Assembly (NCBI RefSeq): GCF_000151665.1
Contig: NW_013171827.1
Coordinates: 144,001-208,000 of the forward strand
Source of the DNA: Blastocystis hominis
Taxonomy: Eukaryota; Sar; Bigyra; Opalinata; Blastocystidae
Length of the DNA: 64,000 bases
Direction of reading: 5' to 3'
Shown here: piece after piece, positions 1 to 64,000 of the stretch
How the letters are laid out: every line of letters begins with the position of its first letter
Position numbering within the stretch: the first letter of the stretch is position 1
The notes under the pieces: generated by a model
Told to the model about the DNA's origin: nothing
Databases searched by the model: none
Seen by the model: only the letters and a program-made list of their open reading frames with translations
Translations under genes and position numbers: made by a program

Positions 1-1279
1 GCGTCCTGCTATTTGAAGGGGCAGAACGATATGGAGAAGTACGAAATCGCCCGCAGACTCAAGCGGTTCATCCGGAAGATCCGCTCCACCGTGCTGCGAG
101 ACCTCAAAAGCGACGACAAGAAGGAAAAGTCCCGATTTGTGGAATTCCATGAAGCGCAGACAACTCGCCACGGCGATTTGGATCATCGATAAACTCGCGC
201 TGCGTGTCGGAAACGAGAAATCCGAGGTCGGTTTCCACTCCCGCGGTTATCTCTAGGACGAAGCCGACACGGTAGGATGTTGTTCTCTGCGCGTGGAACA
301 CTTATCCTTCGCGGACGACTGCACGCTCACCCTGGATTTCCTCGCGAAGGACTCGATGCCCTACCACCAGACCATCCAGGTCCGATTCCCGCGGTTCTCT
401 GACGGCTAGCTCGACCAATACGAAGGCGGGAAGCTGGTGTTCAAGAACTTAAAGTCGTTCTGCAAGGCGAAGAGCCCGAAGGACGACGTGTTCGACCTGC
501 TGTCGACGTCGTCGCTGAACGCGCGGCTGACCCAGTTCATGCCCGGCCTCACCGCGAAGGTGTTCCGAACCTACAACGCGTCGGTGACGCTCGAGGAGCA
601 GCTGCACTCCACGTACCCCGCGGGGACGTCGGTCGAGGAGATGGTGCTGCAGTACAACGACGCAAACCGCGAGGTGGCGATTCTGTGCAACCATCAGCGC
701 TCGCTGCCGAAGAATTGGGACCAGACCAACGCCAAGAAGCGCGGGCAGATCGAGCTGCTCCAGCGGCAGACCGACGAGCTGCGGCAGATGCTGCGCGATG
801 TGCGCGCGCAGAAGCCGGTGGAGCTGCTGCCCGAGGCGTACTGGGCCCCGGTGAAGAAGGAGGAGGTTCCGGAGGACGCGAGCGAAGAGGAGCGGAAGCA
901 AATCAAGGAGAAACACGACGAAAGGGTCGCCGAGCGCGCGCAGTATCTGCATCTGTTCAAGTCACAGCCCACCGAGGCGCAGGTAGAGAAGAGGCTGGAG
1001 GCGTACTCCAAGCGGTTGGCGGATGGGGAGCTGAAGCTGCGCGACATGGTGGATGTCTGATGATGGAGTGAGGTGTAGGAGTCAAATAAGCTGGTGGCGC
1101 TGGGGACCAGCAAGATTAATTATATGGATCCGAGAATCACGGTGGCGTGGTGCAAACGAGTAATGGAAGGAGGAAAAAGTGATGGGTAGAACGAAGTGCC
1201 GATTGAGAAGATTTTTGCAAAGACGTTACGAACCCGACATAATTGGGCTATGTGCGTTCCCGAATCCTATCGTTTCTGA
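1..1279 (+). CDS. TOP1: DNA topoisomerase IB, C-terminal part (5' end outside window)
   Basis: Relaxes supercoiled DNA in the nucleus by a 3'-phosphotyrosyl nick. The core reads [12 protein letters not shown], then [28 protein letters not shown] and LCNHQR, which are signature stretches of eukaryotic topoisomerase I. They carry the active-site Arg and His residues. The catalytic Tyr lies in [10 protein letters not shown] near the C-terminus. A charged coiled-coil linker precedes it, as in the family. Five introns restore the frame: 129-159, 227-256, 380-409, 1049-1078 and 1160-1189, each 30-31 nt with GT-AG ends. The TGA at 1277-1279 is genome-encoded and TGTTTGTT follows at 1287. The N-terminal domain and start lie beyond the window edge. 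Family assignment is secure. Confidence 0.96.
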
Positions 1280-2174
1280 TTCCTATTGTTTGTTGCCAGA
1301 AATCGGCCGAATTTTTGGATTTTTGAACACAGTCTTTGTGAATCCGATCTCCCGAGATTAATAGAAACTGCGAGAATAAAATGCAATCAGGGTAACAAGA
1401 AAAAAGAGCTTGCAACGGGAGTGAAACCGAGAGAAAAAATGCAAATGACGAGTAGATAGGAATTATTTTTTTGAAAAGTAGAGGTTGAAATGAACTACTG
1501 TCTTTGGCGAATTCGGCAATCGAGAGAACGATGTCATTCGTCCCTTCGCTTCCTGTCCCATTTATTGGCTCATATGAGTGGATGATTATGGAGATAATTG
1601 CGACTTTCTTCGCGTTGGGAGGTATTCTGCATTGTAATATTTCGTGTTACTAACTTTTACTGCGTATTCATTATACATTGCTATAATGAAAACTGCTGAG
1701 AAAACGACACATGTGTCAGAATACAATTCAAATTGAAACACCGATATGGTAAATAGTGATCCCGCAATTGTGTATTTCTTTTAGAGCAGAATAACCTTTT
1801 AAAAGAAATGACAGCCATGCAGATCTGTCAAACTCTTGTCATAGTATAACTTCTAATATGTGTGTTATTCGATCTGATATGAACTCTTCGAGTATATTCA
1901 TTATTGATCTGCAACGCCTTTCAAAATGTCATCATACAGGTTGCATTATAAATTGTATATAAAATGAGCGATGTGTCAACTCTCAATCAATTGTGGTTGA
2001 CATGAGACAAAAAACGTTAGTTAAGGAACTTCCGCGGTTATATAATGTAAGATGAGAACCTTAAAAAAAAGATACCTGGCTTTGCTTGTTGTATATTGTA
2101 ATAGGGTAGAAGTATCCGTAAGACCTGTTTGAAGATTGAAAAAGAAGTCTGCTTTTGATAACATTTTTTGACAG
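1280..2174. other. Intergenic stretch, no supported gene
   Basis: Contains the topoisomerase 3' signal and AT-rich sequence. A short open frame from about 1531 could encode a roughly 30-residue hydrophobic peptide, but it has no convincing splice partner or stop arrangement. I do not annotate it. Confidence 0.5.
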
Positions 2175-3496
2175 ATGGACCCTTTCGATCGGGTAAGTGT
2201 CTTAGATCTGCTTTTAGCATAGTCTCGTTATCTTAACATTGACCCAGATGAGGATGTATCGAATTGTCCCGAACTGATGATTGTAGATTACAAACGATAG
2301 TAATCCCTTGAGAGATGAAGTTAGTACGTGGGAAAAAGAAATTAGCAGCAGAGTTGAACAATTCAAAAAGTCTTGTCAAGATCCCATTTTACATACTCGT
2401 AAATCTGTTCAGTAGCTGTGAATGTAGATCTTCTTCAAGGGTTTGAGAACGAAAGAAAACAATTGAAACGTTTTGCGAATATTGGCGTCGCAGTGGAAGA
2501 GCTGAATAGACGCCGAATGGATATTCATTATAGCATATGTATCAAGATTAGTATTTGATCTTCGTTGGTGTCTATATTACTAGCCAAATTTATCGGTTCT
2601 TTTAGCTATCTTCTCACATGTGATGATGAGAACTCAAGTACAAGCTTAATTCAGCGGATGGACACAAAGTTTATCGAAACTTGGCGTGAAATGAAAGCGT
2701 TGAGCAGGCTTCGTGATATCGATGTCATGGATACGCGACTCTTGATTCTAAAGAAGTTGATTCGGCTGGAAGCCGAAGTGTCCCTCTTTGCTTCTTGGGT
2801 GAAGCGTTACATCTACATCCAACAGCGTCATGACATCCAAACCTGCGAGATTGACCTGCTCATGCGAGAAGCCAGGAAGGTAGCGGAGGAGCGAACGAGA
2901 TTCAGCAAGTTCTGCCACCTTTCCGAGATCGTCGACTGGAACTGGGGCGTTTGCCAGTTCCACGACGACGATTTCAAGGACGTCAAGGACGCCATCAACT
3001 TCGCTCGCGGGCTTTTCACCAAGTATTGGGAGGAGGATTGGTTTTTGCGTCGCATGTCCGAATTCTCCGAGAATATGTTGCACATCTGCAGAGTCTCCGT
3101 GTCCGTTCTAGACGCCAAAAAGCGCGAATGTGAACGCTACAAAAGTCGCTTTACGCGAAAGCTTACAATGTAGAACTCACGATGGAGGCCAAAACCGAGC
3201 TCGATCGCCAGAAAGAACTGCTCCGATTGCTTTTTCGAGGCTTTCAAAGCCGAAAGCGAGGCCAGGAGGCGCAGCTGGAGGTCGTGAGAGTCGAGAAAAG
3301 GAGGAGAGCGAAGAGTGAAGCGGGGAGAAGAGTGGAGTTGCGGAATTGGGGAGAGAAAGGAGTGGAACACAAACCGCGGGGTTTAGTGGAGGAGGAGGAG
3401 GAGAAGGAGAAGGAGGTGCTGATGCTGGAGAGTCGGAAGAAGGAGGAGAGTTTGGAGAAGAAGAGAAATGTGGGAGGAAAAGTGGAAGCAAATTAG
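2175..3496 (+). CDS. Unidentified coiled-coil protein
   Basis: I do not recognise this protein. The model starts at ATG 2175 (MDPFDR...) and stays open only if short introns are removed at about 2193-2222 (30 nt), 2300-2324 (25 nt), 2399-2427 (29 nt), 2551-2583 (33 nt) and 3145-3173 (29 nt), all GT-AG. The product is highly charged and mostly helical, with Trp-rich stretches in the middle. The last quarter is a Lys/Glu-rich tail ending at TAG 3494-3496. No catalytic motif is visible. It lies between topoisomerase and acetate-CoA ligase in the same orientation. Intron placement is inference; that the region is coding is well supported by the continuous frame. Confidence 0.6.
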
Positions 3497-3691
3497 AGTT
3501 TTCTGGTGAGAGAGCAGTCATTTAGGGTCATTTTATTCATTTTACTAGTTTCCTTAGCTGTTGAATTATTTTAGTGTTTGTATGTTCACTGATTGTTAAA
3601 ATAAGCGTATTTCGATTGTGAACTGTGCCGTTGTGGAACTGAAACAAATAGATAAAAATAGATATTATACAAACACATTATTTGATTCCTC

Positions 3692-6153
3692 ATGCTAGCA
3701 GGACGGTTCCTCTGGAATTGTAGACGAGTGTGCGTCCGTTCGTTTGCCAGTTCTCTCAAAGATATCTCGATTAAGGGATTTTTCGAAGCAAAGACGTATG
3801 CGGTTATCGGTGCGAGCACAAAGCCTGGTACGTTAGGACATACAATTTGCGAGAATTACGTGCGTACTTACAAAGGAGAAGCCTTTTTTGTGAATCCGAA
3901 GGGTTTTTGCAGCATTTGGAGCTAAGGTGCAGGAGGAGAGCTCTTTGGAAAGCCTATCTACAAATCGGTTCTGGATGTCCCTGGAGAGATCGAGGCAGCG
4001 GCGGTCGTCGTTTCGGTGAAGTTTGCTTTACAGTCTGCGGAAGAGTGTATGAAGAAAGGAGCCAAATACCTGATTATGATTCCTGGTGGTTTCAAGGAGT
4101 CAAAAACCGAAGACGGTATCAAGAAGCAAGTAATGAATATGGACAAACTAAGATCCGTTAGGAGGAACTTGTAAAATTAGCGCACAAATGCAACTGTCGA
4201 ATTCTAGGTCCCAATTGCATGGGAGTGTATGATCCAAACCACGTTGACACCCTTTTCGTGGGTGAAGACCAGTCTCCCACTCTCATTCCCCTCTCATCCC
4301 CAGACTGTCCAAGCCGGGCTTCGGCCCCGTCGGCATTTTCTCTCAGAGCGGCTCGATCGCGTCTGCGATCCTCAACGAGCTCTCAGGCCGCCACAAGGAC
4401 GGCTGGATCTCGAAGTTCATCTCCTTCGGCAACGCCTGCGACGTCAACGAGCTGGACATCCTCGCCTACTACGCCGACGAGCCCTCCGTCCAGCAGGCCT
4501 GGGCCTATCTCGAGGGCTTCCGCGACGCGCCCGCTTTCATGCGCCAAGCTCGGCTCTTCTCCAAGAAAAAGCCGCTTCTGCTCATCAAGGCCAACCGCAG
4601 CGCTGCGGGCGCCAAGGCCTCCGCGTCGCACTCCGCGTCCCTCGCCGCCAACGACGCCGTCTGCGACCAGCTGCTGCAGAACGTGGGGGGTGCCGGGAGA
4701 GGCGGGTAATGCCCAGGCGGGCGTGATTCGCTGCGACGTCTGGCGCGATCTCTTCAACATCGGCCGGCTCATCCGCTCCCAGCCGCTCCCGCGGGGACGG
4801 CGCGTCGGAGGTAGGCGCAGAGAGGCGAGGCGAGGTGAGGCGTGACGCGCAGTCGTGACGAATGTCGCGGGGATGGGGACCATGATCGCCGATGCCGCCA
4901 CTCTCTTCCAAATGAAACTCCCGGCGTTTTCGACGCAGACGCTGTCGGCGTTTTCGACGCGATTCCCGCGGTTCTTGCCGTATTCGAACCCGCTGGATTT
5001 GGCGGGGAAGTTGAATTTGGCGGGGTTGATGGAGGCGGCGAGCGAAGCCATGAAGGACGCTAACATGGATGTTATCGTGTTGGGTCTGGAGCCGAATTCC
5101 ATCGAACACGGAGATCCCGCGGAAATGGCCAAGCAGTTGGCGGACAGGTTCGGACCGGGGAAAACGGAGAAGCCCTTTTTGGTGGTGGAGTTCGGCGGGA
5201 CGCAGGAATTCGATCGAACGCTCCGCATGGCGCTAAAAGAACGGGGAATTGCGATTTATAGCGGACCGGAGGAAGCGCTGCGCGGCCTCGGAAAACTCAT
5301 GAAGTACGCCGAATTCCGCGACCAGCAGAGCCCCACCGACGAGGTTTCCCCTTTTCCCCGTTTCGCCTCTAGACGTACGCCTCGGTGGACTTCCCCGCGG
5401 TGAAGTCACTCTTCCGGAAAGTCCAGAAATCGGGGCGAAAAGTGCTGACGGAGGTGGAAGGGTACGAGGTGCTGTGTCACTGCGGAATCCAAACCCCCGC
5501 GCACGCCGTCGTGACGAGCGGGACTTCCGCGGGGGACTTCGCGGCGAAGCTGTTTTCGCGGGGCGTTCGGAGCGTGGTGGCGAAGGTGGTTTCTCCGGAT
5601 GTACCGCGGTTCTGGGAGGAATGAACGGCAGATTCTGCACAAGACGGACGTGGGCGGCGTTTCGTTGAATTTGGAGTCGGAGGAAGCGGTGAGTCGCGAA
5701 GTGGCGCGTCTGCACGCGAAGTTCAGCGCGCAGGGAATCGAGTATCACGGCATCATGGTGAGCGAGATGGTGCCAAAGGGGCTGGAGATGATGATCGGAG
5801 CCAATCGCGATGCGGCGTTCGGTCCGCTGACGGTCGCGGGAGCCGGCGGCGTGTTCGTGGAGCTGCTGAAGGACGTGGCGTTCAATATGTGTCCGGTGAG
5901 CATCGAAGAAGCGAAGCGATCGCTGTGCCATTTGAAGTATCGCGAGATGATGGAGGGGTAGGAACGAAGGGGGAAATGAAGGGAAGAAAACTGGGACTTC
6001 CGCCGTTGAATCAGGGACTGTTCGCGCGGTCCGTGTCGGCGGTGTCGTGCTTGATGAAGGAGTGTCCGGAGATCAAGGAGCTCGATATCAATCCGCTCAT
6101 TCAGATGAAGGACGGGAACTTGACTGCGGTGGATTCGGTGATAAAATTGGAGT
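3692..6153 (+). CDS. Acetate-CoA ligase (ADP-forming), organellar
   Basis: Converts acetyl-CoA, ADP and phosphate to acetate, CoA and ATP, conserving energy in anaerobic organelles. The first ~20 residues (MLAGRFLWNCRRVCVRSFAS) are basic, hydroxylated and free of acid, a typical mitochondrial-type presequence. Then come a CoA-binding Rossmann domain (YAVIGAST...GTLGHTI), a succinyl-CoA-ligase-like domain (FSQSGS; catalytic-His loop region KASASHSASLA) and an ATP-grasp domain (VSEMVPKGLEMMIGANRD, TVAGAGGVFVELL). About eight introns of 29-43 nt are needed. Homology ends at ...VIKLE with no encoded stop. The next T (6153) is followed by four bases and TGTTTGTT, so TAA is made by polyadenylation. 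Single-chain architecture, not split alpha/beta. Confidence 0.93.
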
Positions 6154-6165
6154 GGAGTGTTTGTT
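6153..6165 (+). terminator. Polyadenylation/stop-creating signal of acetate-CoA ligase
   Basis: TGTTTGTT occupies 6158-6165. The last in-frame codon is GAG, then a lone T, then GGAG before the motif. Cleavage after the T and addition of A residues would give TAA. This matches the termination system described in Blastocystis. The cleavage site itself is inferred. Confidence 0.8.
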
Positions 6166-6177
6166 GGAAACAGAGAA

Positions 6178-6504
6178 AAACAGGAAATAATACGAGGAAG
6201 CGGCGCTGCGCTCCACGGTGAAAATCTCGCCGGGGATCGACGCGGACTCAAGACTGGAAATCGAGCTGCATGTGTTGATGGCCTTTCTTAAAGCCAGTAA
6301 ATCCATCAGCTGCACTTCGATTTGCACATCGACAGGCGTGTCAAGCGATGGAAGGTCGAATTGAAGACTTTGGTGGATGGAAGAAGCGCTTGGATCGCCT
6401 ATTTGAATGAAGAGCAGCGGGCAAATCAGCTGAACGACGAGAACGTGGTGCTTGCTTTGAAGTCTGAATTTGGTGTACAATCTACGATGGAAATGAATGA
6501 TTAG
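6178..6504 (+). CDS. Possible small gene of unknown function
   Basis: A charged frame without in-frame ATG at its upstream end becomes continuous to a TAG at 6502-6504 if two introns are removed (one of about 39 nt near 6300, one of 29 nt near 6352). The first ATG in the joined frame is at 6278 and would give only about 55 residues (MAFLKASVSSDG...). I do not recognise the product. It lies tail to tail with the UBE3D-like gene on the other strand, sharing bases of both stop codons. It may instead have a non-canonical or unresolved first exon. Confidence 0.3.
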
Positions 6505-7633
6505 GATGGAAAATGATACTTCCATCGATAAAAGTCGAGTAATTCTACAAAAATCCTTCGGATTGTGGAGTAAAACGGTTTGGATTCAAGTCGAATTCGA
6601 TCTTTCAGCAATTCGATTGCGAAGTTCGGTTCCCGTTCGTCGATGAAGGACCCGAGTCGATTTCCACAATGACTGCAAAACACACTTTTATCTTCAAATG
6701 AGTGAGATAAATTCGTGTCGTTTTCTGGATTTCCAGAATTCGATTCGCTGTTGGGTTCATTCGAATTCTCACTCTCTCCAATCGTTCCATTCGAATTCTC
6801 ACTCTCTCCCTTCATTTCTCTGTTTTCCACAGAAGTTCGAATATTCTGAACGTTCTTCGGATGGAACAACAGTGAATACGATCGAACAAACACAGTCCCG
6901 AAGGATCGCATAATCCCCGTGGTATTCTACATCCATTACGAACCGAATCCTGACGGTACCAAATGGGGATGTTGGTGAATATTCCCTCCATGCTCGCAAT
7001 AAATCAACTCACACAAGTCGCTCCACAAAACGGAGGGAGATCGCTTGACCATCTTCGTGTTGTCATCGGTCAAACTTTGACCACATCGAGCACACTGCAT
7101 CTTCGTAATATGCGAAGAAAGATAGTCACATTCTTCGTACTAGTGGAATGATTCAAATAAACAAACTACAAGATAATGATCAAGTTGATCGTCGCATGAT
7201 TGAATGACGTCATCAAACCGTTTCACATTCAAATCCACAACAAAACAGTCCTTCTAGAAGCAATCACACGTAACTCCTATTCACACTTTTATGTAACAAG
7301 CTCCGTCGTTCGAATCCACCCACGCAGCGACACAAACATCTTGGAAAAAAAGGGTGGAACCTGTCGATAAGCGAATTCGAAGATTCGATGAGGGTTTCAA
7401 CGGATTCTGAACGTTTGTGGATTCAATGGAAAACGAAATCGAGCGGATCTGCAGTTTCGTTTCTTTGTTTTGAATGACGATGTGAAGTCGCTTTGTTTGG
7501 CGGAGGAAAAACACCACAAATGGAAAGTGGATCGTTTCTTCGGTGGTTTCTGTGGAGAGTTCGTGCGGAAAAATGGAATTCCAAATCAAAGGAATACGTT
7601 TGTGAAGTAAAAGAATCAACTCTCCTTCTGCTA
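6501..7633 (-). CDS. UBE3D/HECT-like E3 ubiquitin ligase
   Basis: HECT-like E3 family that binds E2 enzymes. Two paired-cysteine sites are visible, as in the family: CARCGQSL in the middle and FCSHCGNRLG near the C-terminus. Between them is SPSVLWSDLCELIYCEHGG, matching the family's conserved PSENWxELVxxxxCH block. Introns of 33, 30 and 33 nt restore the frame (for example the 30-nt one just before YEECDYL). The 5' end overlaps or abuts the stop of the upstream MYND-CS gene and I could not place an ATG. A Ser/Asn/Glu-rich insert repeats ESENSN. The stop TAA overlaps the opposite-strand TAG. Family call is fair; the start is unresolved. Confidence 0.72.
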
Positions 7634-8127
7634 TGCATCAATAATGAAAAAACGACCTAAACAATATGTCCATGAGGATTCCGATACGCGGATTTCTCCA
7701 TACAGGTCAAACTACAACATTACTAACTCGAACTACAAAAACGGAAGAAGAAAAGCTATTATCATCAATGACTATACTGATTGACGTTGATTTCATATCG
7801 ATATGGACTGAGTTCTTTTTGCAATCAGAAGGAATGGGAACATACACAGTAATGATTGATTCCTATATTCGTAACAATTCCGAATCTACAACATTTTCTT
7901 CAAAATACATCGACTGAAGAAAGGAATCGTTCGTTCTCTAAAAACTGAGTACATCAGAAAATAAATACAGCAACAGCATCTGTGTAATCCTTTAAGTACT
8001 TTCCACATACAGATTTGTGCATCGGCCAATCTCGAACTTGACATTGCTTTGAACAGTAGTAAACACGTTTGCATTTTGAACATCTCAGTGCTCCCTCCTT
8101 CCCGCAGAACTGGCATTTAAAACTCAT
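7631..8127 (-). CDS. MYND zinc finger plus CS (NudC/p23-like) domain protein
   Basis: The N-terminal ~45 residues are a MYND finger: MSFKCQFCGKEG, then CSKCKRVYYCSKQC and a final HKSVCG, giving all zinc ligands. After introns of 31, 30 and 25 nt the frame runs into a beta-rich CS domain (ITVYVPIPSDCKKNSVHID, then LYGEIRVSESSWTYC), a fold found in Hsp90 co-chaperones and NudC proteins. The stop is TAG at 7631-7633. A co-chaperone or scaffold role is inferred from the domain pair. The domain joining depends on splice sites I chose by frame, but every intron has GT-AG ends and the CS signature appears only when they are removed. Confidence 0.75.
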
Positions 8128-8165
8128 GTCAAGCAAAGAATTGTGAACAAACAAACAAACAACGA

Positions 8166-8976
8166 TTACACAAGAGTCCACATAATAGAAAACAGCGAGA
8201 AGATTCCAACAAAAATAAGGAACGTTCCCAGATTGTTCAAGAACCAAACCACAGAGATGATCTTCAATGTTTTTCGGTAGCTCTTCAGAATGTTTACAAG
8301 GATGAAAAACCACGATGACATGCCAACACAAGCGCCCAGACCCCAAAACAAAGCATATCGTTTTCTGAATGTAACGAAGTGATAGGGGTTGACTAAAAGG
8401 AAATGAAAGAATCAAAGAATCAAAAAACTGGCAGTAATCAGAGCGATATGATTGGCAACAAGAGCGATGTTCACGATGGAGAAATAAAACCCTCTAAAAA
8501 TGGTACCTTTTGCACCCTGGGAATTAAAAATCAAACGAATCCAAACATCTTCAGAAGTAGAATTGTTCGTTGCTGCAAATGTACTGGCTGTCATTTGCGT
8601 GAAATTGCGTCCAACGTTGATAATAATCAAGGCTGCAATCACTCTAACGAATCAAAGCAGTTAACGGAGCCGACTTCAACAGGGGCATGATATAGTTCAG
8701 AATCTTGCTATCACCGACTAACTCGAAAAAGACAATGTAGGCAGCCATAGCATAGACTCCTTCAGCTATTGAAGCACCAAAAGCCATATAGATGGCTTGT
8801 TCGTACCTTCCAGAGAAGGATTCCTATGACTCGCGGTGTGCAAAAGAGAATACACGTAAAACTAGAGAGCTAATAGGTCCCATGACCGGAACGGACATAA
8901 CGAAAGAGAATACAAATTCAATAAAGAAGTGAGTGAGGTATTGCTACAAAACAAAAAAGAAAGCACTGAATACCAT
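8166..8976 (-). CDS. LysE/RhtB-type membrane transporter
   Basis: A multi-pass membrane protein of about 230 residues. The N-terminal block MSVPVMGPISSLVLR followed by GRYEQAIYMAFGASIAEGVY matches the LysE amino-acid exporter signature (PGP-type turn, then xGLGA-type helix). Later helices include NPYHFVTFRKRYALFWGLG. ATG 8974-8976 is followed at once by a 30-nt intron. Others are 30 nt, a probable 22 nt and 36 nt. The stop is TAA at 8166. A string of TGTTTGTTTGTTTGTT lies directly downstream on the transcribed strand. The substrate is unknown; export of an amino acid or small amine is only the family default. This family is mainly prokaryotic. Confidence 0.78.
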
Positions 8977-9251
8977 CGTTTTAACAAGAAAACTTGAAGT
9001 TGCTGAAGAGTCAATTTTTACTACAATGTTTGGAAATAATATTGGAGATGGTGTATATATTATTTTTACGTTCGTAATGTCTAGAAAGGGCAAAGGAAGA
9101 GTTTGTTTCCGCCAGTTAGTTTAATGGATGCTTCGTTATGTTCTAGATATATGACAATAGCCCGCGATACACTTCCTTATATCAAAACGTAAGATTGGTT
9201 GCCTACTTTCATCTCACAGTCAAACCCAACAAACCGTTTCCTCTTTTTATT
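8977..9251. other. Divergent intergenic region
   Basis: Separates the minus-strand LysE-type gene from a plus-strand gene. It should hold both promoters. No conserved element recognised. An open stretch at 9025-9120 looks like 5' UTR of the minus gene rather than a gene. Confidence 0.4.
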
Positions 9252-10800
9252 AGTATAATTATGCAGAGGGTTCTCTGTCTTCCAAAGATATAAAAACATT
9301 GAATAAATATGGCTTCACTGCACCTCCAAAGCGTCCTTCTCCCAAACTGGTCGAAAGTAAATTGTATTTCTGCTTTTTCTCGCTCATTCGAAGCCCTCCG
9401 ATCGATCCCGACAAGCCTCGAGAAGATCAGTTTCCTCCCCCTGTTCCACTTCCTGCTCAGAGCATCTATAGTTCTGTTCCACCTCTTCCCACAAATTCGG
9501 ATTTCCAGTCGGGACCCAATCTTCATTCGAGTGTTCATACCTGTTCTGAATTCAACTTGTCATCCTCTTATTCGCCGCATTCGGGCTTTCATCCTCAGGG
9601 CATTATCGCCCCGCCACAACCTTCCACGAATTCATACAATCTTTTGTCAAACACGAACACTTGGCTTTCGCAGCACGAACAGCAAAACCACCAAAATTGG
9701 GAGCGAATTGTGGAGAACGAGGCGCAGAAAGATCTCGCGACACGCCGCGCTGCTCTTTCTTCCACATGCACATTTCCCTCCATTCAGCCCATCGACTCCA
9801 CAAATGAGTCTTCTCGTTCGAATCGAAGTTCGTTGCGAGTCAACGCGATGGCAGGGCCGTTATCTTCGCAAGGAGAGCCTACTCCGAATTTTGGAATTCC
9901 AGAAAACCGGCGAATCCTGAGAACGCAGTCTATGCAGGAAGTAACGCGTTCTCCAGACCCGCCAACTCCACCAGAGATAATTTCTTTCCCTGCACGTCCG
10001 AGTCCACCTCGAAGCGAAACGCCCGCCTTTATTTCAATTCCGAACCTCAACGAAGACGAAACAGTTTCGTTCCCTGCGAAAGCGAATCTTAAGCCACAGC
10101 CAAAGCCACAGCCAAAGCCACAGCCAAAGCCACAGCCACAACCGCAGTCAGAGCCAAATCTGCAGCCAATACAAAGAAAGAATCCGCCAAAACCATCAAA
10201 AGCGAAGAAAGCAGCTGTGCATGCAAAGGAAGAAGCGAAGGAGGGAAGGGAGGACGAGATCGCGAAGGAGGACGACGAGCTGAACGAGCTGATCAACAGT
10301 CTTCACTCGTCCGTTTCGGGGCAGGAGAAGGAAGGACCGGATATGGAGATCCAGAACGTGTGGGACCAGAAGATCAAGCAGTTCCAGGAGCTGCAGCGAC
10401 GAAAGCAGAAGGCGCTGCGCGAAGTGGGGAAGGCGGGAGAAGAATCGGTGGTAGGGAGAGGAGAGAGAATGGGACGTAGGAACAACTGAAGCAGGACTAC
10501 GAAGAGATCAAGGACTTCCAGAAAATGGTGGGGCGGATCTATGAGATCTTGCAAAGACATCGAGGCACGCCGGATAAGAAGCGGCAGGAGAGAGAGAAGG
10601 AGAGAGAGATGAGGCGTGCAGAGAGAGCGATGGAGTTGATGAAGAAAAAGGAGGAGCGAGTGAGACGAAGGCTGGAAATGAAGGAAGCGAGGGATAAGGA
10701 GAGAGCGGAGAGAGCGAGGGAACGTAAATATTCTTATGGGAATGGGTTTGATAGTAATGAGGGGGAGGAGGAGGAGGAAAGCGATGAGGAGGAGTTCTAA
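9252..10800 (+). CDS. Pro-rich protein with charged coiled-coil C-terminus
   Basis: No family recognised. The N-terminal ~300 residues are low-complexity, rich in Pro, Ser and Asn, with a short (Pro-Lys-Pro-Gln)n run near 10,090-10,145. From about 10,200 the chain is strongly charged and helical (KEEAKEGREDEIAKEDDEL...). A 32-nt intron near 10,450-10,481 joins it to a second coiled coil ending in an acidic tail (EEEEESDEEEF) at TAA 10,798-10,800. TGTTTGTT follows at 10,808. The upstream frame opens after TAG 9251 without an ATG, so the first exon is unresolved. It resembles a scaffold or intracellular trafficking adaptor in composition only. Confidence 0.6.
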
Positions 10801-11122
10801 TGCAATGTGTTTGTTTGTTTGAAATAAGAATGGATTGATCGGGTGTTTGTTTGAAAAGAAAGTATTGGTCTGGTTTCCTTATTATTATTATTTATTTGGT
10901 GAGAGAACGATTTCCAAGCAATCTCCTGCCCCTTTTCCCCAAAAGAATAAACGTAAACCTCTTCTAGTCAGTGGATCTACATTACCAATCCATCCATCCA
11001 TCCATTCCATTCCATTCATTATCTATTCCTTCCAATCCTCTCCAAGCAATATCAAAATCCTCTCCAAACAATAACAATATCCTCTCCTTGTCCTCACTCC
11101 CTTTTGATTCACACAAACACTC

Positions 11123-12876
<1,754 letters not shown>

Positions 12877-12973
12877 TCCACCCCTTAATAATCCCAAACT
12901 AAACAGATAGAGTAACTTTGGAATTCCAGATGTTCGGTGCTTTTTAGTATCATTGATATTTTTTAGTTGAAAG

Positions 12974-13662
12974 ATGGGATCATCGTGCTCACGATGTTCA
13001 TGTGGAAAAAAGGAAAAAGACCATTATAGATGCGTAATTGTGGGTCTGGACGGTGCTGGCAAGACAAGTATGTGTTCAAATTCGTTATATTGTCTTAGCA
13101 TTATTTAATTATATCTGTGATAAAAATCAAGGTGAAAAACAACCGATAAGTGGTTTCGAGATTTGTAGTCGAGAGTATGATAAAATTATCTTCGATTTCT
13201 GGGTATTGTCTGATGGTGAGCTTTATGTGTAGGATACCAACGGTGATGCGTGTTGTCGCCAGTTTTGGACGCACTATATATTTGGAGCTCACGTATGGAT
13301 TCCATTTCTATTGATTCCATAGGCTATAATATTTGTTGTAGATAGTACAAATAGAGAACGGTTCCCGGAAGTGAAGGCAGAGCTTATTAAGTTACTGAAC
13401 TGTGAAGGCACAGAGGTATTCCAAGTGTCCTTTTGAAATGTAGAATCTCTTGTGGCTGATCGTAGCTTCTAAGCTAGATGTCCCTGGCCATGTGTTTGAA
13501 CGAGAAATATTGGATTCCCTAAACTTGGATCAGTATTTACTTTCTGTTTTTATTCATGATAGGCTTTTGGGAGAACGCCATTGGAGATTATTTGCTGAAG
13601 AAAAGTCGAAGCCCCCAATAAACGATTACTTGAAATACTTGGCTAGTTCGTTCATAAACTAG
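12974..13662 (+). CDS. ARF/ARL-family small GTPase
   Basis: Reads MGSSCSRCSC at the N-terminus, so Gly2 is a candidate N-myristoylation site and nearby Cys could be acylated. The P-loop is GLDGAGKTT, split by the first intron. The Switch II region reads FDFWDTNGDACCRQFWTHYI in place of the usual WDVGGQ...RPLWRHY, so the conserved Gly-Gln of the ARF family is not canonical. AIIFVVDSTNRERF follows, and the NKxD equivalent reads ASKLDVPG, a Ser-Lys variant. Introns at 13,068-13,098, 13,203-13,232, 13,293-13,322 and 13,416-13,443 are 28-31 nt. The stop is encoded (TAG). It is probably a membrane-trafficking GTPase with atypical nucleotide hydrolysis. Confidence 0.85.
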
Positions 13663-13720
13663 ATTGTGTTGTTGTTGTTGTTGTTTTTTTAATAAATACA
13701 TATAAATACATATTACTCTC

Positions 13721-13733
13721 AACAAACATACAA
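13721..13733 (-). terminator. Polyadenylation/stop-creating signal of the zinc-ribbon gene
   Basis: Reading the minus strand, the last sense codon is TTG, then T, then TGTA, then TGTTTGTT (13,728 to 13,721). The T-4 nt-motif spacing equals that of the acetate-CoA ligase gene. An in-frame genomic TGA exists only about 9 nt further on, beyond the expected cleavage site. Confidence 0.7.
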
Positions 13734-14736
13734 CAAACACTTCTTGCATAGACATGGCCTTCCTATGAAATCGTGAAGAAACAACAAGTAAAGTACCTTC
13801 AAAAAAATTCGACACGATTACATCCACAGATTCTCGGAATGAACTGTGGCATTTAGAGCACCTCCAATAGTATTTCGCTTCGCTTCCTATCGCTACAGCT
13901 TCGCATGAAACCTCGTTGTTCTGATAGTCCCAGTTTCGAAGAAGCTCAGAACAGCGAGCAGAGAGCGAGATCGTTCCTGCGTCTCTGCATTTGGGGCAGC
14001 GAAGATTTCGTTGGGTTCGATTATAAATGGATGCTTTCCAAGAATGACCGTTCCTACACTTCCACCATGCTTCATAGCGCGATTTTGCATTGAACTGATC
14101 GGGGTGATACTCGTTTTTTTCTTGATCCCACTCTTTCGCGAGAGCTGGATAAAGACTTTGGAAGCTGGTGGAAGCGGAAGGTTTGTATCCAAGACAATAG
14201 GGACATGCTACCGCTTAGAGGCGAATCGAATCAACAAAAACACTGTAAGTTGTCGGTTCTGCGATTTGGAGAGGTTTGAAAGAAGTGATCAGCGTGGTTG
14301 TGACATTTCCACCATGCTTGCTTCGTAGAACCGTACGTAATTTGACTCAGTGGCGAATTTTGATTTCGTGAATCATCCCATTCGCCTGCAATTTCAGGAA
14401 AACGAATCGAAAGGCTATTTGTTACAGAAACGCGTCTTCCGGAACAGAATGGGCAAAAATCTACTCGAGAATAAACGAAAGCCTGCTACGATGAGACTGG
14501 TTGTGCAAATAGCCAGCCACCACTTCAGAAATAGTCATTTTCCACTCGTGATCCGGTCCGTTCGGACATTTCCACAACAGAACTGTACTTGCAGGAATCG
14601 CTCTTTTTCCAAACTCTTGCTGAAAAGCAGGATGGAGCAGTGAGTAGACTCCAGGAAAATCCTTTTCAAGAGTGATTGTTGCTGCTTTGCTGTTTCGATA
14701 GGAAATGGATCGTATCGAGCGAAGAAGCGATTTCAT
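13733..14736 (-). CDS. Zinc-ribbon repeat protein (DUF4379-type), likely organellar
   Basis: Begins MKSLLRSIRSISYRNSKAAT, a plausible mitochondrial-type presequence. It then carries repeated treble-clef units of the pattern WxCxxxxxHxW ... CPxC: LLWKCPNGPDHEW, CPFCSGRR, AWWKCHNHADHF, CPYCLGYK, AWWKCRNGHSW, CPKC, YWRCSKC. Between the ribbons are IAGEWDDSRNQNSP-type spacers typical of the DUF4379 (probable zinc-ribbon) family. The function of the family is not established; nucleic-acid binding is an inference. The final exon follows a short intron near 13,770-13,803 and ends with Cys-Lys-Lys-Cys-Leu and a lone T before TGTA-TGTTTGTT, so TAA is again supplied by polyadenylation. Confidence 0.72.
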
Positions 14737-15001
14737 AGCTTATGAAATTCAAAATGACAATCGTATCAATCCGCCGGAAATAACTCTCGGATTAATATGT
14801 ATTGTTTTGTTTTGTATTGTTTTCTACTCTTGATTTGTTAAAGCGCTTGATCCCATTGATTATGGTTTGATTATGTATCAATCGAACCATTAATGTCAGG
14901 ATCCTTCTGTATTATGTTTCAATTCAGAGTCCTATCTGCTTTCCAAGAGAAGAAATGGACCCTTCTCTCCCCATTTGCTCCAGTCTGCAACAAACAAGAA
15001 C

Positions 15002-16424
15002 TCACTCCGAGAGCTTTTCAATGGACACACAAGCATAGTTATAGTTGGTCGATTCATTCCCCACGATCGCGCTAATCGTCAAATTCTCCTCCTTCAGCGA
15101 GCCGTAAGCCTTCACGCTGCCTCCCAGCTCCGCGAACAACCCGTCCAGCGTCGCGAACAGCTTCTCCACGGTCTTCGCTTTGGGCTGCTCGCCATTCTCT
15201 CCGCAATCCCTACGAACACCACGAACGAGAACGTGGGCGTGTGCAGGCCGTACCGCAGAATGCTCTCCACGTACACGCGCAGCGCCTTCAGATGGACCCA
15301 TTCGCTCGCCAGCTCCGAGTAGTTCGGTCGGCACCACTGCAGCAGATCCGACTACACGCAAATCGACCGCCTCGCTCACCGCTACCTTCAGCTTCCGCTC
15401 CTCCACCTCGAACTTCGCCAGCTCGCGCTCCTCCATCTCCGTCGCGCCGCTCTCCTTCATCTCCTCCAGGTTGAACAGACGCATCGTGTAGCGGTTCTCG
15501 CGGCACGCCGTCTGCACCGCGCGCTCGAACTTCTTCAGAATCACCACCGAGAACAGCACGTAGCCCTCGCTGTCGCTCACCAGGCGGCGCGCGCTCTCCG
15601 GAACCACCACTTCACGCCCCGCTTCCTCGCTGCCCAGCTTCGCGTAGCTCTGCAGGAACTCCTTCTCTTGCGTACTACGTCGAGACGAGGGACAAAAGCC
15701 TACTTTGAGATGATAATGACCACGGTTTCGAGGTAGTCCGTGCTCAGGAACACTTCCTTCAGCGTCATTCCGTTCGTCGCCTTCATCACGTCCTCTTCAC
15801 GAAGAATCAGACTCAGTGGCGCTGTGAGGATGTTTGCTCTATCGGTGAGAATGAAGGAAAAGAAGAAGAAGCGAACCCTCGCTTTCGGCGCAGAGCAGTC
15901 ACATTGCTGTGCACATCTTGGTACTTCTGCAGCATCTTGCGTAACTCACTCTCCACGCTGCGTGTGTCCTGCTGGATCAGATTTTTGTGCTCACCGATGG
16001 AGTTGCGCTCCGGGAAACGGCTCTCATCCCAATGGAAGTCCTCCAGATACTTTTCGAGACTACGGCCGTCCACAGTGAGCTTTCTGTAGTTTCCCTCTAA
16101 AGACATATCGTGATAGGTCTTGGCTATCTTCTCGATTAGCTGGCGCAACATACTATCCATCTTGACCATCTCGTCGCTCAAGTGCTACATGGTAGACAGA
16201 TCGATTCCAGCATACCATCAAGAGTTCGAGAGTACAATCACCAAGATTAGGAATGGGGAAAGTTTTCATAGCTATAGACAGGGTAAGCAACGTGGGACTA
16301 GAAAATGCAAAAACCTACAGCAATATGGAGAGTTAGAACTCGCGATCGCTCCTCGAATTACTCCTTCACTCTTAAGGTCGGAAGGAACCGAGATAAGAAC
16401 GGGATCATCAATGGATTTGCTCAT
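15002..16424 (-). CDS. V-type ATPase subunit C
   Basis: Peripheral stalk subunit that holds the V1 and Vo sectors of the proton pump together. The order of conserved blocks matches subunit [16 protein letters not shown] then [20 protein letters not shown] (N-terminal foot), [12 protein letters not shown], the long helix with [13 protein letters not shown], a head region ([20 protein letters not shown]) and the C-terminal [24 protein letters not shown] block that identifies the family. At least six introns of 29-44 nt are removed. ATG is at 16,422-16,424. The TGA at the end is encoded, with TTGTTTGTT about five bases later. Full length for the family. Confidence 0.92.
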
Positions 16425-16508
16425 CGATTTGAATTTGCTTTCTATGTACTATAGAGAAATGTGGAAAACAATGAAACGCCCTTCCCTCTTTCAGCTAGAA
16501 TCGACGCA

Positions 16509-17708
16509 ATGCTGAACCGATTTATTGCATCTTCTGCGGCAACCATACAGAAATGGGCAAGAAACTCGAATTCCATTCTCAATGTTGTTATTGGAAATGA
16601 AGTATGATTTTGAGTTGAAATCTAAATAATAGGCAGTCGATGTAGACAGTGCAGTGTGCAGCATCGTGTACGCCTATATTCTGCAACACAGACTCGAAAG
16701 GAGCGAGAATTATGACCCAGAATCTCAGTTTTGTGTGCCCATGATTCAAATGCCAACAGATCAGTTGTTGCTGAGAAATGACCTGATGCGGTTGTTTTCC
16801 TTGGCCGAGATTGACTACAAGCAGCTCTTGACATACGACAAATACGGTTCAATATTAAATCAGAATAAGCATTGTGTCAATCTCTACCTGGTGGATCACA
16901 ACGTGCTTTCGGATCAATTTTCCGGGTTTTCTTCTGTTTTCATCGAATATGCTTCTGATTCTGTAGTGCCTGAAAGAAATAATCGATCATCGCGAGGATA
17001 GTGGTCTGTATTCTGGCGTTTCCAAGCATATTTCCTTCAATCCAGCGGAATCTCGCGGCGTGGGTTCTTGTGGCACGTTAATCGCCTCCATTCTTCGCGA
17101 AACCCCATCCATTCCTTCTCTTTCCGAGTGTTGCTTGCTCTTAGAATCCGCAGTTCTTTTAGACACTCTGAATCTCACCTATTCTTTCAAAACCACTCCC
17201 CAGGACATCGAGGCGGTGTCTTGGCTCGAGGCTCATCGACGCAGCCCTCCTAGTATCACGCAAAACGAATTATTTGATACACTGTCAACCGCAAAATTCG
17301 ATCCCCTGTTTTGGGAGTCGTTGAGTGCTCGAAATGCTCTGGCTCTGGATTACAAAACCATCCCAATGCAGTCGTTGCGAGTTGGATGGAGCGCTGTGCT
17401 CCTTCCGATCGGCGCGCTGCAGAGAAAGCAGGGATTGAAAGAAGAAATGGATGAGATTATCAGAAAGGAAAGGCTGGATTTAATGCTGGTTTCGAGTACT
17501 GTAAAAGAGAAGGTGGTGCGCAGAGAATTGTTGATGACCTGCCCAGAGGGTTGCGACGAGGAGTTGAAGAGGAAAATCGAAAAGGTGGAGCAAACGTTAG
17601 AGATGAAGTACAATTGCAGTCGAAATGCCCAGAATCCGCATTTACTGGAAACAACGAAGGAGTTTAGTCGAAAATCATTAGCGAAGGAAATAGCTCAGCT
17701 GCTCAAAT
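16509..17708 (+). CDS. Prune/exopolyphosphatase-type DHH phosphatase
   Basis: A DHH-superfamily metal-dependent phosphatase (prune/PPX1 branch) acting on short polyphosphates or nucleotides. Motif I is GNEAVDVDSAV, motif II includes MPTDQLLLRNDL, motif IV is IIDHRED, and the DHHA2 region contains GSCGTLIASIL. Motif III, normally LVDHH, reads LVDHN here, so one metal-ligand His is Asn. Introns follow GNE (31 nt) and FSGFSS (31 nt). The long C-terminal helical region runs to ...AQLLK, where a T is followed by ACGAT and TGTTTGTT (17,714), so poly(A) would make TAA. Genomic reading continues about 35 codons further into the promoter of the next gene. Confidence 0.85.
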
Positions 17709-17760
17709 ACGATTGTTTGTTCAAACACGACTGGAAACTATTTCTATCCTACTCAAGCAG

Positions 17761-18608
17761 ATGTCGCTCGAGTTTTCGCAGGCTTCGAGCCAGACAATAA
17801 ATCATATTGATCGAATAAAGGCGATAATAGCCACAGTGGGTACGCAAGATGTATATGGATGCTCAAATATGTAATGAATAGTCTGAAAGCAAGGAGGAAA
17901 GGGCAAAGAAGGAGCGAGAGGTTAAAATGTTACTACTTCAGATAAATAGGCTTTCCCGAGGTTTGTTCGGGGAGTTGAGTAGATTTGAAAAGTCGATCGA
18001 GGACGCATTACTAAAATCACAAGGGGTTTTACGTGATCTTCACGGATTAGAAATCGAGAACACCTGCCTGCGTCATTCACTTGACAACTGTAAATCTTTT
18101 ACGTGTGTACAGCGGAAGCAGCGTTACTTTTAGAACACCTCAGTATGATCGTGTGATTAGTGACACGCATCCTGTTGAACTGACAAAAGAGGACGGTGAT
18201 AAAACACTCTTCGAAAAGCAAGCTGAAGAGTTAAAGCATGAGTTGAACGAACGAAAACGGTAAGAATGACTGACCTCTTGGTTGATTGTAGCATAAAGAA
18301 CGAACTCGAAGAAGCCAAGCAGCTGAAGAGACAGCGCGTTCTTGCCTCGATGCATCTGAAGCACATGGCTCAGAACGTAGTGACTCCGCAGTTAAAGAAG
18401 CTGGAGGAGGTACGATGTTTCGTTTGCTTATAATAGAAAGTCATTCAAAAGCATCACAGAGAGCTATAACAGAATTCTACAGGGGGAAGAGGAAGAAAAG
18501 GAGAGTGAGAAGGATCAAGATGCTATCAAAGGAAAGTGGAAAGAAGAGGTGAAGGACAAGGATAAGGCGAGTAGTAAAGATAAGCCAAAAGAGGGACAAA
18601 AGAAGTAG
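17761..18608 (+). CDS. Unidentified coiled-coil protein with acidic/lysine-rich tail
   Basis: No family recognised. ATG 17,761 opens MSLEFSQASSQ and the frame is carried by about seven introns of 18-46 nt. The protein is almost entirely helical coiled coil (KEEREVKMLLLQINRL..., KQAEELKHELNERKR..., LKRQRVLASMHLKHMAQNV). It ends in a Glu/Lys-rich tail with the TAG at 18,606. A run of TG repeats and TGTTTGTT follows. Two of the intron calls (near 18,155 and 18,412-18,480) are weak, so the joined sequence may be wrong in detail. Confidence 0.5.
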
Positions 18609-18680
18609 ATCCCAAAGAACGAAGGAGTAAAGTATATTTGTGTGTGTGTGTGCTTGTTTGTTTGTTAAAGGAACTCTAGG

Positions 18681-19586
18681 ATGTCCGAATTTGATGAAGT
18701 TGTGCCTACATTCATTCTTACGGAAAGTATCCACGATTTGTGCTCCAGACAGATTGCTCGGGCAATCAAGAAAAACCAATGGCTAAAGGAAGAAGACTCG
18801 GTGATGGTTTGAATACAAGTGTCAAATAACGAAATAGGACTTTGGTTGTGGAATTGGTTCGTTTTCCTACATTCTGTTGGAAGAAATTGGATACAAGAGC
18901 TGCCTTGGGGTTGATTCTTCTGAAAAGATGGTTGCTCGATATAACAAAACCGTTCTCCCTCATGGAGTGATTGAATCCTAGGCAAAGGAGAACCACTGGG
19001 ATGACAAGATGAAGGCAATCTGTAAGTTCATCGAGAACCCAGGTTCGAGTTCTTCAAAAGTGTCATGTAGATGAGCTGAATGGTGAGAAATTCGATGTAA
19101 TTGTTTCACTCAAAACGTTCCACCATATCCCCAACCCTGTTGAGACGATAACTCTTCTGGTACTACTTATAGAACCGTTTGTTTAGACATAGAAATCCTA
19201 TCTCAAACCACAGGGTCGTTTAATCATCGCAGACTTGAAATTAGACGCGTTTGGTTCATTGTGGTTGTTGCTTACATAGTCATTCTCCCATCTATCACCG
19301 ATCCGTTGCGGAACCGCCCGTTTGTCATGGCTTTACCCAGGAGACAATGAGAGAGTATATGGAGAAGGCAGGATTCAAGGTGGACGTGGAGACGGTCAAT
19401 GTAGTCCATTTCCTGGAATGCCTCGATCACGAGGCAGCCAAAGTGGAATACGATGCTCTGCCGCCATTTGAGGGCCGAGTCGACCGAATGGATCTTGACA
19501 AACTACCTCCGATGATTCATTTGGGTCCCAAGTATTTTGAAAAGGATGTGTTTCCTTTCATTGTTGCTTGTGGAACGCTGGCTTGA
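18681..19586 (+). CDS. SAM-dependent class I methyltransferase
   Basis: After a 60-residue lead the Rossmann motif I reads DFGCGIGSFSYIL, followed by motif II acidic LGVDSSEKMV, motif IV DVIVSLKTFHHIPNP and a later block PQGRLIIADLKLDA (motif VI). This is the standard layout of type-11/12 methyltransferases. The substrate cannot be told; nothing identifies a tRNA, lipid or quinone specialisation. Introns of 21-38 nt occur. One removes GTGATTGAATCC...AAAG, just 21 nt. The C-terminal domain is CTQETMREYMEKAGFKVDV-like and ends at TGA 19,584, with TGTTTGTT ten bases later. The 3' end overlaps the APC8 gene on the opposite strand by 29 nt. Confidence 0.82.
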
Positions 19587-21569
19587 TTGTTTTCTGTTTG
19601 TTGGAACAAACAATTGAATCGATGCTCATGGACACATCACTCGAACTATTCGAGTTATCAAAGTTGATCGATTCCTTCCAGTCACTTGATTGCATGGCTC
19701 CATTCTCGCTCCGAACGCCAGCAGAACTTGGGATATTGGAGGTGAGTCGAGGGCTGCAAGCAGGATTCCCATTTCCCTGTTTCGACGCTAAATAGTTGCG
19801 AACCGCCGGATCATTTGGGGACTCAGCAAGCAGGAAATCCACTAGACTCCACAGCTCGTCAGCATCCACCAGCGAAGTGTTTTCTCGGTCCATTTCATCA
19901 TTCATTCCTTCGCTTCGCCCCGCCATTTCCGCTGCGATCTCTTCTATTCTTGCCAACGCTTGTCTGCTGTCTTTGAACTGCGATAACGAGCGGGGATTCT
20001 GCAGATCGCGATAGCGCTGTACCACGATGCGCAAAATCTCCATTCCTTCCGGAGAAAACAAGCTCCAGTCGTTCGCCTTCCTCGCCCGTCTGACCCAATT
20101 CACAAGATTCTCGCGGGTTTCGATTCCTTCGCGCAGTTGTAACTGACAGAGACGAAGTAAGCACACTCGCGATTCCTTTTCATCGAATTCCAAGCATCGC
20201 TGGCCTCGTTGAAAGGCATCCATTGCCTTCTTCGTCTCGTTCCTCGCAGAAAAAAAATCTCCCAACGCTAGCCATCCGCGCGGAAACTGCTGTCTAGAAA
20301 GGAAAGCGTTCCATTGAAACGAACTGGATCGAGAGTGTTCGCATAAAGAAATAGTACGCCATCTGATCGTTGATATCCTGCGAATAGGCCTGCGCCAGCG
20401 CGAAAAAGCCGCGGTAATCCGTCTGATTGATCTGGGTCGCTTTCATGTAGCACGCGATCGCTTCTTTGAGCATTTGCAACGCTCTGTACTCATGGCCTAG
20501 AAGAAGCCAGGCATCATAACACTCTGGCGAACGCTCCAGCATTTGAGTGAAGCAGAGGACGGATTTTTTGTGTTGACCAACGAGACTCCAATAGGATCCT
20601 TCGACGAGTGGCTGCGAAGGCGTGTGCTCGAGCTGACGACTGAGTTGGAGCAGGGCTTCTGCGTCCTCTCGAATGAAGAAAAGGTTGCAGAGGAGGAATT
20701 CGAAGGGAGATCGATCGTGTGTGGAGTGAATGGAGTGGAGTTCGACAGACTGGAGAGTGGCAAGAGCTTCATCGAATTCTAGAAGAAACTAGAGAAAAGG
20801 ATAGAGCGAGTACGTGAGTGATTGTATTGGTATTGTGCAAGTTGGATTCGAAGGAAAGTGGAAGTGGGAAAGAAAGAGGAGAGAGTGGTGAAAAGGAGTT
20901 TGGGTGTTTGTGACTACAAAAATGATAAAAGATAGGGAGGACGGGGCACCTGCAAGAGATGATTCGTTGCATAGAGCTGGAAGAAGTTTTTGAGGATGCA
21001 GCGAAGCGGAGGCGTGATCGATGAGACAGAGTTCTCTGTGTTGTTTAGAAAAAGAGCCGACAATTCCAGCCAACAGCTCCAAAAGTAGGGGAACTGCTGA
21101 ACAGAGGAGAGAAATGCGGATTTACAGCGTGAATCATGCTTTAATTTCCAAAGGAGACCGAGATTGTAAAGACAGAACGAATCGAAGGGAGGATGGAAAG
21201 AACGACGAATTAGCTCCGATTCGATGCGATCGCGTACTGGAAGAGTGCAGTTCATTTTCAGAATGGCACTTGATGCGAAGAATAACTCCTTGGAAGAGAA
21301 GGATGTGAGATCAAGCGTGTCAAAGTAGCCGAGAATGGCAGAATAGTTCTCATTCCGATACAGTAACGAAATACGGAGTTCTTGAAAGGATGGAGTTGCT
21401 AGGTGACATGCGATCCATTGCAATACCATCATCAACAAATGGGTTCGAAAGAGGGTCAAATTCCAGCAAGTCAATTCTGGACGGATCTGCGGCCTGGATT
21501 AAGTCCATTAGCCTAGGATCTGAATATTGCATATTTAGACATACCACAGTGCATCATCGGTCTGTCCAT
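19558..21569 (-). CDS. Anaphase-promoting complex subunit 8 (Cdc23)
   Basis: TPR subunit of the APC/C ubiquitin ligase. The N-terminal region has YNLGLLWKLKHDSRCKSAF and SSVQQFPYFWSCWLELSAL, followed after introns by QFDEALATLQ. The diagnostic TPRs are CYDAWLLLGHEYRALQM, KEAIACYMKATQINQTDYRGFF and LAQAYSQD, then QFPRGWLALGDFF. These match APC8 TPR units (LGHEYxEMKNxxxAIxAYRxAxxxNxxDYRAWYGLGQxYE). The C-terminal third is divergent and Ser-rich. Five introns of 25-38 nt are removed; ATG 21,567-21,569 is followed within eight codons by a 25-nt intron. TGA lies at 19,558 inside the opposite methyltransferase gene. Confidence 0.85.
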
Positions 21570-21688
21570 AGTCTTCTAAAATAGAAACAGCGCGAGTAAG
21601 CTCCTCCGAAAAAGACATGAACAAACGAGCGTAATAGATTCAACTTTTTAATATCTGACCTCTGTGGTCTTATATCCCGATCAACGAG

Positions 21689-23062
21689 ATGTCGAAAAAT
21701 TACAAAATGATTAATAACATTGATACAATCGCGCAGATATCTCTCCAATACTCAAGGAAGATGAAGAGGATGTTCTGGGAGTCCAGCACCTTGACGTCTT
21801 CCATAAAGCATTGGTTTGAGAGAATCTCTCCATCTATATTGTATCGGACTGTTATTAAGGGATGAAGGAATAGACTCTTTCGTGAGCAAATACGAGTTTT
21901 AAGTGTATATAGTGGTTCTCCGGAGAACGATCAAACCATTATCTCTATCTTAACCAAACACTTGAATCGATATCGGTATGAGCATTGGCGTAGTCAATAA
22001 ATGTCTAGGTATGTGATTGTGGAGCCAGGCGATCCGGGAGCGTTTGAGGTTGATGGTTGCTGTTGAGCCTGACTGGATAGAGCGAGTTTTCGAGGCAACG
22101 CAAGAGTTCCTCGTGTGTGGTAGAACTTTCCCCATACCCTCATTTTCTCACCTTTGAAACATTCGAAAAGTTCGACCTGATTTTCCTTTTTGACGTCCCC
22201 ATCAATTCCAACGCTTGCGAGTCCGTTATTCGCAAGGGCAAGTCTTTACTTCGCGTTGGCGGGCAAATCTGTCTATTTAGCGCTGTTTCCGCTCCTTTCC
22301 TCCTCCATTCTAGCAAGACACCAATCTTCTCGAACTCATTCGTCTGCTCCAAGGCTCGGACGACTCTTCCAGCTTCGCCGCTTCCTTTCTCCCCTCCAAA
22401 CAGGACGCGATTTCCGTGGGGAAGGACTCCGAATCGGACCAAAGCCCGACGCCATGCGACGAAGCCCTCACGGCGGAATCTCCAGCGGTCGAGGTAGCGG
22501 AGCAAGCGCCGCCGGTGCCTCGGAAAGAAGCGATGGAGCAACGCCGGTATGAGGGCTATCTGACGAGCGATTCCTTCGTGCGTCTGGTGCTCACCGACTT
22601 CGAAGTGCGTAGTTTTGTGCGGTCCGAACGTAGCTGTGCTTCAAAACGACGCTGCTGGAAGCGGAAATGGACATCGCGGAGTGTTTTCGGCGGTCGCGAG
22701 ACGGACTGATGCTGCTCTCTGGGCTGATGAAGATCGACTTAACCGGAGCGATGGACTCGCTGGTGAGCGAGGTAGGCGTGCGTGGAGACTGGCGAGCAGA
22801 TCCTCGACTTTCTCTCGCTGAAAACCAAGCCGGGCACCACGCGGATCCCCTACAATTTCTCCATCTATACGATCTATTCCGACTTGATCGGTAGTCTGCT
22901 CGCGCTGGCTTTCATCTAGCCGAAGTCATTCATCGAAGCCCCAATCCCACGCCCACGCCGTGGTTCCCCGAAGGAGAGACGGGGCGCTTCGTCAATGTCG
23001 GGGAGGAGCGGTGGAAGAAGAGTTTGGAGGAGTGGCGAGCGGCGGAGAACGAAGAGCCGTAG
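21689..23062 (+). CDS. Unidentified protein, multi-exon
   Basis: I do not recognise this protein. The frame runs from ATG 21,689 (MSKNYKMINNIDTIAQ...) through a probable 54-nt intron, then 33-, 31-, 29-, 29- and 37-nt introns, and one of 30 nt near 22,891. Each has GT-AG ends. Notable pieces are RYVIVEPGDPGAFE, FEKFDLIFLFDVP, VRKGKSLLRVGGQICLF (reminiscent of a Rossmann beta-alpha edge), an acidic Ser/Pro linker, and a helical C-terminus ending WKKSLEEWRAAENEEP at TAG 23,060. The middle resembles a SAM-fold half-domain, but no motif is decisive. GC content rises sharply after 22,380. Confidence 0.5.
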
Positions 23063-23080
23063 CGAAGAGAAAGGCTTGCG

Positions 23081-23754
23081 ATGTGTAGGGTCAAAAAGAT
23101 GAGTACCAGCTCCATTGAGGGGGTTGTGGAGACGATCGCGGATGACACGTTGCGGAGAAATAAACTTCCTGAGCCGGTTAATTTGGATGAGGTGAGGAGA
23201 GGGGCGATGATGCCAGGTAGTTGCTGCCTTTGTGTGACGAGACATGGAAGTATCAAGGAAATCGCTGAGAGATTTGAAAGGTTTGTGGAGTGGTGGAAGA
23301 AGAAGAAGAAGTGTTTGTTATAGTAATAATAATAATGATCATTGTTCTGCTAGTTACTGCGATTACCTCCCTACTTGTGTTGGGAGTGCTAATCTACACA
23401 ATTCGGAAGTATATGGGCTCTACAACGGTGGATGTAGGTCACTTTGATTTTCCATCATGGAAAGGAAACGAACGAGGATACAGAGGCGCTGCTCAAGAAG
23501 TAAGTCGCGAAGAAGGAAGGATTAGTGATAGGGAGGAAAAAAGAGGGATTGGAACGAATGAATTATCTATCTCCGAGACAAAGACGATTGTACCTATATT
23601 AACCAAGTCAGAAATGGAGGCGGACACTGTGGTGACAATGGTGAGTCAATCGAATTAAACTGAGGTATAGCCGATGAATAAGAAGGAGATCGAGTTGTTG
23701 AGTGACGAAGAATTGTTGCAAGATATCGGAGAGGATAGTGAGGATGATGAATAG
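23081..23754 (+). CDS. Single-pass membrane protein, 5' end unresolved
   Basis: The secure part is 23,290-23,754: a poly-Glu stretch, one long hydrophobic segment (about 30 residues of Ile/Val/Leu from 23,315 to 23,405), then a cytosol-like charged tail. A 30-nt intron at about 23,641-23,670 joins a last exon reading MNKKEIELLSDEELLQDIGEDSEDDE, TAG 23,752. Upstream, 23,093-23,190 is open and could be a first exon (MSTSSIEGVVETIADD...), but no 30-nt intron connects the two frames cleanly. No family recognised. Confidence 0.5.
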
Positions 23755-23840
23755 ATTGTATTACATATTATTTGTGAGACGTGTTAATTTCTCTTATATT
23801 CGATTTGTTGGTTTGTTTGTTGTAGTAAGGGAGTTGTGGA

Positions 23841-23930
23841 TGGGTCCGAATGGGTCCGAATGGGTCCGAATGGGTCTGAATGGGTCTGAATGGGTCTGAA
23901 TGGGTCTGAATGGGTCCGAATGGGTGGAAA
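23841..23930. repeat. 10-bp tandem repeat, nine units
   Basis: Units of TGGGTCCGAA or TGGGTCTGAA, with a last degenerate unit TGGGTGGAAA. It lies in the 3' flank of the membrane-protein gene, just after a TTTGTTTGTTG stretch. The two unit types are grouped (three C, four T, one C), so it expanded locally. Confidence 0.95.
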
Positions 23931-24280
23931 TAGAGTCGCACTAAAAAGGACAAGGTACCAAAGTTGCGGAGGAGGAGGAGTTAGAGACATGTGTGAAATG
24001 AATGACAACCCAGCGAATCTTTCATTTCCTTTGATTATCAAATAAAATGATCAAATCATGCATTCAAATTAGAGTGAGTACACGCCGTAAAATCGAGTTG
24101 GTACAAAACTGTAAGAAGAAGAATGCAATCTGTGTTGTTCCTATTCCACATTCTGCGGCTGTAGAAAATCATCTTCCCAATTCCCAATCAGTCCTAAAAC
24201 AGTACATATATTTATATCTAAATAGCAAGTTTTGCCCATTCTCTTCAAAAAAGTCTATTGTTTGATTGTTACGTTTGCCG

Positions 24281-25513
24281 ATGCTTGCCCCTCTAAAAAC
24301 TGCGGTGGTTGCATCTCCAATAATCGGTCTTGCTGCACTGAATGGCATTTTTGGGTAGACTGTGGACTCTTCGTTTTTCCGTCTAGATACCGTTGCCGTC
24401 AGTATATGGGAAAGGATCGACCCAAGGAAATTGCAAATAGGATCGATCCACGGATTTGTTCGTCAGAAGAGGAAAGTTTGCTTTTGAAGAGTGTTAGGTA
24501 ATTGCGTGAGCGCCTCGGTAACTAAAAGAGCGGCCGATATTTTTGCTGTTCGATGGGCGATGAAGTACTTGCTCCACGTCCGGAATCGAGTCCACCACTA
24601 TAACTTACTACGTCTATTTAGCGCGATCGATCGTCCCAAAGGGGTTGGTCTTCTCACAGTTTGTAATCACGTTTCGACTTTGGACAGCGCATCGATTGTT
24701 CCGTCTATCATCCCGCTCCGTTCTCCTCTATCTACCCTCTAACTCGCAGGCAACATGCTAACAAGTCGTAATTGCGGGTTTTGGAACCTCGCTGCAGAGG
24801 AGATTATGTTCTGCACTCCCCTAAAGAACATGATCAGCAGCCTCGTGAAAGTACTCTCTACGCCCATTTCACACAGAGGTCATGCCCATCGATCGGAATG
24901 GCGGTGTATTTCAGCCCGCGCTTTCCGACTTCACAGAACGAGTTACCCGCGGGGATTGGGTGCATATGTTCCCAGAGGGCCGTACCTATCAAGACCAGCT
25001 GAAGAGTTGCCGCGATTCTTTGGGCCGCCGCGTTCGAAAGAGCGGGAGAGCGGCGCCTCCGGGCCGCGACTTGGGACCGATGAAATGGGGAGTGGGGAAG
25101 GTGATTTTTGACGCGATAACGAAGAATTCCCGCGGTGACGAGGCGTTTGGGTTTGCGAACGGAGTGAACGGTGGGAAGCTGATCGTGCTCCCGTATTACC
25201 ATCTGAACATGGAGCGGATTTTGCCGGAGGACGAGGATTTGAAGCTGATTAGCAATTTTCCGCGGACAGGAGCGGACGTTTATTGCATGATCGGGGAGCC
25301 GGTCGATTTTTCGGATCTTGTTTGTGTGTTTTATAAACGAATTGGGGAAATGGAAGAAGGGGAGGAGAAGAGGAAGGTGCAGTATGAGTGCTATAAGGCC
25401 ATTACTGATCGTCTGGAACAGGTAGGGATTGGAGGATGGGGCTCGATGGAAAGGAGATGGAGAGAGTGGAGTATGCGTTGAAGGATTTACGCAAGAGGGA
25501 AGTGTATGTTTAG
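24281..25513 (+). CDS. Tafazzin-type phospholipid-lysophospholipid acyltransferase
   Basis: Remodels cardiolipin acyl chains at mitochondrial membranes. The acyltransferase HX4D motif is VCNHVSTLDSAS. The second block, WNLAAEEIMFCTPLKNMISSL then VKVMPIDRNGGVFQ, and the third, RGDWVHMFPEGRTY, match tafazzin (GDWVHIFPEG). KWGVGKVIFDA and LPYYHLNMERILPED are the later conserved segments. ATG 24,281 opens a hydrophobic segment (VVASPIIGLAALNGIFG). Introns include 32-, 31-, 30- and 28-nt examples, and a 32-nt one before the final exon. An insert of about 25 residues precedes KWGVGK. Organelle membrane location is inferred from the family. UFM1 starts 27 bp downstream. Confidence 0.85.
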
Positions 25514-25540
25514 TTACAATTTGTCTGTTTGATAAACCAA

Positions 25541-25927
<387 letters not shown>

Positions 25928-26152
25928 AATGTTTGTTAAAATCGATAATCCGTGCTATAATTGTGAATGGCCGTGCTATTCTTACAAAGAGTGGCTGTGA
26001 GTAAACGCAGTTGATTGACTTACTTGCTTTTTTGCATTGTGGGTTAAGAAATAGAAGTGAAGTTTTCTATTGTAGGGAGAAATGACAATAACAAATGAAC
26101 AACCCATTCAACATCTTAAAAAAAAGAAAAAGTCATCAAACAAACAAACCCA
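25928..26152. other. Convergent intergenic region
   Basis: Lies between the 3' ends of UFM1 (+) and the FKRP-like gene (-). It holds TGTTTGTT on the plus strand at 25,930 and its complement CAAACAAACAAAC near 26,140 for the minus gene. Nothing else seen. Confidence 0.6.
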
Positions 26153-28788
26153 TTAGAAATAGTGATTTCTATCCAAAATGATAGAGTTCACATCATCACT
26201 GTACTCAAAGGGAGAGTTAACACACATCGCCGCATACTCTGGGTCGATTTCTCTTTCACACTACACATCACGCCACATTTCAATTCCTGCTTTTTTCCAC
26301 TGATCCATTTTACTGCTAGTCTCCTTAAACAAGTCCACTTCCTTCAACACATCGTTTTTATCTTCATAGAGTTTTTCTAAAAAGGCGACTGGGTTGCTTG
26401 GAACGAGCACTTCAACGCCGAGATACTTCATTTTCTTCAAGGGAAGCAAGTAATCCACGATTTCCTCGGGCTCAAAGTGGCGAACAACGACTCCGATGGG
26501 AACTTCGACTGTGTTATCCACGAGGTTCACCCCGAAACACACTTGATTGTCCTCTTCATTGCGCAGAATATCGAGGCCGTATTGAGAGAGTTCTTTCAGC
26601 GTGTTTTGGTCTGTGGATCAAATGGGGGAAAAGGGGAAACTGCTGAGATCAAAGTAGTCGCATCGCTTGTTCGTTTGTGGGTTCTGAAGAGCATGTGCAA
26701 TGAAGGAAATTAATAAAAAAAGAAGGGTGAGAGAGAGAGAGAGAGGATCACTGAATGAAATATGGAAAAGGATCAACGACAAACAATGAATGAATGTATT
26801 TCAAGGCAATGAATGAATCAATAAATTAAACCAAAAACTATCACGCAAAACATGCAATCCTTCAAACACCCACACATTCATTCCCATATTCATTCATTCC
26901 TTCCCTCTCTTCTTCTTCTTCACATAAAAATGGATATGCAACTGAATATTATCCGCCCACGGAAAAGGCATTCCCAGCAAAACCGCCGCCATCAAATCAT
27001 CTTCCCTTCATTCCCCCTTCCACCTCCCACCATCCATCAAAAACGCCGGAATCCCGCTGTGCCGCAAGATCGAAGAGCTCGCCATCATCATTTCCCGTTG
27101 CTCATGATAATAACTCGCAGGATGATAGGTATAGCTGAGCTATTCGTCACTCCTCCTCCCGATCCGCACATCGAACAACTCATAAACCGGCTCGGGAAGA
27201 TACGCTTTCGTCCCGTCCGGATAGACGACGCATCCCACATGGAACTTCGCAGCGAACGCCCTACTTTGAACCACCACGACACACGCCTCACTTCTTGCTC
27301 AGCTCGTCCAGCCTCGCAATCGGCTGCGAAAACACGTTGCAACTGTCGATGTCCTCCTCTCGCGAGGGCGAATACGCCTCAATCGAGTTGAACCGAAGAA
27401 TACTCCCAGGGCAGAATCCGACCTTGATTTCGAACGATTTCAACTGCAGATAGAACGCCTCCACAGCCAGCGTGAGCGGCAATCGCTCGCTCGGCCACAG
27501 CTGCTTGAGCGTTTCTTTGTTCGTCATCAAATACGGGGCTCCTCGCTCACAGAGCAACTGGTTACCCGCGAAAACGCCCGCATATCCACGCCGAATTCGC
27601 AGCTCGTGGGAGTGATAGCGATACTGCAACTCAGCGACCCGTTCAAGCGCTACATCGAAACACTGACCGATCAATTCGTTGGTAGCCGCGTTTTCGAGCA
27701 TGGGAGAGACCACGCGGACTTGACGGGAATCCAACATCGACTTCATGCGAGGGAGATTGGTGTTATGAGTGAACTCCACGGAGGCGTCCACAAGAAAGAC
27801 ATAGCGCGTTTTGACATTGGCGAGGCCTCTACGACAAATCAGTCCTTCTGACCCACTCCATAATCTTTGAGGACCCTTGAAGATCGTTAGGCTAAGCATG
27901 AGACGTAGTAGCATTCACTCCCACTCCATCCAAATAGACCTTCTCCACAGGATACCAGCGATTCAATCTGCACGGAAGGAAGCAAAACGAAGTACATGTC
28001 GATTGACTCAGATGGATATTTGGTTCGCATTGTACAGTTTCCACACACAATGAGGATTGTGATATCCGTATTCATATCGGACTTGTCGATAGGCCAAATT
28101 CATTCCTACTTTTTGGGGCGGATTCTTCTTCACATCTTCCTCTTGAAAACCCGGAGAATTCGACCAATCAAATACGGACTAGCTTCAAATGCATCCATCA
28201 CAAATACAGGATTCAAAGACTCTGACGTATTCTTCTCCAGAAAGCGATGACCATGCAGTGGAACAGAAACTGTAGTAGTAGCAGCAGTAGTGCTTTTATC
28301 GATTAAATACTGATCAGTAACCCCCAAAAAAAGACCATTACTCCCGATGATGCACATATAGAGAGCTCATTTTTCGCAGAAGCCAATATTTTCTCGGTAC
28401 GTTGTTGCGTTCTTTGAGCGCTTGACAATCTCCTTTCCTAAAAACAAGCAGACCCTAATTGCAAACAAGTTCGGCGATTTCACTCTTAAGGTCGAGTATC
28501 TACTTGTCACAGATAAAGGGCGTGTCAACCTCTTTTTCTCGTTCAAACAGAGATAGTTCCAGTGACTCAATCTCACTGTATGCCTAAAATTGCAATTGAC
28601 GTGAAAAGTTACCACAGCACCATCGGGAACGAACTCTGAGCTGTGTCTTTCATATTTGTGTATAGAAAGAGTCAACGAATTCTCATCATCATCATTAATC
28701 AGCTACCACATACCACTACAAACAGCAGGACCGCATTGATCCCGAAGCAAAGAATAACAACTAAGAAGCTAAATAATTGTTTTTCCAT
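26153..28788 (-). CDS. FKRP-like membrane glycan/phosphotransferase (LicD fold)
   Basis: The N-terminus (MEKQLFSFLVVILCFGINAVLLFV) is a signal anchor, so this is a type II Golgi/ER enzyme. The middle is a GT-A-like stem (LANVKTRYVFLVDASVEFT, VRVVSPMLENA). The rest resembles the LicD domain of fukutin-related protein: VGCVVYPDGTKAYLPEPVYEF, SSSILRHSGIPAFL, LMAAVLLGMPFPWADNIQL, and after a long (~240 nt) intron DYLLPLKKMKYLGVEVLVP with FLEKLYED. The usual PWDxDxD acid cluster reads PWADNIQ, so catalysis may be lost or altered. Most introns are 23-42 nt. Two joins between 28,360 and 28,480 are unresolved. Stop TAA 26,153 has TGTTTGTT just downstream. Confidence 0.5.
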
Positions 28789-28853
28789 CAAACAAATAAA
28801 AATTGTTAATACTTCCTCAGAAACGCCAATTCTCGAGGGTATTAGGGACTGGT

Positions 28854-31588
28854 TTAATTGGTTTCATATCCAGGGCAGTCAGGAGTAGAAGGCAGAGGAT
28901 AAGGTCCAGTGATATCATTGTTGAAGGCACCATTCACCTCCCAATTCCAGTTGAAACGGCACTGAGCAGCATCCTTCACATCATTCATATCGTAGTAGTA
29001 AGTTCTGGTCATCGTCTGAGACTGGAAAGCGTTGTCATCCACGCAGAACACAGGATACTTGATCATTGTTTCTTGAGCCTCAATGGTCACACCAGTTGCA
29101 GAAGGAGAGCAAGCACCCTTCAACTCCTCAGCGAATCCAGCAGCTCCCTGCAAGTTGTATCCGTTCATGTTCAGGTTAATGTAACGCAGCTTAGGGAAAT
29201 AAGTCTTCTCAGAGCACATGCTCTTGAGATAGGCCACAATATCTCTAGTAAGATTCGCGGCATAACCAGGCTTCTGACCCTCCATCAGATAATCGTAAGT
29301 AGCAATGTAGTTCTTCACAACATAGAACTCCTCCAGGTTCAGGAACCACTTCTTATCCTTGTAAAGGTCCATAAACTGGAGCACGCTGAGGAATCCCTCA
29401 CGGTACAGAGTTCCATCACCAATGAACAGAATACGAGGATGAGTGAACTTCGCAAGCTCCAAGTGCAGCAGAGCAAGCTCAGTACTGATCGTACGACCCT
29501 TAATAGGATCATGCATGATGTAGAAATCAATAGGAGCAACATTCATAACCTGCTTTTCCAGAGACTCCTTCCACAGCTGAATATTAATCTTATCCACTCC
29601 GGAAAGATCAATCACACGAGTATGAGCCAAAGCCTTCGTAGGATAAGCATCACGAATAGCCAGGTACAAGCCAGTCACGTTGGTCTCAGGAATAATCTCC
29701 TGCTTGCAAACATCAGGAGTCACATAGTTGCAGTTATCTCCCAGAATGAAAGGATCGTAGATAGGGAACCAAGGCTCGGGAGTAGGAGTAGGAGTCGGGG
29801 TCGGAGTAGGAGTAGGCGTAGGAGTAGGAGTGGGGGTAGGCGTAGGAGTAGGCGTAGGAGTCGGGGTAGGAGTAGGAGTAGGAGTGGGCGTGGGAGTAGG
29901 CGTAGGGGTAGGAGTGGGAGTAGGAGTCGGGGTAGGAGTAGGAGTAGGAGTAGGAGTCGGCGTGGGAGTAGGAGTAGGAGTAGGAGTAGGAGTGGGAGTA
30001 GGAGGAACAGTGGGAGGCTCAGGAGTAGGAAGAAGCTCGCTCACAATCGGACGAATAGCGAATCCAGCAATACCAGCAATATTCGCATCAGCCTCAGTCT
30101 CACGAATCGGCAAACGGAACACGAACGAATCGCAAGCACGAAGTCTAGCCTCAATAGCGAAGAAAGGCCACTCAGCAAACTCAGGCTCACCATCCACAGC
30201 ATACTGCTTGTACTCCACCACAACACCATACACAGAAGGTCTCCAATAAGCGGTATCGAAATAAGGACCCTCCTCACGATCATTACGGTAGTACTGGAAG
30301 AACTCAGGATCCAGACCCAGAGTCACAGCAGTAGGTCCCTTCATCACCAGGTCCATCAAACCCCACTTGTTGTAAGTAGAAGGCTTCTCATATCCAGCAA
30401 TGTGATACTTGTTAATATCCTCAATTTCGCTCTCTCTGCACACACTAGCCTCATAGTTGGTGTGTCTGTAGAATTGACGATAAGCAATACCATTATCAAA
30501 CACATAATCAAATCCCCAAGCAATAGGAAGACCCTCGCAAGTATCAGTCACTCCGTGCTCCTTACCAACGCAATCAATCAACTCCTGAGCAGAAAGAGCC
30601 ACCTCCACAATCTGATCGTACTCCTCGAAGTACAGCTTCTTAATAGCGTACTCAATCGAAGTACTCACAGCGAAAGCCCAAGTCACAGAGCAGTTCTGAG
30701 GCTTGCAAATGTACTCTCTCAGAGTCGTCTGGTCAGCCAAACGACGAGTAACCTCGGGAGCATCGAAAGTGTAAACCTCATCACAAGGATCCAGAGAAGG
30801 CATCAGATAACGGAGATTCGAATTGTTGTGAACAGGGGTTCTAGCAGGAACAGGAGTCTGAATACCAGAGTAACGCTGCTTGGTCGTCGTAATCTCCTCG
30901 AACTCATCAGGATGCCAATCAGCATAGAAAGTGAACTCCATCACATACTTGTCACGAGTGTTCCAGTCATGGATCTTCTCGCAAGAATCCTGGAAGTACT
31001 CCAGACGCTTCTTGAACTCAGCAGACGTCTTATCACGAGAAGTGCACTTCATGGAATAGTCCCACTTCTCCAGATACTTCAAATAACCATCCTCAGTGCA
31101 AGGGAAATCGTCCTTCTCGTTGGTAGGATCAGTGGGGTAAGCAGGCTTGCCAGTAAGAGGCTTGCTCTTATCGAGGTCAGGCTTCGTGTGGCTGTCGGGG
31201 ACACTAGTCCAGCTCTCAGTCACATAGTCCAACTTCAGGAACACGCTGTTGACGTTGGAAGCATCAAGATCATAGTTCTTGTTAAAAGTCAGATACTTCA
31301 CATTCACCACAGCAGGAGCTCTGCACTTAATATAATAGTATCCAGGGTTCAGACAATAAGCAGCAGCATAAGTCAGCTTCTCAATCAATACAGTACCATC
31401 AGGCTTGTAGGAAGCATCAGAAAGACGCACCTCACAACGCTCCTCACCTTCCAGTTTCGTAAAAGTCACAGACATAAAACCTTCACCACACTCAGAACCT
31501 AAAATCACAAAGAAACAAAAACACTACTCTGAGCAACAACAGCTAAGACCAGCTGAGTAATAAGCACAGCACACAGAAAAGACTTCAT
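28854..31588 (-). CDS. Secreted papain-fold pseudopeptidase, left palindrome copy
   Basis: Signal peptide [19 protein letters not shown], then a 29-nt intron, a Cys-rich N-domain, an I29-like propeptide ([19 protein letters not shown]...[10 protein letters not shown]), a C1A papain fold and a Pro-Thr repeat of about 80 residues (29,770-30,010). A leucine-rich C-domain follows ([12 protein letters not shown]). In the papain fold the active-site Cys motif CGSCWAF reads CSVTWAF (Cys to Thr). The His loop reads RPSVYGVVV in place of DHAVxxVGY. The NSW motif is absent. LSAQELIDC is kept. It cannot be a normal cysteine protease. The last two codons and stop come from sequence outside the palindrome arm. 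Confidence 0.85.
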
Positions 31589-32230
31589 AACACTGTGGAA
31601 AACTAATTTATGTGGTATAAACTAACAAAGCTCTTAATTAAATATACTGTTATTTGATTGGTTTATTACCATATCTAAACGTTCTCATAAATAGCAAAGG
31701 AAATTGGCAGAACCGTTATATTGCTAAGAAGAAATGAATGACTAAATACCTCTGATTTCTATGAGTATATGAAAGAGGTTATTTGGTAGTTTGAAGTTGA
31801 GAAGTGTTAGTAATTGATGTTTAATTAGCCCATTCATCTATCATTCTTATCGTATACTAGTTTGTTCACAGTTCGAGTAGTAGTGCTATTTCTCGAAGTA
31901 GAAGGTGCTTAAGTAGAAGTGTGTCTAAAACAGTAAATATGAATGATGGTGAGAACGATTTATACAATAGAGTAATGGTTATAAACTTTTAACCAAAGTT
32001 TTCTAATTCCTTTTGTATATAACTGGAATAGACTATTTGAAATAGAATTTAAATAATAGAATAGAAAAGAAAGGAAAAGGGTGGGTAGGGAAGATATCTA
32101 TTTGACTTGATATTCTTAAAGACTATTCGAAATGATGTTTCAATGATGATATATATATGGAAAGAGAGATTAAAACACAAAGCATATATTTGAAATACTA
32201 TTTGAGAAAAACCCGAACTATGATGATAAT
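28860..32230. repeat. Palindrome left arm, outer part
   Basis: Reverse complement of 41,455-44,770, covering the pseudopeptidase gene and about 640 bp of its upstream flank. Similarity is very high through the promoter, N-domain and papain fold, and lower in the C-terminal third of the gene. It stops at ...GATGATAAT (32,230), where element A begins. Confidence 0.95.
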
Positions 32231-32498
32231 AGTATATAAAAAAGATATATTTAGTAATTGTGTATTGCGCGAAAACTTTTGGCCGCCTTTTTCGCCCCAA
32301 AATTGCCACTTTACCCGTCAGCCTGGTCGGTCATGCTAAACCGCCTCTCTGCCCCTCGCTTCCATAAATCCGAGTCACCCCTAACGCCTCACGTCGACAG
32401 GGATCATAGTTTTGCGCAAAACCACGCCAGTTACCAACTACTATGGTAAATAGAGTAAGCCATTCACTACTCCATGTTCATCCAAGGCTTATCTAGTA

Positions 32499-33560
32499 AT
32501 GGCACGTTCAAATGGATCAACCCCGTACAAATATCGGAACCCCTACATCACTTCCATGATTGCCTTGGTCAGATCAAACCCTGTCATGTTCAACAATGTG
32601 GATTCTATGAATGTGGTCACCAACTCGAATGACAAGGAGCTAACGATTCCTCCTGGATACTACACGATCGGTCAAATCATTGCCATCCTCAACATCATGA
32701 TCGATACTATGTTCTCGATATCTACGAAGGCTTCGAGTTATATGTGTATTTATATCCAGTCCACAAACACCATTGACTTCACCAATGCTCCGGATATTCG
32801 AGAATTTTTCAGTTTGGAAGGACGAACGGTCATTCTACACACTTCGTTCTATGGATCGAACGTGATTGATATCACGCGAAATCGACAAGTGATCCAAGTC
32901 TACTCGTCTTTCGTGTATTCCTCCGATCTGAAGATTGCCAACCAGAACAACAATCTGCTCACCACAATGATCATTGATGATCCCGAGGTTAATTACCTCC
33001 GCACCGTGGAAGACATCTGCATTCCGATGATAACCCGATTCGACCGATTGATGTTCCTGTTCCTCGATATGGATGGTAATATCATGCGATTGAACGGCGA
33101 ATTCGAACTCCAATTGACGATCGAAGATGTGTTTGATCAAGTGTCTTCCTCAATTCTACCGATGAACCAGTTCAGTGTGATTGAAGTATTTGGACATAAT
33201 AGAGCAAGAAGGAGATGAAATTGGATAATCCTCTATCATTCGATAAGTGTTACATATCACTTGTATCATTCTGTACCGATTTCACATTCCATAATGTACC
33301 ATCTGATCAAGTAGTTGTGATTAATGGAGATAGAACAGATGAAATTGTAATATCGATTTCATGAGGTACATATGATATCGAAACGATCATCACAATGTTG
33401 AATGCGAGTGATGCTCTATTTGAAATAGTGTATAGTGGGGAAAATGCATTTCGAGTCTATAACCAGTTTGTGATTCTTTCTCTGACACAACTTATTCATT
33501 CCTTGAATAAAGTGATTCATTTATCGAGGTGTGTGGGGAGCATGAATGAGATCAAGGAAC
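32499..33560 (+). pseudogene. Polinton structural (minor-capsid-like) protein, broken
   Basis: The first 239 codons are open and carry the motif IPPGYYTIGQIIAILN followed by a beta-rich segment and IDFTNAPDIREFF. This pattern (Pro-Gly-Tyr-Tyr-Thr, then Leu-Gly) recurs in Polinton and adenovirus-related minor capsid or penton-like proteins; the assignment is tentative. Compared with the copy at 48,189, the frame shifts near 33,212 and then meets a TGA at 33,362-33,364. A second, weaker copy of the motif (GTYDIETIITMLN) lies in the C-terminal half, suggesting two similar jelly-roll-like units. Closest relatives here are the copies at 48,189 and 59,317. Confidence 0.55.
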
Positions 33561-33595
33561 TATGGAAACCAGCAAAATGAAGAGGTGCAACTCGA

Positions 33596-34624
33596 ATGAT
33601 CATTATTGGGTTCAAACGAAACATATACTTCATCGATCTTATCGATTTCTCTTCCAAACAACACAAATCGATACAGGAAGTGTTAGGAAGACAAAAGAGT
33701 ACAGGATTCTACAAGAATCGTGGATACAAATATGTCCTTGTATGTATTGATGGATATTCGAAATACCTGATGACTCGGAAACTGAAGAGCCAGAGTGCTA
33801 CAGAAGTCACTCATGCGATGAAGGATATCCTTCAGACATATGGTGAATCACCAAAGCATATTTGCTCGGATCGAGGTACCGAGTTCACCAGTGCCATCTT
33901 TCGTACCAACATCTTGGACAAGTATGATATCACCATGTATCACATGGATTCAGCGAATAGGGCAGTACTAGCCGAACGAGTAATTCGAGATATCAAGGAA
34001 CACATCATGGTTCCTTCATTCCATTCAATCAATCAATGGAAAGGTGTATGGTTCGACTTGATCGATGGTACAGTTCGTAGACACAATGGAAGGAAGAACA
34101 GAGACATCGGATATACACCCAATGACATTTGGCTTAACAACAACAACAACGATATCTTGTACATGGAGAAAACAGAACCATCCAACATGACAGTAAAGGA
34201 CACAACACCTCAATTCGATGTTGGTGATTATGTTTGAGTGGCACGAAGACCTCGCATTCTGGAAAAGCGATCATTGACGATCAAATGGTCTCAGGACTTG
34301 GTTGAAGTTGTTGACATTGACGATCACATCATGCCATTGATGTACGAAGTGAAGAATGTGGAAAGCGATAGCACACAGAAGTGTTATGATTGGGAACTGC
34401 TGGCAAGCAAATGCAAACCACAACCAGCACCGCCTGTCACTCGATCCAAGAGTGGTAAGGAAACCCAATGCATTGAGAGAGGCAGCAAGATCACATCGAC
34501 CCATTACGAGGAGCCAGAAGAAGAAACAACAACCTGGCCCAAGTGTTCGAAAACGATTGTGATGCTCTTCACACCTACCAGACATACAAGAGAAGGGATA
34601 TTTGTGAATAAAGAGATCATATGA
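33596..34624 (+). pseudogene. Retroviral-type (DDE) integrase of element A
   Basis: The catalytic core is intact: VLVCIDGYSKYLM (first Asp), ICSDRGTEFTS (second Asp) and VLAERVIRDIKEH (Glu), with 34 residues between second Asp and Glu, the D,D-35-E spacing. The C-terminal DNA-binding part begins GDYV and is then cut by TGA at 34,235-34,237, where related integrases have Arg. The frame then continues VARRPRILEKRSLTIKWSQDLVEVV to about 34,624. Upstream, TGA 33,578-33,580 breaks the N-terminal region. It would join element ends to target DNA. One stop codon separates core from tail, so function is unlikely without readthrough. Confidence 0.85.
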
Positions 34625-35150
34625 CTCTCACTTGTCCATTCTATTCCATTTATCAGTTTGGTATGGGAAAGGGTCACAAGATTGTTGAGTGTATCGATGA
34701 ATGGCATATCGAGCAATCACACACCATCCATTGAAACATTCACCTTGTATCCCTTATCCACAACCGATTCGATGGAATCACAATGTTTGAATAGGGCATC
34801 ATTCTCATTGTAACATGGAATCGATGCGATTATGAGATATAAAGCAGAAGATAATTGGAATTGGCATTGATTATTGAATGGTTGAGTAAATGCGTGTGTA
34901 TATTCAAACATTATGGCATTATTGACTTTCACAAAACACCCAGAATGTATCGTTCATGAATATTGAGGAACGCCATCCACTGTCTCACGAATGAGGACAT
35001 GTTTGCCGTCGTTTTCGGGCATATTGATGAGCATGTTATCGAGCTTCTTGAACGTGTAATTGTTTCCATTGCTACTGAAGATGTATGACATTGATTCATT
35101 CAATTTACTTTTGTTGATTTCGTTCATAGGGTTTGACATACACACCCTTG
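34520..35150 (-). pseudogene. Polinton minus-strand ORF, conserved in elements A and C
   Basis: Begins MSNPMNEINKSKLNESMSY and includes NYTFKKLDN, INMPENDGKHVL, ETVDGVPQYS and a beta-rich C-terminal half (QCQFQLSSALYLIIASIPCYNE). The same protein, differing at scattered residues, is at 60,560-61,140. In A it is broken by a frame change near 34,950; in C that part is open. Both copies share a TGA before LLDMPFIDTL. It is encoded opposite to the integrase and polymerase. The beta-rich composition fits a structural role, but I recognise no family. Confidence 0.55.
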
Positions 35151-35610
35151 AGACATGCGCTATCATCGATGAACAAATCAGACAACTCGGGAGGAGGTTT
35201 ATCATTCACGACCTTATAGACCACGCGAACATAGTAGTTCGAGAAGAAATAGATGGCACGATTCTTGGTCATTACGCCGATAATATGAGGAGGCAGTAAA
35301 ACATTCCTAAAAAACACATTCAGAGGTACACCGAGCAGACCATTGGATTCCAATTGAGGCAATAGATACTCCCATTCATCCTCGGTAAACATGGGCGGAC
35401 GAGTTTCATCCAGAGTCATCTCGATGCAATCATAGTCGTGCAGGATCAAACCACAGTTCACATTTGCTTGCGGGGTGCGAACACTGAATCCGAATAGTCG
35501 CTCGGAATTGGCCGGATACTTGGTATGGATGATGATATCGGCGAGTTCGATATTCTCGTCCTCCCAAGTGCGTATCAGGGAAGACCATGTGTTGTTCTCT
35601 GGTTTCTAGT
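35105..35610 (-). pseudogene. Second minus-strand ORF of element A, unassigned
   Basis: An open frame (upstream edge near 35,600) reads WEDENIELADIIIHTKYPANSERLF, then DEWEYLLPQLESNGLLGVPLN and YFFSNYYVRVVYKV. Beta-rich, about 160 residues, with no ATG at the upstream end. It precedes and slightly overlaps the other minus-strand ORF. It is not present in fragment C, which is deleted there. Could be part of a capsid gene; no motif proves this. Confidence 0.4.
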
Positions 35611-35735
35611 ATTTCAATTAATCAAAGCGTGAACTCGGGTTAAAAGAGATAAATAGATATACATAAATAGAAAAATTAATACACACAATCACGCATTGAA
35701 CCCCAATTCGGGACGAGAAATTCAAACAACGGAGT

Positions 35736-36101
35736 TTGCTTCTGGAACCTAATAAAGCATGGATTCAAGTACAGAGAGGAACTGAATCGCTTGTACGACA
35801 CACCATTACCACTGAATACGACGAAGTACGTTCCCAAATCAAGAATGCTTTCTCCAGGCAATTGTTCATGATTATAGGACTTTCAGTATACTACGAGTTA
35901 CTCCGTGACAATTATAGACCACGAGGCGGCAAGTGGGTGAAGATGAGCAAAGAAGAAGCCAAAGCGTACGATAGTGACACGGATATCAAGAAGATATTCG
36001 TGGACGACCAGGACGATGATTCGGACAACTCATCGTCCTACCCGGACGACATCGCTGAATTCGAGTACGACGAATATAGACATGCGATATTCCCATTCTA
36101 G
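35736..36101 (+). CDS. Small ORF of element A, unassigned
   Basis: An uninterrupted frame of about 120 codons with a helical N-terminal half (SRQLFMIIGLSVYYELL) and an acidic tail (DDQDDDSDNSSSYPDD). It is transcribed with the polymerase and lies just upstream of it. No family recognised. Integrity in an otherwise decayed element is notable but may be chance. Confidence 0.4.
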   Translation: MLLEPNKAWIQVQRGTESLVRHTITTEYDEVRSQIKNAFSRQLFMIIGLSVYYELLRDNYRPRGGKWVKMSKEEAKAYDSDTDIKKIFVDDQDDDSDNSSSYPDDIAEFEYDEYRHAIFPF

Positions 36102-36179
36102 GTCGGACATTCCAATAACCATTTTTTTAGTCACACTTTTTTTCACTTTGGGTTGAATGTATTTTATGCCTATATATAA

Positions 36180-38572
36180 ATGGATACTCATCACGAAGAA
36201 TATACTATCAACCCTGAGACTGGACGTAAGGCCAAGATTGGCGCTCAAACCTGGAAACGATTGGCAGCCAAGTACTACATGATTTATGGAAGTTCACAGA
36301 CCATCTATTTTCTAATTCACGAGCGTGTGTGTTAAACAAGGTGTGGGATGAGAATACGAGGTCAATGAAGGTATCAAAGAAACCAAAACTTGTAACTCCT
36401 CGGAAACGAGTTGGTGATGCCAAAAAAGAGCGTAAGTATCTGATTGTGGGAAGCAAGGCATAGAACGAGCGATATCTCGAATATGAGTGGAATGGACATG
36501 AATTCGGTTAGAAGCGAAAACAACCGTTGCCTGAATTCATGAACACGGTCGAAAAGAGACGTCAAACACGACGAAACGTATTCTTCGCTATATTCGATCG
36601 CAAAGTCGCGGAATGACGCTTGTCGGATGTGATCGATTCCTCACTTGGATAAACAATCACGTATTATCACACCATAGATAGGAACATGTACAAGGAATGG
36701 ATGAATATGAAGTGAACCACGAAGGACTTTCGTCTCAAGAACGATGATGACAAGAGACTGTGGGTTCGATTACCAGATGAAAAGAGCGAAGAGGAAGTGG
36801 AACCAATAAACTTGATGATGGATAAGACGGGTGAGTTCAATGAGGTAGCGAAGAAGTACATCATCAGTGGCATGCGCGAGTGCAACCAGCGTTTCATCAT
36901 TATCATGACATACAACCTCATGTGGACACATGCCGGGGAACTCAAGATTTTCAATCTCAGCGGTGATCGATTGGGACACCTTCGCATCATTCACTAAAAT
37001 TGCATCGACGAGTGGTTGGAAGATTATCTGAAATGGTACAGAAATGTCGTGGAGGAACAAGAGACGGAAGGAAGTGGTTTTTATTTATACTCTAGTTGGA
37101 TCGGTTTCCATGTCGAGATGTTCCCACTTCGCTCATTTGTAGGTTACAAACACCACACACCTTTGATCCTTGGACTCATGGTGACTAATCCCAATATCGA
37201 TGACAACTGATGCTTGCAACGGTGTCTCATCCTGGCAAGTGAAGGCGGACACAAGATAATTGCAAATCGTAAGATGGGTGATGCAAGCGTGTACAACAAG
37301 TGGTGGAAACAACCCGACAAGTATAAGGTATTCGGGGTCACCATTCATGAGGTGGAGGAAGCAATGGGCATTTGTGATAACAAGGTATTCGATCAAAGTG
37401 AAGAGAAATTCGCGAGATTGGCAAAATTGTTGAAAGTCTCTCTCAATGTCTTCGAAATCACTCTGTTGCCTGGATATGATGACTACTCCAAGGACAAGTT
37501 CATTCTCTTCACTTGTTCTTAAGTGTACAATAGAGGAAGGGAAAGGAGGTGTTTTCTCCCTCTGCATCCTAGACGATCAGAATCTCCTTCAGCCTACACC
37601 CATACACTTCTTGTACACCAAGGACTTGAGCGATTTCAAACATCGCATCTTTCGTCAGAGTGATGCAAAGAATTCTAATCTCGCAAGAAACGTGAAGCGC
37701 AAGTTCTGTGACTTCCTTGGATCACATAGAGCTGCCCAAAATTATGAAGTGCAGGCAAATAACGAACAGATGGATGATCGTGATCAATACGAGTTGTCGA
37801 GTGAAGATACACGTCCTCAATTCGAAATGTCAGCACCTGTCGTCGTGTATGCTGACTTCGAGTTATCCATTGATGACAAGAACAAGCACAAACCCATCAT
37901 GCTGTCTTGCTTGGTCGTGTCACGCATTCCAGCCATCCAGACTCAACTGCAGTTCTTCCACGCACCACAGGAGGAAGAGAGCGACCTTCGTCCTTTCATA
38001 AAATACTTGATTCGATTGCAAGTGAGTGTAAAGAAGTACCTCTTCGATGAATTACCCCTCGAGAACACTCCCGAAATCAAGAGAGATTATCAGTCTACGT
38101 CTGTGTGTCCATTTTGTTGCAAGAAACTCGAGGACGACAAGGTGAAACATCATGCACATGTGGCAGGGAGTATTCGAATGGCGTCGAGACCCGTTTCTAC
38201 GAGGCTGGGCAGTTTATCGGCACCTGTTGTACCAAGTGCAATCTACAACTCTCATTCAACAAGAAGAACTATCGTTTGCCCGTGTACTTCCACAATGGAT
38301 CGCACTACGATTTCACATTCATCATGAAGCTCATCGCGACGATGCCTGGCGGGAATCTCGAAGTCATTCCAACCACCGAGGACAAGGAGATGCAGATTGA
38401 GTACAATGGCATTCAATTCAAGGACTCGTTGAAACTCATCAGCAGTCCTCTCAGATCGATCGTTGCACAGACACTCGGAGGGAACTTGGACATCTACGTG
38501 CACACCAAAACTCAACTCAGGAAGTATTACGAGTCGCGGAGCAAGCAATGGAGTGACCTCTCTTTACCATAG
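36180..38572 (+). pseudogene. Protein-primed family B DNA polymerase, N-terminal half
   Basis: Starts MDTHHEEYTINPETGRKAKIG, a short NPxTGRxIKxG motif also seen in large-DNA-virus and Polinton proteins. After several stops comes a region with DKFILF, then exonuclease motif I VVYADFELS (near 37,845), a Cys insert (CPFCCKKL ... GTCCTKCNLQL) and exonuclease motif II FHNGSHYDFTFI (near 38,290). The Cys insert within the exonuclease region is typical of Maverick/Polinton polymerases. The gene is cut at 38,572, directly before the element terminus, so palm motifs A, B and C are missing. In-frame TGA and frame changes (for example 37,208 and 37,520) mark it as dead. Confidence 0.8.
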
Positions 38573-38655
38573 ATAGTGGGGGTGAGCAAAATAAGCCAAG
38601 GTTAACATTTTCGCGCAATTTACGTCAATGCATAACTACTCAATATTTAAATATA

Positions 38656-38940
38656 TAAATATAATTCTAATGGGAATAAGTCAGTAGACAGAGAATGAGT
38701 ATGAAAAGGTAAAATTGTTTTGAAAGTGAGAGTATAGCGAATTGGAGGATGAATGGACCCTAATTTGTCAGTATGAAATCCATGTTGCGATATATGATAT
38801 ATTATGTCTAACTCGATGATTTCTTACTACATTTCTCGAAATGTGAATGGAATAACAAATGTGAGTGGAGGATCTTAAAGTATAATGATATTTTGGGACT
38901 TCGTATTCTATAAGTATTGGTGGATTTCTATTTCTAGAAG
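38656..38940. repeat. Palindrome left arm, inner part
   Basis: Reverse complement of about 41,041-41,425, continuing the outer left arm after the inserted element A. Between the two inner segments the right arm has 113 extra bases (41,092-41,204). Confidence 0.9.
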
Positions 38941-41040
38941 GAGAGTAATCTCCAAAAGAAGAGTACAAACTTCGTTCTATAGGCACAAATTGTTGAGTGG
39001 ATAAGGTTATGGGTGGATAGTGTTAGACTCAAAAGAAAATAGTATTTTACTTTAAAGTCTAATACTTGAAATATCACTTACAACTAAAGCATTAGTTAGT
39101 AGAAATAAAGGATCTGTCGCATGTACCAATTGTTCCTGTAATTCATACCGTTCTTTTCCAATTTGAAGATATTATGTTATATTAATGCAGTCTATTGTTC
39201 TCACTATGATACTGACATCTCTATTGGAAAAACTCTAATTTATCAATTCTCCCATGACCCTTATAATTCATGCATATTTTACTGTTTTTTATCAATATAT
39301 ATATATGTATGTATATTTTGGTATATTCTGAGGGAGTTAAGAGTAAATCAGTGAGTTCATTATTTATCGTAGTTTAGTTAATTAGAATGATGTTGTGTAT
39401 TAATTACTGATAAAGTTAATAAGCTAAGGCAATCGATCATAAACGAAGACTATATCTCAAGGATTATAAAACCGAAATTTGTTTTCGAAAGATGGCAAAC
39501 TCATACTTGGATTTCCTTTTGAGGGAAAGAAAACTAGGCACATTTTCTAATCACAGCAAATGAAACTGAATTGATTGAATGGCCAGATGAAAGGAATTAA
39601 CTTGATAGTGTAAAGCCGAACATGCATTCAAGAAAGAAATGATACGCTATTTGTCACTATACACATTGATGATAAAAAACAATAGTCTATTCGAGAAAAG
39701 CGAATTATCAAGTGCTTATGACTATTAATATGTGACAAGTGATAATATGGATACAATAACAAGAGTAATTATCACTGATTCAAAAGGACATTTAAAATGG
39801 AAAATGGAAATGGGTGAAGTGCAAAGAGTAATGAATTAGAAAGAGGAAGAGTATAAAGATACAAGATTCGAAGAACTGTAATACTATAACGAAATCATAA
39901 AACACTATATATTTAACATAACTATAATTGTGTTGTATACTTTATTTAAACGATGCAAAATGAAAAATAAGAATATTGATGAAGGATAGGATTTCATTAT
40001 CATTTAAGGCAAGGCAGATAATAGACTATATATATCCATTCAAATTATACACCATCTATCTATTCAAGTATCCACACATTACAATTCGTATTACTGTTCT
40101 CGCATCAAATGATACACTACGATAAACTATTATTGATTAAGCGAATTCATCTGTTATGAAATAGGGTTTAATATCAATACAAAAGTAAAGAGTCTAATAG
40201 GTTAATGTTTTTTTAATTTTTGTTAGATCAATGCTTCATCATAATCAGCATTTACAACAAAAACAGGTGATATCATTTGAAAACTTTGATTATACCCTCT
40301 TTATCATTCTTGTAATATGTCGATTTTATTCACGCACTGATCCTGCATGTTTTCTGATTTCACATCTCGATAATGTGGCACATTCATACTCACTTAATTC
40401 GTCTTTCTTTACCTATTAGTCTTATGTCCTTTTCATTCCATTCTACTCCACTCCACTCCACTCATATTCAAAATAGCGATCATTCCACAACTGCAACCAA
40501 AAAAGATCTTCTTCGTACATATAAAGGATCTATTATTTGATATCTACACTCAACATTCCTTCAATATTTTGTGGACCTAAGTACAAATGGCATAATTCAA
40601 TCAAATAGAAGTCCTTCTTTTGTAGTATTGTATCTCCTAAATAGTCTATTATTGGAGAGAGTACCATTAACAGTTTTACTTCTAGTTACTGGATTCGATG
40701 TATAGTTCATCATCATATATTATTACTTATAATATATGATGAATTAAATAAATGCAAAATGGCTATCATTACATCAGAGCAAACTCGATTATTATTTGCC
40801 TCTCTCAAATAACTTTGAATTATTTATAATGATAACTACCATATAATAATGCTTTTTCCATAAATGAAACAAGAAACATTAGGAACGAGAGCTTATCCAT
40901 CAATAGTTTTCAGAAAAGATGAATACTACTAGAGAGAATAGTAGAGTAGTTCCAAGGAATAAAATCGTATAATTGACACAGTATATTATATGGATTATAC
41001 TGCAATTCGGCTCACCAAGCTTCATCTTTAGCATACTCAC
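38941..41040. other. Palindrome centre, AT-rich, no gene
   Basis: About 2.1 kb of very AT-rich DNA with dense stops in all frames. No conserved motif, intron pattern or protein similarity seen. No clear inverted match between its halves. Confidence 0.6.
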
Positions 41041-44000
41041 AAATATTCACCAATAATTATAGAATACGAAGTCCCAAAATAGTATTATAGTCCAAGGCAG
41101 TAAGGTATGGACGTAACAGGCGGTCAACGGCCTGCTCAAGATCTCCTGTAGGTCAATAATTTGTTTGTTTCTTTGATTGTTAAAATAATTAATTTACTCT
41201 AAGATCCTCCACTCACATTTGTTATTCCATTCACATTTCGAGAAATGTAGTAAGAAATCATCGAGTTAGACATAATATATCATATATCGCAATATGGATT
41301 TCATACTGACAAAATAGGGTCCATTTATCCTCCAATTCGCTATACTCTCACTTTCAAAACAATTTTACCTTTTCATACTCATTCTCTGTCTACTGACTTA
41401 TTCCCATTAGAATTATTATTATAGATTAATAATAGAAGTCTTAGGTATAGTAATTCCATTATCATCATAGTTCGGGTTTTTCTCAAATAGTATTTCAAAT
41501 ATATGCTTTGTGTTTTTATCTCTCTTTCCATATATATATATATATCATTTCGAATAGTCTTTAAGAATATCAAGTCAAATAGATATCTTCCCTCCCAATC
41601 CTTTTTCTGTTCTATTCTATTCTGTTCTATTCTATTATTTACATTCTATTTCAAATAGTCTATTCCAGTTATATACAAAAGGAATTAGAAAACTTTGGTT
41701 AAAAGTTTATAACCATTACTCTATTGTATATATCGTTCTCACCATCATTCATATTTACTGTTTTAGACACACTTCTACTTCGAGAAACAGTACTACTACT
41801 CGAACTGTGAATAAACTAGTATACGATAAGAATGATAGATGAATGGGCTAATTAAACATCAATTACTAACACTTCTCAACTTCAAACTACCAAATAACCT
41901 CTTTCATATACTCATAGAAATCAGAGGTATTTAGTCATTCATTTCTTCTTAGCAATATAACGGTTCTGCCAATTTCCTTTGCTATTTATGAGAACGTTTA
42001 GATATGGTAATAAACCAATCAAATAACAGTATATTTAATTAAGAGCTTTGTTAGTTTATACCACATAAATTAGTTTTCCACAGTGTTATGAAGTCTTTTC
42101 TGTGTGCTGTGCTTATTACTCAGCTGGTCTTAGCTGTTGTTGCTCAGAGTAGTGTTTTTGTTTCTTTGTGATTTTAGGTTCTGAGTGTGGTGAAGGTTTT
42201 ATGTCTGTGACTTTTACGAAACTGGAAGGTGAGGAGCGTTGTGAGGTGCGTCTTTCTGATGCTTCTGAAAAGACTGATGGACTTGTGTTGATTGAGAAGC
42301 TGACTTATGCTGCTGCTTATTGTCTGAACCCTGGATACTATTATATTAAGTGCAGAGCTCCTGCTGTGGTGAATGTGAAGTATCTGACTTTTAACAAGAA
42401 CTATGATCTTGATGCTTCCAACGTCAACAGCGTGTTCCTGAAGTTGGACTATGTGACTGAGAGCTGGACTAGTGTCCCCGACAGCCACACGAAGCCTGAC
42501 CTCGATAAGAGCAAGCCTCTTACTGGCAAGCCTGCTTACCCCACTGATCCTACCAACGAGAAGGACGATTTCCCTTGCACTGAGGATGGTTATTTGAAGT
42601 ATCTGGATAAGTGGGACTATTCCATGAAGTGCACTTCTCGTGATAAGACGTCTGCTGAGTTCAAGAAGCGTCTGGAGTACTTCCAGGATTCTTGCGAGAA
42701 GATCCATGACTGGAACACTCGTGACAAGTATGTGATGGAGTTCACTTTCTATGCTGATTGGCATCCTGATGAGTTCGAGGAGATTACGACGACCAAGCAG
42801 CGTTACTCTGGTATTCAGACTCCTGTTCCTGCTAGAACCCCTGTTCACAACAATTCGAATCTCCGTTATCTGATGCCTTCTCTGGATCCTTGTGATGAGG
42901 TTTACACTTTCGATGCTCCCGAGGTTACTCGTCGTTTGGCTGACCAGACGACTCTGAGAGAGTACATTTGCAAGCCTCAGAACTGCTCTGTGACTTGGGC
43001 TTTCGCTGTGAGTACTTCGATTGAGTACGCTATTAAGAAGCTGTACTTCGAGGAGTACGATCAGATTGTGGAGGTGGCTCTTTCTGCTCAGGAGTTGATT
43101 GATTGCGTTGGTAAGGAGCACGGAGTGACTGATACTTGCGAGGGTCTTCCTATTGCTTGGGGATTTGATTATGTGTTTGATAATGGTATTGCTTATCGTC
43201 AATTCTACAGACACACCAACTATGAGGGAGATGTTTGCAAGGAAGTTGATGACGTCAACAAGTATCACATTGCTGGATATGAGAAGCCTTCTACTTACAA
43301 CAAGTGGGGTTTGATGGAATTGGTGATGAAGGGACCTACTGCTGTGACTCTGGGTCTGGATCCTGAGTTCTTCCAGTACTACCGTAATGATCGTGAGGAG
43401 GGTCCTTATTTCGATACCGCTTATTGGAGACCTTCTGTGTATGGTGTTGTGGTGGAGTACAAGCAGTATGCTGTGGATGGTGAGCCTGAGTTTGCTGAGT
43501 GGCCTTTCTTCGCTATTGAGGCTAGACTTCGTGCTTGCGATTCGTTCGTGTTCCGTTTGCCGATTCGTGAGACTGAGGCTGATGCGAATATTGCTGGTAT
43601 TGCTGGATTCGCTATTCGTCCGATTGTGAGCGAGCTTCTTCCTACTCCTGAGCCTCCCACTGTTCCTCCCACTCCTACTCCTACTCCGACCCCTACTCCT
43701 ACTCCTACCACTACCCCGACTCCTACTCCCACTCCTACGCCTACCACTACTCCCACTCCGACCCCCACTCCGACCCCGACCCCCACTCCGACCCCCACCG
43801 CTACGCCTACCCCCACTCCTACCCCCACTCCCGAGCCTTGGTTCCCTATCTACGATCCTTTCATTCTGGGAGATAACTGCAACTATGTGACTCCTGATGT
43901 TTGCAAGCAGGAGATTATTTCTGAGACCAATGTAACCCGTCTGTATCTGGCTATTCGTGATGCTTATCCTACGAAGGCTTTGGCTCATACTCGTGTGATT

Positions 44001-44770
44001 GATCTTTCCGGAGTGGATAAGATTAATATTCAGTTGTGGATTGATTCTTTGGGCAAGCAGGTTAAGAATGAGGCTCCTATTGATCTCTACATCATGAACG
44101 ATCCTATTAAGGGTCGTACGATCAGTACTGAGCTTGCTCTGCTGCACTTGAAACTTGCGCAGTTCACTCGTCCTCGTATTCTGTACATTGGTGACGGAAC
44201 TCTGTACCGTGAAGGATTCCTGGAAGTGTTACAAGACCTGAAGACTAATGGCGGAAAAGATTGGTATTTGAATTTGGAGGAGCTCCATGTTGTGAAGAAC
44301 TACATTGCTACTTACGATTATGCGATGGATGGTCAGAAGCCTGGTTATGCCGCGAATCTTACTAGAGATATTGTTGATTTGCTGTATGAGATGTGTACTG
44401 ATGATGTTCATTTCCCTAAGCTGCGTTACATTAACCTGAACATGAACGGATACAACTTGGTGGGAGCTGCTACTTTCGCTGAGGAGTTGATCAATGCTTG
44501 CCCTGAAACTGGTGTGACCATTGAGGCTGCTGAGGTTTTGGTGAAGTATCCTGTGTTCTGCGTGGATGACAGCGCTTTCCAGTCTCAGACGATGACCAGA
44601 ACTTACTACTACGATATGAATGATGTGAAGGATGCTGCTCAGTGCCGTTTCAACTGGAATTGGGAGGTGACTGGTTCCTTCAACAATGATATCACTGGAC
44701 CTTATCCTCTGCCTTCTACTCCTAACTGCCCTGGATATGAAACTCCTACTACGATTGGACCTTCTTCTCC
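41041..44770. repeat. Palindrome right arm with empty target site
   Basis: Carries the second pseudopeptidase gene and its upstream flank. At about 41,418-41,452 it keeps roughly 35 bp (reads AGATTAATAATAG...) where the left arm has 6.4 kb of element A. This is therefore the uninterrupted state of the same locus. Confidence 0.92.
41092..41204. other. 113-bp insertion in right arm resembling a gene 3' end
   Basis: Absent from the left arm. It is GC-richer than its surroundings, and reading plus it has a short open stretch ending TAA followed by T and TTGTTTGTTTC, like a host transcript terminus. The source gene is not in this window. Confidence 0.5.
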
Positions 44771-44780
44771 TACTCCTTAA
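42088..44780 (+). CDS. Secreted papain-fold pseudopeptidase, right palindrome copy
   Basis: Same architecture as the left copy: signal peptide, 29-nt intron at 42,149-42,177, N-domain, I29-like propeptide, C1A fold with CSVTWAF, Pro-Thr repeat (43,660-43,835, shorter than in the left copy and with Thr-Thr and Ala interruptions) and leucine-rich C-domain. The active-site Cys, His and Asn are replaced exactly as in the left copy, so the loss predates the duplication. It ends ...GYETPTTIGPSSPTP with encoded TAA and TGTTTGTT 11 bases later; this is the complete 3' end that the left copy lacks. Likely secreted; possible roles are binding substrate or inhibitors, or adhesion. That part is inference. 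Confidence 0.87.
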
Positions 44781-44875
44781 GTGAATTTGCCTGTTTGTTA
44801 ATAAATAATAATACTAATAATATTATCTTGTTGTAGCAAAGTTCACTTATAAATAGTCTGCTTTCTGTTAGAAGG

Positions 44876-45321
44876 ATGCGCCATTTCTTGTATGACTGAT
44901 CACTTTTAGTCCCTTTCTGTTTCCTTGCACAGCATTCGATGTACTTCATGCACTATCCCAAACGCGGAACTCTTCAATGGCGCAAATCATAATTTTGGAA
45001 TCAATGAAAGTTCGATCGTCGGTCAAGCTCTTATGTGATTGTTGCCAGGTACGTCTTTGCTTTGGGATGCATTTTGACCTAACCTCTGAAGTATGTGAAG
45101 AGAAAGGGAAGGGTGTATGTGATTTGTAAAAAGAACCCTCGACACAAGCAGCGACAGGGATACCACACAGTTTCTGAAGCGTTTCGTCCAACGTGTGCAC
45201 CATCTGCTTTTAGTCAAGGTAGCTATAAAACCGTGTTGATAATTGTGCAGAGCTGAATCCTATTCGTGGGAGAATCCAGAATTGTTTGGAGTTTCTGCGA
45301 TCGATGCGATTACCTTTTTAA
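44876..45321 (+). CDS. Mitochondrial ribosomal protein bL36m
   Basis: The core [13 protein letters not shown] ... [23 protein letters not shown] is bacterial-type L36 with the zinc-site cysteines and the signature RHKQRQG. It is preceded by about 45 residues, poor in acid and rich in Phe, Ser and Arg, that could serve as organelle presequence. It is followed by a C-terminal extension of about 45 residues. Introns: about 20 nt near 44,890, 43 nt after the Cys-Cys-Gln codons, and 32 nt near 45,220. TAA 45,319-45,321 is encoded, with TTGTTTGTT five bases downstream. It assembles into the organellar large ribosomal subunit. The first intron is short and uncertain. Confidence 0.85.
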
Positions 45322-45607
45322 CCTTGTTTGTTGGGAGAATAGAGAAAAGGAATTTTCTCGAAGTTGTTGCTTGCCTTCTCGAAGGTGTTGCTAGCCTTCT
45401 CGAAGGTGTTGCTTGCCTTCCCTCTCCTCTCCGTTTTCCTTCAGAGTGTTCATTCTAGTGTTATGCTCTCCATGCCATCCATCGCCCAAACGCGTTGAAG
45501 AGAGTTCGTCCGTTGTGTATTTCACAAACACCCCACAGCATTACAGCATTACAGCACCACAGCACCACAGCACCACAGCACACCCCACCTCATACGCCCG
45601 GCCCAAA
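45322..45607. repeat. Intergenic region with two tandem repeats
   Basis: About three units of a 21-bp repeat (CCTTCTCGAAGGTGTTGCT-type) span 45,358-45,421. At 45,538-45,582 there are 9-bp units alternating between CATTACAG(A) and CACCACAG types. No gene supported; the short frames across the 21-bp repeat are repeat-derived. Confidence 0.8.
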
Positions 45608-47584
45608 TCACGCAGGCATCGTACTGTCATACGTCCTTGGCATTTTATGAACGATAAAATAGTTCTTCATGATCAGAATGGAGATGCCACTATCGAACCA
45701 CTTGCATGCATCCTCGCTCACCATTCTGCTACTTTCGGCGATATTGCTTCCAGCAATGAGCAGTGTGTTCCCCTCCGACCTCCGAAGCGCGTTGCAAATG
45801 AACGGTTTGGCGATGTAGCCCATCAAGATGGGCTTTTCCCACCTCACGCTGTGCGTGCAGATCCCGCAGGTCTCCGTGTTTCCAAAGATAATACTCACCG
45901 GAACGCCCAGCATGCGGGACCTAGACGTCAGCGGCCCCGCCGGGCGCTGCCTACAGCAAGCGATGGCCGTCCTGGCTGAGCGGGCGATAGCTGTAGAAGG
46001 AGAGCGCGAGCCGCAGATTGTCGCCGAGGAGCTCGGAGATGCGGCGCTGGCGCACGAATTTGAAGTACTGGGTGTTGGCGAGAAGGCGGCGGAGCGGCGC
46101 GAGGAGGAAGGAGGTGATGGGCGTGGCCTTGAGGATGGCGAGCAGCTCGTTGAAGATCTGGAAGTAGGAGTTGTTGCTGGCGGAGAGGATCGTGGGCTGC
46201 AGCGAGCCGCAGACTTCCAGCACGCGGTTGGTGAAGGAGAACTGCCCGCCGCAGAGCATGGTGGCGACGAGGAGCGTGAAGGTGGAGGCGATGGAGATGG
46301 GCTCGGCGAGCACGACGTCCTTCTCGCTAGATCTCAGCGCCCGGACGAGTGAAGACGTCATGGAGTACTCGAGGACCAGCGCGGACGCCGCGGCGACGAT
46401 GTTGCGATGGGTGAGCGCGATGGGCTCTTTGTTGCTGTTGTACACGATCAGCGCCGGCGCGTCGCGAAGATCGGCGCGCGCTTCCAGCGTGGGATGGACT
46501 TCTACGCGGTCAGAGATCCTCCCGAAGAAAGAACGAACCAGTGTTCTGGTAGTTGTAGATTTCGTGGCTCAGACTCACGAGAGCCAGGTCGTACTCCTGC
46601 ATGAGCGTTTCTTCGGCGCGGGCATTGCCGCCCATGTCCGACTTCTCGATGAGGTCTTCGTCGGTGTAGAGAACGACGCGGAGATCGCGGCAGAAGCCGA
46701 TGTTGAGCGTGTCTTCGAGCTGCACGAGCCGCGAATGCTTGGTGAGGAGCACTTCGCAGTGCTGCTCTTCCAAGATGCGAGACACCGTCGCCAGCTCTTC
46801 GTCCTGCGGAATCAGCACGGTGGATCGACCGATGGAGGCGAGGCCCAGGATGGCTAGAAGGGAACCGAGTCGATGATTGCGGCTACTGCAGCACTTGATG
46901 GAGCTGAAGTCGCCGATGATGCAGAGGGGCGCGTTGGTGCGGGAATACTTCATGGCGATGTTGGCGATGGTTTCTGACAGACGGAGAACCTGAAATGGAA
47001 GAGGAGAAGCGAGGAATGTACGTCGTTATAGGAGAGCCATTGTTTTCGTGTGTGAATCGCTTCCTTGGTTCCGTACTGGGCGAAGCGGCTACAGATGACG
47101 GGAAAAAGAGAGAGAGTTGCTTGCGAATGTCGGTCAGTGTGTGGATCTCTGGATCAATGGTTTCGAAGCACTGCTCTTCCGGGTTGCAGGTGACTGAGTC
47201 CTTCACAAACTTTCCATGGGAGAATACAGGATGAGGATTCCGATCATCACATTCTATCTTGTACATCATCCACTGGCATAAGTAGGCCACAAAGCCAGTG
47301 AATGTTATCAAGTATACACAAAAAGGGAGGTTGGCTCTTAAAGGAGACTTCAGAAACAGTGAATAAGTATTCAGCAAATTCCGGAAATTCTCTAGATTCC
47401 ACTCAAAAGCGTCTTCCACAAGATTCCAAGGATTCACCTAATGCGTCAGAAGTTCGACGAAATGACGAACAAGCTTGCTCAGGTCAAGTGAGGCGTACAT
47501 GAAAAGTGATGTATAGACCACCCAGATACACATCACAACGATCCACATCAACAAGTACTTAACAAAATGAACTTGAGTCACCAT
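45608..47584 (-). CDS. Diverged acyl-CoA-synthetase-like protein, probably inactive
   Basis: Begins with a membrane segment (YLLMWIVVMCIWVVYTSLF) and a second hydrophobic stretch (VYLITFTGFVAYLC). The overall order follows long-chain acyl-CoA synthetases: an N-domain (LAILGLASIGRSTVLIPQDEE), the block LTHRNIVAAASAL, GGQFSF, a Pro-Thr substrate region and FGNTETCGI in place of YGxTE. Key residues are missing. The P-loop YTSGTTGxPKG reads YNSNKEP, and the TGD motif reads FDSG. The frame ends before the C-terminal lid domain at TGA 45,608. Introns of 33, 32 and 37 nt. The open frame suggests a kept but non-catalytic product, or a recent loss. Confidence 0.65.
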
Positions 47585-47876
47585 GTGCAGTCAACTCAAT
47601 AACATAAAGAAAAAGACACTTTGGAAAAATCTATGAGGAAGTGGAGTGGGCAGAATCCTGCCCGAAAGGAAGTGGAGAGAGGGAGATTTGATTCGGAGGA
47701 ATTTGCGTGTTCTGGAGAAGATTGCGAATTGAAACGAAAGGGAGTGGAAAACGACGTGCTTTGTATATTTGGGAGGGGGGAAGGCTATATGTTGGGCTAA
47801 TATACACGAGGTGATTGTGTTTTGGAAGAAGGGAAGAGGGAGGGGAGGGTGAATAGCAGTGGGATGGATTTGAAAA
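47585..47876. other. Upstream region of the synthetase-like gene
   Basis: Purine-rich (GAAAGGAAGTGGAGAGAGGGAG) and without open frames of note. It ends where fragment B's terminus begins. Confidence 0.4.
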
Positions 47877-48130
47877 TTACAGAATGGCCGATAGTAGTAT
47901 GGAAATTACGTCTAATACGCAAAAAACCGTGGTGGCCAAAATCGAAAAAAACAGCCAAAATTGACCAATATTGACCACGGATGTTTAATTTGCGTCTTTC
48001 GCGTCACCCGGTCCTTCTCTGTTTGCCCTGCTCTCTATGGTAAAGAGAAGCAAGTTGTGTACTACTTCATGATCATCCGAGGTTTATTTAGAATTGACAC
48101 GTTCTCTTGGATTATTAATACAAGTTTTGG
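47877..48130 (+). repeat. Left terminus of Polinton fragment B
   Basis: Matches the reverse complement of 62,165-62,480. The best-kept block is GGATGTNNANTTTGCGTCTTTC and CGCGTCAC (48,977-scale numbering aside, around 47,980-48,008). GGAAAT-ACGT-TAA-ACGCAAAAA lies near the outer edge. The inner part runs into the start of the structural gene (TGGAACCCCTACATC). Confidence 0.8.
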
Positions 48131-48188
48131 AACCCCTACATCACTTCCATGACTGTCCTCTTCAGAACCAATCAAGTGATGTTCAACA

Positions 48189-49256
48189 ATGGATTCTATC
48201 AATGTGGTCACCAACTCGAATGACGAAGAGCTAATGATTTTTCATGGATACTACACGATCGGTCAAATCATTGCTATCCTCAACATCATGACCGATACTA
48301 CGTTCTCGATATCTACGAAGGCTTCGAGTTATGGATGTATTTATATCCAGTCCTCACACATCATCGATTTCACCAATGCTCCGGATATTCGAGAAATCCT
48401 CGGTTTGGAAGGGCGAATGGTTATTCTATCCGCTTCGTTCTATGGATCGAACGTGATTGATATCACGCGAAATCGCCAAGTGATCCAAGTGTATTCGTCC
48501 CTCGTGCGTTCATCGGACCTGAAGATTGCCAACCAGAACAACAATCTGCTCACCACAATGAATATTAACGATTCTGAGGTTAATTATCTCCGCACCGTGG
48601 AGGACATCTGCATTCCGATGATAACCCGATTCGATCGATTGATGTTCGTGCTCCTCGATATGGATGGTAATATCATGCGATTGAACGGCGAATTCGAACT
48701 CCAATTGACGATAGAAGATGTGTTTAATCAAGTGCCTTCCTCAATTCTACCGATGAACCAGTTGAGTATGATGGAAGTGTTCGGTAATACTACGAAGAAG
48801 GAAGTGAAGCTGGACAATCCTCTATCATTCGATCACTGTTCCATCTCGTCTGTGTCACTCTATACCGATTTCGTGTTGCACAACGTCCCAACCAATCAAG
48901 TGATATTAATCGATGCGGGGACATACCCACACGAGGTGTTAATACCCAGAGGAGCCTACGACATCACGAATGGCATGAGTGGGATCCGGGTCTACAGTAG
49001 TATCAATGCTCAAACATTCGGTCTGAAGAGTCCGCTGATCGATAACCTGATTCATGTATCGATGGGACTGAACAACATGATCACCTGGGACAACCTATCG
49101 ATCGATGTGATTGAACAATCGAACTTGGACTACATTGATTGGGTGCTGACAGATGCGAATGACAATCCGATCTCCTTGAATTCGAATGTGTACATCTCAT
49201 TCACGATATCTTGTAAGCACAACTTCAGTAAGGTATTCAAGAAGATAGATAGATAG
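48189..49256 (+). CDS. Polinton structural (minor-capsid-like) protein, best-kept copy
   Basis: A single frame of 355 codons without stops. It has the Gly-Tyr-Tyr-Thr-Ile...ILN motif near the N-terminus, IDFTNAPDIREILGLEG, and a second unit around IPRGAYDITNGMSGIRVYSS. The C-terminal half is complete here and shows what elements A and C have lost. The extreme N-terminus is damaged: relative to A, two bases are missing at about 48,195 (AACAATGGATTC against AACAATGTGGATTC), so the upstream codons found in A are out of frame. Assignment to the penton/minor-capsid class rests on the motif pattern and context and is tentative. Confidence 0.6.
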   Translation: MDSINVVTNSNDEELMIFHGYYTIGQIIAILNIMTDTTFSISTKASSYGCIYIQSSHIIDFTNAPDIREILGLEGRMVILSASFYGSNVIDITRNRQVIQVYSSLVRSSDLKIANQNNNLLTTMNINDSEVNYLRTVEDICIPMITRFDRLMFVLLDMDGNIMRLNGEFELQLTIEDVFNQVPSSILPMNQLSMMEVFGNTTKKEVKLDNPLSFDHCSISSVSLYTDFVLHNVPTNQVILIDAGTYPHEVLIPRGAYDITNGMSGIRVYSSINAQTFGLKSPLIDNLIHVSMGLNNMITWDNLSIDVIEQSNLDYIDWVLTDANDNPISLNSNVYISFTISCKHNFSKVFKKIDR

Positions 49257-49900
49257 ATAGATATCAATGTCTATCTTCTATACATATATATATATATCTG
49301 AAAAGTAATAGTTTGATTGTTGTCTCCAACAAATAATCAGCCAGATATGTCTCACAGCTTGATATTGGACAACTACTCATTCCCATAGAGTCCATTCTTA
49401 TGGATTTCAGCTTTATCATCAACAATACTGATATCACTATTAGTGAGTAATTCTATTCATCCTAATGAGTTGGGAACCAAAGCATTTCACTTTCATCAAC
49501 CAACTCAAACAGCAAGTATTATGTATACTATTGTTATTCATGCTCGTAATATAACAACATTGTGAATCACTTTGTATCCCTATTGAAGTGGTGAACAATT
49601 CGATCCTTCCTTTAAATAGGAGATATTCTGCATTATTTGGCAGGTGGGGGATACTATATGGGTTAGAATAAGAGATAGTATTCTCTGGCAATATAACAAT
49701 CTCTGATAGGTTCAGAGTGCATCAAAACGACAAAAACTGGACACCAACTATCGAAAAACCTAGAAACAGTGGGATATGAATATATCTCTATTTGTTCGTA
49801 TAAAATATATTATGTATTCTACCTTATTTTGCTCAGTTCTTCAACGACACACCCACCTTTCTCACAAACTCTACTATTCGATTCTATTATACACATATCA

Positions 49901-50461
49901 CATATTATTTATATAAATGATAACCCAAAAACTGCTTATCGCTAGCTTTTCCATTTTCATTCCTATCATCATCTTCTACATACCCTATTTCTTTCTATCC
50001 CATCTAGATAAAATTCCAAATGAATAGAACGAAAAACAAAACGCTTCCACTGGAAACAACACTCTTCGATCTATTCATTCCACAATATCCCATTTCCGCT
50101 CATTTCCTTCCACTTCACAGTAAAAACAACTCCCTCCCTATTCGAAATCTATTCTTCCACTCATACCCAATTTCAATACTATTTTCACAATTGCACAATT
50201 CCTGTGTATTTTTGAAATCATTTGTTTTACAATAAAAGCTATTAGCTTCGTCTTACTGGGTTTGAATGTATTTAAAATTTGGAATTGGACTTGTATGTCC
50301 TGCCTTTTGCTTTGTTTTCGGACTTCTATGTGTTTTTGTGTGTTGTGTTGTGGGAGTGTAAGTATTGTAGCTGGGATGGGTTCTGTCGTCAAGTTGGTGT
50401 GTTTGAAGAAGCTAGTGTAGTCTTTGCTATCGTTACTTTGACTAAACTGTGTGTGTGAGAT
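49901..50461. other. AT-rich stretch before the FN3 gene
   Basis: Contains a frame from 50,020 with no support. From about 50,287 a hydrophobic Cys/Leu/Phe-rich stretch in plus orientation could be a signal-peptide exon of the next gene, but the splice join is not clear. Confidence 0.35.
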
Positions 50462-53337
50462 ATGCATCGTGAACGCATTCAATACCATAATGGCGGTGGA
50501 CCCTGGTTCCATTTTTGCTGTGTGGAGTGTGTTCCGAGTGAGGAATTTCTGTAGTTCAAACTGTGCAACGTGGCGAACCCATTTATGCCATGTGCGACCG
50601 CGGATACATGGAGATAACTTGCAACGTGGGAGGTATCTGGGACAGGCACGACGTTCTTGCCTAGGATATCTGTTCTGTTTCTCGTATTTTCATTTTCATA
50701 TTGTGAGGTGGTGGAGTGTGGTAGAGAGAACGGATTTGCGACGAGTGAAAGGGCAAACTATGGGAGCAAGATCTGTAGGTTTGTAGAAGCGGAGCGTGTG
50801 TGGAACTTGGGAGAATGGGACAAGAAGGCGGAGTATGCGAACTGCTGTGGACACGGTCCTCGCCTCTGATTGATGCGAGCCGAGTGAACTGGAATGGGCA
50901 GTGGGAGCAGGCGAGTTCCAAGACGGTGCAGTTGTGCATTTGTGGGTCTGTGGAGCATGGGAAGGTGGAGGTGTGCGTGGTGTGGGCGTGTGGAAAGTGG
51001 TGGAATGGAAGAGAGGTGAGGTGCGTGGCGGTGGTGTGCCCCGCGGACGAAGCGGCGGGGTAGCCGGAAGGGCACTTGGGGCAAGTGTTGGATACGAAGT
51101 GCGATGTGGACTAGTGGGGCATGATCACGGATGGGTGCAACGCCTATCAGCAGTGGGAATCGATCGATCGATCGATAGGGGACGGGCTCCTGCCAGCCCA
51201 TCCTGCCGATGCTGCGCTGCGCTGCGTGGCGGGCGATGGGGCGAGGGACGTGGCGCTGTGGACGATGGGAGATGGGAAGCAATCCACGATGTACTGCACG
51301 AGCAATGTGGGCGTGGGCGAGGTGATGAACGACCCATTCGAGCCCATGAACATCCACATCGTGTTTGAATTGGCCGAGGCCACGTTCTCCTATCCCACCA
51401 CCGCGATCTCCATCTCCGACTACACCATTGCCTTCGCCATCGCCTTCGCCTTCGATGGCTCCTTCCCGCGGTTCTGCGAAGGCACGCACGCTCTACATCA
51501 ATGCCAACAGGTTGGTGTCCCGAAACGGCCTCCCCTTCCCCGCGGAAACCCTCATCGCGACCTTCTCGACTCGCGCCGGCGTTCGGTTGGCGTTCGGTTG
51601 GCGTTCGGTTGGCGTTCGGTTGTGGCCTGCTCGGATTGTGGAGAGCGCGATTGGTATGAGGGAAGTGGAGTAGGCGCAGCGCAGCGCAGCGTGTCTGTGC
51701 AGATGGAGGTTCCCTGGAGCAGTGGCATCTCCGATGAAGCCCCGATGGATGGCCTTGATGGGCAGCAATGTGCAGAGCCAGTTCTTCGAGACGCGCTCCG
51801 TGTTGGTGGCGGGCGCCATTGTGAACAGCGTGATGGCCATCAGCTGGCGTGTCCGCAAGGGCGCCTCCTGGTCCGCCTTCGCGTCCTTCTCCGTCTACCG
51901 CCCCGTCGTGCTGCTGCCTGCTTCCCTCCCTCCCTCCCTCCGCGCCCGTCGTGCTGCTGCCGCCTTCGAAGCCACGCAGGTGCGCTGGGTCTGGTGGTGG
52001 TGCGAGCTCTTCGTGCAGGTCTTGGTTGGCTCCCACTCCCAGCTCTTCGCCGCCGACGCGCTCCTCCAAGAGGGCGACGTCCAGCAACCCGAGCTCTCTC
52101 TCTCTTTAGCTCTCTCGATGCGTGCGTGGCCTACTGGGTGCGCGTGGCGCTGTGCTCCGCCGCGTGCTCCATCCTCTCCGAGGCCTCCTCTCCCATCACC
52201 CTCGCCGCGTATGTCGTCGCGCCCGGCGCGGTGCAGAACCTCGAGGTGGCCGCGCTCTCCTCGACCTCGCTGCGCGTGCAGTGGGCAGAGCCGGCGGAGC
52301 TGGGCGGCGCCAGCATTCGGTACTACGTGGTGCGACGCTCGTGGATGGCGTCGATGGCCGTGATCCAGAGCGAGAGCGAGAGCGAGAGCGAGAGCGAGAG
52401 CGAGAGCGAGAGCGAGGTCGCCAGCACGAACTGCTTCCTGGACCTGCAGAGCGTGCAGAGCGTGCAGAGCGTGCAGAGCGTGCAGAGCGTGCAGCACGCG
52501 CCCATCTATCTGAGCGTGGCCGCGTTCACCGGGTATCTCTCCCGCCAAGAGAAGATCCCCGCGGTTCTGTATGCGGTGTGTGTGGAATCAGGCGGAGGGC
52601 ATTGAGTGGGACTGTGCGATGGCGATTACCGGATCCTTCCATGATCTCTGCACCGCCACGTGCGAGCTTCGCGCTCCCGCCACTTCCTCCTTCCTCCTTC
52701 CTCCTTCCTCCTTCCGCCGAACCGTCTGGTTCCCCGCGGGACGCGATGTGTGGGACGTGTTGGAGGGTGGGATCCCCGCGACTTCCTACACGCTGGAGTG
52801 CGTCCCGAGCGAAGTGGGCAGTGCCGAGTGGATGGGCAGGCAATTCGGAGTGTCCACGATGGCCACGTCGGAATTCGTTGGGTGTTGGTGGTGGACGGCG
52901 AGCCAACCTCCTCGCTCACCGGTTCGCTCTGGGTGTGGGTGTGGGTGTGGGTGTGAGTGAGCAGGAATCTGGTGGGCGATGGGGTGGGGTCCGTGGCTCC
53001 CTACGAAGGTGTGCAGAGTCGACCGGGCTCTCTGGATCTCTTCCTGTCCAACTGGGCGCAGAACGCCACCGTGGTCTCCGTCACCCAGCCCCTCCGCCTC
53101 CGCCTCCGCCTCCGCTTCCTCTTCGCCTACGACGTGACCGGCGCGCTCATCCGCGTCCACCTCGTCGATCACGCCTGGTGCGCCGTGGGTCGCGATGTTT
53201 CCACGTTTCCACGATCCAGACCGATTTGGCAGTTGCTGAGAAAGAAATGGTTGCGGTGTTTGGTTTGGAAGATGGATGGATGGATGGATGGATGGAATTG
53301 TAGAGATGTGGAATGGTTGAAGCGTTGTAGGATTTGA
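50462..53337 (+). CDS. Secreted/surface protein with sushi-like and FN3 domains
   Basis: The first exons give a Cys-containing unit VQRGEPIYAMCDRGYMEITC...GGIW, the cysteine and Trp pattern of a sushi/CCP module. Further Cys-rich stretches follow. Around 52,210-52,600 an FN3 module is clear (PGAVQNLEVAALSSTSLRVQW), interrupted by (Glu-Ser)n from GAGAGC repeats and (Val-Gln-Ser)n from GTGCAGAGC repeats. A later unit (GSLDLFLSNWAQNATVVSV) precedes the end near TGA 53,335. GC content is far above the flanks. Intron borders in 50,860-52,200 and 52,560-53,000 are not all resolved. An extracellular adhesion role is inferred from modules only. It lies between Polinton fragments B and C. Confidence 0.5.
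51588..51624. repeat. 11-bp tandem repeat in FN3 gene
   Basis: Units GGCGTTCGGTT, about four in a row, probably within an intron because all frames around it are poor. Confidence 0.75.
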
Positions 53338-54211
53338 ATGAGAATCGAAAATGTGTTTAGGAAGGAAGGAAGGAAAATGTAGATTTAGAGTGTGTAGGGT
53401 GTTGGAATGATTTAGAAACATGAACAAAATAATCCAGAACGAGGAACCAAACGACTCTAGTTGATAGGAATAATAGAGTGCTGTGAGTTGATAGTTGAAA
53501 CAAAGAAAGAAAGATAGAAAGAAAGTGCATTTAGAGTTAGTTGGTTGGTTTAGGATAAGGAAATGATAGAAAATGGAGTGAATGGTTAACGATGTGCGAA
53601 GATAGGTTCTTTGTGTGAAAATCACTGGATCAAAACCAATTTCCATTCCATTCCATTCGATTTGATTTGATTTACTAGTTTTACTAGTTTGAATTGCTTT
53701 CAAACCCAACCAGTCCCAAGTCAAAATGATTTGGCTAGAATCATGGATGGATAGATTGGATTATCGAAATAATAATAATAATAATGATAATATAGACTAT
53801 TTAGACAAAGTGGAGTGAGCAACCAAATCCTTGCTTCATAACACGATTTCACTATGATATCATAAATATACAACCTATACAGACATAGTAGACAACAAAA
53901 TGGACTTTTCCATTCTGAGTGTTTCCAAACAATCCTGATATTATAAATATTATAAATATCTATACCTCCGAACTATTTCAACCACAAAAATGTGAACAAA
54001 ATGATGCGAAACACAAGTGAGTACTTCACTTGGAAATCTTGGATCCAATGTGTATATGGTAGCACTCTATCATAATTTTTAAATATGAAGAATACTTAGG
54101 TGTAAGGAAACAAACTGATCTCTCTGTTTTCTTCATAAATTCTTTATATTTGGCTACAAATTACGGATTCAAAGAGTAGAGGCTAAGGATATGTGATTAT
54201 AAATAGGTAGA
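53338..54211. other. Intergenic AT-rich region
   Basis: Holds (AATG)n/(GATG)-like short repeats and ATTCCATTCCATTC near 53,645. No gene seen. Promoter of the MORN-LRR gene presumably lies at the right end. Confidence 0.5.
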
Positions 54212-54979
54212 ATGGAAGAACTTAAGGGAAGCGAATTTCTCCTGAACGGTTACATAACGCTTGGTGAAGCAAAGGAAATCACTATTGGAGGCTGCAAGTA
54301 TAGCCTCCAATATTATCAAGGCGATCACGAGGCTGAATACACATTGACGAAAGCTGGGAAGGTTTGCCTATTCCAAAATGGCATACTGAAGATGTGCTTT
54401 GAGGTGGATGCGAACGGGAGCGAAATCGGTGACTTCACGCGATTCGAGAACGGATGTGTCGCATTTGTGCAGTCCTATGATGAAATCTGGGACAGAAAGA
54501 ATTTTCATCGTATTATAAACCATGTCCGAGGCGAGCGTATGGAAATCTATTCGCATGCGAGTGATCACCTGATTTATCACGGTGAGTTCAATGAGAAGCG
54601 AGAACGAGAAGGATGGGGCATCCAATATGACAAAAAAACGGGTGCCATGCTGCTCGAGGGGATGTGGAAGGGTAACAAGCTGGTGGAAATCATCCGCAAG
54701 ATCGAAGGAAACATCATGATTGAGTTCAAGCGAAACGGGAATAACACCATCGCTTCGAATCGAATTCCCCTGTATGTGGGCGAATTCGTGTATGATGAAT
54801 CGAAAGAATCGTTTCTTCGAAATGGTCGAGGATACTGGATCGATGAAGAAACTCGGATTGCTACTCGCGAAGTGGAATGGAAAGATGGAGTGGAAGTGAG
54901 TGGAAGAGATCTCTATGATGGATGGTACACTCGATCCACAACTCCAAAACCCAAACCCAAACCCGCTCCGATGCCTGTG

Positions 54980-55023
<44 letters not shown>

Positions 55024-57007
55024 AAAACGCGAAGAACCTGCTCCTCTTCGATTCAGCGTCATTGGATCTACAAAATGGACCGATGTGAGTTTGCAAGTGA
55101 CCGATTTGACGATTTCATCGAATTGCTGTAACGATTTGAATGCATTGGATCTGAATCGATTCGAGTGGCTACGATCTATCGAAATCGGCGATGAATGTTT
55201 TGGATCAGTGCAAACATTCAAAATCGATGGACTGAATCGATTGAAAACGATCAAAATCGGAAACAATTCATTTACCCAGATTAAACAAGCCGAGTGGTAT
55301 ATGATTAGATATTCTTCCAAAGCTGTTCAAAGATGTAGCAATTCAAAATCATTCCACATATTGAATTGTGAATCATTGGAATCCATTCAAATTGGTGAAT
55401 ATAGTTTCATTGATTTTGCTGGCGACTTTGAATTGAAGAATCTGCCACAATTACAATCCATTCAAATTGGGACAATTGAAAGTGAGTCATACAATTTCTA
55501 TTGTAGTTCATTTGTGATTGGAGGTATTGACATGATATTGAATATTTGAATGATGCATAGATCTTCCCAATCTACAATCTATTACATTAGGTGAATATGC
55601 ATTTCGTGAATCCTTATCGACGATAATCGAAAGTATTGAATGAATTTAAATGAAATGATTGATGTAGATCTTCCATCATTACAATCCATTCAACTCGGTG
55701 AATGGGCACTTGAAGGAAAATGGGGTGATGAATCATGTTCATTGACACTTCGAAGTAAAAATGAATTGATTGGTTATGATTTGTTTTGTAGATCTTCCAA
55801 ATCTAACATCAATAACTTCTGTAAAATGGAGTTTCAATGAACCTCGTGTAGTGACATTGGAAAGTATTTTTGAATATTGAATATTGATAGTATTTAGATA
55901 TTCCAATTCTTCGAAATGTCAAGCTACCTGGTTCATTCGAGAAGGTTCATCATCCGATTATCAACAGTAACTATTCATATTTTCAGTCGATTTTAGATAT
56001 TTCTGAACTATTATTTCCTAAAGTCTATTACTTCGAGCTCATTCAATCAATGGATTCATCCATTACATCTATATTTCTTCCCAATTGGACTTGTAATGAT
56101 ATAGATTATACAATATTTGATTTTTCTCGATTTACATTAGTAAAATTGATCGAAATCGGCAACGATTGTTTTGGATCAGTGCAAACATTCAAAATCGATG
56201 GACTGAATCGATTGAAAACTGTCAAAATCGGAAGCAATTCATTTACTCAAGTGAAACAAGCCGAGCGGAATAAGATAAATTATTGTTATACCGAAGCTGT
56301 TCAAAGATGTAGCAATTCAAAATCATTCCACATATTGAATTGTGAATCATTGGAATCCATTCAAATTGGTGAATGGAGTTTCAGTGATTTTGTTGGCGAC
56401 TTTGAATTGAAGAATCTGCCACAATTACAATCCATTCAAATTGGGACAATTGAAAGTGAGTCATACAATTTCTTTTTTAGTTCATTTGTGATTGGAGGTA
56501 TTGATATGATATTGAATATTTGAATGATGCATAGATCTTCCCAATCTACAATCTATTACATTAGGTGATCGTGCATTCATGTATCCCTTATCGACAGTAA
56601 TTGAAAGTATTGAATGAATTCGAATGAAATGATTGATGTAGATCTTCCATCATTACAATCCATTCGACTTGGTCCATATGCAATTTATGGAAGATGGAAG
56701 AATGATTCATATTCATTGACACTTCGAAGTAAAAATGAATTGATTGGTTATGATTTGTTTTGTAGATCTTCCAAATCTAACATCAATAACTTCTGAAGGA
56801 TGTAGTTTCGTTAATCCTCGTGTAGTGACATTGGAAAGTATTTCTGAATATTGAATATTGGTAGTATTTAGATATTCCAATTCTTCGAAATGTCAAGCTA
56901 CCTGGTTCATTTGAGAAAGTTCGATCAAAATCAATTTCGAGTATAGTTTGATTGATTTGATTTGATTCATAGATGTTTCTTCCATTCTCGCTGATCTTGT
57001 CCACTAA
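54212..57007 (+). CDS. MORN-like plus leucine-rich-repeat protein, modular exons
   Basis: Residues 1-240 form a MORN-like beta region (YHGEFNEKREREGWGIQYDKK, LLEGMWKGN). A linker of Pro-Lys and Pro-Ala repeats follows (54,945-55,025). The rest is a leucine-rich array of the type LPxLQSIQIGExSF. Introns of 32-37 nt recur at the same place: each exon ends with one base of a codon and the next begins AT-CTT-CCA, giving Asn/Gly-Asp-Leu-Pro. About 940 bp of the array is duplicated internally: SVQTFKIDGLNRLKT occurs at 55,205 and 56,175, and SKSFHILNCESLESIQIG at 55,340 and 56,310. The stop at 57,005-57,007 is inferred. Probably a protein-binding scaffold. Confidence 0.65.
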
Positions 57008-59289
57008 ATCAAGCATTAAATCTATAATTTTGATTTGATTTGATTTGTTCAGTGATTCGTCATTGTTTAGGAACATTTCCATTGATTGATTGATTGATTG
57101 TTTGTTTGTTTGAAACCGATTCTTGATCACAATTCATGATTCTATAATTATCAAAATATCAATCCTGCCTGATTATTATGATGTTCTTCTTTACCATTTT
57201 AACAATGATACAGAATTATGATTGTTGTTTCAATCAATCAATCAATAAATCATGCGTTAAACAGTTCTAAAAGCATAAACAAATGAATGATTGATTGAAT
57301 GAATGATTGAATCGATGACATTATTGATGCAGAATTACAGTTCATTGGTTGTGATAAAGGTCTTTGTTGTTTTGTGAATCACTCCACAGAGAGAGAATCT
57401 TTCATTCGTTCATTCATTCATTCATTCATTCATTCATTCATTCATTCATTTGTTTTCATTTCAGTGTTGAATTGCTGAAATCGAATCGAATCCAACTCCA
57501 ATATCACAACCAATCACATTCCCATTCATTTCGATTCTCTCTCATTCACTCTTCATTATCATTATCACGTATTACATTAATAATAAATAACTAACTAATA
57601 CATATCATTGAATGGATTAAGATCTTAAGCAATGAATACTATTTCTTCTATTCTTTTCTTTTCTCCTTTCTTTCATTCATTCATGGTACAAACCATCTCC
57701 ATGCTATGCAATCTTTGTACATCCAATTCATATTCATTCAATAGATTGTAACCAATTACACAAATCATTCCAGTACTATTCTATTCACATATAGCGTACA
57801 ATCTGTGATAATATCTATGAATCATTCAGTTCCAACCACTATATACCTCTCATTGTACATTCCAACTAACAATAACGGAATTTACTACAAACTCCAATCA
57901 ATCATTCATTCATCGATTGGTTATTCCAGTACTAAGTATCAACAGTATTGTTCCTGTTACTCAGAATTAGTTATTTTATGAAAATGGATTTAACAGAATC
58001 AAACATTGTGTTAAACCAATGAAATGACAGAATTGTGTTTGTCTGGATTTTGTTTGTTATGAAGCAAAACTATGCATGATCTATGTAATTCGTATCAGGA
58101 TGTACTAAAACAGATCCCTGTGAAATATCATCATTTCAGCTATTGTTCGTCATAATTTGTGAAAATGACTTCATTTCCATTGCTACTTCATATATATGTT
58201 ATTTTCTACTATTCTATTACATTCTAGTATTGTTGTTGTTTTCATTCATATTGGCCATTTCTGATTATTCCACACTTACCTATCTTATTTTCACAGTATT
58301 CTATTCCATGGAGTATACTAATGAGCCAAAATATACAATCAATCACAAATACACATTATTCTATCTTCCCATTCAGAACAATAATGATGATGATGATGAC
58401 AAAACATCAACTATTCACAATTAATACTATTGAGAATAACTATTGTGCAGACACTTGTTTGTTAATACTGCTCATTCCTTCTCTCAGATTATAACACGAA
58501 CTAGCAACATTATTAGTGGTCACATTTAGAATGTGAATTCATTATGGGATTTGATACAATTCATATCACACAATATGCACTAAAATGAAACAATACACAA
58601 TTGTTGTTATTCTATTGCAGATATTCCTTTTCCAAGTATTGATTCAAAGTATCTCGAGACTATAGTATACAGATTAGTCATATATCAAAGGAAATACAAC
58701 AATACTTGTGGTAAATGACTGATTCATCCTTCCTATTTCTATTGATGAGTTCATCTATATTTGATACATGTCACATAACAAAAATGATCCTATTTTCACA
58801 ATAACAAAAGCTCTTTCGATCAATAATAATATGCTTTATCAACTTGAAGCCATCAATAACCTCATTAATATGGAACAATAGTAGTAAGAGAATGGCACTG
58901 TTTGCGTGAAACCTGGTGGCAGTTTTCTTTATATGCTATTTTGTTCCATGACAACAATTGCGATCCTTTGTCTATTGTTGTAATCGACCAACCGATTCTG
59001 AGTCCTCGACTATCGTTCCTAGGCTGTCTAGTCGACAATCATCGGTCAAGAACCAGGTTTCATGCTTTCTTACTCCAATTCGTTTTTACTATCAACCTAG
59101 TGCTCGTTTCTATTGTTGTGTTTGTTGCATCAGTTATACTTGAATGCAAGAAAGTAGTAGACATACCTAGCTAAGGTGAATTATTGTTATTTCTCTCGTA
59201 TTTACATGTTTGTTTGCTTATTTGTAATGACCGAAACCCAATGTGTGTACATTGTCATCACAAATCCATCTATTGTTGTCCATACAAGT
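57008..59289. other. Simple-sequence-rich AT region, no gene
   Basis: Contains (ATTG)n at 57,080-57,105 and 57,230-57,310, (CATT)n of about twelve units at 57,402-57,450, and (GATGAT)n at 58,385-58,400. Open frames such as 58,143-58,424 are AT-driven and have no intron or domain signal. Two imperfect copies of a ~70-bp stretch lie at 58,960-59,140. Confidence 0.6.
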
Positions 59290-59316
59290 CATAAGTGTCT
59301 TTGGTAAAGAGAGAAC

Positions 59317-60545
59317 ATGCATTATTCCATTCTCATACAAGATTCACCTATCAATGGTTCAATCGATTCAATCAATCCTTACAAGTTCAGAAATCCATAT
59401 ATCACTTCCATGACTGTTCTATCCTTACCCAATCAAGTCATGTTCAATAATGTGGACTCAACCAATGTGGTGACAAACACCAATGGTGAAGAGATAACGA
59501 TCTCGCCTGGTTATTATACACTGAGTGAAATCATTGCCATTCTGAACACCATAATTAATACTACATTCTCAATTTCCACAATGGATACAAGTTATGAGTG
59601 TATTTGGATCCAGTCTCCATACTCTATTGATTTCACGATTGCTTCAGATGTACTAGAGATATTTGGGTTAGGAAATCACATGATTGTATTCCCTGCTTCG
59701 TTCTATGGATCGAATGTGATTGATATCACGCGAAATTGTTAAGTGATTCAAGTGTATTCATCGTTGGTATGATCATCTGATTTGAAAACCGCTAATCAGA
59801 ACAACAATTCACTCACCACAATGATCATGGATGATTCTGAAATCAATGATATCAATACTGTAAAAGAAAAATGTATACCGATGATTCACCGATTTGATCG
59901 ATTGATGTTTGTGTTCAAGGAGATGAATGGTAATATCATACATTTGAATGGTGAATTCGAATTCCAATTGACGATTGAAGATGTGTGTGATCAATTGCAT
60001 ACTCCAGTTCCATCGACCAACCAATTCAGTATGATTGAAGTATTTGGACACAATAGAGCAAGAAGGAGATAAAATTGGATAATCCTCTATCATTCGATTA
60101 GTGTTACATATCATTTGTATCATTCTATACCGATTTCACATTCCATAATGTACCATCTGATCAAGTAGTAGTGATCAATGGAGATAGAACAGATGAAAGT
60201 GTAATATCGATTTCACGAGGTACATATGATATCAAAACAATCATCGCAATATTGAATGCGAGTGATGCTCTATTTGAAGTAGTGTATAGTGGAGAAAATG
60301 CATTTCGAGTCTATAACCAGTTTGTGATTCTTCCTCTGACACAACTTATTCATTCCTTGAATAATGCGATTCATTTGTCCATGTGTGTGTGGAGCATGAA
60401 TGAGATCAAGGAACTATGGAAACCAGCAAAACGAAGAGGTGCCACTCGAATGATCATCAGTGGGTTCAAACGAAACATATACTTCATCGATCTTATCGAT
60501 TTCTCTTCCAAACAAAACAAATCAATACAGAAAGTGTTGGGATAA
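59317..60545 (+). pseudogene. Polinton structural protein, element C copy
   Basis: Reads KFRNPYITSMTVL, SPGYYTLSEIIAILN and GSNVIDITRN before a TAA at 59,740. It then continues in the same frame and, like copy A, shifts near 60,060 (NRARRR then stop). The second unit (SRGTYDIKTIIAILN) at 60,210-60,270 is open, and CGA codons stand where copy A has TGA. The frame stops at 60,543 at the deletion junction. Confidence 0.6.
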
Positions 60546-60559
60546 CAATAGTACATCGG

Positions 60560-61140
60560 ATTCTCGTTCAAGTGTTGGAAAACGATTGTGATGCTCTTCA
60601 CACCTCCCAGACATACAAAAGAAGGGATATTCGTGAATGAAGAGATCGTATGACTCTCACTTGTCCATTCTATTCCATTTATCAGTTTGGTATGGGAAAG
60701 GGTCACAAGATTGTTGAGTGTATCGATGAATGGCATATCGAGCAATCACACACCATCCATTGAAACATTCACCTTGTATCCCTTACCCACAATCGATTCG
60801 ATGGAATCACAATGATTGAATAGGACATCATTCTCATTGTAACATGGAATCGATGTGATTATCAGATATAAAGCAGAAGATAATTGGAATTGGCATTGAT
60901 TATTGAATGGTTGAGTGGATGTATGTGTATGTTCAAACAGTTTGGCATTATTGACTTTCACAAAACACCCAGAAGGTATCGTCCATGAATATTGAGGAAC
61001 GCCATCCACTGTCTCACACACGAGGACATGTTTGCGGTCATTCTCTGGCATATTGATGATCATGTTATCGAGCTTCTTGAACGTGTAATTGTTTGGATTG
61101 CTGCTTAAGATATATGATATTTATTCATTCAATTTACTTT
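60560..61140 (-). pseudogene. Polinton minus-strand ORF, element C copy
   Basis: Counterpart of the ORF at 34,520-35,150. The segment INMPENDRKHVLVCETVDG to SMDGV is open without the break seen in A. It keeps the shared TGA before LLDMPFIDTL. N-terminal codons (61,085-61,140) contain an extra stop. Confidence 0.5.
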
Positions 61141-61179
61141 GGTTGATTTCGCTCATAGGATTTGACATATACACCCTTC

Positions 61180-62195
61180 AGACAAGCTCCATTCATATTC
61201 GAATATGTGAGCATGTTGAATGAGAAACGAGCCAAGTCCAATACCACTGTGAAGAAGAACCTGTACAAGCTGTTGGCAAATTCCACCTATAGCATATTTG
61301 TGGAGATTGGATAGAAACGAATGAAAGTGAAGTTTGCCACCAAATGGAATGAACGTGAGGTTATCATCCAAAAGCATGGATACGATATGATCACCGGAAC
61401 CAACATGTATTCCGAGAATCTGATCGGTATCAAGCTGAATACACCGATACGCAAGGTCGAAAAGCCATACTTCATCGGGTTCGCCATTCTGGACATGTCC
61501 AAACACATCATCTATGATTTCTACTACAATGTGCTCAAGAAAACATACAATAACGTGGAATTACTCGGATAGAACACAGAATCGCTCATCGTACAACTGA
61601 TCGACAAGGGCAACATCGTTCACAAGAGGTGTGAGATGGACAAGTCGTTTGATTTCTCAGAATTGGTTAACACGAGTTACTACTATGGACAAATCGTGAA
61701 CCACTACGAGCAGAAAGATGATAAGAGCAAGTTCCCTTCGCTGTCATCATTCCCAACTTCAACAAGAAACTAGCGGGACCCATTATGAAGGATGAACACA
61801 ATGGGCATCACAACACCGAGTTCGTGGGTCTAAAACCCAAAATGTACTGCCTCATGGATGAGAAGCATGTGATACACAATGCAGCAAAATAAGTTCCATG
61901 CAACGTGGTAATCGATGGTGAGAGAATGAGTGGAAAGAACATCAAGTTGTACAAGCGTGTTTTTGAGGCAGAGAGAAAGGGATATACAATCATTGATTGC
62001 TCCTTCAAACGTATCAACATCAAGGGCTTCGATATCACCACGAAGGAGCAAACCAAGACACTCATGACGGCGCATATAACAAGAGATGGATCTTGGATAA
62101 CAATGTGCATATACTCGCATTCGGATATTATCGACTATCGAGTGTTTAAAGAAGAAGTTGTTTTTTTTAACTTGGACAATCGTGGAAGGATGTAG
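61180..62195 (+). pseudogene. Protein-primed family B DNA polymerase, C-terminal half
   Basis: Motif B region reads KKNLYKLLANSTYSIF. After a TAG at 61,312 come GFAILDMSKHIIYDFYYNVLK and a TAG directly before NTESLI, where the polymerase motif C DTDS should be. MKDEHNGHHNTEFVGLKPKMY and a thumb/tip region to SHSDIIDYRV follow. Two stops and Asp-to-Asn in motif C make it non-functional. It supplies the half that element A lacks. Confidence 0.75.
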
Positions 62196-62480
62196 GGGTT
62201 CCAACACTTGTACCGGTTGATCCATTCGAACGTGCCGTTACTAGGTGAGCCTTGGAGGAGCATGGAGTAGTGTAATAGAATCTTAGATTTGCCGTGTATG
62301 GCCTTTCTCTATCATGGACAGCAGAACGAGCAGGGGAGGAGCGCGCTGACCGGGAGGACCGGGAGGACTGGAGTGACGCGAAAGACGCAAAATGGACATC
62401 CATGGTCAAAATTGGCTAACTATGAACGCTATGGATTTTTGCGTCTTAAACGTTATTTCCGTACTATTGTCGATGTTATT
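62165..62480 (-). repeat. Right inverted terminus of Polinton fragment C
   Basis: On the minus strand it shows TTTTGCGTCTTTCGCGTCAC, as in the left terminus of B. It continues inward to CGTTCGAATGGATCAACC and TGGAACCCCTACATC, an inverted piece of the structural gene start. The terminus is therefore about 300 bp and overlaps coding sequence. Confidence 0.8.
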
Positions 62481-62734
62481 CGTAAAATGCTCATCCACAC
62501 CGGTGTGGTAAGCAAGGAACTATAGAGTATAGGAGAATGAATAAATTGCAGCGATAGAGAAAAATAAACCGTTGACAACGATTTCACAGAATTACTTCTT
62601 TTTTTATCACATCGCCCTCTCGTAACCTTCCACAAAATCGTTCTTGCTCCCACACCTCACTCCATCGCTGCATTCTCCAACAAACACCTCACTACCACAT
62701 AATAAATGACCAAAACCCTTTCCATGCATGTCGC
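62481..62734. other. Intergenic region
   Basis: Short flank between the element terminus and the Spb1 gene 3' end. No feature recognised. Confidence 0.5.
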
Positions 62735-64000
62735 TCACTTCTTCCCCTTCTTCCCCTTCAAATGATGCTTCGCCCTCCACGCGGCGCGCTTCTCTCCGCG
62801 CTTGTCCTTCTTGAGTCGTCGATCCACGACCTTCACTCCGCGTCCGCCCTTGGCTCCCTTCTTCCCCACCACATACGTTTTCCCTGGATGTTTCACGTCC
62901 TTTCCCTTCATCAGCTTCTGAATCGCCTTCAGCTTCGCGCTGTCCGGCATGTCCTCGTCGTTATTAATGCTGTCAATCTTCGCCTTCTGCTGCTTTCGGA
63001 ACCGCTCCACGCGTCTTCGCTTCCGCGCCATCGCCTCGCGCTCCTTCTTGATCGTTCGATCGTCGTTCTGGAACTGCTTCCGCAGCCTCGCCATGATCTC
63101 CTGCGTCATCGGCAGCTGCGGGCGATTGTACTTCCGCTCGTCCTCCAGGAACCACTCCGGCAGTCCCGCGGGGTCGTTGAACATGTACCGGTTGTACGAG
63201 GAGTCGATGAGGTCGTTGGCCGTGCTGTGCTTGGAGAGAAGGAACCCCAGCGACAGCGCTTCCAGGTGTTCGTCCGAGCCGATTTTGGGCTTGTTGGCCT
63301 TCACCACTTCCAGGTCGCCGTACGCCGAATCGTCCGTTTGCGAGCCCAGGCCCGCTTTGATCATCGCTTGCCGAGCCAACTGGTCCTCCGTTAGATGGCT
63401 CGTCGCCTGCGGGAACCCCGTTTCCACGATCTCCAGATCCGCCTTGGCCTCTTTCTCCTTCTTCTTTCGCTCCTTCTCGAGTCGCTTCACGCGCTTTTCA
63501 TGTCGCTTTTCTTTATCCGATTTGGGCACATCGAGCAGAGGCGGCACGTATTCTCCGTCCGCGATTTGGCTCCCGTCGATCTTCGGGGCTTCCGCGAGCA
63601 GCTCCGCGTCCTCCTCGTCGTTGTACGCTCGCAGCCGATCCGCCAGCGGCAGCTCGCTCTGCGGCCGCTTCTGCGACTTGCGCGCCTCGCTTTTCATCGC
63701 GGCGATCGCGTCTTCGTCCGAAGAATCGGAGGCCTCGTCGTTCAGGGAGGCGAAGAGCGGGTCGCTGAACCAACGCTGACGACGCAGCGACGCCGAGGCT
63801 TCGTCCGAGGAATCGGAGGCCTCGTTCTCCTCGATCTCCTCGTCGCTGCTGGCTGCAGACTCGGTCATGCGAGTGGATTTCTTTGATTTCGATTTCGATT
63901 TCTTGACAGTCTCATCGTCCGATTCGCCGGTTTCGCTCATACTTTCATCGTCGTTTTCATCCTCCGCTTGCTTCATCAAATCTTCCTTCTTGATCTCCAC
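62735..64000 (-). CDS. Spb1/FTSJ3 rRNA 2'-O-methyltransferase, C-terminal part
   Basis: Nucleolar factor for 27S pre-rRNA methylation and 60S maturation. The methyltransferase domain lies beyond the window. Present are acidic Ser-rich stretches (SDSSDE), RQRWFSDPLF, DIVDG-equivalent LIDSSYNRYMFNDPAGLPEWFLEDERKY, then QLPMTQEIMARLRKQF and the basic tail (KARKRRR-type helix, TYVVGKKGAKGGRGVKVVDRRLKKDKR). These match the Spb1 C-terminal domain in order. The tail KGKKGKK ends at a stop at 62,735. No intron is needed across 1.26 kb, unusual for this window. TGTTTGTT is not evident nearby on the minus strand. Confidence 0.92.
   Translation of the reverse strand: MEIKKEDLMKQAEDENDDESMSETGESDDETVKKSKSKSKKSTRMTESAASSDEEIEENEASDSSDEASASLRRQRWFSDPLFASLNDEASDSSDEDAIAAMKSEARKSQKRPQSELPLADRLRAYNDEEDAELLAEAPKIDGSQIADGEYVPPLLDVPKSDKEKRHEKRVKRLEKERKKKEKEAKADLEIVETGFPQATSHLTEDQLARQAMIKAGLGSQTDDSAYGDLEVVKANKPKIGSDEHLEALSLGFLLSKHSTANDLIDSSYNRYMFNDPAGLPEWFLEDERKYNRPQLPMTQEIMARLRKQFQNDDRTIKKEREAMARKRRRVERFRKQQKAKIDSINNDEDMPDSAKLKAIQKLMKGKDVKHPGKTYVVGKKGAKGGRGVKVVDRRLKKDKRGEKRAAWRAKHHLKGKKGKK

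Follow-up and report, generated by a model that had tools for sequence, protein, structure and literature searches.

Relics A, B and C of a probable Polinton-like DNA virus family in Blastocystis hominis, and the double hairpins of its fuller copies

The three relics found in the analysed window, a stretch of 64,000 nucleotides of the Blastocystis hominis genome, belong, as decayed or internally deleted copies, to a Polinton-like dsDNA virus family of this organism, a reading to which we give a probability of about 0.93. The family itself is a virus-like Polinton under selection and more than a set of relics, since it comprises near-full-length capsid genes free of stops and copies with defined bounds, with a double jelly-roll model for the major capsid protein (MCP) and a low dN/dS. 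Gene content, the folds of MCP and penton, the termini, the target duplications and the selection acting on the MCP are established at the level of the family. An earlier note, made from the sequence alone, had proposed Polinton-family relics in a Blastocystis-like genome, and both parts are borne out: a family B DNA polymerase (PolB), an rve integrase, the MCP and terminal inverted repeats (TIRs) occur within one element, and the host is B. hominis. A crypton or retroelement integrase, which the same note had named as an example of a match that would refute its reading, is ruled out because the rve core shares that single element with PolB, MCP and TIRs. Contamination is not supported either: among the 28 permutations of its letters, the Blastocystis polyadenylation motif TGTTTGTT is the commonest in the window, with 31 occurrences against a mean of 8.5.

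Relic A (32253..38640, plus strand, ends set by eye) begins with AGTAATTG, finishes in ACTACT and carries an internal deletion. It contains a penton fragment, the integrase, three small ORFs and the N-terminal part of PolB. The 5' third of the penton gene (32443..33450, plus) reaches to about residue 370 of 1059 by DNA match and tblastn, the DNA match being 75% to nucleotides 95-1103 of the intact frame. The rve integrase follows (33542..34517, plus; residues 5-320 of 346; PF00665, E 1.1e-12; tblastn 80%), its frame interrupted by two stops, at 33578 and 34235. Remnants of c7 (34534..35091, minus), an ORF that occurs in 10 of 10 fuller copies, and of c4 (35117..35725, minus) and c8 (35695..36098, plus) precede the polymerase part (36180..38557, plus), which covers residues 1-826 of an 894-aa piece in several broken frames and gives a PF03175 E value of just 0.018, on one ORF piece. 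The integrase and N-terminal polymerase attributed to this relic beforehand were thus confirmed. Its flanks (28861-32230 and 38644-38894) match, in inverted orientation, 44743-41458 and 41434-41182, so that a paralogous locus around 41435-41457 corresponds to the same flanks with relic A absent; about 20-45 bp between the limits of the flank matches did not align. No exact target duplication is present, the hexamer ATATTT abutting the left end and standing 2 bp off the right one.

Relic B (48021..49235, plus) preserves residues 27-344 of the penton and, after them, residues 130-230 of orf231, another penton-like ORF. Relic C (59221..62296, plus) has rearranged ends, the left one being the end of PolB (59221-59301, minus) and the right one the start of the penton (62189-62296, minus). 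Between them lie a penton part identified by tblastn and DNA match (59302..60311, plus), the start of the integrase (60396..60563, plus; residues 5-60), a c7 remnant (60563..61120, minus) and the C-terminal part of PolB (61177..62099, plus; residues 288-593 of a 609-aa piece). Taken as a whole, relic C holds residues 288-607 of that piece, in agreement with the C-terminal polymerase half that had been assigned to it. The earlier note had also stated that the three relics share a structural gene and termini. The shared gene stood and is penton-like, with identities of 85.8% over 844 bp (A/B), 83.3% over 1136 bp (A/C) and 74.9% over 764 bp (B/C). The shared termini did not: terminal repeats are recognisable in relic A only (32253.. 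and ..38640), a search for one in relic B found none, and a scan with the terminal core, allowing up to 5 mismatches, matched solely the right end of relic A.

The genome contains 67 near-full-length MCP matches. TIRs were found on fuller copies located elsewhere in the genome, and six copies bounded by terminal repeats measure 21.5-22.8 kb; four of them show a perfect 6-bp target duplication and the other two no matching duplication. The gene order of the fuller members runs from the left TIR through penton, orf231, orf800, orf332, a protease-like ORF and KilA-N (all plus), then a packaging-ATPase-like gene, c14 and MCP (minus), c6 (plus) and c18 (minus), and finally the rve integrase (plus), c7 and c4 (minus), c8 and PolB (plus) and the right TIR. 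By eye c14 looks OB-like, and orf800 forms a single frame in one of the three copies that were read, being split into two in the others. PolB would copy the linear genome, presumably with a protein as primer at its (AGT)n termini, the integrase would insert it with a 6-bp duplication, and MCP, penton and ATPase might assemble particles. PF03175 and the (AGT)n termini together suggest protein-primed replication, and we infer that the family is active at present.

The PolB of the fuller copies matches PF03175 (2.8e-16) and has the motifs DTDS and NSTYG of a family B DNA polymerase, with chance rows only against the PDB; their integrase is retrovirus-like (PF00665, 8.9e-13) and also matches the PFV integrase in the PDB (7.1e-5 to 6.8e-4). 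The AlphaFold model of the MCP, compared by Foldseek, is a double jelly-roll. The best BFVD match is 'MELD virus sp.', presumably from gut metagenomes, for both the MCP (70% identity, TM 0.93) and the penton (38% identity). Among solved structures virophages rank first for both folds, at about 10% identity for the MCP and with large rmsd values by VIA for the penton. By its fold and a database name, the 1059-aa protein is the predicted minor capsid (penton) protein, its model being of mediocre quality (pTM 0.50). Neither the MCP nor the penton nor the protease-like ORF matched a Pfam family above the cut-off, and the MCP profile found no match among PDB sequences. Full-length copies with ATPase, protease and major capsid had been named in advance as support for an active family; the fuller copies do bring the MCP and the TIRs, and the remaining two genes are recognised less firmly. 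The ATPase-like gene has a Walker-A-like APSKSGKS in a 375-aa piece and weak PHROG matches only (primase/helicase 6.1e-5, terminase 5.7e-4). The protease-like ORF (168 aa) shows a His..Asp..Cys-Gly pattern read by eye, and its searches returned one weak unannotated PHROG (0.0037), chance PDB rows and no family match.

With the Polintons/Mavericks and adintoviruses (Polintoviricetes) the family has in common PolB, the rve integrase, a double jelly-roll MCP, a penton, TIRs, the 6-bp duplication and a size of about 22 kb; unlike them, it has an MCP with no Pfam match above cut-off or PDB sequence match, a KilA-N gene and a penton of 1059 aa. 'MELD virus sp.' (NCBI taxid 2834287, unclassified viruses) is a taxonomy entry that names no host, whereas here the virus is integrated, in many copies, in an identified host genome. 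No relative was found in IMG/VR or in phage records, collections that may omit entries close to this genome. Among the titles and abstracts listed from the openly accessible literature, none describes Polintons in Blastocystis. The earlier claim that none was known in this group may be too strong, given that a 2026 review attributes to Starrett et al. 2021 virus sequences associated with Blastocystis isolates, which the review calls 'RNA viruses'.

In relic A, penton nucleotide ~1103 is joined to the region upstream of the integrase at 33445..33450 (plus), and the same junction occurs in relic C at 60299-60304. In the fuller copy C40 the two sides lie about 13.8 kb apart, as computed from coordinates, and the block missing from A and C comprises the rest of the penton, orf231, orf800, orf332, the protease-like ORF, KilA-N, ATPase-like, c14, MCP, c6 and c18. 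The ancestral order that had been deduced from complementary copies (structural protein, integrase, minus-strand ORFs, polymerase) is therefore that of a deletion product, with a capsid-gene block of about 14 kb missing. We propose that A and C descend from a derivative lineage whose morphogenesis block was lost at one junction before the lineage spread. The sequence alone would also permit recurrent breakage at one place, the two junctions then being independent deletions; however, they fall within the same few bases, all 40 scored matches among 251 candidates in the genome span the junction, and a penton-like repeat through which recombination could have made the deletion recur was found upstream of the integrase in none of 10 fuller copies, so that we regard independent origins as very improbable. 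The C-type copies examined sit within a larger dispersed unit. The left neighbour of relic C (57303..59220) is largely common, at ~95%, to three dispersed copies (L047, L048 and L049), and the idea that C-type derivatives are simple mobile non-autonomous Polintons is weakened, since in 3 of 3 examined the shared sequence continues on the left beyond the element itself.

The family might in practice be a transposon that spreads within the genome only, with the capsid genes as passengers. Dozens of copies in one genome and at least 40 derivatives lacking the capsid block would fit this, but comparison of the copies shows purifying selection on the MCP (average dN/dS 0.128), 61 of the 67 near-full-length MCP matches are stop-free, and in 10 of 85 MCP relatives the longest contig is 22-24.2 kb, about one element, although these could be integrated copies too; we consider the transposon unlikely. 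The virophages that head the structural matches (mavirus and Sputnik have a similar MCP and penton fold) raise the alternative of a satellite of a giant virus of Blastocystis, and integrated virophages of other protists behave in this way (PMC10945749 and PMC8547959). Against it, the element has its own PolB, though a polymerase alone would be compatible with dependence, and a satellite seems to us decidedly unlikely. A difference from the virophages is that Blastocystis is not known to have a giant virus.

Besides their genes, the ten fuller copies examined carry double hairpins, that is, two adjacent GC-rich hairpins, which are not present in relics A, B and C. In 126 kb of virus copies we counted 63, of which 58 measure 38-43 bp, and 62 different stems occur among 163 hairpins. 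For 22 sites an empty allele exists in another copy, with flanking repeats of 4-6 bp at 16 of these presence/absence sites; in conserved genes the reading frame is kept at 12 of 12 hairpin sites. The surveyed double hairpins belong to virus copies that are integrated in large contigs, not to mitochondrial DNA. A first reading from stop-to-stop ORFs, that all hairpins lie within genes, was dropped, as many sit in spacers. We think it close to an even chance, if slightly short of it, that these hairpins, of about 40 bp, are parasites of the virus family itself, multiplying in viral and not in surrounding host DNA, duplicating about 5 bp of target on insertion, nesting in one another's loops and being kept in viral genes only when in frame. 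They may spread during virus replication, through the viral integrase or through template switching of the polymerase at hairpins. A crude pattern found no hairpin-encoded peptide in 120 MCP and penton homologs, and among 24 PolB homologs there was one possible case, P0123 of B. hominis itself; since the search was empty beyond this protein, it does not point to these hairpins in any other genome.

Double-hairpin elements of fungal mitochondria likewise consist of two adjacent GC-rich hairpins and are potentially mobile (PMC10085805); in contrast, those reported here occur in virus copies integrated in the nuclear genome, some of them within genes, and they show empty alleles and nesting. The palindromic elements of Rickettsia also insert into genes without breaking the frame (PMC10969869), but they are about 150 bp long and encode a conserved peptide, whereas here the length is about 40 bp and the stems vary. 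Palindromes of the REP/IS200 type go with a Y1 transposase, and PF01797 had no match in this genome at E<=0.1, 6 of 14 control genomes being positive.

Few eukaryotes are commoner in the human gut than Blastocystis. The elements would make up about 7-8% of its genome if every near-full-length MCP stands for a copy that is nearly complete; the 2011 genome paper gives 25% of the genome as repeats, masked for most comparisons (PMC3129679). One 'MELD' virus lineage at least thereby gains a host, and the family is a DNA-virus candidate to be considered alongside older accounts of virus-like particles (PMC12835684). With it, miniature mobile DNA inside a virus becomes directly testable.

The anatomy of relics A, B and C, three decayed Polinton-like elements, was determined by tblastn with the intact frames of the fuller copies of the same genome as queries. 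Relic A retains penton residues 39-370, integrase 5-320 with two stops in its frame, c7, c4, c8 and residues 1-826 of the N-terminal piece of PolB; relic B holds penton 27-344 together with part of a second penton-like ORF (residues 130-230). Relic C presents penton 36-370, integrase 5-60, c7, a small part of c4 and residues 288-607 of the C-terminal PolB piece, and it is bordered on the left by the PolB end and on the right by the penton start, both on the minus strand. The relationship between the three relics proposed in the earlier note was recovered in a self-comparison of the window, and these residues bear out its assignment of the integrase and the N-terminal part of PolB to A, and of the C-terminal part to C. 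Relic A is enclosed by an inverted duplication of two near-identical large genes that contain Thr-Pro repeats and look papain-like by eye (28854-31523, minus strand, and 42153-44780, plus strand; 92.5-95.9% identity).

The window is C13:144001-208000 of an 18.7-Mb genome assembled in 40 contigs. In this genome the polymerase profile PF03175 had 86 matches, of which 37, counted by hand, lie in open frames of 1,471-1,519 aa. The search for the major capsid protein (MCP) gave 83 matches; a hand count found 67 that are nearly full length, 61 of them stop-free. Two PolB relatives bear the name 'uncharacterized protein [Blastocystis hominis]'. The published subtype 7 genome has 18.8 Mb and 25% repeats, and the main text of that paper does not contain the terms 'integrase', 'viral' or 'DNA polymerase' (PMC3129679). 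The word 'Blastocystis' is absent from Bellas 2023 (PMC10120064). A Blastocystis SSU primer, which stands next to the genus name in 35 papers, has six exact occurrences in our genome, and its partner primer is present in L032, the one locus checked.

Ten fuller copies were sampled around PolB, and between the ATPase piece and PolB all ten have an identical gene order. Leftward extension was made for three, reaching the left end in two; three copies were read over the left block, penton to KilA-N, with orf800 a single frame in one and split over two frames in the others. The search for terminal inverted repeats (TIRs) gave 70 matches, from the best 40 of 42 candidates. Six copies with both ends paired by TIRs measure 21,478-22,825 bp; four have perfect 6-bp target duplications (ACAGAT, ACATTA, ATTGTA and TTCATA), and no perfect 6-bp duplication was found for the C36 and C40 copies. 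The termini consist of (AGT)n, with n variable, which would fit the sliding-back that is a feature of protein-primed replication. Virus copies can be neighbours: downstream of the C12 copy, and oppositely oriented, there is an open penton frame of 1059 aa that belongs to a second copy (L018:2577-5753, minus strand). One multi-copy family of host genes (cluster c23; window 54203-56520) recurs near virus copies, in the flanks of L010, L020, L022, L024, L026 and L028.

To look for derivatives, we searched the genome with window 33050-33700 and scored the best 40 of 251 candidates. Among these 40, 13 match almost the entire query (A and C included) and 27 begin at query position 302, and all 40 cover the penton-integrase junction (33445-33450), as judged from match ranges. 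Three derivatives were inspected: L049, of the near-whole-query type, and L047 and L048, of the type beginning at position 302 and with additional loss within penton. The left border between PolB end and penton start is common to C and these three, which also share sequence beyond it with C (~95% identity); relic A is without this border. Against the fuller copies, the junction query matched on the integrase side only in 10/10, and the block missing at the junction is about 14 kb. So there was one deletion, followed by spread, at least of C-type copies within a unit that extends beyond the virus part. A dispersed AT-rich unit (~95% identity) adjoins C-type relics and was seen at window 57303-59220 and in L047, L048, L049, L012, L016 and L018; in L016 it starts immediately after a virus right end.

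Another aspect of the fuller copies (L009-L031) is the occurrence of adjacent GC-rich hairpin pairs, 63 of which were counted in 126,483 bp (13 loci: 10 copies, 3 with an additional left piece). No double hairpins were found in the 64-kb window, in L047-L049, in five shuffles of each sequence set, or in 45,927 bp past the right ends, a set that takes in pieces of the dispersed unit and of another copy. Of the 63, 58 measure 38-43 bp (for example, L025:8510-8547 and L021:8651-8688), 48 have the form GGG..CCC GGG..CCC, and the loops occur in both orientations (TTC 22, GAA 22). Some are nested inside the loop of another hairpin (L021, 8651 and 2464). One hairpin pattern was found at 70 genomic places (control, 0); among the 50 of these listed, read by hand against PolB, TIR and MCP match positions, 49 have an MCP or PolB match no more than about 13 kb away, and the remaining one is 3.5 kb from a TIR match.

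The double hairpins are present in some copies and absent from others: 22 distinct sites have a clean empty allele in another copy, and relic A has the empty allele at three sites. In 16 of the 22, the 9 bases to the left and the 9 to the right share a word of at least 4 bases (maximum 6), which need not touch the hairpin; 3.6 such sites were expected, and 2,000 shuffled pairings gave 9 at most. Twelve sites were assigned by hand to genes found in the compared copies (integrase/c7, c4 three times, c7 twice, c18, c8, ATPase, PolB twice and orf332). The insert measures 45 or 48 nt in all twelve, and is a multiple of three in 3 of the 10 other sites (Fisher p 0.0007), a statistic based on few sites, related copies and manual gene assignment; if inserts are naturally 45 or 48 nt long, that alone would preserve the frame. 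With their empty alleles, short target duplications and nesting, the double hairpins of the surveyed virus copies look mobile.
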